Below, piece by piece: positions 1 through 64,000 of a DNA stretch of 64,000 nucleotides. The DNA lies in NCBI GenBank assembly GCA_019055375.1, contig JAHQIW010007317.1:124001-188000 (forward strand), written 5' to 3'. The translations under genes and the position numbers were made by a program. Numbering within the stretch: position 1 is the first letter of the stretch; each line of letters begins with the position of its first letter. The notes beneath the pieces are model-generated. The model saw nothing but the letters and a program-made list of their open reading frames with translations. It was not told the DNA's origin and ran no database searches. Source of the stretch: Parelaphostrongylus tenuis. Taxonomy: Eukaryota; Nematoda; Chromadorea; Rhabditida; Metastrongylidae.

Positions 1-344
1 GGAATTGCATATAATGGCTCTGCACTGCACATAAGAATACGATATGAACAAATGCCCTATGTTTTGTGCTTCTCACTGCGTAGTTGGATTCTCCTGTGTT
101 TTGCCATTTATTTTCGCCTTATATTCTGCAGCGTACCCTCCATGTTCTGCATATCTCGTAACATTTTTGAAACCTCTCCAAATGTTGGGTCTGATTTAAA
201 GAAAGAAACTCGTTTGCCATACAATTACACTGCCGTTAACTATAAATACTTGATTTTACAGCGTATCCTACTATTTTAAGATGTAAGATATATCCATATG
301 TGTTTATGTAGTATATAATGTATACATGTGCATGTTATACGTAC

Positions 345-445
345 ATGCTTATGTACATATATAAATATATATGCATATATATATATATATATATATATAC
401 ACGTGTACATGTGTATATGTACAGATATACATGTATATACATATA
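345..445. repeat. TA/TG-rich microsatellite
   Basis: Alternating purine-pyrimidine run dominated by TA, with ATGTAC and TATACA interruptions. The open frames on both strands here are simple-sequence artefacts. Nothing recognisable is seen between it and position 945. Confidence 0.9.
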
Positions 446-947
446 TGCAAAATCTGTTCACTCCATCTCAATCATGGTTTAACATAGCGATTGCAAAAGT
501 TAAAAAATTAATTATGTTATAGCTCGTGATTAAGTTTGATATGGTTGACCTATGTTGTTGGCATTGAAACGTTGGGGACAGTAAGAGGAGCCTATCTCGC
601 TATTCATCGAAATGCCTTGAATGAAGCTGCTTGAATTACGAGAACCAGGGTAGTGATGAGGTAAGGGATGACTGGTGGAAAAGGTATTTCCCATAACCCC
701 TGATCCGTCTGCAGTCAGATTTGACGTGTTCAGTTGATACTGTTTAGATACAGAAAACCCAGTATTTATGTCAAATATTTCGCATTAATTTACTAAAAGA
801 GGTACAAATACGGAGAAGAAAATGGAAATATCATGGAGAAATGATAGGATTTATCAATTTGTTTTTTGAAATTGGAATTGTTGTAAAGGTAATCTCAATG
901 CTACAATTCCTAGAACCATTGTCTACCAGAAAAATGGCGTTGATAAA

Positions 948-1114
948 ATAAATCGCCGTTTTCTTGATGAGGACACACGACGTTGTTAACAAGTAAACTT
1001 ATTCAATAATAGCGGCTGACGTTTCGGCGATTTTCGAGGAATCCGTGAACTTCAGCCGATGTAATCAGGTAAATCTTCCTGTTGACGGCCTCGTGTATGC
1101 TCATCAAGAAAACC
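948..1114. repeat. Fold-back repeat with a CGAAACGTCAGC-type core
   Basis: The arms at about 950-985 and 1078-1113 are imperfect inverted copies sharing TTTTCTTGATGAG and ACACGA. The inner part is also inverted: CGGCTGACGTTT at about 1012 faces AACTTCAGCCG at about 1050. Read on the minus strand, the left arm resembles a + strand segment at 54880-54945 (ACGTCAGC, then a TATT..GA and AATAA..GTTGATC-like stretch), so this is a dispersed family. The CGAAACGTC string is reminiscent of retroelement ends that carry hammerhead cores, but no complete core is present here. Confidence 0.55.
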
Positions 1115-1589
1115 GTCAGTTGCTGAAACTTGAGTCGTGATTTAACTGCCATGCTTGACTATGATTTCAAAATTTGGAAAGCTGTTCTCCCAAATCCATT
1201 CGTTTGTGAGCGCCAAATATAAGTGGCCAGACAAGTTGCACTAGATCAGTGCTCGTACCAAAAAAGTTGGCAGAAATTGCACATGAGTCTACATGACCAA
1301 AAAACTGTCTATCGAAAAATCTCGAGTCGTTTAGATGGAGAATTGAATTTCTCCGTAAAGCCCTACCTAAGAGGTACATGATTGTTAGCTGTTCAGATTG
1401 CGCTTAATTATAGAGCATTAGCAGAAAGTCAAAACTCGGGATATAGTGGCATTATCGAGCCGAGTGTTGAAGGCATTTGCAATTATTATTCTTTTGAAGA
1501 TTGTTCTTGGCGTACGTCATTAATATCTACAAAAAGTATAGATTTTCAAGCCATCAAATTAGTGATAATTACGAATATCGAATGGGCAA

Positions 1590-2389
1590 TGTTGAGTTGC
1601 AAAGGATGATTTTTGTAAGAAGTACATAGGAACGTTGATAACGGTGATTTTTGACTGTCGAGTAAATTTTATCTGGAAAGAGTCAAAGTTCCATATGCTC
1701 GGACTGGTATTCTATGTGAAAGCATGAGAATGAGGATGCTGTTGGTATCAGTGTATTTGAAGACTAAAATCCTCCAAAACGGTACTATTTGTTTAAGGAT
1801 ATATAGAGAAAATAGCATCTTCTTGCTAACAGTATTGAGGACGAAAGCGGACAAAGTGGTACGGAACTGATATCGTTAATAGTTTTACGTCTAGAAAAGC
1901 TGTTCTATAATAATCAGTACAATATCTGTTGTAGAGAGATATCGCTGAGTAGTAGAACCGTAACAAGAGAGAACTCTGCGACAATATCTACTGTCGAGAA
2001 GAATGGACCTCTATTACTTATAATTTCCGTTTATTATCAGAGAACTCTGCGACAATATCTACTGTCGAGAAGAATGGACCCTCTATTAGTTATAATTCCG
2101 TTTATTATCGAGTAACTCGTATACAAACGACTCGCTCGCCTTTCTGGCACAGACATGAGGAGTCTCTACGCTTCTGCTACGGTGTCATTTTCTCACTATT
2201 CTCGCAGAACACATTAAATCAAGCATATTCTGGGCTGTAGCCAGCCAGCATCGTTCGTGGGTGGTCCATGAGGGTGATTTAAGTTGTCTCTTTATGCAAA
2301 TATCACATTACTCATGAACACATTGTTCTTCACTCGTCACATTTCATTTATGATACGCTGTAATTATAGTTTTCTATATTTTTTTGCAG
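1590..2389. other. Left end of duplication unit 1, non-coding
   Basis: This stretch aligns by eye with 29460-30226 (shared GGTATTCTA, CTTATAATTC, CTCGTAT.CAAACGA and TCATTTTTC-like strings), which marks the start of the segmental duplication. It leads directly into the HDAC exon acceptor at 2389/2390. I found no earlier HDAC exon, so the N-terminal part of the catalytic domain must be encoded upstream of the window or in an exon I could not recognise. Confidence 0.6.
1967..2110 (+). repeat. Two-copy direct tandem repeat, about 70 bp
   Basis: Two adjacent near-identical copies begin GAGAACTCTGCGACAATATC and end in TTTATTATC. They differ by a few substitutions and single-base indels. Unit 2 has a single diverged copy at about 29870-29935, so the tandem doubling is specific to unit 1. 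Confidence 0.9.
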
Positions 2390-2494
2390 ATGTCAGATAA
2401 TCAATTACGGACAACTGAAGATGGACTTGATTCTATTTTTCTAACTAGGGATACTTTTGCCATTGCACGACGAGCCGTAGGTTCCGTTCTTGAG
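2390..2494 (+). CDS. HDAC exon a (DSIFL helix region)
   Basis: The exon has 35 codons, phase 0 at both ends, with acceptor TTTTTTGCAG and donor GTATGT. It encodes [18 protein letters not shown] followed by [17 protein letters not shown], matching the HDAC6 segment just before the R-P-P-G-H-H loop (D-S-I/V-Y-x-H-P-S/N-T-x-x-A). The ATG is internal to the exon and is unlikely to be the start codon. A diverged copy in unit 2 (30227-30327) lacks a usable acceptor and is 4 nt shorter. Confidence 0.85.
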
Positions 2495-5400
2495 GTATGT
2501 CTTTACATAGTGGGATCATAATTAAGAGCTGTTATTCTCACCAGTTGGTATGATGGATCTGTTGAATACTAATGAATAACATTTAAACTCTAATTAGAAA
2601 GATGAAAATGCTTCGGAAAATTAAGTGATATAACTATCGACTATGGTTTATGTATTGATATGCCTCATTGTGAGTGACGTCTTAATTAAATGTCTTGTAT
2701 ACAACAGGAACAAATACTTCCAGTATCAGTCTTCATTTAATCTGGACATGAGTAACCACTATCTTAGTTTCTTGGTAAGCTTGAACGGATTCGTTACGGA
2801 TCCTTAATGGGAGTAACGATCCAACGTCTTTGTCTTCTTCAAAGAATAGTAATAAACACGTTCACCTAAACTTACCTTTAAGTTACGAAAGAGTGGTCGT
2901 ATCTTGTCTTGAACTGCAAGTTCCCAGAAAGAGAAGAAAGAGAGATGGCATGAGAGAAAGACTGGCGAAGGATATGCCCGGTGTAGCTTCTTATTCCACC
3001 TTCTCACCGTTGCATTTGTTCGGACTGTTGTTATCTCTAAAATTACGTTCCTCATATGAAAAATTGATGACAACTATATTATTTGTAATGTAAAGAAAGT
3101 AACTGTAACGTTTCTCTTCAGAAAAGTAATGATCATCGCAACTTTTTGTCACTTTGCTGTGCAGACCTTACTTCTTCATAGGAAATATTTAGTGTGGTAC
3201 TGTTCAGGTGCTACTCTTGCCTCTACTGTTATTCATTTAAGAAAAAATAAGAACTGTCTTCAAGATGTTCTTTGATTATATCAAACTAGGTAGAAAAGAT
3301 GAATATCGGCAGCGCAACAATTGTAGATCTCAAAGATTTCAAGTCAATACACTACGTTCATACGTTTTTAATAGCCTGAAAGTTTTTAGAATCAGTGATC
3401 TGTCGCCTTTTGTTACTACGAGGCCAACTCTCTTCGCTAAAAGGTGCCTCCATTCTTGACGAAATCAATAGTGCCTAATTAGAACTAAACTAATATGAGC
3501 GCATGTGGTGCAGTGGTTAGAGGTGCTCTGCGTTGCACACGAGGTCAATGGTTCGATCTCACGCTCGTGGCTCACCAAGCCATCCATCCCACCGGGGTTG
3601 GTAAATTGGTACCAGACTGGTCTCAGAGCATATCTGGCCTTTACAATGACTCGCGGTAGCCTTTCGCTGAACCGAGTCAATGCTGCTTATCCTCCCACAC
3701 AAGTCTCAATCACCTCAAACGAAGTAAAAAATTAAAGACGAATGCGTGGCGTATATCTCAGGGATTGATCAATGCCGGGAACTTTATCCTTCATCCTTTA
3801 ATTAGAACTAATACTAAGAATGTCGAAGTTAAAGAACATCCCCTAACCTCAACACGAATTAGAATGATCATTATTTATTTTCTTGGTCGAGCAAGGATCT
3901 TTCCCAAGAAGTAGGGTGGCAAGTAGGTTGGTTAAGTGGAAATTCCATAAAAAGTGTTCCATTGTTATTTCTCAAAGAAAATGCCCTTTAATGCGGGAAT
4001 ATATTGGTGGGACCTAAAATCATCTTATTACAAATATTTTCTTCAAGTTAGCAATTATGTGCCCAGCTAATAATCGTTTTTTATTTCAAGGATAATTGCT
4101 ATACATCTATAACGGGTTCTGCAATTATTGGGTGAGAAAATTGATACACTAAAGTAAAATGTCGTCCTGTACGAATGCGAACCTCAACGTTGACTTTCAG
4201 TGCATTGAAGCAGTTGTTCTAGTAATTCGTATTTCTTAACAAAGTTAATCGTATATCACCTATTTATCGCCACCATTGATCGCCATTGTTTGTCAAGAAA
4301 GCCGTCGGCGACGAGTATTCTGAAGAAGAGCATCACATTGATGACAGCGAAAATAGCTGGTCCACCGAGCGTAACACAAGCGTAGAATGGGTGCATCCGA
4401 TGGACGTGGGACAGTGCCCATCGAACAAACAACGCTTGAGAAACGAAACGACACACAACCATACTGAAATTTGATCACCGCTCTCCATTTTCCCCGAAGG
4501 AAGTCAAATTGTTTATCCATAACTAATGAGAATGATCTAATAGAGAATGACAACTTTTTTTTTTAAAGAAAAACACTTTTGTGAATCATTTGCGTTATCC
4601 GATCCAGTTCCAGTGCTCATAGAAAAGTTATTTTTGGTGGTTTTTGTGGTTTTTGAAGTCTGAGTAGCTATTCCATAGCTTCAATCTCGAAAAATTAGAA
4701 AGTGTACTCTATTTTCGAAGCGGTTTTTTTTATTGCGCTGTAATAACAAAAATAAAATTGTGTTTCTCATTCAAACATTTCTCGCTGTACAGAGCTTTTT
4801 CTCCGGACTTTTCATAATCATTCGATAGCATAAATCTTGTGCATACCAGCGATGTATTTGGTTTTCAAAAAGGACTTCATGTTGGGCTGTAACAATCAAA
4901 AAAAAAATATTAGGTTTCGCAAATTCAGATCATTTCCGTGATCTGCACCTTTTTTCGACCCCTTAAAAAAACGGGCCTTTTGGTTTTTTCTCGAGTTTTA
5001 GTTGCCGAATAGCTCTAATCTCAAAGATTGCAACGGTGTATCTTATTTTCAAAACGGCTTTCTTATTCCGATGTGATTGCAAGAATAAAGTTCTGTTCCT
5101 CGTCAAAATGTTTCTTGCTAGCAAAGCTTTTCCTTTGAACTTTTAGTAAATATTGTTGATGATCCTTTCATTATTATTTGAGCCAACATGTCATGTGGTC
5201 TGGTAAAGGCTCTTGTACAGCCCGAGACACGTGTTTCGTCCTTACAGACTCATCAGCCGGGCAGAACCCGTCGTCTGTCGATAATAATGAAAGGATCTAT
5301 TGAAATTTGAGCGTGGTCTTAATAAAGTACTCGAAGGAAAGGTATATTATGATAAAATACCAGCCAGCTAGCAATCGAGTGCGAAAACACTCTGTGTTAG

Positions 5401-8400
5401 GTGAATGTTTCACCTGACAAAGAGTGTAAAGCGTAGGTTGTCGACAACTATATGTAAGGAGTGTGACGCTCCCGAGAGAACTGACTACGAAAAGATCGAC
5501 AGACGACGGGTTCTGCCCGGCTGATGAGTCTGTAAGGACGAAACACGTGTCTCGAGCTGTACAAGAGCCTTTACCAGACCACATGACATGTTGGCTCAAA
5601 TAATAATGAAAGGATCTATTGAAATTTGAGCGTGGTCTTAATAAAGCACTCGAAGGAAAGGTATATTATGATTGTTGATTATCGTTGATTCCCATAATGT
5701 ATTTGGTTTTTGAAAAGGAGTTTTTAGCACGCTGTAGCAGCCAAAGACTATCAGGTTTGGCTCAGGGCAATATTGACATCAAACCACCGTGCTTTGCCGG
5801 TATGTGCATAGGGAATTCACTAAGGCCGCTAAGCCACTGCGCTTTTTCCGTTGCCAAATCTACGAAGCCTAATCTTCTTTTGATTATCACAGCTCACCTT
5901 AAATCTTTTTCAAAATCATCTTTGGAATTGGCGAGGTTTAGTAACTATCGAATGTTACTGAAAGCTCAAAAAATGCTTTGTTCAGCGAGAAATGTTCTAA
6001 TGAGAAAAATAATCTTATTTTGTTGAGAAAAGCCGTTTCCAAAATAAAATACGTCTTTGAATTTTTTTGAGACTTAAGCCATCGAATGACTACTCAGACT
6101 TCAAAAACCACTTTTTTTCGACGAGCGCTGAAACGGGGACCGAATAACGGAAAAGTACCGTTTTTGCACTTCTGGAAATGGGATGTCTTGTACCTCTCGC
6201 GGAGAAAATTCACATACCTACTATTTTATTGGCCAGTTATTGAGCAGATTAGTGCATATTTGAAAGAGAACTAGTTTTCATAATTTTTTTATCAAATTAC
6301 CGGTACTTTTTTTTCAAGACATCGTAAACAAACCAATATACAGCCCCAAAACTCTTGAGCATTGACGGTACTTTGATGCTTCATCCATCAAGGTGTATGG
6401 GCTTGATATTATGGTTAGAAACCCAACCTTTTTCCACCACTTGTTAATCTTTATTTTGGACGTGAAATGCCAATTCGCGTGTTTGCTATTGATTTCTGTT
6501 CCTGTTCAAGTTGGATTGCTAATTTTTGGCGAGACTTTTGATCGACTTCGAGGCCGGGGTAGTGCAGTGCTTAGTGATACGGTGTGTCAAGAAACAACGT
6601 TGTCAAACAAAGCACTGGTTCGATCTCTTCTCAACACTCTCAAACCTTCAATCAACGAGCGTCATAGAGGACGCTTAGCTTGGTTATCACCAGGACTGCA
6701 AAAGCCTGTCAACAACGATCTTACGGCATTCGTATGAAGGATGAGATTTTGAAGAAGCAGCGGAAGCATCATGTGAAATACTCGAAGTTTGTGGAGATTG
6801 AGTGCAAGATAACGAGTCTAATGCAAGCGTGCTGGGATCCGCACAGTAGACTGTCTTAACAGGTCGTGTAAAATGTAAAACCCAAGAAATTTGTTTGATT
6901 TTGAGGCCCAGCACATTCACTACAGTACGGATCGACTCTGATATAATCCACATCTTGCGGAAGCCTAGACTTTGCTGCTTAGTGCAACAACGTAATCTCT
7001 GTTTTATACACATTACATCATTTCAGACTTCTGATAAGTTTGTATACTTCAATGGGAAAAAGAGCTTTCACTGACACTGGCTGGAAGCTTGGTATCATAG
7101 ATTTGTATGCAAACGATCGTTCTCTGTAACTGCGAGTACTTGTGTAAGTGGGCACAGCCATAATCAATATAAGCGTCGGATGGGGCATAAAGTGTGTTCG
7201 AGCGCTGAACAAAGTCAAGTGGTGCTCCCACGACGGTTGTTACATAGATTATAAGCTTATACTTTTTTCATGATTGAATTTCCTTCAGCAGAGAAATGGC
7301 TGACGTTCCATAACGGGCTAGAAAAGCTGGTAGCAACATTTTCAAGCTTTTCACGACCGATCAATGATAGCATGGCCGATCATCATATTGGAATAGAAAA
7401 TAAGTATTTGTTGCAAATAGCAGTAGTCAACAAAGATGCATCGAGCCATTGTCTTGAGTTCTCCGTTCTATTGTGCGGTGAATAAAATTTGAGGAGGGCT
7501 CAAAAAGGGCTTAAAGAAGCTTTGAAAATTGTTTTAGAGAGCCGCGTGGACGAAACTATACCCCCATGTTCGCCAAAAGGTTAGAACATATACAGGGTTT
7601 ATTGTTCATATGGATATCTGGATTTACTGTTTTCGCATGTCTTAAAAAAAGGTAATGATTATTATTGAAATCAATCCGTATAAACAGCCGATATCACGGA
7701 GTGAATTTTTGGTAATGTATTAGCTGCAGGGAAAAGCTTGAAAAACTTACGTTGCTATGTTGAACTTAACTACTGCACTATGGAGTGTTGGATGTTGTAG
7801 GGACAGTCCGGAAATTTGCATAATAGTCCGTGTATGCAAGAATATGCTGAAGAGTTCGTCATTTAGAGAGTTCTAATATTGTAGTACATGTTTTTTCGAT
7901 GACAATCTGTCAAATCAAATACCGACCTGTTTCCCTCCATAAGCAAAGCCCAGTAATCTGCCAGCAAGAATTTACGGGGCAAAATACCACAGAGTAAAGC
8001 AAAACTGGCGGCGATGTGATGAAGAAGTAATTCAGCTGTCCATTTAGACCACTCGTGATTGATCATATCAAATGCATCGTGTGCGAAATATGCTAAAATA
8101 TCGCTTAACAAAACTCAAACATCTACAGCAATAAGTCTTGAAACTTAGATTTTTATTTTGTTTTTGCGTTTTTGTTTCGAACCATATGGTGGGAAACAAT
8201 TTGTCGGGAGCCGTAAGATTGATATTGCGACCATGTTAAAGTACTTCAACAATCAAGAGTGCAGGCATCAATCGTTCGCTCTAGACGTGAATTCAGTTGT
8301 AAACCAACCAATTGAAATTATCGGCAGGTGAACAGCCCATGGTTGATACCAGTGAATAACGTCCTCAAACATCTCCCTTGTATACATAATGAAAAACACA

Positions 8401-11400
8401 GTTGACCAGACACCCGCAATCAGAGAGTGAAGGAGACAAATTGACAAATTTTGCAATCGATACCTCCTACAATAATTCAAAGACGGAGCACTTGTGTTAT
8501 TTTCAGTTTGAGAACGAAACACCACTTTTGTATTCTTTTGATTGATATAAATAGTAAACGTACTTGAAATCCGTAAAGGACTGCCACATGAATGTCTTTA
8601 CAAATAAACTAGAAAGTTGAAAACATGCGAAATATGCAATAAACTGCGCGAGAAACGACGGATGAAAAAGTTTTGAGAATGGTGGAATCTCAAATTCAGC
8701 GCCTCCATCGTTGAAATTGGCATGAATTGACATTAAAATGGTCTGAAATTACCACTGAAGTTGTGACTTAGGGTAACGTAAACATAATCTTTACATAGAT
8801 ATATTACTTGTTACACTTTTACTAAAACTATGGTCGTTAAAAGCAGTCTGGAAATTCGCGGATTTGAAGTTTATTTCGATTCAATTTAGCAATAAAGTGC
8901 TTCCGCACAATATGTCGATACATATTAATTAAGGTTTAGCTACTTTACGCTAATAGACTTTCCCTCCATCCATAATATAAACATAGAGACCTATTAGGAC
9001 TAGCATTTCGGAAGTCAAAAGTCTCTGTAAGACTACTACGCAAAAGTAAATTGCACTGTGTTTACTCTAAAGGGCGTAGTATATAAGATCCCTGTCCCTA
9101 TCACCTTAAGTTTTCGGTGATTCAAGCGAATTTATAATTCACCACGCCGTCTGGTGGAGGTTGATTTGGTACGTAAAAGTTGATCTAACAAAGAAGGAGG
9201 CATTATTGTATGAAGTTAAGAGAAAGTGACGACTGACAGTTGTAGTATGACGGGTGGGAGAGGTGTGATGGCAGTTGGATTTGCCGCACTAGGACACCCC
9301 CCACCCCTCGTCTCTCCCATAAGCATCGGAGGCGAAGTAAACGGGAACGAACGGGGCTGGAGGAGATGAATCAGCCCCACATTCGCAACGACGTTTGCCA
9401 CGTAGCACGAAACTTTATCGAGTGCTTCTCATATCGGGTTACCGACGAATGTTCGGGTTGAAGGCGATTGGAGGTCATTCTAACGGTCCAACCACACTTC
9501 TGGATACGGGAGAAATTCTCAGAATTTGGTTCTCGTGAAAGAGATTTCAAAAATCTCGTCTATGCACGTGACGATTTAAAGTGTATCGATTTGGTATTGG
9601 TCTGTATTGATGTCGTTATTTGTTGGTGAATCATCGTGGATCTGTTTGCTGTTCCTACTCGCAATATTAAGTTTTGTACGACTTGACTATCTTTCAAATT
9701 TTCGTGATGGTTAGATATCGAATCCCTCTGAGATTTGTTTCGCAGTCTGTTGCAATGTATTTCTCATTAGATGTAAATTACTCAATGATTTATTAACATA
9801 TATTTTCTAGTCGCGAAAAAAGCGAAATTAAGTAGTAACGAACTATTGACGTGTTTGCAACTCTCAATGTTGTTTGAAAACATCATTAATCGTTTACTTT
9901 CATATCGACAGTTGAAAGTGGTTGGATCAAAAAAAGAAAAACTGGCAGTCATGTAGATGTGTGAAGGTCAATTATGTGCACAAACTAGCTATTGCATGGA
10001 TTAAACTAATTAAGTAGAATACTTGCATACAAGGTGTTCTTGGATCGTAGATTATAAATATTGTACACTGACTTTCGCATAGAAGAGTTTTTACTACACT
10101 TTTTGAAGCACGGAATAGATGATAAACTCTGTTTATCGAATTCACCGTACTGCGTTGTTAGGCAACCACTGATTCCACCCTGCTGTAAAGTAAGGTGCAC
10201 TCTAAGAAAAGCTGTCTGTAGCTGTTTACATCCTGAACCGTAGCTTAGAAAGGGCATGTCGATGATACTGGAGAGAGTATGGAGAGTAGTAGTGTTTAGA
10301 TAAATTTAAGTTACATAGTCCTTGTTGATCAAGCAAATAGAACGAGGGTGATGATAATGAATTTATTTGGCTAGAGTTGCAATGTGTTCGTCTTCTAAAT
10401 CCAAAACCGATGATTCCAATTCACTAGATTTACGTTACCGTTTCCGAGTTTAGACCGTACCATCTGCATCTGAACTTAATGTCACACAATCGTGACCACA
10501 ACTTGTTAGCCCCAATATTTTTTCGCCCAGGGTTTCCTATGCCGATTGTGAGTAGGACTCATGAAGCGAATCATACTACTTATTGATCACTGCATAGAGA
10601 TATTTGAATGAATCACATAAGTACCTATCCACTGTGCTGAGGCACTTCTTGCATTCGAATCGTGTTCTCATATCCGTCATTCACAAAACTCTTCAAACAT
10701 CTGCGTGTGGATTCGTCTGCCACATGAGGATTTCCATTTTCTTCAAGAATGTCGCTGAATGTTTGTTTAGTCAATTCTTTTTCGGGTCTTGGATTAGCCT
10801 AGATAGGACATTCCCCCATCGAGTACAGGGATCAAATTAGTCCGAGATAAGTTTAGTATTGATATTCCAATTCCTGAAAATTGGGAGGCTTGGTGAACTC
10901 GAATCTCATAGTCGATCTAGCGGTCGATCTACTATGCTTTGAAGAAGTGCTCTTCTTATTCTCAGATGCGTATGTCATCATACAAAATGTTCTCTTGCAT
11001 TGTCATTGCTCGACCTTGCGTAGATGTCTACAGTTATGTGGAATCCAGGCATAATTTTATTTCAGTATCCTACTGAGGCACAAGTTTTCGTCCCTCTTAC
11101 GCCAAAAGAACGAATATCGGATTTTATTCCGATGATGTTTTTACCTCTCGATCATTTCATAATCTATTCGACCGACTTGTTTATTTTTTTGTCTCACTTC
11201 CTCTTTCGATTGATTTATTGCGAAAGCACTAATTTAGTTGCGCCTAGGTGTTCCGTATGCTCCTGTTGAGCAACGTTCGACCTTAATCATCGTCGATGAT
11301 CGGTTGCTCGTATAACTTGTTTGTTCTGAAGGATCTTATCTCTATTACGAATAGCTCAGAAAAATCGCTGCATCGTTTCCATCTGCGGATTTTCTTCAGA

Positions 11401-14400
11401 AATGCAAAGTTGATGATAGGTTGTTCCCACGTCTGCATAGCTCAAATTTGTTTTTGTGGAAATAAATGCCTTGAATTACCTTTTGAGGTTTTATGCAAGT
11501 TCTTACGCTGATCCTAGAGATGAAGCATAGTCGTTAACAGTAAAATGCGTGGACTCAACTCTAGTATGAGCAGGAAGTCATGAAGCTTCTGTCTTTCTAC
11601 CCGTATAAGCTAGAAAATAAATCGTTTTTAAAAGTCCATAGTCGATGTAGGCGTTCAGAAATTCAAGGTGATTATAAATATTCACGCGGAAACCTAGACT
11701 ACACGCCAATAAGGCTTTTCTCATTTCATGAAAGTGTCTGTTTCGCTTTGCCTCCTTTTAGATGTTTTAGCAAATCGAGTTTTTAGTGTGTTGATCGAGT
11801 ACTGAGCGTTGCCGTCGGTGAGCTGAATGCGTTCGCTGTGATTCGTCCACCAGGTCGGCATCGATCATCGATTCTGATACATAAACATTCCTCTTTCAAA
11901 ATGCAATCAAATTTAGGCCATCATGCTGGCATATCGGCGCCCAGTGGTTTCTGTATTTTCAACAATGTAGCCATTGCCACGAAAGTGAGTGGTAGTTCAA
12001 TTACAGTTTTTTTGTGAGGTGAAAAGTAAAAAATCAATCCGAAAAATTTCTCCATTTCAATGAAATATTGTCGACTATTTCTGCACTATATATATCCCTC
12101 TTTGTACAAGGAGTTTTTCTTTTTTTGTTCATCTCTGTTGACTCTGACAGCATACTTTTATTGCTATGTTGGACTGCGAAACTTCAATTGTCTCTTCGAG
12201 AATATTAAGTAGCGACGCAGAGAGCTGTTATCTGCAAGAACCCTCGTTTTGTCGTTCCAAGCTGTTAGCACTTAAAAGACAAAACGCTTACTTCCGCTGT
12301 TTGGTCGCTCCAAAGATTCAAGCCGTGTTTACCTCATTAACAATTGTCTTTTCTACTATCGCAACGCATTTTTTGCAGAGGCATTTTTTGCCAGGCGGAG
12401 CTTTCCCACTGAATTTTTGGTAAGAAGTCGAACTCTCAAAACTTGGCTATGTCAATAATGTACTTGGTTTTCAAAGAAGTCCTCCCCACTGCGCAATAGT
12501 TTTAGGAAAAAAAATGAGTTTCAAAGTCGCCGCGCATTTTTGTAATTGAATTATTGTTTTCAGTTTCGTAGTATTTCTAGATTTTTTTAGAATTGCAGAG
12601 TGAACTTCGTCATTTCGTTCTATGAATGTGAGCTTTACGTTTTCATTTTTTATGGTCAATTGAACTCGATATTAAGCTCAAGGCCACACGGAAAATATGC
12701 AAATGTAGAGGGAATTATAGAGTACTGGAGTCGTACGTTTTATCTCAAAGTTTTTGCCCAAGATGGAGTAAAAGCTCCGAAGTATATAAAAGTCACATTC
12801 CACTTGTGATCACGCCTATCTATTGATGAAGCCGTCCCGAAAAGCGGTGATCTCAACTATGGAGTGCAATCTTCTTTTCGTTTTTGGAGCACTGTATAAA
12901 AACTGTTGAAATGCAAACAAAGCACTTCGAACATGAGACTCAATTTTATTCCAGCTGCTACAGCGCTCTGAGAAAATTTCTGAAGTTAATTCGCAATAGT
13001 AAAATCATTGAAATGTAAGCTGTCGCATCATTATCAAAGATCTATGTGAAAAACGAAAAAGCTCATGTCCTAAAAAGGTTGAAAAATGTGTTGCGATAAC
13101 ACAAAATTACTCAAAATCTATTATTTGAGCATGAAAATAGCTGCGCAACTCTATGATATTGAATTATATCTTTTTTTTTCGATTTGTGTACATTATATCG
13201 CAAGGCATTCATTTGTTTCGTCTTATTGTAATATTTCCTTCTAGTATGCCATCGACAAATACAATGTGCGACGAATACTAATTTTTGATTGGGATGTTCA
13301 CCATGGAAATGGAACGCAGCAGATATTCTATGAGGTTGGTTTCTTTTGAGTTCAGCGGCTTCTGTTTTCTTCTTGCTGTGTACAGTGTAATTGAATTCAG
13401 GACGATAGGGTTCTTTACATGTCTGTACATCGTCACGATAATGGTGATTTCTATCCAGTGGATCAGCCTAAGGACTACATAGATGTTGGTAAAGGAACGG
13501 GTAAAGGTTACTCGTTGAATTTACCGTGGAATCACAGCCGAATCGGTGACGAAGCCTATCGTGCTGCGTTCGCAAAGGTTCGTTCGTTGAGTGGTGTCGC
13601 TTATCCTATATTATCAGTTCTAATATTGGTTTATATTGTTATTTTCATGACTCTGCAAAATAATGCGATGGATTCAGGTTATTATGCCGATTGCGTACGA
13701 ATTCAATCCAGAGTTGGTGTTCATATCGGCCGGATTCGATGCTGCTGCTGGTGACCCTCTAGGCCAATACATGGTAGCTTTTTTTGTGCCCCAGCAAATC
13801 TCAACTTTTCGATTTGAGAGGATATATGTTTAGGTTAGCCCTGATACGTTTGCTCTAATGACCTATCAGTTGACAGCGCTATCTGGTGGGCGAATCATTG
13901 CTGTACTGGAAGGAGGTTAGTTTCATGATTACTATTACTCAATTCCGATCTCTTTATTATCTGTTTTTTTTTCAATATATTGTCATTAGTGTAAGTTGTG
14001 ATGCTTAAAAAACATTTTGTTCTGACTTCGATCATACCACCCACTTAGTGATTCATATATCTCAAAAGAATGGTTGGGTACAAATATGCTATCGGCACGA
14101 ATATATAAGGGGACCCATTTCGCTGGCCAAAATTTCCCACTAGACTATCAGTAATTGTTCGAAAGTTTGAATCTTGCAAAATTGCGAAATGTACTTCTTT
14201 CTCAGGAAGGCCTTATAGTGCTGTAGCACTAAAAGTAAAACTTTATGTCACATGCTTCGCGCATTATCGCGCTTATGTTTTACAGAACAGAGCCCATCTT
14301 CTAAAACTGTTTCTAGCCATTCTATCTTTATTTGATCCGTCATCACTTTTTTTTTACTGCGCGGATCCCAGTACTTCTAGCATTCAATTCGTTATTCTTC

Positions 14401-17400
14401 TTCCTAAATGGAGTGAATACTGGTTGAGCGACTCTACTTGCAATCTCGAGGATAGCTTTGCTGTAGCGTTCCATAGGGCGTCATTGTTGACTACCGAAGA
14501 GAGTTGGAAGGAGGAGCTCAGCTCGACGCGCGCCGCTACAAGCATCACAATCATTCGGCCATGGCGCCCCCGTTACTAACCATTAGATAGCGTACATGTC
14601 GGAGATTTCAAAAGTGTATGTTTTCAGGAAGGCCTTCGTATAGCGCTGTAGCAAGGAAATCATATGTATTTTACACGTGTCGCACTTTATCGCGCTGATT
14701 TTCTTTATTTATTCGAAAGTTCTTCCTCTACTTATCAAATATTTCTAGATTTTTTGTATCGGGGTTGTAGAAGAAACTTTGTTCAATTGTTCTTGGGCTT
14801 AGGCTTCTTAATTTTGTTTCATATTTCCGAGTAAATCCGCTATCAAGCTTATATCTGGGCACGAAAAGTATATCCATGTGTAGAGGAAATCTAATATCAA
14901 AGTCATATGTTTTACCTGGGTTTTTGTCAGTCCTGAGAAAAGTCCCAAATTCAGTAGCAAAAACGCGCTTCACATATGAGCACCACCGCGATATCGATTG
15001 GTCGCGTATATCGATTTACAACCACTCACACGCTGTAGTCGGCAAGCAGTGCACAGCAAAAGCGATCTTTTCAGAGAACAGTGCAGAATTGGAGTCACCG
15101 AAACTCAGGCTATCGAACATTTTCTAGTATTCTAATGTAAGAGTTTTTCTTGGGAAAAATACAAATGTGCGATGCACAAACTATTTTCTATGCTACAACA
15201 CTGTGTTAAGCCTTTCAAAAAGCCAATGCACTCTTGAAACCTCCGAAAACTACGATATAAAACGATTATTAATAGTCTAAAGGAAGAGCCTTGTCTTGCG
15301 AAATATTAGCTCAATAATGGGCGGCATGTGTGAGACCTAATTTTATTTTTCGTCTACAGCGCTATAAAAATGCCTTTCTAGAAAATAAGTACATTTTTGA
15401 ATTTTGCGAAAGTTGAGCCTTCGTTATTACTTGAAGTGCAATAGAAAATTTTTACCCAGTGAAACTTCATAGCGTTCGTTTCGAGTGTTTTCTTAAGACC
15501 ACAATCGAAATTCAAATATATATGACAATTATTTTCGAGCCAACATGTCATGTGATTTTTATGGGCAACTTATAGAGCCCCATACACGTGTTCGTCAGTT
15601 GGGCAGTACCTTCGTCTTAGCCATTCTTTTCGGGAGTGTCCCTGTCCTCTTCCACAGAGTAGGTGACGACATACAATTTACACGTGATAAATTACTAGAT
15701 CGGCAGGGTTTTGCATTCGATTGCTCTTGGCTGGTATTTTTTTGAAGTATCATATCGTCCGTTATTATATGTTGCCCATAATAGACCACATAACATGTTT
15801 GCTCAGAAATAGTTATCAGTGAAAAATTCTCCGGTAACACAAAAGTACCGATATTCGATTGCACATAATAAATAACCTAAGCACTGAAGATTGTGATTTG
15901 GTTGTGAGTATAATTCTTGATTGTCAAATTAAAATACTTTTTGTGAAATTCTCTTGGTGTAATAGAGAACAAATTGAGACGAACAAAATTCTGGCTAGTG
16001 GATTTGAATTGCATCATCACTTAGAATTCTTTTTTACTGACCGCTTTTAGGGGTACTATGATGTTACAAATATATACCATATTGGATATATGAAAATGGA
16101 GAAAACTTATCTTGATTAGCTGCCGCGAGGTTGGTAAAACAGTTGTAGAAATTCGGCAGTCTTCCACCAAAATAGGAAATTGAATGAGCAGATATTGAGC
16201 GTGCGAATGATGCCATATCATCTACTTTATATGATTAACTGACTGTTTGTGAGATGTCTAGGAAAATTCGGTACTCTTCGGTTGTCGAAAATCATCTTCA
16301 ACCCTTTGGGAACAACGTGTTTCGTGTTTTTCACAGTTTTAATAGTCATTCGATAGTTTGAGCTCGACAGTTCTAATGTTACACCTTCTGGAAAGCCCAT
16401 TCTAGTGTTCTGTAGAAAAAAAAAAGCAAAAATGTAATTTACAATCGGCGCTTTTATCGCGGGGTAAAGCTTACCCTAGACTTTTGATATCATTGGAAAG
16501 CTTAAATACCGTTGATTTCTATAATATACCGTGTTCTCAAAAAGACATCTTAATATGCTGCAGCCAAAAAAAGATCCATTCATCTCCGGCATGCATCTCG
16601 CGTGTCTATCAAATCGCGCTGCTTGCAGCTATCTAAAAGTCGCTTCGAGGTGGCGCAATTTTCACTATGAGTTCAGAATTTTCTTCTTGTTTTGTAGGTA
16701 TTTTTAGGCTTCCTTTATTAGAATCGTGATAAAAACTATCTTCTACCGCTCTATGGGCCTTTTTATTCTCAATTTATATTACCAAATGAACCCGCTACTG
16801 TGACTGAGCTTAGGAGCGGAATCTAATCGTCTTTTCGTTCTTCCAGCGCTCTAAGAAGGCTTTCCTAAAATCACGTTCAAGTTCAGAATCACATAATTGT
16901 TTATGCTATCAAATAACGGTTCTTCTCTGTTGTCGAAGAATAAGTAAGGAAACGACCCCTTTCGCTGAACAAAGACTTTTTGTTGCACTTTTGTAATCAT
17001 TCGAAAGATCAGTTCTCTGGTCGCTGCGCAACGTAATTTTTTTTTTCTTACATCCTTTTCCTAACGCTGTAGCAGGAAGAAACATTTATGTTTCACATAC
17101 GCATATTCCTCGCAAGACAGAACTCTTTCCTCATATTATAAGTAACCATTCGATAGTGTAAGTTTCCACGATTATAACGCTGTGCTTATCTTTTGGAAAA
17201 GCCGTTTCACTGCAGTGTAGTAGGGAAAATGAATCGACTACTGTGTGAGCTGACTATCTGGTGGTCGTGGATTCCATACGGCGTTCTACGATCGATCAGT
17301 CGATCACACCGAGGCGGCTCACATGTGGGCTGCAATTTTTTATTGTTTGATTGAGGATGTGTTCTTCGCTTTGAAATAAACTCCTTTTATAACGTATGAC

Positions 17401-20400
17401 TCTAATAAAACATGCCTCTACATGTTCATATGCTTTTCGTGTATCCAACGAATTAGTAATAAAAGCACGTGGCTGGTGTAAAGCATAATTTTATTTCTGA
17501 ATGCTATGGCGTTATAAAAGAGTCTTTTCAAAAGAGGAGTACGTAGCGCAGTAGCCAGAGGCTTAACACTTGGGAACCATATGGGTCATATTGTCCCATG
17601 GTTGGCGACGTCGCGCATCAGAGTTATATACGAAGCAAGCATAAAAAGTGTAAATTGGGGGATATTACTCGGCAAGTCAAGTTTCCAAGAGAGCTTTATC
17701 ACTATCCAATGATGAGAAGTCACTACAGAAAATCCTGTGAAGGTTTCATGCGTTTTTTGATCGAAAGAACGCCATTTGTGAGAAATAAGCTAATTATTAG
17801 CAAACCTTCCAACGGAGTTTTGCTATCTTTTTGGGAATTACATGGAAATTTAGGCAACGCAAATGGTCTACGACCTTAGAGAGCAAGTGATATCGCAGAG
17901 GTTCGAGGACCTTAGACAGAAATGGTCCATGCGACGGGGGCGGCACCCAGCTGCCACCAACCTCAACAGTCAGTTCGATCGCGGGTCATCATCCGTACGG
18001 TCATCTGACGTAACGCGGACCCCCTCACCTCAAATCACAATTGAACCATCAATGCTCTGGGTGGCGTCTTTGCTACAATTTTGGTGCATCGGCCGGGAAT
18101 CGAACCCGGGTCGCCCGCGTGGCAGGCGAGCATTCTACCACTGAACGCGTGGCGCCTTTGCTACACTAATTTCAAACAAGTGGAACCAAATCTTTCCAGA
18201 AACGAACATATTTCCAATAATCATTTAACATTTGTTTCCTTTTTTGCCTATGTTTTTATAATCGTGCGATAGCTCGAAAAATGCCGATTATCATGGTATG
18301 CTTGGTTTGTGATTCGACCTTCATACTACGTTTTCTTAACCAATAAATAAGTGGTTTCGCAATCTTAGTCCATTTGTTGGACTTCACATCTCGAATTTTG
18401 ATGTTATATAATGATATTCTAGATTAAATTGGATAGATTATTACTGGAGAGACACAGGAAAACGTATTTTTAGTGAGAAGACCGCATAGACCTTTTGAAA
18501 AAGTCCACTATTCTTTATGAACTGAGTGAAATGCAGTTGCGTCGTGTGGAATGTGTTCGTAATTTCCTTCCTTTTTCTCAACAAGCTTCTTCACTAGACT
18601 AGTAATCACTCAACAGTTTGAAAACTGGAAAGTCAGGCACTGAACCTAATTTATGAGGAGACCTCCATAGTAATCTTTACTAACAAAAAAATGACTTTGT
18701 GCTCAAGAGCGCATGTGGCTCACTGGTTAGGGGCGTTTTACATTGCACACGAGGCCATTGGTTCTATCTCGCGCTCATGCCTCACCAAACCTTCCATTCC
18801 TTTGGATCGGTAAATTTGTGCGAAACTTGTCTGGGAGCATAAATGGCACTGGGACAATCTCTCTTTAGGCACTGCGAGTCATTGTGAGGGCCAGATATGC
18901 ACATAATCAACTCAAACGAGTATGTAATTCGGAGACAATTGCATGGTGCACCACTAGAAGATTCTCCGACGCGAAGAGCTTCATCGTTATAATTTTTGCT
19001 CTAGTAGTGCGTTGTTTCAACTTCACCGCGAGCTATATTCAATCTTATAATATAGATTTTGTATACTAAGCATACTTCATCGGCAAGAAAAGAATGAATG
19101 TTGTTGGAGAGAGTTTATTAAGCTAATTTTCTTTAGAAAAATGCTCGTATCTCAAAAACTCCTCTTTTTGAAAAGGTGCTTATCTGGGAAGGCAAAGCCT
19201 TTTAGCTCCCCTTTATCTATGTTTCGAAGATTTTGCAAACGTAGATCTAATAAGCCCATTTTCTGCATTTTCGTCACCAAAATTTCCCATTTCTTTGATG
19301 TACTTATTATTTTGTTGAATATATTTATTGAACGGTCAAAAACTTGGGCAATCATATTGATCATAAACATGCTAAAACTCTCCACTCAGAACGTTTGTAC
19401 TTTTTTTTCACAACACTAGTCTATAGTTTCTTCGGATTTACCTCTCCTCTATTCGTCACATATATTTGCCTGCCATCTAATCAGCTCGTAATGATTGGTC
19501 AGGGACAGTTCGGTTAGCTAACTCCTTGCATGTGAGCGTTAGATCGCTTTGAACACCTGCCCGTCGTCGTCAAAAGGCAAGGTTTTTGGGTGAGAGAGCT
19601 TTACAGACCCGCTATCTGCGACAAATGCATTGTATTCCATGCTGTTATCAGGTTTATCACCGATCTCTACTTCGGCATTGCGAGCATACTATGCACAAGA
19701 TAAATTACATGAATCAGGAGGAATGATATCCATTGGAAGCAAATAGCAGATCAGGTCTCTCATGTCGTTATGGGCAGCTGCAACCGGCTACAAATGAATC
19801 TCTTGAAGTTGTTTTAGAGAGGATGGAAACCAACAAAGTACAATAGTTCGTCTTGAGGCTATTCAACTAGAAAGGAACGCACAGCGCACCTGAATCAGTG
19901 CCCTTGTCCAGTGACAAATGCTGCCTCGATAAATGATGTTCATAACGCAATACAAGGTGATAAAAATATTGTAGCTCTCAAAGGATGAAAAGGTAAAGGT
20001 TAAAGCTCTCGGTGTTGATCGATACCTGGCCGATAGGCCATGCATTCGTCTTCAATTTTTAAATACGGGTGAGGTGATTGAATGCACATTTGGCCTTTAC
20101 AAAGACTCGCCCTGGTCTCTCGCCGAACCGAGGCTGCTTATTCTCTCAGACAAGTTTGCGACCAGTTCGATACCAATCTACCATTCCCGAAGGGATGAAT
20201 GGCTTGATGAGCCATGAGCGCGAGATCGAACCATCGACCTTGTGTGCGACGCAGAGCACCTATTACACTGCGCCACATGCTTTCTTTCTGAAAGGATAGA
20301 ACAAAGTAATCCCTTTATCATATAAAGATCTCAACTCCTGAAATACGCTGATAATGGAAAATTGAGGAAAATTTAGTGGCATTGTTTGCAGTGTACAACA

Positions 20401-23400
20401 CTATTCTTGGCAAACTATCCATTACCCTGTAACTTACATCACATTGATGATTTTGAGGTATATGTTATGAGAGTATACCAAAATTGGCAAATTTATCTGT
20501 AGTATTTCATTCGGAAGTACATACTGTCAATATAATTTGAGACTTGACGTTATTGATTACTGATCACTGATGACTACTCGTAGCAGAGATTAGAGATGAT
20601 TGCTCTTGATATAGAAATTTAATGATGAACGTGAGTGAAATATGGATAAATGTAAATAACAAACCATGAAATCGTTCCATAAAAGTCCGAAATGCGATTT
20701 TCTTGTAAGCATCTGGGGTTTATTTTCCAAAAATATGCTGTTTAGAAGGAAGCATTGGCAGCATTTCCAGGTTGCGGCGATGAAACGACAGTCATATAGA
20801 GTTTAAGAGGATTTATAAAAAGTGTTCACTTATTATACAGTAGAGCAAAGTCTTTGTCACAACTCTTTAGAAGCTTCAACTTCTTAAATGTTTTATTTTC
20901 GTTAAATTTAACCGAATTATCACTGAAATCGCATTGCATTACGGTGTGCAATGTACTTTTCAAGAACATTTTGTTGTTTTTTGATTGTTTTGACATGTTT
21001 CTTCCAAATAAAGTCTTATTGACGTATCTTTCATTGAATTTTTTCTTTTACTGGCGATTGAACTTTCTTTATTGACGATACGAATCCAAATTTCATTGAA
21101 AAACTACCATATGTCATCGTAACGAGCTGCGCTCATCGCACAAAATCAACGTGGTTCCCAACGTGTTGAGCTTTCGAATGATTACCATCACTCTTATGCA
21201 ACATTCCTCTCCAACGGAAGAGGTCGTTTCTTCAATTGTTCCCCGGTAACACAAAAGAACTCAAGCAATTAGTAGTAGTCTGTTGGAAAATCATCCACAG
21301 ACTCTAGCTGCACCAATGCCGTTTGTTGCGTATTTGCGAAACTTCTATCAGCACAACCATGCGCACGCCCTAGCAAAGCGGAAATTGCGCATGGGGTGTG
21401 AAAAATTTTGGTTCTTTTCGCTTATGCGAAAGCGAATGAATATTCGACCTCATTCGCTGGACGAGAATTTTTCATAGGACTGTTAGTAATCATTCGGAAA
21501 CTTAAATCTATTCCTAGCGTCCGACGTGGCCATTTTTGTGAAAAGTCTTTTTACAGCGCTACAGTATTGAGAATAAATTCATGTTTCACATGCACCTCGG
21601 CTTTTTCTTCTTATCTTGCTTATATTTCATTGAAAAGAACTCCTTCCTTAGACCGTTAGCACTCTTTGGGCAGCAGAAGTCTCGAAGACCTCAAAAATGG
21701 TTTTGCTTTTTGAAAAAGCTCTTTTTTATAACGCTGTTGGGGAAAGAAAACATTTGTGTTTTACACCTTGCCGGACAGAGTCCTTTCATTAGACTATACG
21801 TAATCATTCGATAGAGTAACAGTGATTTCAACGCTATTCTCTTGAAAGACCGTTTCGCTGCAGTGTAGCACGGAAATTAAGATAGAGTTCCACATATTTG
21901 GCGAGCTTGTTTACCGGTTAATCTATGGGCTGGGGGCGGGACGATCTATCGGTGACCTGACGTGTCAGACACGGGTACAAGTTGTTGTTCGATTGTAAGT
22001 TTTTCTCCGCTCTAAGAGAGACTTTGGATATAACGATTGGCTGACATGCTACGAGATTTTCTCTACACGTTCATATGCTTTTCGCTCCCGGCGAATTATA
22101 CGCGTGATAAAAATGAAAGCTCGCGGCGAATGTGAAACATAGTTTTATTTTGTATGCTGAACGTTGTAAAAGGGTCTCTTAAAAAAACGGCTGCGTAACG
22201 CTGTAGCCGAAGATTTAATCTTCCAAATGATTACGAACACTTCTATGAAAAATTTTTCTCCAGCTAATGAGGTCGAATATACATTTGTCCTCGGGTAACT
22301 GAAAGAACAATAGATTTATTTTCACTGTTACAACGTAGTAAGAAGGTTTTCTTCAAAATCAAGTACGGTACTGGAAACACCGGGATTTAAGCTTTCAAAT
22401 GATACTAGAAGTTTGAAGGAAAAGGTCTGATCAGTGAAAAACACGCCGAGTGTGAAATATAATCTTATTTTACTACTGCATCGTTTTCAAAGACCTTCAG
22501 AAATGGAGAACTGAAGTTGTGATGACTTCACTTATTGAATGACTACTAAAACTTTGAATAAAGCAGAGACGCGTTCTTTTCCATGGGGTTGGAATTCTTA
22601 CCAACAACCAAAAAATACCTAAAATTCTACCGTGCACGAAAGTAAACCACCGGAAATAAGATTGACACATGGCACCCATAAGTGAAGTTCTTCGAAAGAG
22701 TACCGAACGGAATGCACCGGGTTAGTGTCGTCCTAGGGCCACATGGAAAATTAAAGTAGCTGTTGAGTAGTACTACTGCACGGATGACCACATAAAGGGA
22801 CGTGTGACGCAATCTTCAAAGGTGCCATGTGACTCATGACATGGTTGTTGGGTCGATCCCGCGCCCAAAGCTCACCAAGCTTTCCGTGTTTTGGAGTCTG
22901 CGAATTAGTTCCACCTTTGTTTGGGAGGATAGCGGCATTCACCTAATTGATCGATAGGCTACCGAAGGCAAAATATGCATTCATTCACCTCAAATGGTGC
23001 TCGGTGAAGTGCATAACGCATCCCCAAGAGAATGACCAATGGCTGGAGTACTATCCTTTATCCTTTGCACTGAGGAAGTGGTTTTGTCTTTATTTGTTTA
23101 GATGTAATCTACTCATCGTCGTTCTCGCGAAGGTATCATAATTCATATTCTAGGCTATAACCTCGATATGATGGCGAAATGTGCTGCTGCCGTATGTCGA
23201 GTAATGGTTGACGGCGGAACGAGACGGGTAATGGAATCTGAAGGCTCCGGCGATTTGAAGTTTCAGTGCGTCGTCTCCTCTCCTATTGAATTTCATCCCC
23301 TTACTTGTTTATTGATTACGCACACGCTTTTAGATCTCGGTTGCACAGAGGGGTATGGGATAGTATTCGAGGTGTAGCTACTGTACACGAACAGTATTGG

Positions 23401-23882
23401 AAGTGCCTTCGTGGATTTCAGGTTACTATCTATCACCTTTTTCGCCTTCAGAGGGTTTTATAGAAAATTTCTAAATCGATACGTGTTTCATTTCTCCATT
23501 GTGTCTGCCGTTTCATAATCTTGATAGGAAAAGGAAGTAAGGTAACAAAGTTCTGCACGCTATTCCTTGTTATCAGTATTTTATGATGGTTAACACGTTC
23601 TTGCATCTTTTTAAAAATATGTGCATCAGGTCCTCACAAATCTCCTATATTTGGAAGATTTTCTGAGGTGCTTAAATTGCAGAAAAAGAGATTATATGTG
23701 GGGAAATGGCGAGTAAAACGTTTGAAACTCAGAAATGCTTTGCGCCGAAGATGTCGGTAAAGCAGAAAATTGCGAAAAATCATCACCTGCCGAAACCGGC
23801 AGAAGAGCGTTCTGTTCGGAGATCTCCTCGAATCGCAGCAATGAATGATATTGAAGAGCAGTTAGAGAAGATGAATTTGTAA
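2390..23882 (+). CDS. Class IIb (HDAC6-like) histone deacetylase catalytic domain, multi-exon gene
   Basis: Zn2+-dependent lysine deacetylase; HDAC6 relatives act on cytoplasmic substrates such as tubulin. Nine exons join in frame: 2390-2494, 11787-11853, 11917-11984, 13245-13334, 13401-13577, 13678-13773, 13834-13915, 23154-23265 and 23334-23421 (885 nt, 295 codons). A further exon, 23683-23882, probably gives the C-terminus. Visible hallmarks in order are DSIFL, AVIRPPG/HHAG (tandem active-site His), [21 protein letters not shown] (Zn-ligand Asp and His), [28 protein letters not shown] (Zn-ligand Asp), LEGGYNL (catalytic Tyr) and [10 protein letters not shown]. All catalytic residues are present, so the domain looks active. 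About the first quarter of a normal domain is missing on the left. The intron 2495-11786 houses an antisense TLC-domain gene, and the intron 13916-23153 is 9.2 kb of repeats. The HDAC reading frame appears to end before the ZnF-UBP exons that HDAC6 normally carries at its C-terminus. Confidence 0.9.
3490..3800 (+). repeat. SINE-A copy (tRNA-headed SINE)
   Basis: The head contains a pol III A-box-like TGGTGCAGTGGTTAG and a B-box-like GGTTCGATCTC. The shared family body follows (CTCACCAAGCC, GTCT.AGAGCATA, CCTTTACAATGACTCGCGG), then a tail with GAATGCGTGGCG and CAGGGATTGATCAATGCCG. Other copies are at 18707, 20005, 22815, 25733, 27728, 56100 and 57002. The open frames across it are spurious. 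Confidence 0.85.
4256..8733 (-). CDS. TLC-domain membrane protein (TLCD1/2-like), copy 1, nested in HDAC intron
   Basis: Five exons on the minus strand: 8733-8564, 8466-8309, 8092-7927, 7846-7751 and 4463-4256. They join in frame to 266 codons including the stop (265 aa). The start [20 protein letters not shown] is shared with copy 2. Visible TLC features are [46 protein letters not shown] (the family His pair), [12 protein letters not shown] across a splice junction, and a last exon that is one long hydrophobic stretch ([20 protein letters not shown]). Several membrane helices are evident. TLCD1/2 and nematode FLD-1 relatives influence membrane phospholipid composition and fluidity; that role is assigned here by family only. 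The last intron (4464-7750) is swollen by a hammerhead repeat and a SINE. The gene lies wholly inside an HDAC intron, antisense to it. Confidence 0.9.
4560..5160. repeat. Diverged intronic 'CATTCGATAG' repeat
   Basis: AT-rich DNA with GCTGTAGC-like and AATCATTCGATAG-like words about 100-200 bp apart. The words recur at 5690-6100, 12400-13200, 14150-15520, 16250-17560, 21080-22500, 30960-31230, 36620-36900, 41100-42150 and 55030-55480. It has no coding potential. Confidence 0.5.
5220..5262 (-). ncRNA. Hammerhead ribozyme motif (minus strand)
   Basis: Read on the minus strand, stem I is GCCCGG paired with TCGGGC. The core CTGATGA follows, then stem II GTC/GAC with a 6-nt loop, then GAA. A minimal palindromic stem III ACAC/GTGT follows, with the cleavage triplet GTC. 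All invariant core bases are present. The very short stem III is of the kind described for hammerheads in Penelope-like elements, which are thought to act as dimers. Confidence 0.85.
5513..5558 (+). ncRNA. Hammerhead ribozyme motif (plus strand)
   Basis: Stem I 3' strand GCCCGG (5515-5520), core CTGATGA (5521-5527), stem II GTC/GAC (5528-5539), GAA, stem III ACAC/GTGT (5543-5550), and predicted cleavage after C5551. Stem I has one mismatch (TCGAGC against GCCCGG) relative to the minus-strand copy, so it may be less stable. Confidence 0.82.
6540..6860 (+). repeat. SINE-B-related tRNA-headed repeat
   Basis: It begins GAGGCCGGGGTAGTGCAGTG (A-box-like), has GGTTCGATCTC (B-box), and ends with the family tail CTAATGCAAGCGTGCTGGGA followed by TCCGCACAG. 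The tail is shared with the SINE-B copies at 37764, 45608, 60880 and 63364. Confidence 0.65.
8734..11786. other. TLC upstream region and HDAC intron, non-coding
   Basis: There is no credible exon here. It contains a GC-richer block (about 9220-9420) conserved in all three units. A SINE-B tail fossil at about 10640-10670 (GATTCGAATGCAAGAAGTGC on the minus strand) is also present in unit 3. Strings near 10460 (CATCTGCATCTGAACTTAAT) and 11040 recur in units 2 and 3. Open frames in this stretch disagree between the copies. Confidence 0.6.
9220..9420. promoter_or_regulatory. Conserved block upstream of the TLC gene (unit 1 copy)
   Basis: This lies about 500 bp upstream of the TLC start. It is conserved at about 42430-42620 (unit 3) and 33785-33945 (unit 2). 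Shared strings include GTATGACGGGTGGG against GCATGATGGGTGGG, GGTGTGATGGCAGTTG, and GGAGGAGATG.ATCAG. The three copies do not share a reading frame, which argues for regulatory or 5'-untranslated sequence. No specific factor site can be named. Confidence 0.4.
11787..11984 (+). CDS. HDAC exons b and c (RPPG / HHAG active-site loop)
   Basis: Exon b (11787-11853) follows TTTTAG, reads [20 protein letters not shown] then PPG, and ends with donor GTCGGC after one base of the Gly codon. Exon c (11917-11984) follows ATTTAG, starts by completing Gly, continues [20 protein letters not shown] then TK, and ends at donor GTGAGT. The junction rebuilds R-P-P-G-H-H exactly, with the two catalytic histidines just after the splice. 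The phases (0-1, 1-0) agree with exons a and d. Confidence 0.92.
13245..13915 (+). CDS. HDAC exons d-g (Zn-ligand core)
   Basis: Exon d, 13245-13334, encodes [20 protein letters not shown] and then [10 protein letters not shown]. Exon e, 13401-13577, encodes [19 protein letters not shown] and [13 protein letters not shown]. Exon f, 13678-13773, encodes [18 protein letters not shown]. Exon g, 13834-13915, encodes SPDTFALMT and [11 protein letters not shown]. Every junction keeps the frame, and the three short introns have GT..AG ends. Asp and His of DWDVHH and Asp of AGFDAA are the expected Zn2+ ligands. Open frames that run past the donors at 13335 and 13578 are intron read-through and not separate genes. 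Confidence 0.95.
14370..14590 (-). repeat. SINE-B copy
   Basis: The reverse complement runs from GGCGCCATGGCCGAATGATT, through GCCCTATGGAACGCTACAGC and TCGAGATTGCAAGTAGAGTC, to the tail GAATGCTAGAAGTACTGGGA followed by TCCGCGCAG. All blocks match the + strand copies at 37764 and 60880. Confidence 0.85.
15538..15806. mobile_element. Fold-back element with a deleted hammerhead
   Basis: The ends are inverted: GAGCCAACATGTCATGTG at 15538 faces GTGG.. and TGTTTGCTC-type sequence at about 15772-15805, both closing on GGGCAAC/GTTGCCC. On the minus strand the left arm reads CCCAACTGACGAACACGTGT. This is the hammerhead core CTGACGA joined directly to ACACGTGT, with stem II and the GAA removed. It is a deletion derivative of the 5.2-kb element. 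Confidence 0.6.
18085..18155 (-). tRNA. tRNA-Gly(GCC)-like sequence, probable pseudogene
   Basis: On the minus strand the D arm (TTCAGTGGTAGAATGC), anticodon arm (CTCGCCTGCCACGCGGG, anticodon GCC) and T arm (CCCGGGTTCGATTCCCGG) are perfect. The 3' acceptor strand CCGATGC is normal. The 5' acceptor strand is GCGCCAC where GCATCGG is expected, so the acceptor stem does not form. The replaced bases belong to a 17-bp direct repeat flanking the gene (18061-18077 and 18149-18165). Confidence 0.7.
18707..18955 (+). repeat. SINE-A copy
   Basis: It has the head GAGCGCATGTGGCTCACTGG, the B-box GGTTCTATCTCGCGCTC, and the body CTCACCAAACC and GTCTGGGAGCATA. It lies in the large HDAC intron. Confidence 0.8.
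20005..20295 (-). repeat. SINE-A copy
   Basis: Minus-strand copy. The head is at the right (GAGCGCGAGATCGAACCATC and TGCGCCACATGC read on +), and the tail at the left contains GCTCTCGGTGTTGATCGATA and CCATGCATTCGTC. Confidence 0.85.
22815..23065 (+). repeat. SINE-A copy, diverged
   Basis: Contains GGTCGATCCCGCGCCCAAAG, CTCACCAAGC, GATAGGCTACCG and the tail GCATAACGCATCCCC, followed by ATCCTTTATCCTTT. It lies about 90 bp before HDAC exon h. Confidence 0.75.
23154..23421 (+). CDS. HDAC exons h and i (catalytic Tyr, domain end)
   Basis: Exon h starts at 23154 after ATTCTAG. It completes the Gly codon left by exon g and reads [20 protein letters not shown], giving the EGGYNL motif whose Tyr is catalytic. 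I place its donor at GTGCGT (23266), because the two leftover bases plus the first base of exon i (23334, after TTTTAG) keep the frame into [20 protein letters not shown]. An alternative donor at 23228 (GTAATG) is less consistent with phase. Exon i ends at 23421 before GTTACT. Confidence 0.82.
23683..23882 (+). CDS. Probable HDAC C-terminal exon (basic tail)
   Basis: A long frame after TTGCAG contains [30 protein letters not shown] and [20 protein letters not shown], then stops at TAA 23880-23882. The basic/acidic composition fits a low-complexity tail after a deacetylase domain. The link to exon i is unresolved. Exon i ends in phase 0, but this frame needs one base from the preceding exon. 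A possible micro-exon at about 23528 (GAAAAGGAAGTA) does not repair the phase. A missed small exon, a different acceptor, or a sequence error are all possible. Confidence 0.5.
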
Positions 23883-25520
23883 TATAGCATTTGTTTTTTC
23901 TCTGTGATACGTCTTAGAGTTTATAATTATCAACGTCGGCGCTCCTGTACATTTTCTGAAAAATGTACAGCTTCCTTTCCGGTATCTAAGGTTTTTTATT
24001 CTATGAGTGAACTACTTGTTTCATGTATTTATGTGCTGATGATTGTGCACCATTTTTCTTCATCCAAATTTGAAGATAGGGATTTATTCTCAACGTTTGT
24101 TCGTCTAGTCACTTTGAGGTTTTCCTCTACTCAAATTTACTGTTTTCCCAAGAATCTCAGAGCATTTCATGGTTCAGGATTGTATTAATTAGGATTCACC
24201 AAAGCATAAATTCTAGAGTAATTGCCACCCGTTATCTCTTGATTCATTCTCAGGATTTTTCAGAAATCATCAAAATTAATCCAAGTTTTGTTGAGTTCAC
24301 AATCGTCTGTAGATTTTGTTTGAGTTGAACATATTAGGCTTGGTTTTTCCTAGCCACGTATATGTAAAGATATTCCGAACTTACTTTTCGGTGGCTTGTA
24401 TCTGATTTTTTGTCTTTTATGTAATAAAAAATGAAATCCTGAATAACGTGAGTTTTTGAAAATCTAGAAGATTGGTGTGCTGGCATGAATTAATCTACCT
24501 CTTTCTTACACCTGTAAAAAAAATCTTTACATTGGCTTGACAGGGATCAATCTAACGGTTGTGCTGTACATTTGTCATGTTCTTTCAAACATTCTTTCAA
24601 ATCAGCATTCTGATTATTGCTTTCCCATCAATAATGCAACTTAACTCAATCGAATGAAGGTGTATAATCAAACTCGATAAATGATTTGTGCGGACATTGT
24701 GAAGTTTTATGGTGAGTAAAATCCATGGTTTCTTGAAAGTTATGAGATGTGGTTCGCACCAATTGTAAGGTGTATTGGGTTAGTAAGAGATTTTCTGGAG
24801 TTTTCGTTCTTGTTGAATATTTTCTATATAATATTAAAATAACCGCAAGGAGTTGCTTTAAGCGACATTAGTAACAAAAAATTAAATGAATGATAAATAA
24901 TCAACGAAGATGAAAAGTCGGAAAATTTTTTTGCCAAGCGACTAATTGGCTGAGTGTTGATCAGTCCTCGAGGGATTGCGCCATCCATTCAACTACAGTC
25001 AGTGTATCCAATCAACGACGATCAGTGCGCCCATCAGTGATTGACTGAGGTGAGAGAATGCGTGTTTGCTCTATACAGGTGGTGTACCAAGTTAGTGTAT
25101 TTGTCTTCGCGGAGTGGGGTTTGGTAGCAGTTCTATTTCTGAAGAATGAAGTCGGAAACAAATAGCGACTAATCCATCATGTACCGCGGAGCGCCTGTAC
25201 ACCTGCACCTGAAAGAAACGCCATGACTTTTAGGCATGGAAGAATTCGACAGTTTTCTGATAAGTTCAATTCTCCGAAAACTAGAGCATTAATTCGAGTC
25301 GAAAGTTGTTCTAAGTCAAGTTTACTCACCTTCAAAATTCAAAGATCAACTACTAGTGTGATTTCAAAATTCTTTTTGTTTCCTTGCTAGCGTATCATAA
25401 GGTAGTCCTCATATGTTCATCAGAAGAAAAGACTTTACAGATTTCCCTCAGTCTCCCATCGGAACGGAGGATCGATCAGTTGATTTTATGTCCTGCTGAA
25501 GCAGTGTCCAGCGGCACACA
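23883..25520 (+). other. Spacer between HDAC stop and ZnF-UBP exon 1
   Basis: Non-coding by inspection. The stretch from about 24130 onward aligns with unit 3 from about 45350 (shared CTCAGAGC.TTTCAT, GTAATTGC/GTAACTGC, CATTCTCAGG..TTTCAG). This is where unit 3 homology resumes after its HDAC exons were lost. If the ZnF-UBP is a separate gene, its promoter should be here. Confidence 0.55.
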
Positions 25521-28337
25521 ATGCAACAAGAGGGTAGCAGTTCTGAAGTAAGAGAAGTCACTTTGGGTCTACACACTGTTGTTCCTCTTCCGTCCTGCCC
25601 ACATCTTAGTCAGGTACTTCTTCAGACTGTGCTTCAAAAGTGTGAATTAATTATCACGTAGATCGTTCCATGGTGTGAATGTACTACAGGCCTTTTTTCT
25701 TTGATGTCAATTGCTGTGGTGATAATATGCAGGTGTGACGTAGTGGTTAGAGGTGCCTTCTGACGCACACATAGTCAGTGGTTCGACCTTGCGCACGAAG
25801 CTCATCAAGCCTTTCATACCTCCGTAGTCGGCAGATTTATGTCACACTTCTTTGGGAGGATATCAGCACTGACTTGATACATCGGTAGGCCACTGCGAGT
25901 CATTGTAAACCTGGTAAATATTCAGTCACCCCTAAGGATGCTGATGATGTCGAATGCATGGTACATCCATAAGAACGCCGCAGTTTTCATTCTTTCTCCT
26001 TTTTAGTGTAGTGACAAAGTAAGATGGCCGCCTTGTGATTACGAAGGATTTGTTCTTGCCAGAAGAAAAAAGAATGCTTGTGTTTACTTGATAGTTGTTT
26101 ACAGTTGTTTGAATGTACTTCTGGATACTCCTGAATCAGTTTTATGATACAAGCAGATTATTTGGAAATCATTTCAGACGAGTGATGTTCCTGTAAGTGG
26201 AATAGACGCGAATTCCGTATGCGACATATGCAACATCGCAGCAGAACCTTGGGTTTGTCTTACGTGCTACAAGGTAAGAATTCTCTAAAAGGCTATTCTC
26301 TTGATATCATTTTTCACCTCTTGCTAGCTTCTAAGTATTCTGAACATTTTAAGCAATTTTCTATCCGTATTTCCCAAGTTGCTTATTCTGATTCAGTTAA
26401 TCACTGTTAGGAACAACAATAATAAAATCCACTGAGTTGATCAATTCCGAGGGGCTGATTACTACCTCTGTGTTCCACCTTGGAACTTCAGCACAAATTT
26501 GAATAAGATTTCCATAAATTGCTTTAGAAACGCAGCAGAACTGATTTTGGGCAGGTTTTTCTTTTATCAGCAAAAATATTTTTGCTGATCAATAAATCAG
26601 GTACCCAATTCAGGTACTGTTGATATTATATGATATTATAATGGGAATCAGATAAGACTTTGCTATAATTGAACCGGAATTGAGATACTTAAGAAAAGTT
26701 TTTTACTACGATAGGATCGTGAATCATTCAGTAGATTCCTTCAGAGTGGCGCTCCAACACATTTTGTATTTCGCAACAGTTATTGAACGGTCTAATTACA
26801 ACTTCCTACTGATGTTTTGAACGTTGAGCTCTTGAATAACTACTTGACATTCTATAATTCATAAGGATTCCTAGTTACTTAATCGCTTTCATTGCAATAG
26901 TCAGAACCTCGAGCGAGAGTCAAACCCGAGTTTCACCCTTTTTTGGTGAATGTGCTAAACACTACACAACGTAGCCATGGAAGCTTACTAGCGATATTCA
27001 AACCCAGTAAAATCGTCTAACAAAAGGTTGAAGAATATGTCAAACGCTAAACAAGGTTTTCATCGGCCGACGCCAGTGATAATATCTGTTCTGAATAAAC
27101 GATATAACATGTTTTGAGCCGTTAAGATCTGAGTGCCAGAAAGACGCCTATTTCGTCCTATGTGGGCTCCTCACTAGCATAATCCCTCGGTTTAGTCATT
27201 CACAGTCCCTTGGCTTGCAGTGATTTATTACTTGGCGTCGATTCCGTCATAGAGCAGTATAGCCTCAAGTAATCTGCCGAACCGAGAGACTGTGCTACTG
27301 AGGAGTCCATGTGGGACGAAACATTTGCCTCTCTAGCGCTTAGATTTTAACGTTTCAACCATGTTATATCATTATCAAAGTCTTATCGATTTGAGAAAGG
27401 TCTATAAAATGCGGTCGAATGGAGAGGTATAATCTAATAATAATTAGAAAATTGTATGATTTTGAGTCGTAATGATGCAAAGCTTTGCTGTGGTCCACAA
27501 ATGCTAGCGACTGCTTCTCATAATTGGAAACGGCCTAGCAGGAGGAAGAGCTTCAGTCAAAGCCAAACCCACACGTAATCCTTATTACTTCCATGGATAA
27601 CAAAGTGGGATAACGAGACCAATGAAAGAAGTGTAAAACAGGCATGAGATGACCACTAGTTTTAAGCATCTAAATCCTCACAGCGATAGGATAAGACCTC
27701 TCTTCCAGTGTCTGTTAACTCTTGTGGTATCAAAAGGATAAAAAAGGATAGAGCTCTCGGCGTTAATCAGTTCCCTGAGGGATGCGCAATGCATTCGCCT
27801 TCAATTTTTTTATCTCGTTTGAGGTGATTGAATGCATATCTGACCTTTACAATGACTCGCGGTGGCCTCCCGCTGAACCGAGTCAGTGCTTCTTATCCTC
27901 ACAGACAAGTCTGAGACCTGTCTGGTACCAATTTACCGACCCCGGAGGGATGGATGGCTTGGTGAGCCATGGCCGCGAGATCGAACCATCAACCCTTGTG
28001 TGCGACGCAGAGCACCTCTTACCAATGCGCCACATTCGCTCTTGTATCAAATATTTCACTTATTAAAAAAGATGTACAGTTATGGAAAACCCATAATCGT
28101 AACGAACTCGAGCTCAGGGAGCGATATATTGATGTGGTTAGTTTTCAGGTGCACTGCGGACGTTATGTGCATGGCCATGCACTTATGCATCATGCGGCAG
28201 AACCAACTCATGCGATGTCACTTTCACTTGCCGATCTCTCAGTTTGGTGCTACCCATGTGAAGCATACGTTCACAATGAGAGACTTTTCCCGGCCAAATC
28301 TGCGGCACATTTGAGTAAATTTGGGGAAACCATGTAA
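25521..28337 (+). CDS. HDAC6-type ZnF-UBP ubiquitin-binding protein, unit 1 copy
   Basis: Three phase-0 exons: 25521-25613 (donor GTACTT), 26178-26273 (acceptor TTTCAG, donor GTAAGA) and 28149-28337 (acceptor TTTTCAG, stop TAA). They encode 125 aa. Exon 1 reads MQQEGSSSEV..TVVPLPSCPHLSQ, exon 2 has SVCDICNIAAEPWVCLTCYK, and exon 3 has VHCGRYVHGHALMHH, LADLSVWCYPCEAYVHN and AAHLSKFGE. Zn-binding Cys/His are in place. The residues known in HDAC6 to hold the free C-terminal Gly-Gly of ubiquitin are all kept: Trp of PWVC, Arg of CGRY, and Trp and Tyr of VWCY. An in-frame TGA lies exactly 24 nt upstream of the ATG in both copies. It is therefore either a stand-alone small protein or, if the nearby GTCCAG is an acceptor, an alternative HDAC tail. 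I favour stand-alone. Confidence 0.85.
25733..26010 (+). repeat. SINE-A copy in ZnF-UBP intron 1
   Basis: Head GCAGGTGTGACGTAGTGGTT, B-box GGTTCGACCTTGCGC, and body CTCATCAAGCC and GATCGGTAGGCCACTGCGAG-like strings. The tail has GAATGCATGGTACATCC. It is absent from the corresponding intron of unit 3, so it inserted after the duplication. Confidence 0.8.
26567..26590. repeat. 24-bp perfect palindrome
   Basis: ATCAGCAAAAAT is followed immediately by its own reverse complement, ATTTTTGCTGAT. It lies in ZnF-UBP intron 2 and could extrude a cruciform or form an RNA hairpin. No function is implied. Confidence 0.9.
26905..26985 (-). repeat. tRNA-like repeat
   Basis: On the minus strand GTTGTGTAGTGTTTAGCACA is followed by CTCGGGTTTGACTCTCG, spaced like the A and B boxes of a tRNA. 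There is a short inverted pair TTCACC..GGGTGAA between them. The acceptor ends do not pair, so this is not a tRNA gene. Confidence 0.5.
27080..27375. mobile_element. Fold-back element with paired hammerhead-like cores
   Basis: GATATAACATGTTTTGA (about 27101) and its inverse near 27350 (TTTCAACCATGTTATATC) are the outer arms. A minus-strand hammerhead-like core (GTGAGGAGCCC, then GGACGAAA) sits at about 27150-27180, and a plus-strand one at 27292-27339. A related single copy is at 62940-63020, also carrying AACATGATAACATGTTTCGA. It lies in intron 2 of the ZnF-UBP gene. Confidence 0.6.
27292..27339 (+). ncRNA. Hammerhead-like motif, decayed stem III
   Basis: Stem I GTGCTA (27292-27297) pairs with TAGCGC after the cleavage site. 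The core is CTGAGGA (27298-27304; position 7 is free in the consensus), stem II is GTCC/GGAC with a 5-nt loop, and GAAA follows. The predicted cleavage triplet is CTC at 27331-27333. Stem III pairs poorly, so activity is doubtful. Confidence 0.55.
27728..28050 (-). repeat. SINE-A copy, nearly complete, in ZnF-UBP intron 2
   Basis: Minus strand. It has the tail AGAGCTCTCGGCGTTAATCA (left, + sense) and the head with GCGCCACATTCGCTC (right). It interrupts intron sequence that is continuous in unit 3 at about 47960. The insertion therefore post-dates the duplication. Confidence 0.85.
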
Positions 28338-29450
28338 CGGAACTAATTTCAGTATTTGTTTTTGTCAAATTTAACAGTCACCAATTTTGAGTGATTATAT
28401 TGAATATTTGAATATTTGATTGAGTAAATATCCAGCCGTATCCATAAACATAATTTGAGTGCCATTGAATACTTATCGTATCGTACACAGAAACGATTTT
28501 ATTAAGTCTGCATCAACGCGCTGGTACAGTTCGAGCTCTTAATCAGTGTTTTTGCGCACTGATATTGCTCTAAAAAAGCATTACTTGCTTCATTTCAACA
28601 ATAGTTCGAGGTTATTTTGTAATTTTCGAATGCTGCTGTTTTTTCAACTCTTAGATTGAACTTGTTTTGGGTCTCGAATGGTGTTGTTGTAATATGGATT
28701 TGATACGGTCGTACTTCATGAGTTAATAATTCTACATATTGCGACGTATGAAACTCAACATATCAAAGCATGAGCTAGGGATGTGTTCCCGATGCATGGA
28801 GCAAAAATGTTCAAAGGGTTTCCGAACAGGATCTATGAGTCATCATAGAAGAGAACATCTTGAGCGCCTTTCAAAAACTGCCTTGAGGATTGCAGAACTC
28901 AGCGAGACAGTAACCGTTTGGCATTTGGAAGACGTTGAAAAAGCACAAAAGCTTGATAAGTATAGATAAGTAGATGCTACGAAGACTGCTCTATTTCTCT
29001 TTTGTTGATAAAATTCATTCTGTTGTTAAAATATTAAGAATGATAAAATGTGGATATGCAAGGATTACAGTACAGAATCTCTCCACTCCGAACGAATGAA
29101 ATTGAGAAAGCAGTAATTTGGTTCAAAAAAAGCTGATGGAAAACTAAATTCGTACGCCATCCACAAGCGATGACAACTGTTTTCTAGTGACTCCCAACAT
29201 CTTTGGAAAATCTAGGAAATGTCTCGTGCCGGTAGGAGAAAAAGATTTCTCCAAAATGTTTCATCTGTGAGGTATAAGGTGCGATAATCGCTTAGATTGA
29301 GCAGTGTTACAAGGCTGAATCAACACTCCAAATACAGTGACACCAACAAGCCGAAAAGTGGATCGACGCAATGCAACTAATACTTCTGGAATATTTTTAG
29401 ACTGTGTTAATAATTTTTATAAGATGTGAATGTTCATGAGCTGAAGAATT
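28338..29450. other. ZnF-UBP downstream region to unit 1/2 junction
   Basis: It aligns with 48262-49180 and with 62075-63190. A 76-codon frame at 28739-28969 (with SRCMEQKCSKGF) is not kept open in the same frame in either relative, so I treat it as non-coding. Unit 2 sequence begins at about 29450. Confidence 0.5.
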
Positions 29451-30226
29451 TTTAGTGATTACGGATACTGTGTGAAAAGTGTTACACTGCAAAGGATGGA
29501 AGTTGTCAATTTTATAGGGTGGAAATCGCAGAGATTCTGGATTGTCGAATGAAATGCTCTGGAACTCAATTTAGGACCTCAAATGCTCCAATGGTATTCT
29601 ACGTGGAAGCGTAGGAATCAGCATGTTTCTGACATTACTGTAGCTCAGGGCCAGAACCCATTCTCAAAAGCGACACTATTTGTGTACGGACATTCAAAGG
29701 AAATAGCGACTAGCAGCACTATTGCTTTAGGACTAACTCAAGCTGGCTTTAAACTGGTTTTTGAGTAGTTTGAAATGCAGAAAATAGCTCTCCTGGGGAA
29801 TAATCAGAACGATACCTGCAGTGGAAGTGCTATCGAGTGAACATCAAAAATTTAAGAAGGAACTTTATGGCAATATGTGCTATCGAAAAAAGTGGACCAC
29901 TACCACTTATAATTCTATTTGTCGTCGAGTACTCGTATGCAAACGAATAAACTCGTTCATGTTCCTGGCTTTCCAGAGAGCTCAGTGTTTTTAAAATTTG
30001 TTTACTGATTAGACACGAAAAGCCTATGCGCCTTTGGTGAGGTGTCATTTTTCCCACTATTCTAGCGAGACAAGTTAGAACGCGCATCCTCTGAGCTGCG
30101 ATTAGGATTACGTTCGTCGGTGGTTCATGAGGTAAAGCTGACTCCATGGAGAAATCATTACGCATGAACACACTGTTTCCTCGCGTCACCTTTTACTTAT
30201 GCAGAATTGCTGGATCTGATTTTCTC

Positions 30227-30327
30227 ATGTCAGATATTTTACGGATAAGTGAGAATGGACTCGATTTTATCCCTATTGCTAGCGATGCCTTTGGCATTGG
30301 TGACGAGCCGCAGATTCCGTCCATAAG
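30227..30327 (+). pseudogene. Dead copy of HDAC exon a (unit 2)
   Basis: It begins ATGTCAGATATTTTACGG, as in exon a at 2390. It is 101 nt where the original is 105 nt, which shifts the frame, and the acceptor AG is replaced by TC. A short match to GLDSIFL remains (GLDFIPI). The donor side reads AAGGTGGGT. No downstream HDAC exon is present in unit 2. Confidence 0.75.
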
Positions 30328-30438
30328 GTGGGTTTTATATAATGACGTGACCTTGAGTGTAGCTTTTATTTTCAGCAGTCAGAGAAATGCATCTGTAGAA
30401 TACTGCTCAATACGGCTTCGGCTTTGATAGCAAGGCTA

Positions 30439-30533
30439 TGAATGCTCTCAGATATTGAGCTGATGCCACTATCGACTTTGATTACAAGGATAAGAATGCT
30501 CTCGGATATTGAGCTGATACCACTATCGACTTT
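30439..30533 (+). repeat. Two-copy tandem repeat, about 54 bp
   Basis: AATGCTCTCAGATATTGAGC and AATGCTCTCGGATATTGAGC begin two copies that both continue TGAT.CCACTATCGACTTT. Confidence 0.9.
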
Positions 30534-31718
30534 CGTTCATCTGTTAATATGTGTCATTGTCAGTGGTGTGTTAAACAAATGTTGTCTTATATACAAAGGA
30601 AAACAACTATTTTCAGTAACGGTCTTCATTTAATCTATGTAATCACTGTTTTGGTTTACCCATGAGCTTGAACAAGGTGGTTGCGGATCCTTATTAGGGC
30701 TAATGCTCCGTCTTTGTCTTCCTCAAAAAGCAGTAGTGAACATTTGTAAAGAAAAATTCGTTTAAGCTTACATTTGAGTCAGAAAACGAGTCATAAATGG
30801 TTACAAATCAATTTTGAGCTGTTTTTCCACACTATCTTGTGTTTTTGTCGCAGTAAACATGACAGTGACTACAAAAATGATCAACGGCTGTGCTTACACT
30901 TTTGAGTTGTGGACAATAAATTACGGTTTCTTTCTGTTATTCCGGAACAAATTAAGGATGAAAAGTTTTTGCTAAGCAAAAGCTTTTGTTTTGGTTGAAA
31001 AATGTGTTTGCTTTTCAAGAATTTCTCAACGGCGCTATAAGAAAAAGATAGGTTTTGGTTCCAAACACGCGTACTTCTCGCAGAACAGAACTTTTCTCTT
31101 GAAATGCAAGTAACCATTCGATAGCGCATGTTTCGATGATTCCGACATTGCGCTTAATTCATGGAAAGACCTTTTCACTGCAGTATAGAAGTGAAAATAG
31201 GATAGAGTTTCACATACGCTGCGTGTTTGTTTGTCGGCTAATGTGTGTCCTGACTGTACTGATATGCGACCAATCGATAATGTAGTATGGCGAGAAAATT
31301 GCCTGGTGAAGAGTTCTAGTCCATCTACTGACTACTGCGTTTGTTCGAACTGTTGTTATTTCTTAATACATATTCTTTATATCAATGATTGATGACATCT
31401 TACTAGAGACAAAAGGAGATTTTTCGTCTCGTCACTTTGTTGTTCATACATTCCTTCTTTGAGGTTATTCAGTGCTTTTTGTTATCATGAGCAGAATTCT
31501 CTCGTCTGAAAGGTTCCTTCCATTAATCACAAAAATGATAACACCTAAGGAGAACTAATGCTAGAAATGTTAAAGTGAGAAAGCTTTACCTTTATCTTAA
31601 CTCATCTTTCACCGCAAATCAAATTACCAGCACTAATTGTGTGGGTGGAGCCAGGAACATTCCAAAAAAAAAAATAGAAATTCATGTAGGTCAATTAAGT
31701 TTAAATCCTTCTAAGCGG

Positions 31719-31857
31719 TATATATATACGTATATATACATATACATATATACATATATACATATATATGTATATGTAATATGTATATATATATGTATAT
31801 ACATATACATATATCTATATGTATATATATACATATACATATATATATATATATCAA
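31719..31857. repeat. TATACA/TATGTA microsatellite
   Basis: About 140 bp of interrupted TATA/CATATA repeats, with a related 50-bp patch at 32060-32110. The second patch sits inside a SINE-B-like copy (about 31935-32200). The open frames across them are simple-sequence artefacts. Confidence 0.9.
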
Positions 31858-32254
31858 TGTCGATGTGTGCCTGCCAAACTAAACACGTTTAAAGTTGCTT
31901 GCTGACAATTGTGATAGTTTACATCAATGAGTGGTAGTAGAGCGATGGCATCGGTGGTGCTGTGGTATTACGCACCACGGTATGATTTTGACGCAGGCTC
32001 ATCCCCCACTTCATTCCTAATCTTTTGCATACCACTTAGTACTCTCTCTATCTCTATCCATATACTTATACATATATACATATGTATATACCTAATAATA
32101 TACGCATACAGGATGTGATGCTCATCGTAACGCGCTAGGGTTCGAGCTCCACCCTCCAACACTCTGCGGGAGTCAACAAGAAAGGCTCGATCAGTATTCT
32201 ACATCACTCAAGAGATGACGGAAAACGAATTGCACGCTGGAAGTATTGGGTTAC

Positions 32255-33012
32255 TTCTACATATACAGTTGATACACTGATACATACACAGTTGAGTAAA
32301 CACCAGTAATGACAAAATGAAGGAGACAAATTGACAGATTTCGCAGTCGATACCTCCTTCAAATTTGGAAAACGTACTAATAGGTTAGGGAAAAAGTTCT
32401 GGCAAAATACTTGCAAGTGTTTTGTGTGTCGGCCATTTTTTGTGTTTTTGGGCTCGTTTGAATGCCCGTCTTCTCCTGCGTTGATTGGTATATATACTTA
32501 TTTCAATATGGAGTTAACAAGCGAGCAAATTAGGTTGTTGATGATGCACGAATGGCTGTTGTGTTCAAATGCAACGGTGGCAAGTGAACGCTTTGATGCA
32601 TAAATCAATTTTATGCTCGCTGAATCGATTTTTTGCCGAAGAAGTGGCAGGAAGTGCTTAGTGTTGAAGGGGAGTACTTTGACTATCAGTTTTGTCTTTG
32701 CTCGGGTGTGATAGGTGCATAAATAGATGTTTTACAAGCATTTTCTCAGAACTTTTTCCCCAACCTATTACTTGAATCATTTTGTTTTAAGGAAGAAATG
32801 CCACTTTTGTATGCTACTGATATAGTTTACGTGAGGAAATGCAACCCTACTTGGAATCCGTATGGGACTTTCACTTGAACGTATGCACAAATAATCTAGC
32901 AAGTCGAAAAAATGCGAAATATGCAACAGACGGCAAAACAAACGGCGAGTGAAAACGTTTCGAGAATGGTGGAATCTCATTCTCGTCTCCATTGTCGAAA
33001 TTCGCATTTTCA
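32255..33012 (-). pseudogene. TLC-domain pseudogene (unit 2)
   Basis: On the minus strand, 33012-32835 matches exon 1 of the TLC genes (GAGATTCCACCATTCTCGAA, then a CGTTTGTTTTGCCGTC segment) but with frame-disrupting indels. Positions 32356-32255 match exon 2 (GAGGTATCGACTGCGAAATC, then CAATTTGTCTCCTTCA) and then degrade. Exons 3-5 are absent. A deleted mariner sits in what was intron 1. Confidence 0.8.
32378..32770 (+). mobile_element. Internally deleted mariner element, about 393 bp
   Basis: The terminal inverted repeats are TAGGTTAGGGAAAAAGTTCT at the left and the inverse of TAGGTTGGGGAAAAAGTTCT at the right, bordered by TA. Inside are a transposase N-terminus (MELTSEQIRLLMMHEWLL, about 32509-32600) and, after a deletion, the C-terminal stretch KKWQEVLSVEGEYFD (about 32635-32685). 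It is non-autonomous. The type of TIR and the SEQIR start fit hookworm-type mariners. Confidence 0.85.
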
Positions 33013-33059
33013 TAGTCATAAGTCAGAGTTGCATATAGTTTTGACTTTGTTGTATTACT

Positions 33060-33330
33060 AGTGGGGCGAGCTGGCGCAGTGGTTAGTAATGCAGTGTGTC
33101 AGAAAGCGAGATGATAAGCGGTGAGCTATTTCGATCGCCATCTTTAGAGCAATCCATTCACTAAATCCAAATTCGGGTTGCTCCGAGATTGCAAGGAGAT
33201 TTGTCGAGTCAGCATTTTACGTCAAATGAGGCAGACGAATCCCTTAGGCAGCAGTCGAAAAAACACGCTAAATGTTTGAAGACGATGCATGAAGCGCTGC
33301 GATCTGCACAGTAAAATATGGTGACGGGTC
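33060..33330 (+). repeat. SINE-B-related repeat
   Basis: Head GGGGCGAGCTGGCGCAGTGG, middle GCTCCGAGATTGCAAGGAGA, tail GCGCTGCGATCTGCACAG. It is related to the copy at 6540. Confidence 0.7.
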
Positions 33331-34399
33331 ATGTGAATAGGATAAAATAAGAAATCATTGGTTGCACTTGTATAAGAAATATACTCATTAAAAGCCATGT
33401 AGTAACTCGTGAATTGAAAATTTATTTTGGTTATCAACTAAGCAATTGAGTGTTTTTTGTAGAACACGTGGTGATGCGTCGTTATATATTGATCAGGGAA
33501 CTATATACTACTTTATTCTTCGAGGCTTTTCTTCGATTCATCAAATCAGTACAAAAAATGTTAGTATCTGCAGTATAGAGCTCATAAGTTCCAGCAAGAC
33601 TGCTTCGAAAACGTGAGATATGTTGCTTACTCTAATGGCGTAGACCAAATGATCCATATTCGTGTTACCTTCAATTTACGTGTTTCTAATGAAATTTGCT
33701 CTCGCCGACAATCCTTTGAGGTTGATTGTGTATAAAAAGAATTCGAATAGGCAAGGAGACCTTATCGGAGTTGGAAAAGGAAAAGGCGACAGTTGTAGAG
33801 CATGAGAGGTGTGATAGCAGTTGTAATTGCTCCACTTATACATCCACAGCCTTTCACTCACATAGCATCGGCGGCCAAGGAAAGGAGCGAAGTCAAATCA
33901 GCCTCCTTTCACAACGGCGCTTGTCACGCAACTGGAAGCGTTATCAAATGTTCTTCGAAAGGTTTCCCACGATTGCTCGTTCTCGAGGTGATTCGTCCAT
34001 CGGTCATTTTATAATTACCAATTCATAGACTCAAGCAAGAGATTCCGAGATTGTCGAGTTTGTGAGAAGGAGTTTGGAAAACCAAAAAAGAAAGCAGCGA
34101 TTTGAAGTTCATGAATCTGCACTGGTCTGCATTAATGTATGCATGCCATTTTCTGTTGGTGAACTCCGATAGATCGGTTTGCTTCCGATTCCAGCGATGT
34201 TGAATTGTGTATTGAGTTCTCCTATAATTTCTTTTTCATTTCAACATTTTTGTTAATTCAGTTGTTATCTATGTAGAAAAATTATTTAGTCAACATACAA
34301 TTCAATGTCAGTGATATGCAACATTTGCTGGATAAAAGTTGGATGCCTTCATTTCACATAATGAGGCTCGCAATCAAATAAGTCGGTCAGGACACTTTG

Positions 34400-34740
34400 A
34401 GTTCATTTTAGCCTTTCAGCTTTTTCTCCCTCACAGCTGCTTCAAAGGCGCAAGAGATGATAATCAGATTGAGCAATATCAGGGCTATACGCTGTAAATG
34501 TGATACTGTGAAGAAGCCCAATTTTTCCAAAATGTGGCGAGTCAACTTTGCAATGTGAGTTGAGTGATGGCCAACTTCCGAAGTTATTTCCAGTAGCGTC
34601 GGCATTGGTTGCCTGCATGTTTTCAAGCTTTTCGAAAACACCAATATTTTCAAGCTTTTCGAAAACACCATGTCCTGCCGATCCCAGAAAATCAAGTACA
34701 TAATTTTCCGAGAAAGGTCGTGGTCAGGCATTGTATAAGG
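34400..34740 (-). mobile_element. Mariner transposase fragment
   Basis: On the minus strand, HIAKLTRHILEKLGF is followed in a shifted frame by AYSPDIAQSDYHLLRL. This is the mariner catalytic block (normally P-H-T-A...Y-S-P-D-L-A-P-S-D-Y-H-L-F) broken by frameshifts. It also contains a direct repeat of about 27 bp (TTTTCAAGCTTTTCGAAAAC at 34618 and 34647). It interrupts unit 2 sequence homologous to about 9.9 kb of unit 1. Confidence 0.8.
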
Positions 34741-35416
34741 TGTCCATCGTGATATTCATGCGGTAACCTGTTCATTCGAAATGACGAGTGACGGTGTTAC
34801 GGTTGTATTCAAGTGTTACTAGACATACTCCAACATACCACAGCCCTCTGGGGATAATCCGATTTGAGAAAAAAAATTGATCAAAACAGTTGTACGAGAG
34901 AAGTTACTAGACCACTCGACCATTCTCGCCTCTAAAATTTTTGGTAATAGATATACATTGACAATGATGTCCTGCTTCAGAGGTTCACAGTTTCTTTTTC
35001 CAACTGGATATAAAATATGCAAACAAAACCCCTTCGATGAGTTATTGGCAGAAATCTTCTAGTTCCAAAAAATAGCTGAAATACAAAAAGAGAAATTTGC
35101 ACGGCAAATTTTTTCAGTTTTGTGTAAACACATCTACACTCGTTCGCTTTAGTGAGAGATGATTTGGTTGAATTTGAAGAAGCAGCTATCACATAGATGT
35201 GTGAAGGCAAATTTGACGAACTAGCAATCCAACAGTTTCCTAGTTCGAATGCAACGTATTGCTATTTTTCAACTGATATTCTTATAGAAGTTCTCTAGCA
35301 ACGTCTGCTAAAGTACGAATTATGGTTTGTTTACGAATTATGGTTTGTTATAAGTGGGGGTTGGGTCCCCGTTCCCCCCATCCCCACAAGAGGATTGGCT
35401 AAGACGAAAAGCACTC

Positions 35417-35470
35417 TGCAACTGCAACTGACGAGGCTGGCAAAGGCCGAAACACGTGTATTGCACTGTA
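35417..35470 (+). ncRNA. Hammerhead ribozyme motif
   Basis: Stem I TGCAA (35423-35427) pairs with TTGCA after the cleavage site. The core is CTGACGA (35428-35434), stem II is GGC(T)/(G)GCC, then GAA, stem III ACAC/GTGT, and predicted cleavage after A35460 (triplet GTA). All core bases fit. It is followed by the family 3' segment ACCACATGCATGGCTCAAAA. Confidence 0.8.
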
Positions 35471-37763
35471 TGAGTGCAAATAACCAACCACATGCATGGC
35501 TCAAAAATAATTATTAGATAAGTGTCTAGTTCCTTAGCTCAGGCTGATCAAGTGAGCATAAAGCAGAGAGTGTGTTTTATTATTTTTTTAAAGTTGAAAC
35601 CGCCTTTCCATCTGCATCTGGGTTTAATGTCGCATAGTTGTGACCACGATTTGTTGCCCAAATATCTTGTCACCTATCTCCTCCAATGTTGATTTCGAAT
35701 GAGAGAAACAAGGCGATTTATGCTATTTAACGATTTGAAACCTTCCACTAATTCAGACAAAACCTATCTGGTGTTCGCCTCTTGGTTTCCATGTAAACTA
35801 TCCACCATCGACGAAGGTCTTCAAACATGGCAAATGGGTTCGAGTGGTGCTTCAATGTCCTCTTCATGAATTTCAGATTTTTTGAGCATTGGACTAACCT
35901 GTATAGGGTGCCCTCTTGTCAATTAGAGATATTATGCCGATTTCAGTCAAGTTGGATACAAATTACCCGATTTCTGAAGGACAGGAGGCTTCATGAGCGT
36001 GGATTACATGGTAGAATTAACAGTTGATTCAGTATGCATAGAAGAACAATTTTCGACCCTCTTTAGGTTTCAAAACCTCTTTTAACGCGAATTTCGTCGC
36101 ACGAAGTATCTCCGTTCATCGTTTATGTGTAGCCTTGCCTAGGTACTTTCGGTTGCGTAGATTCAAGATTCAGTTTTATTCCACCATGCTATCAAAGCAC
36201 ACATTTTTCGTCTCCGTTACGCGAACAAAACGAATTTAAATCTTACATTGATAACCTTATTTACTAATCCATCACTTCATGATATTTTTTCCGCCTTCTT
36301 GTTTAGGTTTGTTTTCGCATGCTCGCTCTCGAACAAAGATCTGCCTGAATAACCGTCGATGATTGGTTGCTCTTTATTTTGTTATGTCCAAAAACTCTCA
36401 TCTCCATCACGAAACCCATCTAATCCAATGTTGCATCGTTCCCGTTAATGATTTTTTTATGGAAATATATGGTTGGTAATGCGTGCTGTGTTCCTGCTAT
36501 CATACCTTTAGTCTTAATTCGTGAATGTCCTAAACTTTCTCTGGGGCAGAGCGATCGATCGATGACGTGATGGATTAGACATGTTTGGTGCAACTTGTAA
36601 TGCACTTAAGAATTTTTTCTCTGTTCTGAAAGAAACCCCAGATAAAGCGATTGATTAAGATTTTGCGAAATTTTATCTACACGTTCATATGCTTTTCGTG
36701 CTTCCCAGCGAATTATCGCATGATGAAAATGAAGGCGTGCGGCGTATCAAACATGATTTTATTCTCGATACTACAGCGCTGAAAAGAATCTTTCCTAAAA
36801 ACGACCGTGTTGTGCACTAGCCAGAGATCTAGGCTTTCGAATGATTACTAACATTCTTACGAAAAGTTCTTGTACAACCAACTGGGCCGGATATTCATTT
36901 TTCGCAGTCTAACAAAAAAGAACTGAGTTTTCTTTTGCATACACTATCATGGCAGTGGTCACTCAAAATCACTACACTATCACTACAAAATTGGTCAAAA
37001 ATTGTGGCCGTTTTTACATCTTCAAAATTATGAACACATTGAGTTACTCATCTCAAAACATCAACAGAAACGTATTTTATCGTAAGTTAAAATTCAAAAA
37101 CAGTAAGGAGAGAGATACGAGGGAGAAAGACTTGTGAGACAACTGTGTGGTGTAGCTTCTTATTCCACTTTGCCAGCGCTGCATTTGTCCAGAGTGCTGT
37201 CATCTCTGAATTTGAGTTTTTTACATTAGTAGTTGATGACAGTTAACTTATCATCAATATACTCGACAGAAAAGTAATGATTATTAGAACTTTTTGCCAC
37301 TTGTTGTTCAGATTTGCCCCTTTTTGGGTCGTATTTAGTGTGGTACTATGAGGTAATACTCGTGCCTAAACTGTCATTTGAAGGAAAAGAAAAGTTCTAA
37401 ATTTCGAATTGATTTGCAATGCGTTTATAGGATTCTTGCAGATTCGATGTTATTTGACTGCACAATTTTTTGCCTCTAGTTAGTATGTGGAAAGCCTTCT
37501 TCGCTAAAAATGGCAGTGTACCTCCAATTATTTACGAAATTTATGGCAACTAACGAGAAGTAATGCTAGGAATGTCAGAATGAGAAACTTTTCGTTTACC
37601 CCTAACTCTTTTTAAACCACATATAAAATGATTACCACTCCTTGTGCTGTTTAAGATTTGCTCCAAAAAAAAAATAAAGTAAATTCCAAAAACGATACAG
37701 GTAAGATAAAAAATCATGGTATTTCAGATAGTTTCTTACAAATATCAATCATGTCCAAAGAAG

Positions 37764-38010
37764 AGGTTGCCGTGGCCCAGTGGTTGTGATGCTCGCCGCC
37801 GCACGGGCAGGCCAAACCCCGCACTCGAACACTTTCCGGCACTCAACTACGAACGCCCTATGGAACGCCACAATCAGGTTATCCTCGAGATCGCAAAGCG
37901 ACGTGCTCAAACAGTATTCTAGGTCGTTCAAGAAGAAAACGAAAAACTAATAGAATGCAAGAAGTACTGGGATTCATACAATGGAAGAAAATACTGTGAC
38001 GACGGATCAT
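37764..38010 (+). repeat. SINE-B copy
   Basis: Head GTTGCCGTGGCCCAGTGGTT, middle CGAACGCCCTATGGAACGCC and TCGAGATCGCAAAG, tail GAATGCAAGAAGTACTGGGA. It lies just downstream of TLC copy 2. Confidence 0.88.
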
Positions 38011-38267
38011 TGAAGCGCTGTGCTAAGGTTCAAAAAGTGCCAAGAAGATATTATTACTATTTCAATATGTGATTGTTATACATCTGTAACACAGTGTGCC
38101 ATCATAAAGTGAGCGTCAGTCATTTAATAAAAATAATGCTCTTAAAATATTGTCTAGTTATCAAGTACGAAGTTGAGCATTGTTATCAGTGCACAAAAGC
38201 GCTTGTTACAGTATTCATTTCTTTTCTCAGTGAATTGATTTGTTTGTTACCTGTTTATCGCCACCAC

Positions 38268-39217
38268 TCACCGCCATTGTTTGCCAAGAAAGCCGTCGGC
38301 GATAAGTATTCTGTAGAAGAGCATGACGTTGATAACAGTGAAGATAGATGGTCCGCCGAGGACAACACAAGCGAAGAATGGGTGCATTCGATTGACGTGA
38401 TATAGTGCCCATCGTATAAACAACGCTGGTGCTACGAAACGACACACAACCATGCTGAAATATGGTTCGCTACTCTTAATAACCCGAAGAAAACCTAACC
38501 GTTTTTCCAAAGCTAAATAAAATGGCCTAATACAAAATTATAACTTTTTTAAAGGATAGCAACTATCACAAACAAAAACCACATGATTACCAATCCAATG
38601 TTCAGTTATTGAATGGGTTACGGCATTCTGGAAGCTACTAGTAATGTATTAATAATGGAGAAAGTTCAGGTGTTCAGTTACTTCTATGTTGAAATTTCCA
38701 AAACACCGTAAACAAGTCACTATATAGCTCGTAAATGTTGAGGATTGACATTCTCATGATCCACTTGAGCAACTCAACGAAGGACTTGTGAAAAGCTTAG
38801 TATGTTGGAAATATTACTTTGCTTGATACGACTGAAATATAGGTTTGGTAACTTTTCCCTAAGTGATGGAGGTGTTTAGATAACTGGGTTGTGGACAACC
38901 TAATCTTTACAGGCTCTGAAATGTCTTGATTCTAATTACTACTCCTCAGCAAAATTTTTGTTCAGCTCCGCGATTCAATACATTTGCGACAAAGAGCACA
39001 TTCTATTTCATCAAGATTGAAAACTTATACCTTAGGCAGGGACTAAACTCGCATCTCATCTTTAGCAAGGGCGATGGCTCACGACTCCACTAAGGCTACT
39101 ACTGTGCTATCACTCTGTCTTTGATATGAGGCATTGCAGTTGTCAGCAACTACCCGTGAACACGTTTAGTCTGATTAGTACATATTGGCATTGAATGAAG
39201 TTTTGCTGACAGCTATT

Positions 39218-39262
<45 letters not shown>

Positions 39263-40845
39263 ATTCGAGCGTTGAACACACTCAATTATTGGCTTCACGG
39301 CGGTTGTTACGTAGATTACATGCTCGCACCTTTTACATAATTGAATTTTCTCTTGAGGAAAAATGGCTCGCGCTACATAACAGGCTAAAAGAACTGGTGG
39401 TAACAAAATTAACTTTCTGATGACCACCTGGTTAAAGCGCGGATTGTCATTTCATGAGATAGTATTTTTTAGTAATCAGTAATTAGTAGAGAAGTCGCAG
39501 ATTAATTTATTGAAACTGTCCTTATACTCTACGATTCAAAATGGGCAACAGGATTGAAAAAGACTCGTGTGGCCCTAAAAAATCACTTTGAGGAGCTGTG
39601 TGCAGCGAAACCTGTACTCACGTTCGCCAAACTACGTAAACATCACTGTTCTGATGGATGTTGGAAAATCCCTTTCTACAAATCTTGGGAAAATAATCGA
39701 TATTATTAAAATTCGTCTGTAAAGACTAGCCAATGTCGCGGATTCAAATTTTCGCACTGTTATTAGTTTTTAAGATGAAACTTGTGAAACCTACGAGACG
39801 ATGTTGAATCTAACTACTGCGCTATGAAGTGTGGGATGTTGTATGGACAGTCCAGAGATTCGCATTATCGTACGTGCATGTAAGAAAATGCTGAATAGTC
39901 CATCATTTGAGCAGTTTCAATACGTAAATCACCTTTCAACGGTAAGTAAAGTTTAACACCAACCTGTTACCTTCCTGGAGCAAAGCCCAATAATTCGCCA
40001 GCAAGAACTTACGGGGTAGAATCCCACAAAGCAGAACAAAACTGGCCACAACGTGATGAAGGAATAATTCAGTTGTTTGTGTGGACCGCTCATGATTAAT
40101 CATATCGAATGCATCATGCACAAAATAAGCTGAAATATCGCTTTGCAAAATTTCCACACCTAAGGAATTACGTCCGAAATGTCACATTTTAATTTTGCTC
40201 TTGCGTTTTTGCCTTGTACCGCATGGTTAGAAACAGCTTTTAGGCAGCCGTAATAGTGATATTAAACTGATTAGTTGGATTTTTGTAACAATTAAAAAAC
40301 TGACAGTATCACTTCCTTGTGTTATATCGCCATAAGTGACTGACTGAACAATCCAAAAAAGTATTTCCCGTTCCATTTTGCATTTTATGTATGTGATTTT
40401 GGTTGTAAACTAACCAATTGAAATTATTGGTAGATGAACAGCCCATGGCTGATACCAATGGATAATGTTTTCAAACATCTCTTTTGTGTACATCATGAAA
40501 AACGTAGTTGACCAGATACCGGCAATCAGAGAATGAAGGAGACTAACTGACAAATTTTGCAGCCGATACCTCCTACAATAATTGAGATAAGAGATACGTG
40601 TCATTTCAGTTTGATGACGGCATACTCATCTTTGTACTCCTTCAAATGATATAACACAACTAAGAAAGAACATACTTGAAGTGCGGGTAGGTCTGCCACG
40701 TAAATGTCTTCACAAATAAACTAGCGAGCCGAAAACATATGAAATAAGCAATGAACGGCACGAAAAACGGCGGATGAAAAAGTTTTGAGAATGGTGGAAT
40801 CTCAAATTCGGCTCCTCCATCGTTGAAATTGACATTAACTGGCAT
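38268..40845 (-). CDS. TLC-domain membrane protein (TLCD1/2-like), copy 2
   Basis: Five minus-strand exons: 40845-40676, 40572-40415, 40129-39964, 39890-39795 and 38454-38268. They join to 259 codons including the stop (258 aa). Exons 1-4 match copy 1 exactly in length (170, 158, 166 and 96 nt) and phase. Key stretches are [68 protein letters not shown] and SIFLHARTIMRISG. The last exon is strongly hydrophobic (SIFTVINVMLFYRILIADGF). The C-terminus is seven codons shorter than copy 1 because CGG TGA ends the frame; that site (GTGAGT) could alternatively be a splice donor. The frame is intact and the His pair is retained. The expected donor of exon 4 is the weaker GTAGGT. Confidence 0.9.
39219..39261. 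repeat. (TA)n microsatellite
   Basis: About 21 uninterrupted TA units in the last intron of TLC copy 2. Confidence 0.95.
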
Positions 40846-41218
40846 TTAGATGATCTGAAGAGTTTCACTGAACTAGTAATTCAGTGTGCCAAAAACTATA
40901 TGATTTTGGCATTGCATTATTAGTTGTACTTTGACTGAAGCTATAAACGATGAAAACAGTCTGGACACTCGTGAGTTCAAAATTTACTGTGAATCAAATT
41001 GACAATACAGTGCTTCCTGTACAGAACGTGAAGTGATTTGTCGATACATAACAGTTGAAATTAAACTATTAGGTTGGACTTTTTTTTGCAATAAATTTAC
41101 ATTTTGGTTTTTTCATCGTGTTTGATGTCATTCGAAAGCTCATAATCTCGCGATCCTAAAAAGGTAAGCCGTTTTATTTTTTGTAACTGTAGCGTAGAAA
41201 AAATGTTGTGCAAAGTGA

Positions 41219-41291
41219 GCGTCGGTAGTTTAACGGTTCAGCACGCGCTCCCGGAAAGAGTGAGATCTGGGTTCGAATTCCAGACGACGCA
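41219..41291 (+). repeat. Family C tRNA-like repeat head
   Basis: It folds as a tRNA: acceptor GCGTCGG/ACGACGC (6 of 7 pairs), D arm, anticodon stem CGCTC/GAGTG with loop CCGGAAA, and T arm CTGGGTTCGAATTCCAG. C replaces the invariant U33. The 3' flank CACTCTACATTATTGGGTT and GGCGGTCAAATAAA is shared by family members at 44114, 55853, 57858 and 58154. This points to an amplified tRNA-derived element and not a working tRNA. Confidence 0.65.
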
Positions 41292-41369
41292 AATGTTTTT
41301 GCACATCACTCTACATTATTGGGTTGTTATAAGATCACACCATTGCGAGAGGCGGTCAAATAAATGAAT

Positions 41370-41790
41370 TACGACTGATTCTTGTGTCTGTACGAATTTT
41401 TCTCACTTCGGAATATACACAGGCGCTTTATCATATTTTTCAACTTTGGTAAGCGTTCTCCTGCCATGGAATGTTGCAGAGGCCTGAAGAGACGGTAATT
41501 ACTTGGATCAGCATCTGGGCTATACGATGGATGAATTAGACGTTCCCACCCTAAGTCTTCAATTTTTCGCAATGTGAGACGCGCAATATGTGGACAAGCG
41601 TTATCTTAACGCCCCTTCGACAAGGCTGTCGCAGCCGATTCTGAGGTGTTAGTGTCACCTTAACGAAGTTTTCTGGCCCAACTTTGAGTAGTTCGTCGAT
41701 CAACCACCTTGTTGGCTTTGTGTCGCATCGGAGGTAGAAGGGCCCAAGTGAAACAGTAAAGAGGCGTTCACGACTTAAGTTTCGAAGTGT
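41370..41790 (-). mobile_element. Mariner transposase fragment
   Basis: On the minus strand, ACPHIARLT, then EDLGWERLIHPSYSPDADPS, then NYRLFRPLQHSMAGERLP. This is the mariner catalytic block including the Y-S-P-D and S-x-Y-x-L-F motifs. Frameshifts and a stop separate it from upstream transposase-like sequence (WALLPPMRHKANKVV). No TIRs were found. Confidence 0.85.
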
Positions 41791-42429
41791 TCATTCTAAA
41801 GTAAAAGAAAATTTCATACCGTTACGAAAAATAATATAATTCAAATACTGAGATTCTCGAATCCACAAGCTCTCGAATGACGTAAAACACGATAAAAAAA
41901 GACCACGAAATGAATTTATTCTAAATAAATAAAGATAACAAGATATACGGTAGAACTTAGTTACCAACCCAATGAGAAAAAATTTATGCAATTACAAAAA
42001 ATAAAATGACATGCTTATCTAGAATCTCGAGCTCACGAGCATTCGAATGACATCAGACAGATAAAAGAACAATAAATAAATGTACTGTAAATGGAAAAAA
42101 TAAAAAAATACGACAGAACTTAGTTTCCAACCTGGTAATCTACGCTCATAGATTTTCCTTTGATATTCCTTCAGTTCATGATATCAATATGGAGGCCTAT
42201 TAATATCTGAACTATAGAGCTCGTGAGTTTCAGTAAGACTACTGCAAAAATGTTTCACTGTATTCTAAAAGACGCGTAAACTAGGAGATCCACATCGAAA
42301 TCACCTGCAGTTTCTGTTGTTTCTAATGACTTTTAAATTCGTCACAACAATCCAACAGAACTTGATTTTCAAATAAAAAGCCCATTCAGACAACAAATGG
42401 GGCCCTGTCGAAGGAAGTAATAGAGGAAA

Positions 42430-42620
42430 TGACGACCGACTGTTGTAGCATGATGGGTGGGCGAGGTGTGTAATGGCAGTTGTATCTGCCGTACTAGGTC
42501 ATGCACCGACCCCCACATCAACCGTCGGCGTCGGAGGGGAAAGAAATGGGGCAACGGATAACTGGAGGAGATGGATCAGTCCTAACCCTCACTCCCACCC
42601 TCGTTCGCGACGATATTTGT
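42430..42620. promoter_or_regulatory. Conserved block upstream of TLC copy 2
   Basis: Unit 3 counterpart of 9220-9420, with GCATGATGGGTGGGCGAGGT, GTAATGGCAGTTG and GGAGGAGATGGATCAGTCC. The + strand frame through it (131 codons from 42473) has no counterpart in unit 1, where the long frame is on the other strand. I therefore do not call it coding. Confidence 0.4.
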
Positions 42621-44113
42621 CTTATTATAAAGAACTTTATCGCGTGCTCTTCGTATCAAGCTGCCCTTCGGCTTCAAGGCCAGCGACTCGCCTGCACATC
42701 AAGATGGACTTCCGGATTCAGAACAGAATCCGGAGAATTGACGATAAAAAAAAGAATTCTCGTGTAGGAACGTTACGACTAAGAATCGATTCGGCCTGTT
42801 CTTCCTTATCTTCATCTCAGGAAGGGCGTGTGAGAACAGAGAAAGTTGTGTATAGAGTAGCGAGATGAAATCACGTTATGTGCTCATTGCTGATTAAGCC
42901 AAAAGAACGATGTTAGCAGAAATCATTCTATCGGCTATTTCAGTGTCTTCGTCGTCATCTTTAGAGACGGAGATTCGAGTGACTGATTTACTATTTCGAA
43001 ACTGAAACCGTATTTTCGTCTGCATTTGGCACTAATGTTACAAAACCGTGATCACAGCTTGATTTGAGCATTCTAGGGTTGCCCAGCCGTTTTCACTTAC
43101 GATTTTGAATGAGATTTCCAAAGCGTTTTTACCATTTATTGGTCATTGCTTCAAAATCACTGAATGATTTACAAGAAAGGGTATATACTATACGGATCCT
43201 AACACTTCTTGCATTCGATTCGCTTCCGTGTACTGATCATCCATGAAGCTCTTCAAACCTTTAAGTGTGAGTTCGACTGCTACTTGAAAATTCTCTTCCT
43301 CATTGATGCCGCTACGTACCCATCTAGTCAAAACCTTTCTCAGGTCCTGGATTAATTCATATTGGGAGTCCCCATGTCGAATAGAGGGACGGAGCCGATC
43401 ATAGGTGAGCCTAGTGCAAAATTCTCCATTAACAAAAAGCAGCACGCTTGATAAGTTTGTATGACATGACCGAACCAGCTGTCGATTCAGTAAATATTCA
43501 AAAGCACTACTCACTCTTTCAGAGTAAATTACACCTCATAAAATATTTTCGTTTATCAGAATCGTACGAGTCTTGTGTAGACGCCTTTGGCTGTGTGGAA
43601 TCCAGTTTTCGCTCTATTCGCAATGCTATCAAAGTGCTGGTTTTGTCTCTGTTATGAGAATAAAGCGAAAATCAAACAGTATAGCTGTGATTTTTCCAGC
43701 TCTCTATCATTTCGCAAGACATTTTCAACCTAATCATTCAATTTTTTTGTCTCACTCCCTCTTTTGTTTGATTTATTGCAAAAGTCCTGTTTTAATTATG
43801 CCTTAGTGTTCCGTATTCTCTCGAACAGTTGGGCAACGGCCTTAATAATAATTGACGATAGGTTGCCCGTTAACGTTTGTCTTAGAGGATCTCATGTCTA
43901 TCACAACTTGCTTAGAAACACTATAGCATCGCTTCCGTTTGAGGAATGTCTATAGAAGTATTGACTATAGGCTCCGTTTCTGCGTCTTTATAGCATCTGA
44001 ATTTTTGGAAAAATGTTCTGATTTCGTCTTTTTTAGGAAGTTTCTATGTTATTCCTTAAGTTGTTTACAGTAAAAACAAAGTCCAATAATGTAGAGTGGT
44101 GAGTAAAAACACT

Positions 44114-44186
44114 TGCGTCAGCTGGGATTCGAACCCAGACTTCACTCTTTTCGGGAGCGCATGCTGAACCGTTGCACTACCGACGC
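44114..44186 (-). repeat. Family C tRNA-like repeat head
   Basis: On the minus strand the acceptor GCGTCGG/CTGACGC pairs fully (one wobble). The anticodon stem is CGCTC/GAGTG with loop CCGAAAA, and the T arm is CTGGGTTCGAATCCCAG. C at position 33 again argues against function. The element body continues to about 44420. Confidence 0.7.
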
Positions 44187-44309
44187 CCGTTTCACCATCA
44201 CTCTTTCTATGCTACAACGCGTTATATGTCAACAGCCATTCGTCTGCGGTATGGCGTGGGCAGTCACTATCGACATTGAGCCCACTTTTGCTAACAGATA
44301 TCGGGTTTC

Positions 44310-44515
44310 AGTAATTAATTAGAATTCATTTTATTTGACCGCCTATTGCGGTGTATGATGGTTCAATAAACCCAATAATGTAGAGTGGTGTGCAGAAACC
44401 ACAGCATATTATCTTATTTATTATCCGATAGTTTCAAACACCACTCTACATTATTGGGTTTATTGAAGCATTATACTACCGCAATAGGCGGTCAAATAAA
44501 ATAATTTCTGGTTGA
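44310..44515. repeat. Inverted repeat of the family C body
   Basis: TTTTATTTGACCGCCTATTG..CAATAAACCCAATAATGTAG at 44327-44395 faces its near-perfect inverse at 44443-44511, separated by about 45 bp. It is either head-to-head insertion or a fold-back derivative. Confidence 0.9.
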
Positions 44516-44519
44516 TAAT

Positions 44520-45300
44520 CAGAAACAAAATCGTTATTGTTATGATTTGGAAAACGACTTCTTACGACGACATCCTATCACATCGAGTAGTTGCAGTCTC
44601 TTACGTGCTCCATACATGCGCACTTTTTGTGGTGAAGTATGATGGGCAGGAGGTATCATATGAGGCTTGAGAGCAGCTCCACGAAGGGTTGATGGTATGA
44701 TACGGTGCGCGAGTACCACGGCCACTCTCACTCCTAGGCTTCGGCAAGAAGACATTCACTTTCCACTGTTGCTGGTTGGAGCCTTTGGCGACATCAAACA
44801 CCAAAACGTGACCCTCCTTGGTATGGCACACACCAACAGCACTAGATGGGCAACAACTGCCGTCCGCAGGGAGTTTGAATGGAAACTACAAAAACTACAA
44901 TCGTCAAACGAGCTGCTTCCCCGGTGGGAGGGGGAAGACAGTAGTTGCAACGTACGGAGCAAGTTTTCAGTGATCATCTCGTAGCGCGAAAAAATGTACT
45001 ACATACAGTTTATGTTCACAAGGAACGTATTCAATGAGATTCGAAGAATGATATGCTGTCGGTTTTTAGTCATCGGTTGGTGTTCATACACATGCAAAAT
45101 CTGAGCCATTTCGATGAACCCACTACTCACTCTATTATTTTTTGTTTTGCTTGATCGACTAAGTGTGTGGCTTTTTGCTAGTGATAATAGGGAATTACCG
45201 CATAAAGTACGCTTCTCGGGGATTCGTATCAAAATTCTGCTAGCCACGCCGATTAGTTCCTAATCTAGTGGTGCCTGGAAAGAAAGAAAAATCTAGGATT
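44520..45300. other. Unrecognised GC-richer block replacing HDAC exons in unit 3
   Basis: It lies exactly where unit 3 should carry the HDAC catalytic exons. Overlapping open frames on both strands (44667-44984 + and 44601-44831 -) have no recognisable motif and no copy elsewhere in the window. It may be transposon-derived or filler from the deletion event. Confidence 0.3.
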
Positions 45301-45607
45301 TTTATAATCGCTTTAGACTCTACTGATTAAAATACTGATTTCTTCAGTATCTCAGAGCTTTTCATTATTGAAAATCGTATTAACTAAAGTGACTGATACA
45401 TAAACCTCAGAGTAACTGCTTCTCATCATTTATACATTCATTCTCAGGGAATTTCAGTTGTCAGTTGCAATTCAGCCTAGTTTTTCAATCGTTTGTTTAG
45501 TTCAGAGCAATAGGCCTCTCTTTCCGCGTTACATAATTGTGAAGAAATCAAAAAATTTACTGCATGTAACTTGTATCTAATTCTCAATCACTCATATAAT
45601 GAAACGG

Positions 45608-45830
45608 GGAGCCGTGGGCAAGTGGTTGTGTTGCTCGTCGTCGTAGCATGACGCGGAGTTCATCACCCGCAGCCAACACTCTCCAGCAATCAACGCAGTC
45701 CACACGAACGCCTTGTTGACGGGACAGCCAGGCTATTCTCGAGATTGCAAAGAGACCTGCTCAACCAGTAACCTACGACATTCAAGAAGAAGACGAAAAA
45801 CCAGTTCAATGCTAGAAGTACTAAACTAAG
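45608..45830 (+). repeat. SINE-B copy
   Basis: Head GAGCCGTGGGCAAGTGGTTG, middle GACAGCCAGGCTATTCTCGA, tail TTCAATGCTAGAAGTACTAA. Confidence 0.85.
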
Positions 45831-46269
45831 TGTTTTCATCTTCGCAGAGTGGAGTTTGGTGATGCCTATTCTCCTATCCAAAGGAATGGAGGACTATGAC
45901 CGTGGAATTCACTAGAATCAAAGTGACAATCAATCCAGTGTGGACTACAGAACGCCTTCATTGCATTAGAAGCATAAGCTTCTATGTATGGAAGAATTTG
46001 ATAATCAGTTTTATTCCTTGAATATTTGGGCTTTAGTTAAGCTCAAAATTTGCCATAAGTCAGGCTTATTCACCTTCAAAGACTCATAGATCAACTATTT
46101 ACGTGGATTCAAGACTGAACTTGTTTTCGAGGAAGCGAAGCATGAATCTCCAGTCTTCACGTGGTTATCATTCTGAGCGAAAACATCTCACAGATTTCAC
46201 TGAGTCTACCAGCGAAGCGGTCGGTCAGTCGATTATATGTCCTTCTGAGAAAAAGTCCAGTTTTACTCA

Positions 46270-48261
46270 ATGCAACAAGAAGGTGGCAATTCTGAAGTAG
46301 GAGAGGTCACTATGGGTCTTCACACTGTTGTTCCTCTTCCTTCCTGCCCACATCTAAATCAGGTACTTCTTCGAAACCTTTTTTTCGCTTCCACAAGTGC
46401 GACTTATGTATCATGCAAACCATAATATGAGCTAAGTGTTCTTGCTGTTGAAGTAATTGCGCACATTCAGTCTAACCGTTGTAATCATTCCATGACGTGA
46501 ATCTACCGTAAGCCTTTTTGCTTCAATCTTGACTGCTGCAACGACCAAACAATCGCTATGTGATAATGAAAGATATGCTCGTTTTAGAAAAATGCTTGTG
46601 ATTTTTGGTTTTCCAGTCGTTTGGATTTATTTCTGAGTACTCCTGAGTTATTTCCATGATACACACAGAATACCTGAAAATCATTTCAGACGAGTGATGT
46701 ACCTGTAACTGGAATAGACGCAAATTCCGTATGCGATATATGTAATATCGCAGCAGAACCGTGGGTTTGTCTTACATGCTACAAGGTGAGCACCAACTAA
46801 ACGTCAATTTTTGAATACGATTTCTCAGTTGTTGTTAGCTTACAAATATTCCGGTATTTGGGACAATTTTTTATTCGTGTCTGTCATCAAGTACTGGCTC
46901 TTTTCAATCTGGTGCTGTTACGAAGTCCGATAATGAAGCTCAATGTGTAGAATAATCTCAGTGAGACTGATCACTAAATTTTTGTTACACTCTGATAACT
47001 ACATTTCTCTCAGCTCTAAATCAAGCTCAAAACTGGACAGGGTTTTTAATAGTTTAGACGATGTGGACCATTGAAGGGATGTGTGGCATGGAAAGAAGAA
47101 GCATTGCAGCATCTATAACGTTTCTATATAGGTTGTTTCCTGTCCGATGATCCATTTTGGCCCATAAAACTTCTATGTATCTATTAGGTTGAGAGAAAAA
47201 TACCCTAACACCCTCTGAAAAAATCAAAGTTTATACATAAATTCAATTGAAAACATCAATAATTATTCTTCAAAATAAAGACCATCATTGTCCATGATCT
47301 TCTGCAACGATCTGCAAACTTCCGGATCTACTCGAAATTGCTATTCTTTGTGCTTTGAATCAAAAAACTCCTGAATTGCTCCTCAACTTCATCAAATATC
47401 ATGGGTCGGCGTCCGCGCAAAAAATGTTCCATTATGTGGAAAAGATCTTGAATTGAACGGCGCAGCAGCCGAGCTAAAAGCTGAGTGCGGCAAGACTCGA
47501 CTCCCTCCAATTCATCAAACTTTTCCATAGCCTTCTTTGCGGTGTGTAATATGGCATTGTCTTGCCGAAACAACGCGCGCTTTCAACGAATTAATGTCGG
47601 GTATTTTTCCTTCAACTCATTGCAGATTCGGTCCAGCTGTTCCTGCTAGAGTTCGGCTCTGATGGCTCGAGCATTCGGAACTAGTTCGAGATGCAAGAAA
47701 CCTTCAAAATTCCACCAATTACAAATCATAACCTACAAAGCCTTAGTTCAGTTCAAAAGGCTGGCGACTGCTTGCGGTCGCTGGGGAAGGGCCCAACACG
47801 AGGAAAAGAGCCCTAGTCAGAGTCAACCCACGCACTCTCTATTATCTCCATGGGTGAAAAAGTAGGATGACGAGACGAATGATGATACTGGTTATTCGCA
47901 ACCAAGTCCTTACATCGTTAGGGTCATATCTCTTCTACATATATCTGTTAACTCTTGGGTTGTCAGATGGTTTTTTTTATTGAAGACGATATACAGCCAT
48001 CAAAAACTGATATCGTAATGAACATATTGAACCTTGAAAAGCAATATATCTTCGTGTTAGTTTCAGGTGCATTGTGGACGTTATGTGTACGGCCATGCGC
48101 TCATGCATTATGCGGCAGAACCAACTCATGCGATGTCGCTTTCACTTGCTGATCTCTCAGTTTGGTGCTACCCTTGTGAAGCCTATGTTCACAACGAGAG
48201 ACTTGTGCCGGCCAAATCTGCAGCACATCAGAGTAGATTTGGAGAGACTGCTTCGCAATGA
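46270..48261 (+). CDS. HDAC6-type ZnF-UBP ubiquitin-binding protein, unit 3 copy, no HDAC attached
   Basis: Three exons, 46270-46362, 46690-46785 and 48067-48261, encode 127 aa. Exon 1 and 2 lengths and phases are identical to unit 1. Key stretches are MQQEGGNSEVGEVTMGLHTV, PLPSCPHLNQ, SVCDICNIAAEPWVCLTCYK, VHCGRYVYGHALMHY, SVWCYPCEAYVHN and AAHQSRFGE. The Zn ligands and the ubiquitin-tail pocket residues (Trp, Arg, Trp, Tyr) are all kept. By hand count, exon 2 differs from unit 1 at 8 bases, 7 of them synonymous. The aligned part of exon 3 has about 13 synonymous against 5 replacement codons. That is the footprint of purifying selection on a working protein. There is no HDAC catalytic exon between 37 and 46 kb, so this copy must function, if it does, without a deacetylase. 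A mariner sits in intron 2. Confidence 0.85.
47184..47690 (-). mobile_element. Truncated mariner in ZnF-UBP intron 2 (unit 3)
   Basis: The left end is TA followed by TTAGGTTGAGAGAAAAATAC, a mariner-type TIR. On the minus strand it encodes EQLDRICNELKEKYPTLIR, a stop, then RQDNAILHTAKKAMEKFDEL and, after a frameshift, HIMEHFLRGRRP. The N-terminal half and the right TIR are missing. It is absent from unit 1. Confidence 0.85.
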
Positions 48262-49606
48262 AACTGTTCTTAACGTTCTTTTTGTTATTATTAATAGCGA
48301 CCACCTCTTGAGTGCTTAAGTCTTCGAATGAGTAAATTTCCCAACTGTGTTGATAGGCACGATTTATCATAGATTATCTATCGTATTGTCAGAAAAAACG
48401 ATGCCATTGAGTTGTTCTCCACCGACGGTACAGTACAACTTGGTCATCACTTTTTGTGAGCTTCACAGTAATCTAGGAAAACCTCCAACTCACCACGAAA
48501 TATTGCAGCTGTGTCGGCGGAAATTGAAATCGCCAGGTAAAGCAATCAATTTCCATCGCTCTGTAGACGCATTTTGTGATGAATCACCACTGTTTACATT
48601 ACTGATGATTGTTTACATTTCTGATGATTATCCTTTCAAGGACTTTGTGATGCTGAATTGCTAGTATTATAACACCTGATGCAAAATCGTTTCGGGTTAG
48701 TCAAACGAAATTCATAGCGAGAAATTGATACGAGTTTGCTTCATTAGCTCATACTGGTACATACTTCAGCGTGCCTATCAAAGATCAAAATATCACGGCA
48801 TGAGGTGGAGAAGTGTTCCCGGACACAGGGGTCACCGATCAAGTCTATGCTTCCAAAAAGAGTTCAAAGGTCGCAAAACTCAGCTGCATAGTGAACGTTC
48901 GTCATTTGAAAGACATCTCAAAGTAACGAAATCTAGATAACTACGAAGTGGAATCAAAAACAAAGCCATGTTAAGGCTGCCCTTTTCTGTCTTTAGCGCA
49001 AGGAAACCCTTAATATCACTAATTCGAAAATTAGACTCAAAATGGGTTTCGTTGTTTGTTCTCATTAGTTGCAATAAAGATCTGTCTAGCTCAAACATTG
49101 CATACTTACGTCAAGATTCCTCCTCAGTTTAACACATTGACGACTAGAATGCTTTCGTGAAAGCTAATGGAAAACTGGCTAGTTCGTGATTCCAACAGGA
49201 ACAATGTTGCCTTTTCGATAAAATGAATAATTATCCAACAAAGTAGAGAAGTAGTTCACCAGGAGGTTCGATATATCGCAAGAATATAATAGTCTTTATC
49301 CATTCAGAAGTATAATTTCGCTATTATATGCTACATTTGAGAATTTTCGCCTGTCAAACACGTTGTTGAAATATGTAAATATTTCGCCTTCACGTCACAT
49401 GTATTATGGAATTGGAACACAATCCAGAGTCAAAAGTCTTGACAATTTTGCAGTTTGTATGCATGGAAAAAGCAATTTTAAAGTTTGCCTACAGCTTTTG
49501 AACAATCAAAGTGCCTGAGTTTTGAATAGTTTTTCAGCTGTTTCAAATCTCTGACTCTTACGCACTAGCACTCGAGTACAATCCATTCCCCACTATCACA
49601 AAAACA

Positions 49607-49678
49607 TGCCCAAGACAGGAATCGAACCTGTGTCGCCACGGCCACAACGTGGAGTACTAACCACTATACTACTTGGGC
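49607..49678 (-). tRNA. tRNA-His(GTG)
   Basis: Complete cloverleaf: acceptor GCCCAAG/CTTGGGC, D arm GTAT..GTAC, anticodon stem CCACG/CGTGG with loop TTGTGGC (anticodon GTG, U33 present), T arm ACAGG/CCTGT, discriminator A. It has no intron. The body is identical to the + strand copy at 53205, and the flanks are related too. Confidence 0.96.
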
Positions 49679-50010
49679 CGCTAACTACCCTTTGTGACAA
49701 AGTAAAAATCGTCATATTTATTGCTCATTTTTGAATACACTTTTGATACTGTTACTACCAAGTATCACACATTTTTCGATAGTCAATCTCGGTCCACAAA
49801 GTCTCCTTCTGATGCGCTGCAATTATTCGATAGTTCGACTCTCAGACGCTTCCACAGAATTTATCTCGTTCTTATTGGTTTGTTGAAAATAACCAAATGC
49901 CAAATTAGCAAGCGGTCATACTCCAAATTTCTGGTGTTATAACTGCGTTTTTCGCAGAGTTAAAATTATTCATATATTCCTAAGAGAATTGAGTGAAGAG
50001 CAAAATTACG

Positions 50011-50080
50011 ACCTCAGGCGGGAGTTGAACCCACATTGCATCCATGCCGGGAACGCGTGCTACCACTACACCACCGAGGT
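50011..50080 (-). repeat. Family D tRNA-like repeat
   Basis: On the minus strand it runs ACCTCGGTGGTGTAGTGG..GGGTTCAACTCCCGCCTGAGGT. The acceptor ACCTCGG/CTGAGGT pairs, and A and B boxes are present. The anticodon stem is imperfect and position 33 is C. Flanks match those of the + copy at 51461 in inverted orientation. Confidence 0.6.
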
Positions 50081-50329
50081 ACATGCGCTCCACCACTCAT
50101 TCTTCAACATCTCATCATCCCAATTCTCTTAGGTGTATTATAAATATAATAATACTGCGAAAAATGCAGTAAAAACACTAGAAATTTGGGAGTACTACTT
50201 ATCGCAACGGCTCTTGGCTTAACTGGATATATGGAGCGAAATCGCATACCCGAGCAAACCTATTAAAGGTTGGTGGCTAACAGCTGTCACCTGTCACCTG
50301 TCGTTCCGTTGATCGCCGAGTGACTCAAG

Positions 50330-51420
50330 CGGGTACCAGCAACATTTCCATTTTTCCCTATCGCGTGCAAGAGTAGCCCAGTGGGTCCTCCTCGCTCTAG
50401 GGATTCGCTGAGCATCGTATCTTTCTTCTATAGCTTGCGTGAAAAAATCGGATCAACGGGTCGGTGGCCTTTCTGTAGAGCGCTTGATATCCCGAGAAAT
50501 CCAGTCGGTAATGGTTCCGATATCCTGGCGTGTAGAACGGCGTCTTTAATTTTTATTGTTGATGTAGGTCGGAACTTCGGATTTTTTCTCTCATTTGCGA
50601 GATACGGGATACTTCTAGCATCGACCTTTCGACTGCGCGTTCAATAACGCCAAGTGATCTTTCATCCTGCTTACGTAGCGACCAGGTTTCTGCTGTGTAT
50701 GTCAGTGCAGGGATAATCGTCGAGTCGAGAAGGTGGACACGGAGTCGGATGTTCTTAGTCTTCTTCACTACATCTTCATGCTCTTGAACATTCCCAAAAC
50801 GGCTCGTTTCATCCTGCTCGACTCTAGAGCTAGGTCGCTCATCATGTTGATTTCACGACCTAGATAGACGTAACTGGAGCATTCGGAGATTGTCGTTCCG
50901 CTGAGCGCGAATGGGGCATTTAAGACCCATCCGTTCCTCATGAACATCGTTTTCGTTAGATTTAGCTAAAAACCTATCTTTCCACAGACGTTATCGAAAT
51001 CGGTCAACATTCGTCCCGCTTGGCTGATGTTTGGTTTTATGAGAACGATATCGTCAGCAAAGTGAAGATGGTTTAACTGTCGACCGTCAATTTTCACTCC
51101 CATTTCGTCCCATTCTAATGCCCGCATGACGTTTTGTAGGGTGGCAATGAACAGTTTTGGCGAAATTGTATCGCCTTGTCGAACCGCCTTCTTACGTCAA
51201 TGGTGATATTGTTGTAGAATAGAGATATTTTGGTTGAGAGTTCTTTATAACGTTCACGATAGATCACTATGTACCGAGCAGGGACGCCCTGGTTATCCAG
51301 GGCCTCTATAACCGCTTCTGTTTCCTTTGAATCAAATGCTTTCAAATGGATGAAAGTGAGACAGAGTGGTTTGTTACTCTCGTGAAACTTCAATGAGTCT
51401 TGTAATGAGGCTGGCAGCTA
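50330..51420 (-). mobile_element. RTE-1-like LINE, C-terminal part of reverse transcriptase
   Basis: On the minus strand, in order: LTFIHLKAFDSKETEAVIEA, DNQGVPARYI, LFYNNITIDVRR (then a frameshift), KKTKNIRLRVHLLDSTIIPA, LTYTAETWSLRKQDE, VERSMLEVSRISQMREKIRS, and near the end DWISRDIKRSTERPPTR and SDFFTQAIEE. This is the RTE-clade RT through its conserved C-terminus. Frameshifts and a 5' truncation make it inactive. Confidence 0.92.
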
Positions 51421-51460
51421 ACATAGAAAAATGTTGAAGAATAAGTGGTGGTGCCAATGT

Positions 51461-51533
51461 ACCTCGGTGGTGTAGTGGTAGTAGCACGCTTCCCCGGTAT
51501 GGACGAAACGCGGGTTCGACTCCCGTCTGAGGT
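51461..51533 (+). repeat. Family D tRNA-like repeat
   Basis: ACCTCGGTGGTGTAGTGGTA..GGGTTCGACTCCCGTCTGAGGT. The acceptor (ACCTCGG/CTGAGGT) and T arm pair. The anticodon loop is CCGGTAT, lacking U33. More diverged relatives lie at 56828-56892 and 57596-57672. Confidence 0.6.
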
Positions 51534-53204
51534 CGTATTTTTGCACACTACCTAAATCTCCTAGGCATATCAAAAGTCAGCTTGTTCCGAGCTAATTGGT
51601 CCTATTTCCACATGGCATAAGTCGTCAATTGATCACAAAAAGTCCAAGAAAAAAGTTCTGTACAACAGCTCAAATCACCAAGAAGTTTGGCGCCTATAAA
51701 TGCTACTATATGCTATACAATTTTCAGTCCTGGCATGGCTCATTAGTTCGCAGTTTTTTCTTGCCAAATCAAAACGCGAAGTTGCTGAAATATAATTTAC
51801 TTTAACAGCTGACGGTTCGGTAGTTTTCCCTCTTTGAGAACACGGAAAGATCAGTCTTTAACCAGGTTGTCTTCATCCGGCCAGCCAAACATCTCCAATA
51901 CTCCAACAGAAAAAAATCACTTAGCTTAGTTTCAAATCTCAACAAAAACAAGTGTGGAGAGCGTATGGAACTCTGCACATAAATGTGTGGAACTCGAGAG
52001 ATTCGAATGCTGGTAAGGTTAGAAAGTATAAGACCATTGGTTAGTGATAAGGGTGGGGAGCACTTCTTCAAAGTTTGGCATCTTGAAGGCGACGATTCTC
52101 TCTGTAATTTTGAAGAGAACTAAGCTAAGAAATTTTTGGCCGTTCAGTTGATTGATTGCAAGAGAGTGCTAGGAGAGAGAACGAACCGGACCCTTATCTA
52201 CCGTCTTGCGTCTTGACGCACCGCATCAGTGCTCACTCAACTACTCCAGTAGGCCACTCGGTCTCTGTATAAAAGAACATCAAGTCGGCAAACTCAAAAC
52301 TGATTAAAACAGCCCATTGGGCTCGCATAGTATACCGACACCTAACGGGAGAATTTTGAAGTAGGAGTCACCATCCTCGCGCAGGATTTTAGAATCTCAT
52401 TGCATGAAATTACTAATCATTCTAGATGAATTGGATGAATCCAAACATGAACGGAGGAAGGAATGCCTCGTTATCACGTTTGATTTGACGCAGTACAGAA
52501 GGTTGTTAGCTTGTTGACAGAGGTGGACTGCTGCCTATGTGAACTCTCCACGATTGTCTCCATCTGACAACTCAGTGGAAGACTCATAAAAAAAATCAGG
52601 ATGAATATGTCGAAAAGTTGCTTTGTTCTTGATACGATTCAAATCTAAGCTTGGTGATTTTTTCTGCTAGAGTAATGGAGGCGTGCCGACCGGATCAAAG
52701 ACAACTCGAATTTTTGCAGGTTCTGGAGTAGAGGAAAGTGCCGAAACGTCGAATATTTAAATAAATTGTATCATAGCAACCAGCGCTTCAAATTAGCAAG
52801 AAAAAACTGCAAACTATCAACAATGATGAGATTGGAAATTCTTTAACACATAGGAATAAGATCAGTACACTTGCCTGTCACATTGCTGCTTGGTGGTTTA
52901 TTATTGCTGCACAATGCTTATTTATGGTCTTTTTTGTAAACAATCGACGACTGATGAGATTGAAACCCGTTAGCTCGGGACAAACTGACTCTTTCATAAT
53001 AATTTACCACTTGCCTATTGGTGACAAAGTACGAAATAAAGTTTTGAAAGCGTTCGCATGAGTTGAAATTGATCAATTGTGACACCTCTCAGAAGACTTC
53101 GCAGACCGAAATTGTGAGATTTCGTAGTGACAATATCGATAAGGAATTCAAAATTGAACAATAACTATTGACGACTTCTATCATGTAGCAGAGCTATGTT
53201 ATCG
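51534..53204. other. Non-coding arm of the inverted duplication
   Basis: No gene was recognised. The stretch 51534-51580 is an inverted relative of 49965-50010. A segment at about 52610-52740 (TTGATACGATTCAAATCTAA, GGTGATTTTTTC, AGGTTCTGGAG) is a diverged copy of 38815-38930. A tRNA-like repeat lies on the minus strand at about 52165-52260 (GGTCCGGTTCG). Confidence 0.4.
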
Positions 53205-53276
53205 GCCCAAGTAGTATAGTGGTTAGTACTCCACGTTGTGGCCGTGGCGACACAGGTTCGATTCCTGTCTTGGGCA
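53205..53276 (+). tRNA. tRNA-His(GTG)
   Basis: Same perfect cloverleaf as 49607-49678, in the opposite orientation. Downstream, CTTTTGTGACAGTTGGGAAT matches the inverse of the other copy's flank (ATTCCCCACTATCACAAAAA), so the two genes sit in an inverted duplication. Confidence 0.96.
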
Positions 53277-53639
53277 TTCTTTTGTGACAGTTGGGAATGG
53301 AACAATAGAAAGTGTTGATCCATAAGAGTTCCAAAATCAATTCAAGTAAAGATTTTTCAAAATGCAAGCATTGTGAGTTTTCATCTTCTTCGCATTTCTC
53401 GAGTTTTCCCATCGTTTCGATGTCACACTCTATGAACACAACACAGCTAATGCTGCTCCATTTGTAAAGTTAGCGGTAGGCTTTTCTGAAAAATAAATTT
53501 CTAGCTCTCTTTCCTTGGATTTCTGCTTGGATTAGAGAATATTAGCCGAATATTGCTGAATCGAGGAAAATTTTCTGAACTTCTTCGATAAATTCAAATT
53601 TTATGCTGGTTCCACACACTATCGTTTGTTGTAATTTCA

Positions 53640-54370
53640 TGGGAAAACCTGAGAAATATTTCCACAAGAAATTCTACACGTTTACGATGCGTTGAAGGAA
53701 AAGGACCCGACAATGATTCGTCAGAAGCGAGCGCCTTTTCAACAAGACAGTGCGAAACCTCAAACCGCAAAGAAAACTAAGGGAATGTTTGACGAATTGG
53801 AGGGAATCGAGGTCTTACCAGATGCTGCGCCGTCCGATTATGGTCCTGTTCTGCTCAATGGAACATTTCCTGCTTGAGCGCCGATTCGAAGTCCTGGCCC
53901 ACGCTATCGATCAAAGGTCAAGAATGCCGTTCCACACGCCGGGCTATCAAAGATAAGGTCGGCAGGAAACGTAATGCGTTTACGACAACCGAAGGACGAG
54001 AGCCGTTACTGACTGGATTCCTCGGGACCCTAAGCGCTCCACAGAAAGACCACCGACCTGATGGTCCGATTTCTTCACGAAAGGCCTAGAAAAAAAGGTG
54101 TGATGCTCAGAGAATCCCTAGACCGAGGACGACCCACTGGGCTACTAATGCACGCAACAGGGGAAAATGGAAGTATTCCCGGTGCCGGCTTGAGTCTCTC
54201 GACAGTCTACAGGACGACAGGTGATAAGCCGATTCGAGACTTTTGATCAAGTTGAACGGGCATGTCAGGAGCTTTTCGATTCAATGCCCAAGGAATGGTA
54301 TTTGAAGCAAGTTCGGAAGCTTATAGATCGTTGGCAGAAGATCGTGGATAATGATGTTAAGTCAGCTCTC
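53640..54370 (+). mobile_element. Mariner transposase fragment split by an RTE insertion
   Basis: The left part (to 53889) encodes QQDSAKPQTAKKTKGMFDEL and EGIEVLPDAAPSDYG, ending LERRFE. The right part (from 54228) resumes FETFDQVERACQELFDSMPK and VRKLIDRWQKIVDND. Removing 53890-54227 restores contiguous mariner order (..RRFETFDQVE..). The 5' half of the transposase is absent. Confidence 0.9.
53890..54227 (+). mobile_element. 5'-truncated RTE-1-like insertion with target-site duplication
   Basis: It encodes the RTE C-terminus: RAVTDWIPRDPKRSTERPPT, a stop, WSDFFTKGLEKK. It is flanked by the 10-bp direct repeat GCCGATTCGA (53880-53889 and 54228-54237), which is the duplicated mariner target. 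Confidence 0.9.
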
Positions 54371-54757
54371 TTTGATAGACCACTGACATGCGTGGCTCAA
54401 ATAATGATTATCAGGTATATTGAAATTTGAGCAGTGGTCTTAAGAAAACACTCAAAACGAAAGATATGATATAGTGAATATACTAGCCTAGAGCAATCGA
54501 GTGTACAACACTCTGTGTTCGGTGAGAATTTCATTGGACATAGAGTGTAAAACGTTCGTCGTCGTTAACTCTTAGTGTGGGGACTGGAGCTCCCACAGAG
54601 ATTAGCAAAAGACGAGAAAGGGTAACTGCCCTGCTGACGAGATCGCAAGATCGAAACACGTGTATCGGATTCTATAAGTCAGCCCTCTTTGATAGACCAC
54701 TGACATGCATGGCTCAAATAATGATTATCGGCATATTGAAATGATGGTCTTAATTTT
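54370..54757 (+). mobile_element. Hammerhead-bearing tandem repeat, second full copy
   Basis: The segment TAGACCACTGACATGC.TGGCTCAAATAATGATTATC occurs at 54379 and again at 54694 (period about 315 bp). The spacer between them is homologous to 5350-5490 (CACTCTGTGTT.GGTGA, CATAGAGTGTAAA.CG) and contains one hammerhead. Confidence 0.75.
54628..54672 (+). ncRNA. Hammerhead ribozyme motif, weak stem I
   Basis: Core CTGACGA (54634-54640), stem II GATC/GATC closed by a GCAA tetraloop, GAA, stem III ACAC/GTGT, cleavage triplet GTA ending at 54664. Stem I has mismatches (CCCTG against TCGGA). Confidence 0.7.
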
Positions 54758-54854
54758 GAAAAATAATTATTGTTGTTTTCAATTGATTTTATGTATAAAA
54801 TTAGAATTGTCAGCAAGTATCAGGGAACATTTTCCTTAACCTTATAAAATATCA

Positions 54855-54965
54855 TATGTGCTAAGACGCCTAGGCTCCAGCGATGACGAAGTCGTCAAAA
54901 CGTCAGCTATCGTATTTGATCAAGAATAAAGTTGATCACACGTTTGCTTAAGAAAAGTGGAGTTC
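54855..54965 (+). repeat. Retroelement-end-like repeat (GACGAAGTCGTC hairpin)
   Basis: CAGCGATGACGAAGTCGTCA then AAACGTCAGC, followed by a segment related to the 948-1114 fold-back. It resembles a mutated hammerhead-containing retroelement terminus, but CUGANGA has become GCGATGA. Confidence 0.45.
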
Positions 54966-55852
54966 ACAAGAAGCTATTGATTATTTATGCCGATGTTAAA
55001 TGAAGATCGGGGTACAGTTTCATTATTGGAAATTTCAACTCTTTGATGATTGAGCTCTTTCGTTTTCTTTTTTTGAAAATTTTAGTAGCCGTTCGATAGC
55101 TCAAATCTCGGCAAATCCAACACTTCAATTGCCTTCTAAAAATGCTTTTTTATTGCGATGTAGCAGCGAAAATGAGCTTCAGTTTCACACTCGGCGCGTG
55201 TGGTCAGTCGGAAGAAAGAGAGCTCTGGCGGTGATCTACCGAGATCATTTCTCTAAACGAGCAACGCTCCGACGGGATCCGATCCTCCTTTATTCAAACA
55301 TAATGCATCGTCACATCTCCTCAATATTGTGTTTTGTCCGGTATTTTTTTTCCATAGAAAATAGATTATTTCGATATTCTCCCGCATTGTCTCATAAATC
55401 AAACCGTCTTCGGAAAGATTACTGGGGTCTGTCGTTTTTTGGATTGCTCTGAGGAATTCGGTCTGTTCCCGCTACTTGTCTTTTTGCTCCTTTTCTCGGT
55501 TCTTTTCACTCTCGGAGTGGACAAATAAGGAGCCGACCTCATTCATTGGACAGGAACTTTTCAGAGTAGTGAGCGAGAAATGCTCGCGTCTGCAATGCAA
55601 GAAATCTCCTTCTGTAGCGACATAGAGAAAAAAAGCGTTTTCGAAAACCAGCGAGGTGAGGCTGTAGCCAGGAGTCTCAGCTTTCCAATGAATACACAAA
55701 CACTTGTGAAAATTTCCTGTCGAGTGGAAAAAGTCGGTTTTTCATTTGTCCTCTCTTAACCGCAAAGTACCCTTTTCTCTTTGCCGGTGTTAAACGATGC
55801 AGCAACTATCCTCTACATATACCCAGCGATGCAGAGTAGTGTGCAAAACTTT

Positions 55853-55926
55853 TGCGTCGGGTGGATTCGAACCCGCATCTCACTCTATTCGGGAGTACGT
55901 GCTCTAAACCGTTGCACTATTGACCC
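55853..55926 (-). repeat. Family C tRNA-like repeat head
   Basis: On the minus strand, GTGCAACGGTTTAGAGCACG, anticodon stem ACTC/GAGT with loop CCGAATA, T arm GCGGGTTCGAATCCACC. The acceptor is degraded (GGGTCAA against CCGACGC). Confidence 0.6.
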
Positions 55927-56099
55927 CTGTTTTGCCAACGCTTGTTCTATATTTTACTATGTTTCAATCAGAGTAGGGACTCGTATTGCTTATGGCAATC
56001 AATCTACAAAAGATAAAAGACAGCTGGCAGCGAATCAGATAGAACCGATTCGGGTTCGAGTTGATTGCCTTGCATTTGGCTTCAGTCAAGGCTAAAGGG

Positions 56100-56400
56100 A
56101 CACAGCTTTCGGCATAGAAACACTTCCTTAGGATGCGCCATGTATTGAACTCCATTCGTAGCATCGTTAGAGGTGATTGAATGCATTTTTGACCGTTACG
56201 TGACTCGCTAAGGCCTACCGATCTATCAACTCACTGCAGCTATCGTCCTCAGACAAGTCTGTTACCGACTCGCCAGTCCGGAGGGATGAAAGGCTTGATG
56301 ACAGTTATGCGCGGGATCGAACCAATGACCATCAACTGGTTGACCAATGTGTGTTGCCACAGCAGCTCTAACCACTGCGCCACACGCGTTCTTGTTTCAA
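56100..56400 (-). repeat. SINE-A copy
   Basis: The minus-strand head (GCGTGTGGCGCAGTGGTTAG) is at the right end. Family body strings are GGAGGGATGAAAGGCTTGAT and GACAAGTCTG. The tail is GGATGCGCCATGTATTGAAC. Confidence 0.85.
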
Positions 56401-57001
56401 CCTTACTCTTTACGAAATTTTTCAGATCTTGCTGTTCATCGACCCTGAAGGTCTTTCTTCCGCTAGAGTTTACCCTACTTTTTTGCGATATTAGGTAATG
56501 AGTGATGAACGGCCGGTTATGTGTCCATTTCTATGTTATTATTTACTTACTACTTGATTGCCGTGTCCAGTGATTTCTCCTTTTTTTTCAGCATTTAAAT
56601 ACGGGAACACTTCTCAACAAACATTTCTGAGCGTCGAAACACTGATGCCATCCTCCCACTCCCTCTTCTCCCTCTCTCACCCTTCCGCCCTCACATATTT
56701 GTTACGGCAAATTAGTTATCTCATTGGAGTCAATTTTTGTAAGCTAAATGCTCTCACCATTTCATGAGGCCATATTTAAGATGTCCGTAGATCTTGGTGG
56801 TTCATTTAAACGACAACATGTAAAATAGTAATAGTGGTAGCCCGCGCCCCAGTTCGGGAGAAATGCGGGTTCAACGCTCGTCTGAGGTCGTATTTTTGCT
56901 CATCACTCCATTCTTTTAAGTGTAAAATAAGGATCCCTATTTTCTGAGTGCATTTCAAATCATCCTCTGTTGATTTGACGTCTCCATTTTATACCATGTT
57001 A

Positions 57002-57230
57002 CCACATGGCGTAGTTATTAGGTTGCTCTACGGCACAGATCTGGTAGATCATTCAACGCTCGGCCGTTCGATTCTGCGCCCTCGAACCTTTGGAATCCAA
57101 AAACTGTTACCAGGCTTGTCTCGGAGGACAGCAGCAATGAGCCAGATGGCTTCTAACGAATGGAGTCAAATTGTGACACATCCCAGGGACTGATTAACAC
57201 CGTATGCTTTATTCTCTCTTTTCTTGTCAT
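57002..57230 (+). repeat. SINE-A copy, diverged
   Basis: The B-box-like GTTCGATTCTGCGC is followed by CCAGGCTTGTCTCGGAGGAC and the tail CACATCCCAGGGACTGATTA. An apparent 81-codon frame across it is spurious. Confidence 0.7.
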
Positions 57231-57857
57231 GTTCTTTGTAGCTCTGCTTGAATCTATCCGCTGGACGCTTTCGTTGCCTTTGAGCCTCTGAATAGCCAGC
57301 GTTCATTCTTCATACTCTGAATTATTTGCTGGTATGTGATTATTGTTTTTTTTTCCAATAGATAGTCTAGAAAAAAGCACGTTACTTAACTGCTTGACAT
57401 CCGCGGACCCAACCAAGGTGTGTTAGTTGGCAAAGACTCTCACCTCCAATGTGGGAACGACTCCACCTCCTCTGCCGCTGACTCAACAAGATAATCACCT
57501 AAGAAAATAATTTGTTCTTCATCAGATAGATATTAATTGTATTCATTATTTTCAATGCTTTCTAACAGTGATGTAATTAAAGAGCAGTAGCAAAGCGGTG
57601 GTTTGAGTTATGTAGTGGAAGCAGGTGCTCCAGTAAGGGGTGAAACGCCGGTTCAACTCCCGTTTGGGGTCAAATTTTTGTGCATCAATCAGTATTCATG
57701 GGTGAAATTTATAACGTCATTCAACTGCTAGAAAACAGTAAAGTAAATAATTTATATAGATGTGTTATAGTTTAAAAGAATCTTCTTTATTAACTGCTTT
57801 TAGAGGTAGTATTATATTGTAATAAACTCAGTGATGTAGAGTGATTTGCAAAACGTG

Positions 57858-57931
57858 TGCCTCAGCTGGGACGCGAACCCACATTTCACCCCTATCTGGG
57901 GTGCGTGCTCGAACCGTTGTACTGCCGACGC
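57858..57931 (-). repeat. Family C tRNA-like repeat head
   Basis: On the minus strand, GCGTCGGCAGTACAACGG, anticodon stem CACCC/GGGTG and T arm TGTGGGTTCGCGTCCC. Its body extends to about 58130 and contains TAACAGATATTGAGT, as at 44290. Confidence 0.65.
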
Positions 57932-58153
57932 CTGTCTTTGACACCACTACAATGCACTACGCTACAATGCGTTTATCTGTCAGCAACCAACCGTTAACGG
58001 TTTGGAGTTGGTAGTCGGTACCGACATTGATCCCAATTACGCTAACAGATATTGAGTGATAGATAATCAAATAGAATTCTTTTTTATCTGACCGCTATTT
58101 TAGCGCTAGTACAATGTCACAGATTGTAGCGTAGAAATAGTGGAGTCAGAAAA

Positions 58154-58226
58154 GGCACCGGTAATGCAGTTGGCTAAGCACTTGACTTAGGAAGGGTGAA
58201 ATGTACGTTTGAGCCTCAGCTGACGC
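58154..58226 (+). repeat. Family C tRNA-like repeat head, inverted neighbour
   Basis: GGCACCGGTAATGCAGTTGG..CTCAGCTGACGCA followed by CACTCTACATTTATGGGTGT. Together with 57858 it forms a head-to-head inverted pair like that at 44310. Confidence 0.6.
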
Positions 58227-58466
58227 AAAAGTTTCACGCGTCACTCTACATTTATGGGTGTAATAGAGTCTTCGCATACAACCACGCCTATATGGAGTTG
58301 TCGGTTTTCCGATGATGAATAAGATCTTTTGAGAATTAGGGTTTATGAGGTTAGAAATGTGATAGAATGACGAAAGAGACACTGATCAGTAACTTTAGAA
58401 TTACGTACTGAACGTTTTTATTGTGTTTATCTATGACCAGGATCCTCCAGACGGCCATATATGCTA

Positions 58467-59398
58467 TTAGGTCTTCCAATAAGTTTTGGCACTAGAGCAA
58501 TAATCATCAAATTTATTTACGACAAGCGACCAAAATTGCTCAACAATAGTATTCAAGATTTTCGCCATCAGCGTGAACACATTTCTGCTATCTATCAAGG
58601 AACAAATGAATACAGCTTTGTGTAGAACTATGTGAGCTTTCTCTAGGCCCCAAATTTGTCCATACTTGGCGCATCATGGTCGCTCAACGGAGCCTATATC
58701 GCAATTTGCTGTTTTACGAGTACGAATTGGGATGCGATGCACAGACCGCCTTCGAGAATGTCAACCTTGCAAAGGCTCAAGAATTTGTGCCCAAGCGAAG
58801 AGTGTTTTGGTTCTATGCTGAGTTTCGCACCGGGAAGACCAACATGAGAGAGTGGCTGTGCTCTGGACGTCCACGCAAAGTTGATCGAGATGCCGTCGTC
58901 AAAGCGATTGAAGAGGATTTGACGTTGACTATCGACGATTTTGACTGTGGCCATGCGACAATCAGCAAATATTGAAGGTAAAAGAAGTGGAAAAAGGGTC
59001 GTTGGATTCCACTCGAGCTCACTCCAGCACAGATGCGTAAAAGCAAGAACATCGCTCAAAAACTGCTCCGTCTTCATCTTCGCGCTCGATTTCTGGCCAA
59101 GGTCATCACCGTCAACGGCGAGTGGAATTTTTTTTGTGAGAGTTAACGTAGTCCAAATCAGGTTGTCACCGGGCCAACGAAAAACTCCGAGTCCACATCT
59201 GGATCGATTCGCGCCAAAGGCTATTCTCGTCGTCTTTGGGGACCTGACCGGGCCGATTCGTTTTGTTGCCTGGGGCATGGCAGAAATGTGTTGAAGCTGA
59301 TGGCGCATACATTGAATAGAGTTGTTAGACAATTTCAATTACTTGTGGTTATTGACTTTACTGTTCTTTGCTGTGGTACCAAAACTATGAAGGCCTAA
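58467..59398 (+). mobile_element. Mariner element with both termini, internally deleted and decayed
   Basis: TA-bordered ends: TTAGGTCTTCCAATAAGTTT at the left and the inverse of TTAGGCCTTCATAGTTTTGG at the right. At 932 bp it is shorter than a typical 1.25-1.3 kb mariner. The transposase N-terminus is visible (RNLLFYEYELGCDAQTAFEN, EFRTGKTNMREWLCSGRPRK, DFDCGHATISKY, about 58676-58975), followed after frameshifts by LTPAQMRKSKNIAQKLLRLH and FLAKVITVNGEWNFF. The second half of the catalytic domain is missing. Confidence 0.88.
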
Positions 59399-60875
59399 TA
59401 TTAGCATTCAGGCTTGTTTTTCAGTTTATTTTCACTGAATTTCTTTTAGTGCAAATTATTCTATGCTATAATCCTGATCCAACTTGACGACGTAAATTGA
59501 AATAACATTCAATGAGCGGTCATACTACCGTACAACATACTCATTCAGAAACCTTCTATTCTGATTATATCTCTACATGTACACATCCGACTTCCGTTAC
59601 ATTTGTCTTGTAAGTAGCAGAATATCTTTGAAAGCCTAACAACGCTCCCTTGAAGAAGATAAGCAATCGGAAGGATAACGGATGTTGATGTCAGTATGAT
59701 AATTATTTATTAATATGCTATCTAGTTGATAGATGGGGCGAGGATGTGGTGAAACTTCGTGTGATCAGTGTGGTTCTATGACGATTCTGTCATCGTGCAC
59801 ACCGATGCCTAGCTGAGTCTTTTACCTCATCATACGCCATGTCAAGTTATTCTGGAGTTTCAACGTTCTTTTTTCCATGAGGTACGATGATGTCTGATAA
59901 ATCCAAGAAGTAAATCTATCTGCGATGCGATCACTGTTCCCAGTCAACTAGCGCGACATAGTTTATGTCTGAACCTCCAATTCAATTATCTATTAATCTC
60001 GGTTTCAGTCATGACAGAAAGTTTACAACAAAAAAAAAATTGTCAGAGAAAAAAAGAGTCGTATACGGCTCACGCTCTCATATATGCGCCGAAATACGAT
60101 ATTGTGGCAATCTCTTCTGCTTTGGTTTTATTAACTAAAAAATGCCCCTATCAAAATATAATAAACTGGTTCTCAAATTTACTTTTGGGTCCATGTCAAC
60201 CTTAACACGGACCACCTTCCGCACAAACTGCAATAGGGATATTGTTGAATCGTATGACACATGGTTTGTGTTGGCACAGAAATTGAAATTTACTTCTGTG
60301 TGGGATACTTGATGTGATATAAATTACATTTTGTGATGATCTACAATCTGTAGGCTTTCAGCGACTACTTTGGCATGATACAGCACCATAGACAACATTA
60401 GCGATTACCCTTTGGCCACCGACACCACATATGGATCAATCTGCTCCGAGCTCTCATTGGTCATCTTGTTCTCTTGAAGAAATTTAGGTACCTCTATCAC
60501 CTACACGTTTCAACGGATAAAAATTGGCAGCAAATGTAGGTACTGTACTTCATAATGTCAGGATTCGCTCATGATTGAATTAGAATAGGTTTCTAACCGT
60601 AATCTCAACTAGAGTTCATTTTAACCTAATTTTATTTGGATCAAAGTTAAAAGTTGTGCTACACCGTATGAGCAGAGATCATTCATGGACATGATGAAGT
60701 AGCTCGTTTAGCTTTAGTGGTCACTGCAATAAAATGATAAAGCTCCGATAGCGGTTGCGATTTACACTGCGTTGTGTTTCGTTTGATTGCTCGCCTGCCT
60801 GTATTAATGTTTCCTACCACGCGGGTTTTCTAATAGTTATTCGAGTAAGAAATAATATTGATTGATTGATACGAA
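59399..60875. other. No gene recognised
   Basis: AT-rich DNA with only short frames (the longest is 64 codons, at 60011) and no recognisable motif, exon or repeat. Confidence 0.5.
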
Positions 60876-60879
60876 CAAT

Positions 60880-61115
60880 GCAACGCCGTGGCCTAGTGGT
60901 TGTGATGTCATCGCGGCGCGCCTGGAGCCGGGATCCTTTCCCAAATCTTTCCGGCAGGCAACATCAACGCCTTATGCTACGCCACAGCCAGGCTCTCCTC
61001 GAAATTGCAAGGAGACTCGCTCAACCAGTATTCTAAGGCATCGAACAAGAAGGAAAATAAACGAATTGTATGCTAGAAATACTGGGATCCGCACAGTGAA
61101 AAAACACTGTGAAAA
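60880..61115 (+). repeat. SINE-B copy
   Basis: Head CGCCGTGGCCTAGTGGTTGT, middle CTCCTCGAAATTGCAAGGAG and CTCGCTCAACCAGTATTCTA, tail GTATGCTAGAAATACTGGGA and TCCGCACAGTG. This is the most complete copy in the window. Confidence 0.9.
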
Positions 61116-61119
61116 CTGA

Positions 61120-61690
61120 TCAAAAAAGTGTCTAAATACGAATAATATAGATAATCCTAACGAATAGCCTAGATAGAACGTACAATAATTGCAACAATAC
61201 AACGATGTATTGCGAAGGTATCGGTACATGATGATGCAATAAATGTGAGCCTAAGTGAATGATGCTCCAAACCCAAATCTGGATGAATGAGAGGAACTAC
61301 ACAATGCACGAGTGGTGACTGTAATCATAAGCAAAATAGGCTACAACATGAACAAATTTGGTGAGATGTCTGGACGAGCAGGATGATGCAATGGATCAAG
61401 AGGGATGGGAGACGCGGCGAGACTCGAAATGGCGTCGGTGACGGACTGTCGGACAAGTAACACTGCTGTGAACTAGCTATTTTCCAGACATCGTGCAGGT
61501 GTTAGTCTGTGAGTAGCTTAGAAGCACAAAGCGAGCCAGCTGCGAGTCAAAAAAGGCAAGCCAGCTGCTAGTGAAGAGCCACGAGCCAGTTGCTACGACT
61601 CGCTGCCTATACAACGAATTGACTTTCATAAGAATGTAAGATAAGAAAATAGCAGTTGTTTGGGGCAATGGTTAATCCAAATAAGATGAG
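61120..61690. other. No gene recognised
   Basis: It contains a GC-richer patch at 61370-61480 (GGAGACGCGGCGAGACTCGA) and a local near-repeat of AGCCAGCTGC.AGT at about 61530-61580. No coding feature can be supported. Confidence 0.4.
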
Positions 61691-61867
61691 CACTGGTGAT
61701 GAGTATCCAGTTTACAGCGATAGGATAAATTGCTTCCACATATGTCTGTTAACTGTTGTGTTGTCGCATATTTGCGTTGCTGAAAGCGATATACAGCTAT
61801 AGAAAAATAATAATCGTAATGAACGTGTTGAACACGGAGAGCGATTTATTTTCTATGGCTAGTTTTT

Positions 61868-62074
61868 AGGTCCAGTGCGAATATTATGTGCGCGACCCAT
61901 GCATCATCTTGCAGAACCAACTCAAGAGATCTCTTTCTTGAATCTTTTGAGAGTCTCTTTCACTTGCCGATCTCTCATTTTGGGGCTACTTTTGTGAAGC
62001 TTACGTTCACACTGCGGAACTTATGCCGGCGAATCCATCATGTGAGTAAACTTGGAGAGACTACTTTGCATTGA
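61868..62074 (+). pseudogene. Dead ZnF-UBP exon 3 (unit 4)
   Basis: It aligns with 28149-28337 and 48067-48261: GTCCAGTGCGAATATTATGT against GTGCATTGTGGACGTTATGT, then TCTCTTTCACTTGCCGATCT and GAAGCTTACGTTCACA. It carries an insertion of about 30 bp that duplicates nearby sequence (ATCTCTTTCTTGAATC) and frameshifts. The CGRY and VWCY motifs are lost. Exons 1 and 2 are not found upstream. Confidence 0.85.
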
Positions 62075-62970
62075 AAGCGATTTCAACTTTCCCTCTATTG
62101 TCATAAACATTCACAATTTTTTGAGTACTCAAATATTTGGTTGAATCAATTCCCGACCCTATTATTGAGAACCGTTCAAAAGTCATAGAATACTTGTCGT
62201 AGGGCAATGTCAATGAGTTCTTGCAATCCCACGGCAGTGCAGTTCGACCTCATCATGATCAGCGTTTGTGACCTTCACAACAATTTGAGAAACTGTAACC
62301 TACCCCGTAGTGTAGCAGCTGTCGTAGGAAATTGTATTTGTTGGAAAAAGCAGCAACAGTGACGTTATGTATTACTCTATAGACGCATTTAGTCATGAAT
62401 TATCTTACTTAAATTTTTGCTGGATATTATTTCAAAGGTTACTTGTAATTATGAACATCTGCTGTTATTCAACATTCGATTTAAAATTACTTTGGATCAT
62501 TTCAAATGATGTTCTTATAGCAAGAAATTTACACAGTTTTGCTCTCTTAGTTCATATTTGTACATACTGTAGTGTAATACCTAAAATGTCAAAGCACGAG
62601 TTAGGATACGGTTGCGAACATAGGGTGCAAATGTAGTTCACAGAGTTTTCGAAGTGGATCTGTGAGTTTTCTTTGATGACCATATGAAGTTATAGGTTAG
62701 TCAAGGCAGTGACTTCAAAGAGAATTTCGAAGGTTGTAGAACACCTCAGACAACAGTAATCGTTCGTTATTCAAAAAACATCGAAACGAAGCTCAGTAAA
62801 TACGGAGACGAATGAAAAACAGTGAAATAGTCGTTGTGGCGGATGCCCTCTTATCTCTTGCGCAACAAAGGTCATCAAGTTATACCCTTTTCTCGACCGT
62901 TTAAATAGACCTCACTTGAAAAAAATAATAATCTGGCAACATGATAACATGTTTCGAACCTAGGGAAACT

Positions 62971-63017
62971 GTGCTACTGAGGAGTGCGGCAGGACGAAGC
63001 AGGTGCGTGTCTAGCAT
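62971..63017 (+). ncRNA. Hammerhead-like motif, partly decayed
   Basis: Stem I GTGCTA pairs with TAGCAT (one wobble). The core is CTGAGGA (62977-62983), stem II is weak (GTGC/GGAC), then GAA, stem III GCA/TGT, and the cleavage triplet is GTC at 63009-63011. It is related to 27292-27339. Confidence 0.5.
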
Positions 63018-63363
63018 GTTATAAGTGCCCACGTTATAAGTGCCTTATATCACACTTCATAACAACCAACTCATAAGACTTAATTCCAATAGTTGCAATA
63101 AGGATCTGCCCCGTTCAAGATTCCGTTATACTCATATCGAAAGTCTTTCTTGACTCAACACATCAGCGATCAGCATTGCTTCCGTGGAGGCCGAAAGATA
63201 CCGTAAGTAATACTTGTTTCAAATGGGCAAATGTATGCTTTTCAACAATCATAGATAATTTTTCTGCAGGGTGGAGGACTTGTTCTTTGGGGGGTTCTGA
63301 ACATCATTAAAATACAGGAGAGGTTCAGTTTTATCCACCTTGAGATAAAATATTGCTATTATT

Positions 63364-63560
63364 AGGCCGAGTGGTTGTGGTGTTCGTCGCAGCGCGCATG
63401 GAGCCGAGCTCCCCCTCCTCCTAACGAGCTTCGGCAGTTAACAAGAACGCCCTATGGAAAGCGACAGCCAGGCTATCCTCGCGATTGCCAGGAGACATAC
63501 TCAACCAGTACCAAGATCCGCACAATGAAAAATGTGATGACGAGTCGTGTAAACAAATAA
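63364..63560 (+). repeat. SINE-B copy
   Basis: Head GGCCGAGTGGTTGTGGTGTT, middle AACGCCCTATGGAAAGCGAC and AGCCAGGCTATCCTCGCGAT, tail AGATCCGCACAATG. Confidence 0.88.
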
Positions 63561-63569
63561 ATATATAAT

Positions 63570-64000
63570 TATCAGGGTTAATCAAAAAGCTTTGGGAATT
63601 TTTCTGAAAGTTCCGTTCTTATGCGCAAATGAACAACAAAAATAGCAACAATTATTCTCCAAAGCATAGACCACTATTGTCCGCGCCTTTCTGTCATCGT
63701 TATGCAAGATTTCGGATTTGGCTCGAAGTCACATTCCGGCTCCTCTAAATCGAAGAACTCCTGAGATGCTTCTTTAAACTTATTAAATGATTCAAATCGA
63801 CGGCCGTTCAAAAAGTGTTTCACAGATCGAAAGAGAAATTAATTAGATGGAGCAATCTGGACTGTAGGCAGGACGCGGAAGAACATCGACGCCGTTCAAC
63901 TTTTCACGGTTGTACATGGTTTTCTAGGCCGTATGCGGCTTGGGGTTGTTGTTGAAACCAAGCGCGCTGTCGTCGAACCAATCTTGGATAGTTCTTCACC
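63570..64000 (-). mobile_element. Mariner fragment running off the right edge
   Basis: On the minus strand it reads IQDWFDDSALGFNNNPKPHT, then A-stop-KTMYNREKLNGVDVLPRP and YSPDC. This resembles the mariner catalytic block with stops. The left end (GGTTAATCAAAAAGCTTTGG) looks TIR-like. It is truncated by the window end. Confidence 0.8.

What the first reader, a model, noticed from the sequence alone, without database searches (positions are those of the whole stretch)
25521..48261. HDAC6-type ubiquitin-binding ZnF-UBP as a stand-alone gene, duplicated and apparently under purifying selection
Seen: two three-exon copies (25521-28337 and 46270-48261) with the same exon structure, the same in-frame ATG (MQQEG) and an in-frame TGA exactly 24 nt upstream of that ATG in both. 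The HDAC frame has its own stop at 23880, 1.6 kb before copy 1. Copy 2 has no HDAC catalytic exon in its unit at all. Exon 2 of the two copies differs by 8 bases, 7 synonymous; the aligned part of exon 3 has about 13 synonymous and 5 replacement codons. All ubiquitin-tail pocket residues are kept. Known: in animal HDAC6 this finger is the C-terminal domain of the deacetylase and binds the free Gly-Gly end of ubiquitin. Inferred: the finger has split off as a protein of about 125 aa that could sense free ubiquitin tails without deacetylase activity.
Basis: partly seen in the sequence, partly recalled or inferred. Interest (0 to 1): 0.88.

Follow-up and report, generated by a model that had tools for sequence, protein, structure and literature searches.

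The report
HDAC6 ubiquitin finger as separate genes
In a parasitic roundworm, the small finger that grips free ubiquitin tails, normally the end of the deacetylase HDAC6, is encoded by two compact units of its own, and the second stays intact although no usable deacetylase was found beside it, so the finger probably works alone.

Summary
The observation largely holds. The window is Parelaphostrongylus tenuis: copy 2 encodes database protein KIN20_036057 letter for letter. Both three-exon copies encode an intact HDAC6-type ZnF-UBP. They are an old tandem duplication (dS 0.44) under purifying selection (dN/dS about 0.1). A broken exon-3 relic lies near 61.9 kb.

HDAC6 upstream ends in a ZnF-less tail exon (23733-23882) that matches the Cylicocyclus HDAC6 tail and, weakly, ZnF-less Caenorhabditis proteins. 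Other Caenorhabditis HDAC6 proteins carry the finger after the same GFQ residues. So the finger is HDAC6's own 3' module, apparently made autonomous.

Two reader arguments weaken. The HDAC stop belongs to that conserved tail. The TGA before the ATG probably lies outside the exon, because the best-scoring acceptor in both copies is 9 nt before the ATG, and from there copy 1 could still join HDAC6 in frame. Copy 2 is the stronger stand-alone case. No transcript evidence was available.

The parts
25521..25613 (+). copy 1 exon 1 (start MQQEG, begins the finger: CPHL)
26178..26273 (+). copy 1 exon 2
28149..28337 (+). copy 1 exon 3 with stop; 125-aa product
   Evidence: PF02148
46270..46362 (+). copy 2 exon 1
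46690..46785 (+). copy 2 exon 2
48067..48261 (+). copy 2 exon 3 with stop; 127-aa product identical to KIN20_036057 (P0001)
   Evidence: PF02148; fold
25506..25511 (+). GTCCAG, best-scoring splice acceptor of 13 AGs in 25380-25521, 9 nt before the ATG, in frame with the last catalytic HDAC exon
46255..46260 (+). same GTCCAG before copy 2, best-scoring of 13 AGs in 46120-46270
2390..2494 (+). HDAC6 catalytic exon, first one in the window (upstream exons lie outside)
   Evidence: P0030
11787..13915 (+). HDAC6 catalytic exons 11787-11853, 11917-11984, 13245-13334, 13401-13577, 13678-13773, 13834-13915
   Evidence: PF00850
23154..23421 (+). HDAC6 exons 23154-23265 and 23334-23421 (ends ...CLRGFQ)
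23733..23882 (+). likely true HDAC6 terminal exon without finger (KCFAPKM...EKMNL, stop 23880)
   Evidence: 0 of 2000 shuffles reach its score against the Cylicocyclus tail
30227..30327 (+). relic of the HDAC exon 2390-2494 in unit 2 (frameshift, acceptor lost)
61899..62061 (+). third, broken copy of exon 3; no exon 1 or 2 found in 48300-64000

Best explanation
In P. tenuis the ubiquitin finger of HDAC6 has become a self-contained three-exon unit with its own start codon, lying behind a ZnF-less end of the HDAC6 gene. A tandem duplication of the segment made a second unit, in which the HDAC exons are lost or broken while the finger was kept. Most likely each unit gets its mRNA 5' end at the conserved acceptor 9 nt before the ATG (in nematodes typically by spliced-leader trans-splicing; inferred) and makes a protein of about 125 aa whose pocket holds the free Gly-Gly tail of ubiquitin, so that it binds unanchored ubiquitin, or competes with other readers of it, without deacetylating anything. 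Shown: exon structure, HDAC6-type fold and pocket residues, purifying selection on the pair, decay of the HDAC exon in unit 2, a conserved ZnF-less HDAC6 tail. Inferred: separate transcription, trans-splicing, ubiquitin binding, cellular role. Copy 1 may in addition serve as an alternative 3' end of HDAC6.
For: Intact finger in both copies; copy 2 model matches HDAC6-ubiquitin structures 3phd and 3gv4 at target TM 0.95-0.96. dN/dS about 0.1; exons differ by 8-13%, introns and flanks by 24-36%. HDAC exon relic in unit 2 is broken and more diverged than the finger exons (24 of 101 against 41 of 373, p 0.0018), and no further HDAC match appears in 28.4-64 kb. HDAC6 ends in a ZnF-less tail shared with Cylicocyclus. 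Stand-alone finger protein and ZnF-less HDAC6 are both annotated in P. tenuis and in Cylicocyclus. The acceptor 9 nt before the ATG is the best-scoring of 13 in each copy.
Against: No transcript was seen. Caenorhabditis briggsae and brenneri carry finger and deacetylase in one protein, and copy 1 can be joined to HDAC6 in frame. The acceptor matrix rests on 14 sites, and in copy 1 a second AG scores nearly as well (3.90 against 4.62). Several short nematode finger proteins look like truncated gene models. Copy 2 has more replacement changes than copy 1.
Confidence: 0.6

Rival explanations
1. Alternative 3' ends, not separate genes: copy 1 (and perhaps copy 2) are alternative terminal exon sets of HDAC6, giving a ZnF-less and one or two ZnF-bearing deacetylases, as Caenorhabditis proteins suggest.
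For: Last catalytic exon to acceptor 25512 is open and in frame; that acceptor scores best in both copies. C. briggsae and C. brenneri proteins leave the same GFQ into a linker and the finger. A paper calls F41H10.6c the long isoform of C. elegans HDAC-6 (PMC2809763, passages).
Against: The 9 bases that would be translated before the ATG are poorly conserved. The Caenorhabditis-type linker was not convincingly found in 23.9-25.5 kb. For copy 2 the nearest HDAC exon is 22.8 kb upstream, past copy 1.
Confidence: 0.25
2. Copy 2 is a silent or recently dead duplicate that still looks intact.
For: Using Cylicocyclus as outgroup, 7 of 11 replacement sites changed on the copy 2 side and none on the copy 1 side; its tree branch is longer (0.071 against 0.011).
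Against: Open frame, good splice sites and about 12 replacement substitutions where about 127 would be expected without selection. That count covers both branches together, so relaxed selection on copy 2 late in its history is not excluded.
Confidence: 0.1
3. The duplication is an assembly artefact or two alleles placed side by side.
For: The DNA came from two pooled worms and the reads were long and noisy (PMC10940269).
Against: Synonymous difference of 0.34 (uncorrected), collinear but unequal units, and loss of the stretch that holds most HDAC exons are not what alleles look like.
Confidence: 0.03
4. The stand-alone finger belongs to an ancient ZnF-UBP family separate from HDAC6.
For: Short finger proteins also appear in Branchiostoma and Saccoglossus.
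Against: In the 30-row tree the nematode stand-alone fingers group with the fused Caenorhabditis ones (92/86), away from the Branchiostoma fingers; Saccoglossus was dropped from that tree and the deep backbone is unresolved.
Confidence: 0.02

Closest known systems
Animal HDAC6 ZnF-UBP domain
   Same: Sequence, fold and ubiquitin-tail pocket residues; same lineage in the tree.
   Different: Encoded apart from the deacetylase, with its own start; copy 2 has no usable HDAC exon detected beside it.
Caenorhabditis HDAC6 (hda-6) proteins with two kinds of end
   Same: ZnF-less end and ZnF end both follow the same GFQ residues; the ZnF-less tails resemble each other.
   Different: In C. briggsae and C. 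brenneri models the finger is fused through a linker; in P. tenuis no such linker was convincingly found.
Cylicocyclus nassatus finger protein (P0002, 126 aa) and HDAC6 (P0031, 890 aa)
   Same: Same split layout and similar start; both rows list a contig of the same length.
   Different: P0031 has two deacetylase domains, the P. tenuis model P0030 one; no second finger copy was seen for Cylicocyclus, but its DNA was not searched.
Branchiostoma finger protein (P0010, P0011, 169 aa)
   Same: Finger without deacetylase; Branchiostoma HDAC6 models P0043, P0048 and P0071 lack PF02148.
   Different: Outside the nematode group in the tree, so a separate event if real; gene models only.

Membership tests
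HDAC6-type ZnF-UBP domain | Pfam zf-UBP (PF02148) above its cut-off | tested here: met
   69.9 and 70.8 bits, cut-off 22.7
HDAC6-type ZnF-UBP domain | Closest to HDAC6 fingers rather than USP fingers | tested here: met
   HDAC6 chains 112-125 bits, next USP49 48.7 bits; fold search likewise
HDAC6-type ZnF-UBP domain | Zinc-ligand Cys and His positions | tested here: met
   12 Cys/His columns (C26 H28 C46 C49 C58 C61 C66 H73 H77 H84 C97 C100) invariant in 13 aligned proteins; that these are the ligands is recalled
HDAC6-type ZnF-UBP domain | Pocket for the free ubiquitin Gly-Gly end | tested here: met
   Human G1154, R1155, W1182, Y1184, Y1189 (PMC10424181, passages) correspond to G67, R68, W96, Y98, Y103 by the alignment; residues only, not binding
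HDAC6-type ZnF-UBP domain | Binds free ubiquitin C-termini | not testable with these tools
   needs a binding assay
HDAC6 protein (deacetylase plus finger in one chain) | Finger joined to the deacetylase, copy 1 | tested here: inconclusive
   ZnF-less tail exon present, but an in-frame join through acceptor 25512 is possible
HDAC6 protein (deacetylase plus finger in one chain) | Deacetylase exons in the same unit, copy 2 | tested here: not met
   only one broken relic exon and no further tblastn match in 28.4-64 kb; joining to the HDAC exons of unit 1 is not excluded
Ancient separate ZnF-UBP paralogue | Stand-alone fingers cluster together, apart from HDAC6 fingers | tested here: not met
   fused Caenorhabditis fingers nest inside the nematode group; Branchiostoma fingers fall elsewhere (30-row tree; backbone weak)

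The most novel reading that the evidence does not exclude
HDAC6 has undergone real gene fission in strongylid nematodes (and perhaps independently in amphioxus), starting from an alternative 3' end. The freed finger became a small dedicated reader of unanchored ubiquitin tails, kept in two selected copies in P. tenuis, so that ubiquitin sensing and deacetylation are separate, independently regulated proteins.
Probability: 0.4. Interest if true: 0.68.

Novelty: new variant of a known kind. Interest (0 to 1): 0.5.

Why it matters
HDAC6 is the textbook case of two activities in one chain: removing acetyl groups, and catching free ubiquitin tails so that protein waste can be carried to the aggresome. 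An animal that encodes the catcher apart, and keeps an extra copy with no usable deacetylase found beside it, would let one ask which functions need the two joined. It also suggests a route for gene fission: an alternative last-exon module gains its own start and is then duplicated. If stand-alone fingers prove common in nematodes, work that uses worm HDA-6 as a model of HDAC6 aggregate handling has to check which protein carries the finger.

Tried and rejected
Ancient independent ZnF-UBP family: not favoured by the tree. Neutral duplicate pair: rejected by dN/dS and by the contrast with introns, flanks and the HDAC relic. Database end of P. tenuis HDAC6 (KKRLYVG..., acceptor 23683): no better than shuffles against Cylicocyclus or two Caenorhabditis tails (1561, 1331 and 1166 of 2000 shuffles as good), whereas the 23733 tail does match (0, 8 and 1 of 2000), so the database model is probably wrong there; the splice score of 23733 itself is low (0.66). 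Linker exon between 23.9 and 25.5 kb: tblastn with the two Caenorhabditis linkers gave one match that runs across the TGA into exon 1 (E 3.6e-5, carried mostly by the start of the finger), read as inconclusive. An open in-frame HDAC join was tested from one donor only (23421) to the 11 AGs in 25400-25525; one of 11 is open and in frame (25512) and two more are in frame but meet the TGA.

One search (finger region inside a long padded query, lengths about 407-1295) returned 9 rows, none named as a nematode, but it missed the fused nematode proteins P0035 and P0036 that one search found, so its silence is not used as evidence. could return only proteins of about 69-219 aa, so it is biased towards stand-alone fingers; 10 of its 20 rows name nematodes and several of these (P0003, P0005, P0012, P0015) look truncated or mis-started. 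One search lists the best 120 of 7391; five rows name nematodes and one more (P0033, unnamed) looks like Caenorhabditis; 2 of these 6 carry PF02148. Tree: I chose 35 of the 149 held proteins plus copy 1; 6 were dropped because my domain pattern missed them (Saccoglossus and five fused ones). dN/dS: the YN00 method failed, NG86 and ML ran. Literature: ten searches; in their listings I saw no description of a nematode HDAC6 finger as a separate gene; most subscription papers are not held. Papers seen as passages only: PMC2809763, PMC10424181, PMC10366101, PMC5934874, PMC11075575; PMC10940269 parts 1 and 2 of 3. The own-genome search did not complete, so copies elsewhere in the genome are unknown.
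Full report
What the window is. Copy 2 translates to a 127-aa protein letter-identical to database protein P0001, named hypothetical protein KIN20_036057 of Parelaphostrongylus tenuis. The HDAC exons give residues of KIN20_036054 (P0030). Both database rows list a contig of 411,340 bases. The window is therefore from the deer meningeal worm; its genome paper is PMC10940269 (parts 1 and 2 of 3 read).

Observation. Both units have the stated exon structure, a shared ATG, GT-AG introns between codons and a TGA starting 24 nt before the ATG. Both proteins match Pfam zf-UBP at 69.9 and 70.8 bits (cut-off 22.7). The best solved relatives of copy 1 are HDAC6 fingers (112-125 bits), well ahead of USP49 (48.7 bits). 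An AlphaFold model of copy 2, on an alignment of 13 proteins, has mean pLDDT 87.6 with a low-confidence N-terminus and matches HDAC6 fingers bound to ubiquitin or its tail peptide (3phd, 3gv4) at target TM 0.95-0.96 and rmsd 1.2. In human HDAC6, R1155 and Y1184 hold the terminal glycine and G1154, W1182 and Y1189 contact ligands in the pocket (PMC10424181, passages); by the alignment these are G67, R68, W96, Y98 and Y103 here, all kept.

Duplication and selection. Window self-comparison shows a collinear segmental duplication. 2.15-2.86, 4.2-4.6, 7.2-8.9, 9.2-9.4, 11.1-11.4 and 24.1-28.3 kb correspond in order to 30.0-30.7, 38.2-38.6, 39.3-41.0, 42.4-42.6, 43.7-44.0 and 45.3-48.25 kb. The stretch 11.4-24.1 kb, which holds the remaining HDAC exons of the window, has no collinear counterpart (only dispersed repeats match). 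The one HDAC exon that has a counterpart (2390-2494) is a relic at 30227-30327: 24 of 101 bases changed, a 3-nt and a 1-nt deletion, the latter shifting the frame, no acceptor AG, a donor GT remaining. tblastn of HDAC6 against 28.4-64 kb gave only that relic, at E 0.99.

Over 124 aligned codons the fingers differ at 37, of which 26 are synonymous and 11 replacements. dN is 0.043, dS 0.442, ratio 0.097 (NG86) or 0.111 (ML); Fisher p 6.8e-12. Divergence is 10 of 93, 8 of 96 and 23 of 184 bases in the exons, against 0.235-0.355 in introns and flanks; the uncorrected synonymous difference of 0.34 is in the range of introns and flanks, so there is no sign of recent gene conversion. The HDAC relic against the finger exons (24 of 101 against 41 of 373) gives p 0.0018, assuming one duplication event. 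Copy 2 seems to hold most replacements: Cylicocyclus agrees with copy 1 at 7 of 11 sites, with neither at 4 and with copy 2 at none; of the other outgroups, P0003 and P0012 agree with copy 2 at site 38 and P0015 at site 110. Five of the ten changed codons of exon 1 are replacements, so the N-terminal tail is loosely constrained. A third exon 3 at about 61.9 kb is frame-broken, without exons 1 and 2 in 48.3-64 kb, and shows what an unselected copy looks like.

Where the finger comes from. A tree of 30 fingers puts its 11 nematode rows, stand-alone and fused, in one group (92/86), with fused Caenorhabditis briggsae and brenneri inside it and the two P. tenuis copies as sisters (96/87). The finger is thus HDAC6's own, not an old separate family. 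The deep backbone is unresolved.

How HDAC6 ends. After the last catalytic exon (...CLRGFQ, 23421) an acceptor at 23733 gives KCFAPKM...[21 protein letters not shown] and the stop at 23880. This matches the end of Cylicocyclus HDAC6 (score 89, 0 of 2000 shuffles as good) and, weakly, the ends of ZnF-less Caenorhabditis-type proteins P0034 and P0033 (43 and 37; 1 and 8 of 2000). The end given in the database for P. tenuis matches none of the three. The Caenorhabditis proteins that carry the finger leave at the same GFQ into a linker. PMC2809763 (passages) calls F41H10.6c the long isoform of C. elegans HDAC-6; which ends the isoforms have was not seen. So the ZnF-less end looks like an alternative terminal exon shared by rhabditine nematodes, which would explain how a finger module could become independent; this is an inference from proteins, not from transcripts.

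Is copy 1 really separate? With a small matrix from 14 model acceptors, the AG 9 nt before the ATG ranks first of 13 in copy 1 (25512, 4.62; next 25441, 3.90) and first of 13 in copy 2 (46261, 4.17; next 2.86). Its GTCCAG is kept within a poorly conserved stretch. If it is used, the TGA is not in the mRNA, and the last catalytic HDAC exon joins copy 1 in frame. The same site would suit a spliced leader (from general knowledge of nematodes, not tested). The sequence therefore allows both a stand-alone and a fused product for copy 1. For copy 2, with no usable HDAC exon detected in its unit, stand-alone use is the simpler reading; joining from 22.8 kb away is possible but strained.

Other organisms. 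Of 20 short proteins found with copy 1, 10 rows name nematodes, several of them apparently truncated models; that search could only return short proteins. Cylicocyclus shows the same split layout, and both its rows list a contig of the same length. Of 6 nematode or nematode-like HDAC6 rows in the 120 listed, 2 carry PF02148. Branchiostoma HDAC6 models P0043, P0048 and P0071 lack PF02148, and Branchiostoma has a 169-aa finger protein (P0010, P0011): a possible parallel split, a lead only.

Verdict. Two conserved HDAC6-type finger units, at least copy 2 most likely a stand-alone gene; a new variant of a known kind. Interest 0.5: solid as comparative genomics, but function and even separate expression are unproven, and the stand-alone proteins already sit in databases as hypothetical or UBP-type domain proteins.

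Noticed in passing
7660-8904 (-) and 39701-41017 (-); partial at 32286-33008: A TLC-domain gene on the opposite strand lies inside the first HDAC6 intron of the window and is duplicated with it. The ORF of unit 2 passes the Pfam cut-off (PF03798, 28.7 bits against 24.6), that of unit 1 is just below (22.9).
   Followed up: partly
23683-23882: The database HDAC6 model KIN20_036054 probably uses the wrong acceptor (23683) for its last exon; the 23733 reading matches relatives.
   Followed up: yes
2390-23882: The P. tenuis HDAC6 model P0030 (436 aa) has one deacetylase domain, whereas Cylicocyclus and Caenorhabditis HDAC6 proteins have two; a first domain may lie upstream of the window.
   Followed up: no
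P0010, P0011, P0043, P0048, P0071 (proteins, no window place): Amphioxus HDAC6 models without the finger next to separate 169-aa finger proteins; P0011 and P0043 list contigs of different length (20,367,708 and 43,860,960). Possible independent split.
   Followed up: partly
50966-51196 (-): Reverse transcriptase fragment (PF00078, 33 bits).
   Followed up: no
47182-47620 and 53687-54846: Related inverted repeats (77-81% identical), one inside intron 2 of copy 2; their ORFs resemble mariner-type transposase by recall, and the one tested had no Pfam hit.
   Followed up: no
41219-53276: Six tRNA genes predicted (Ser, Phe, His, Ala, Thr, His), all in the second half of the window.
   Followed up: no
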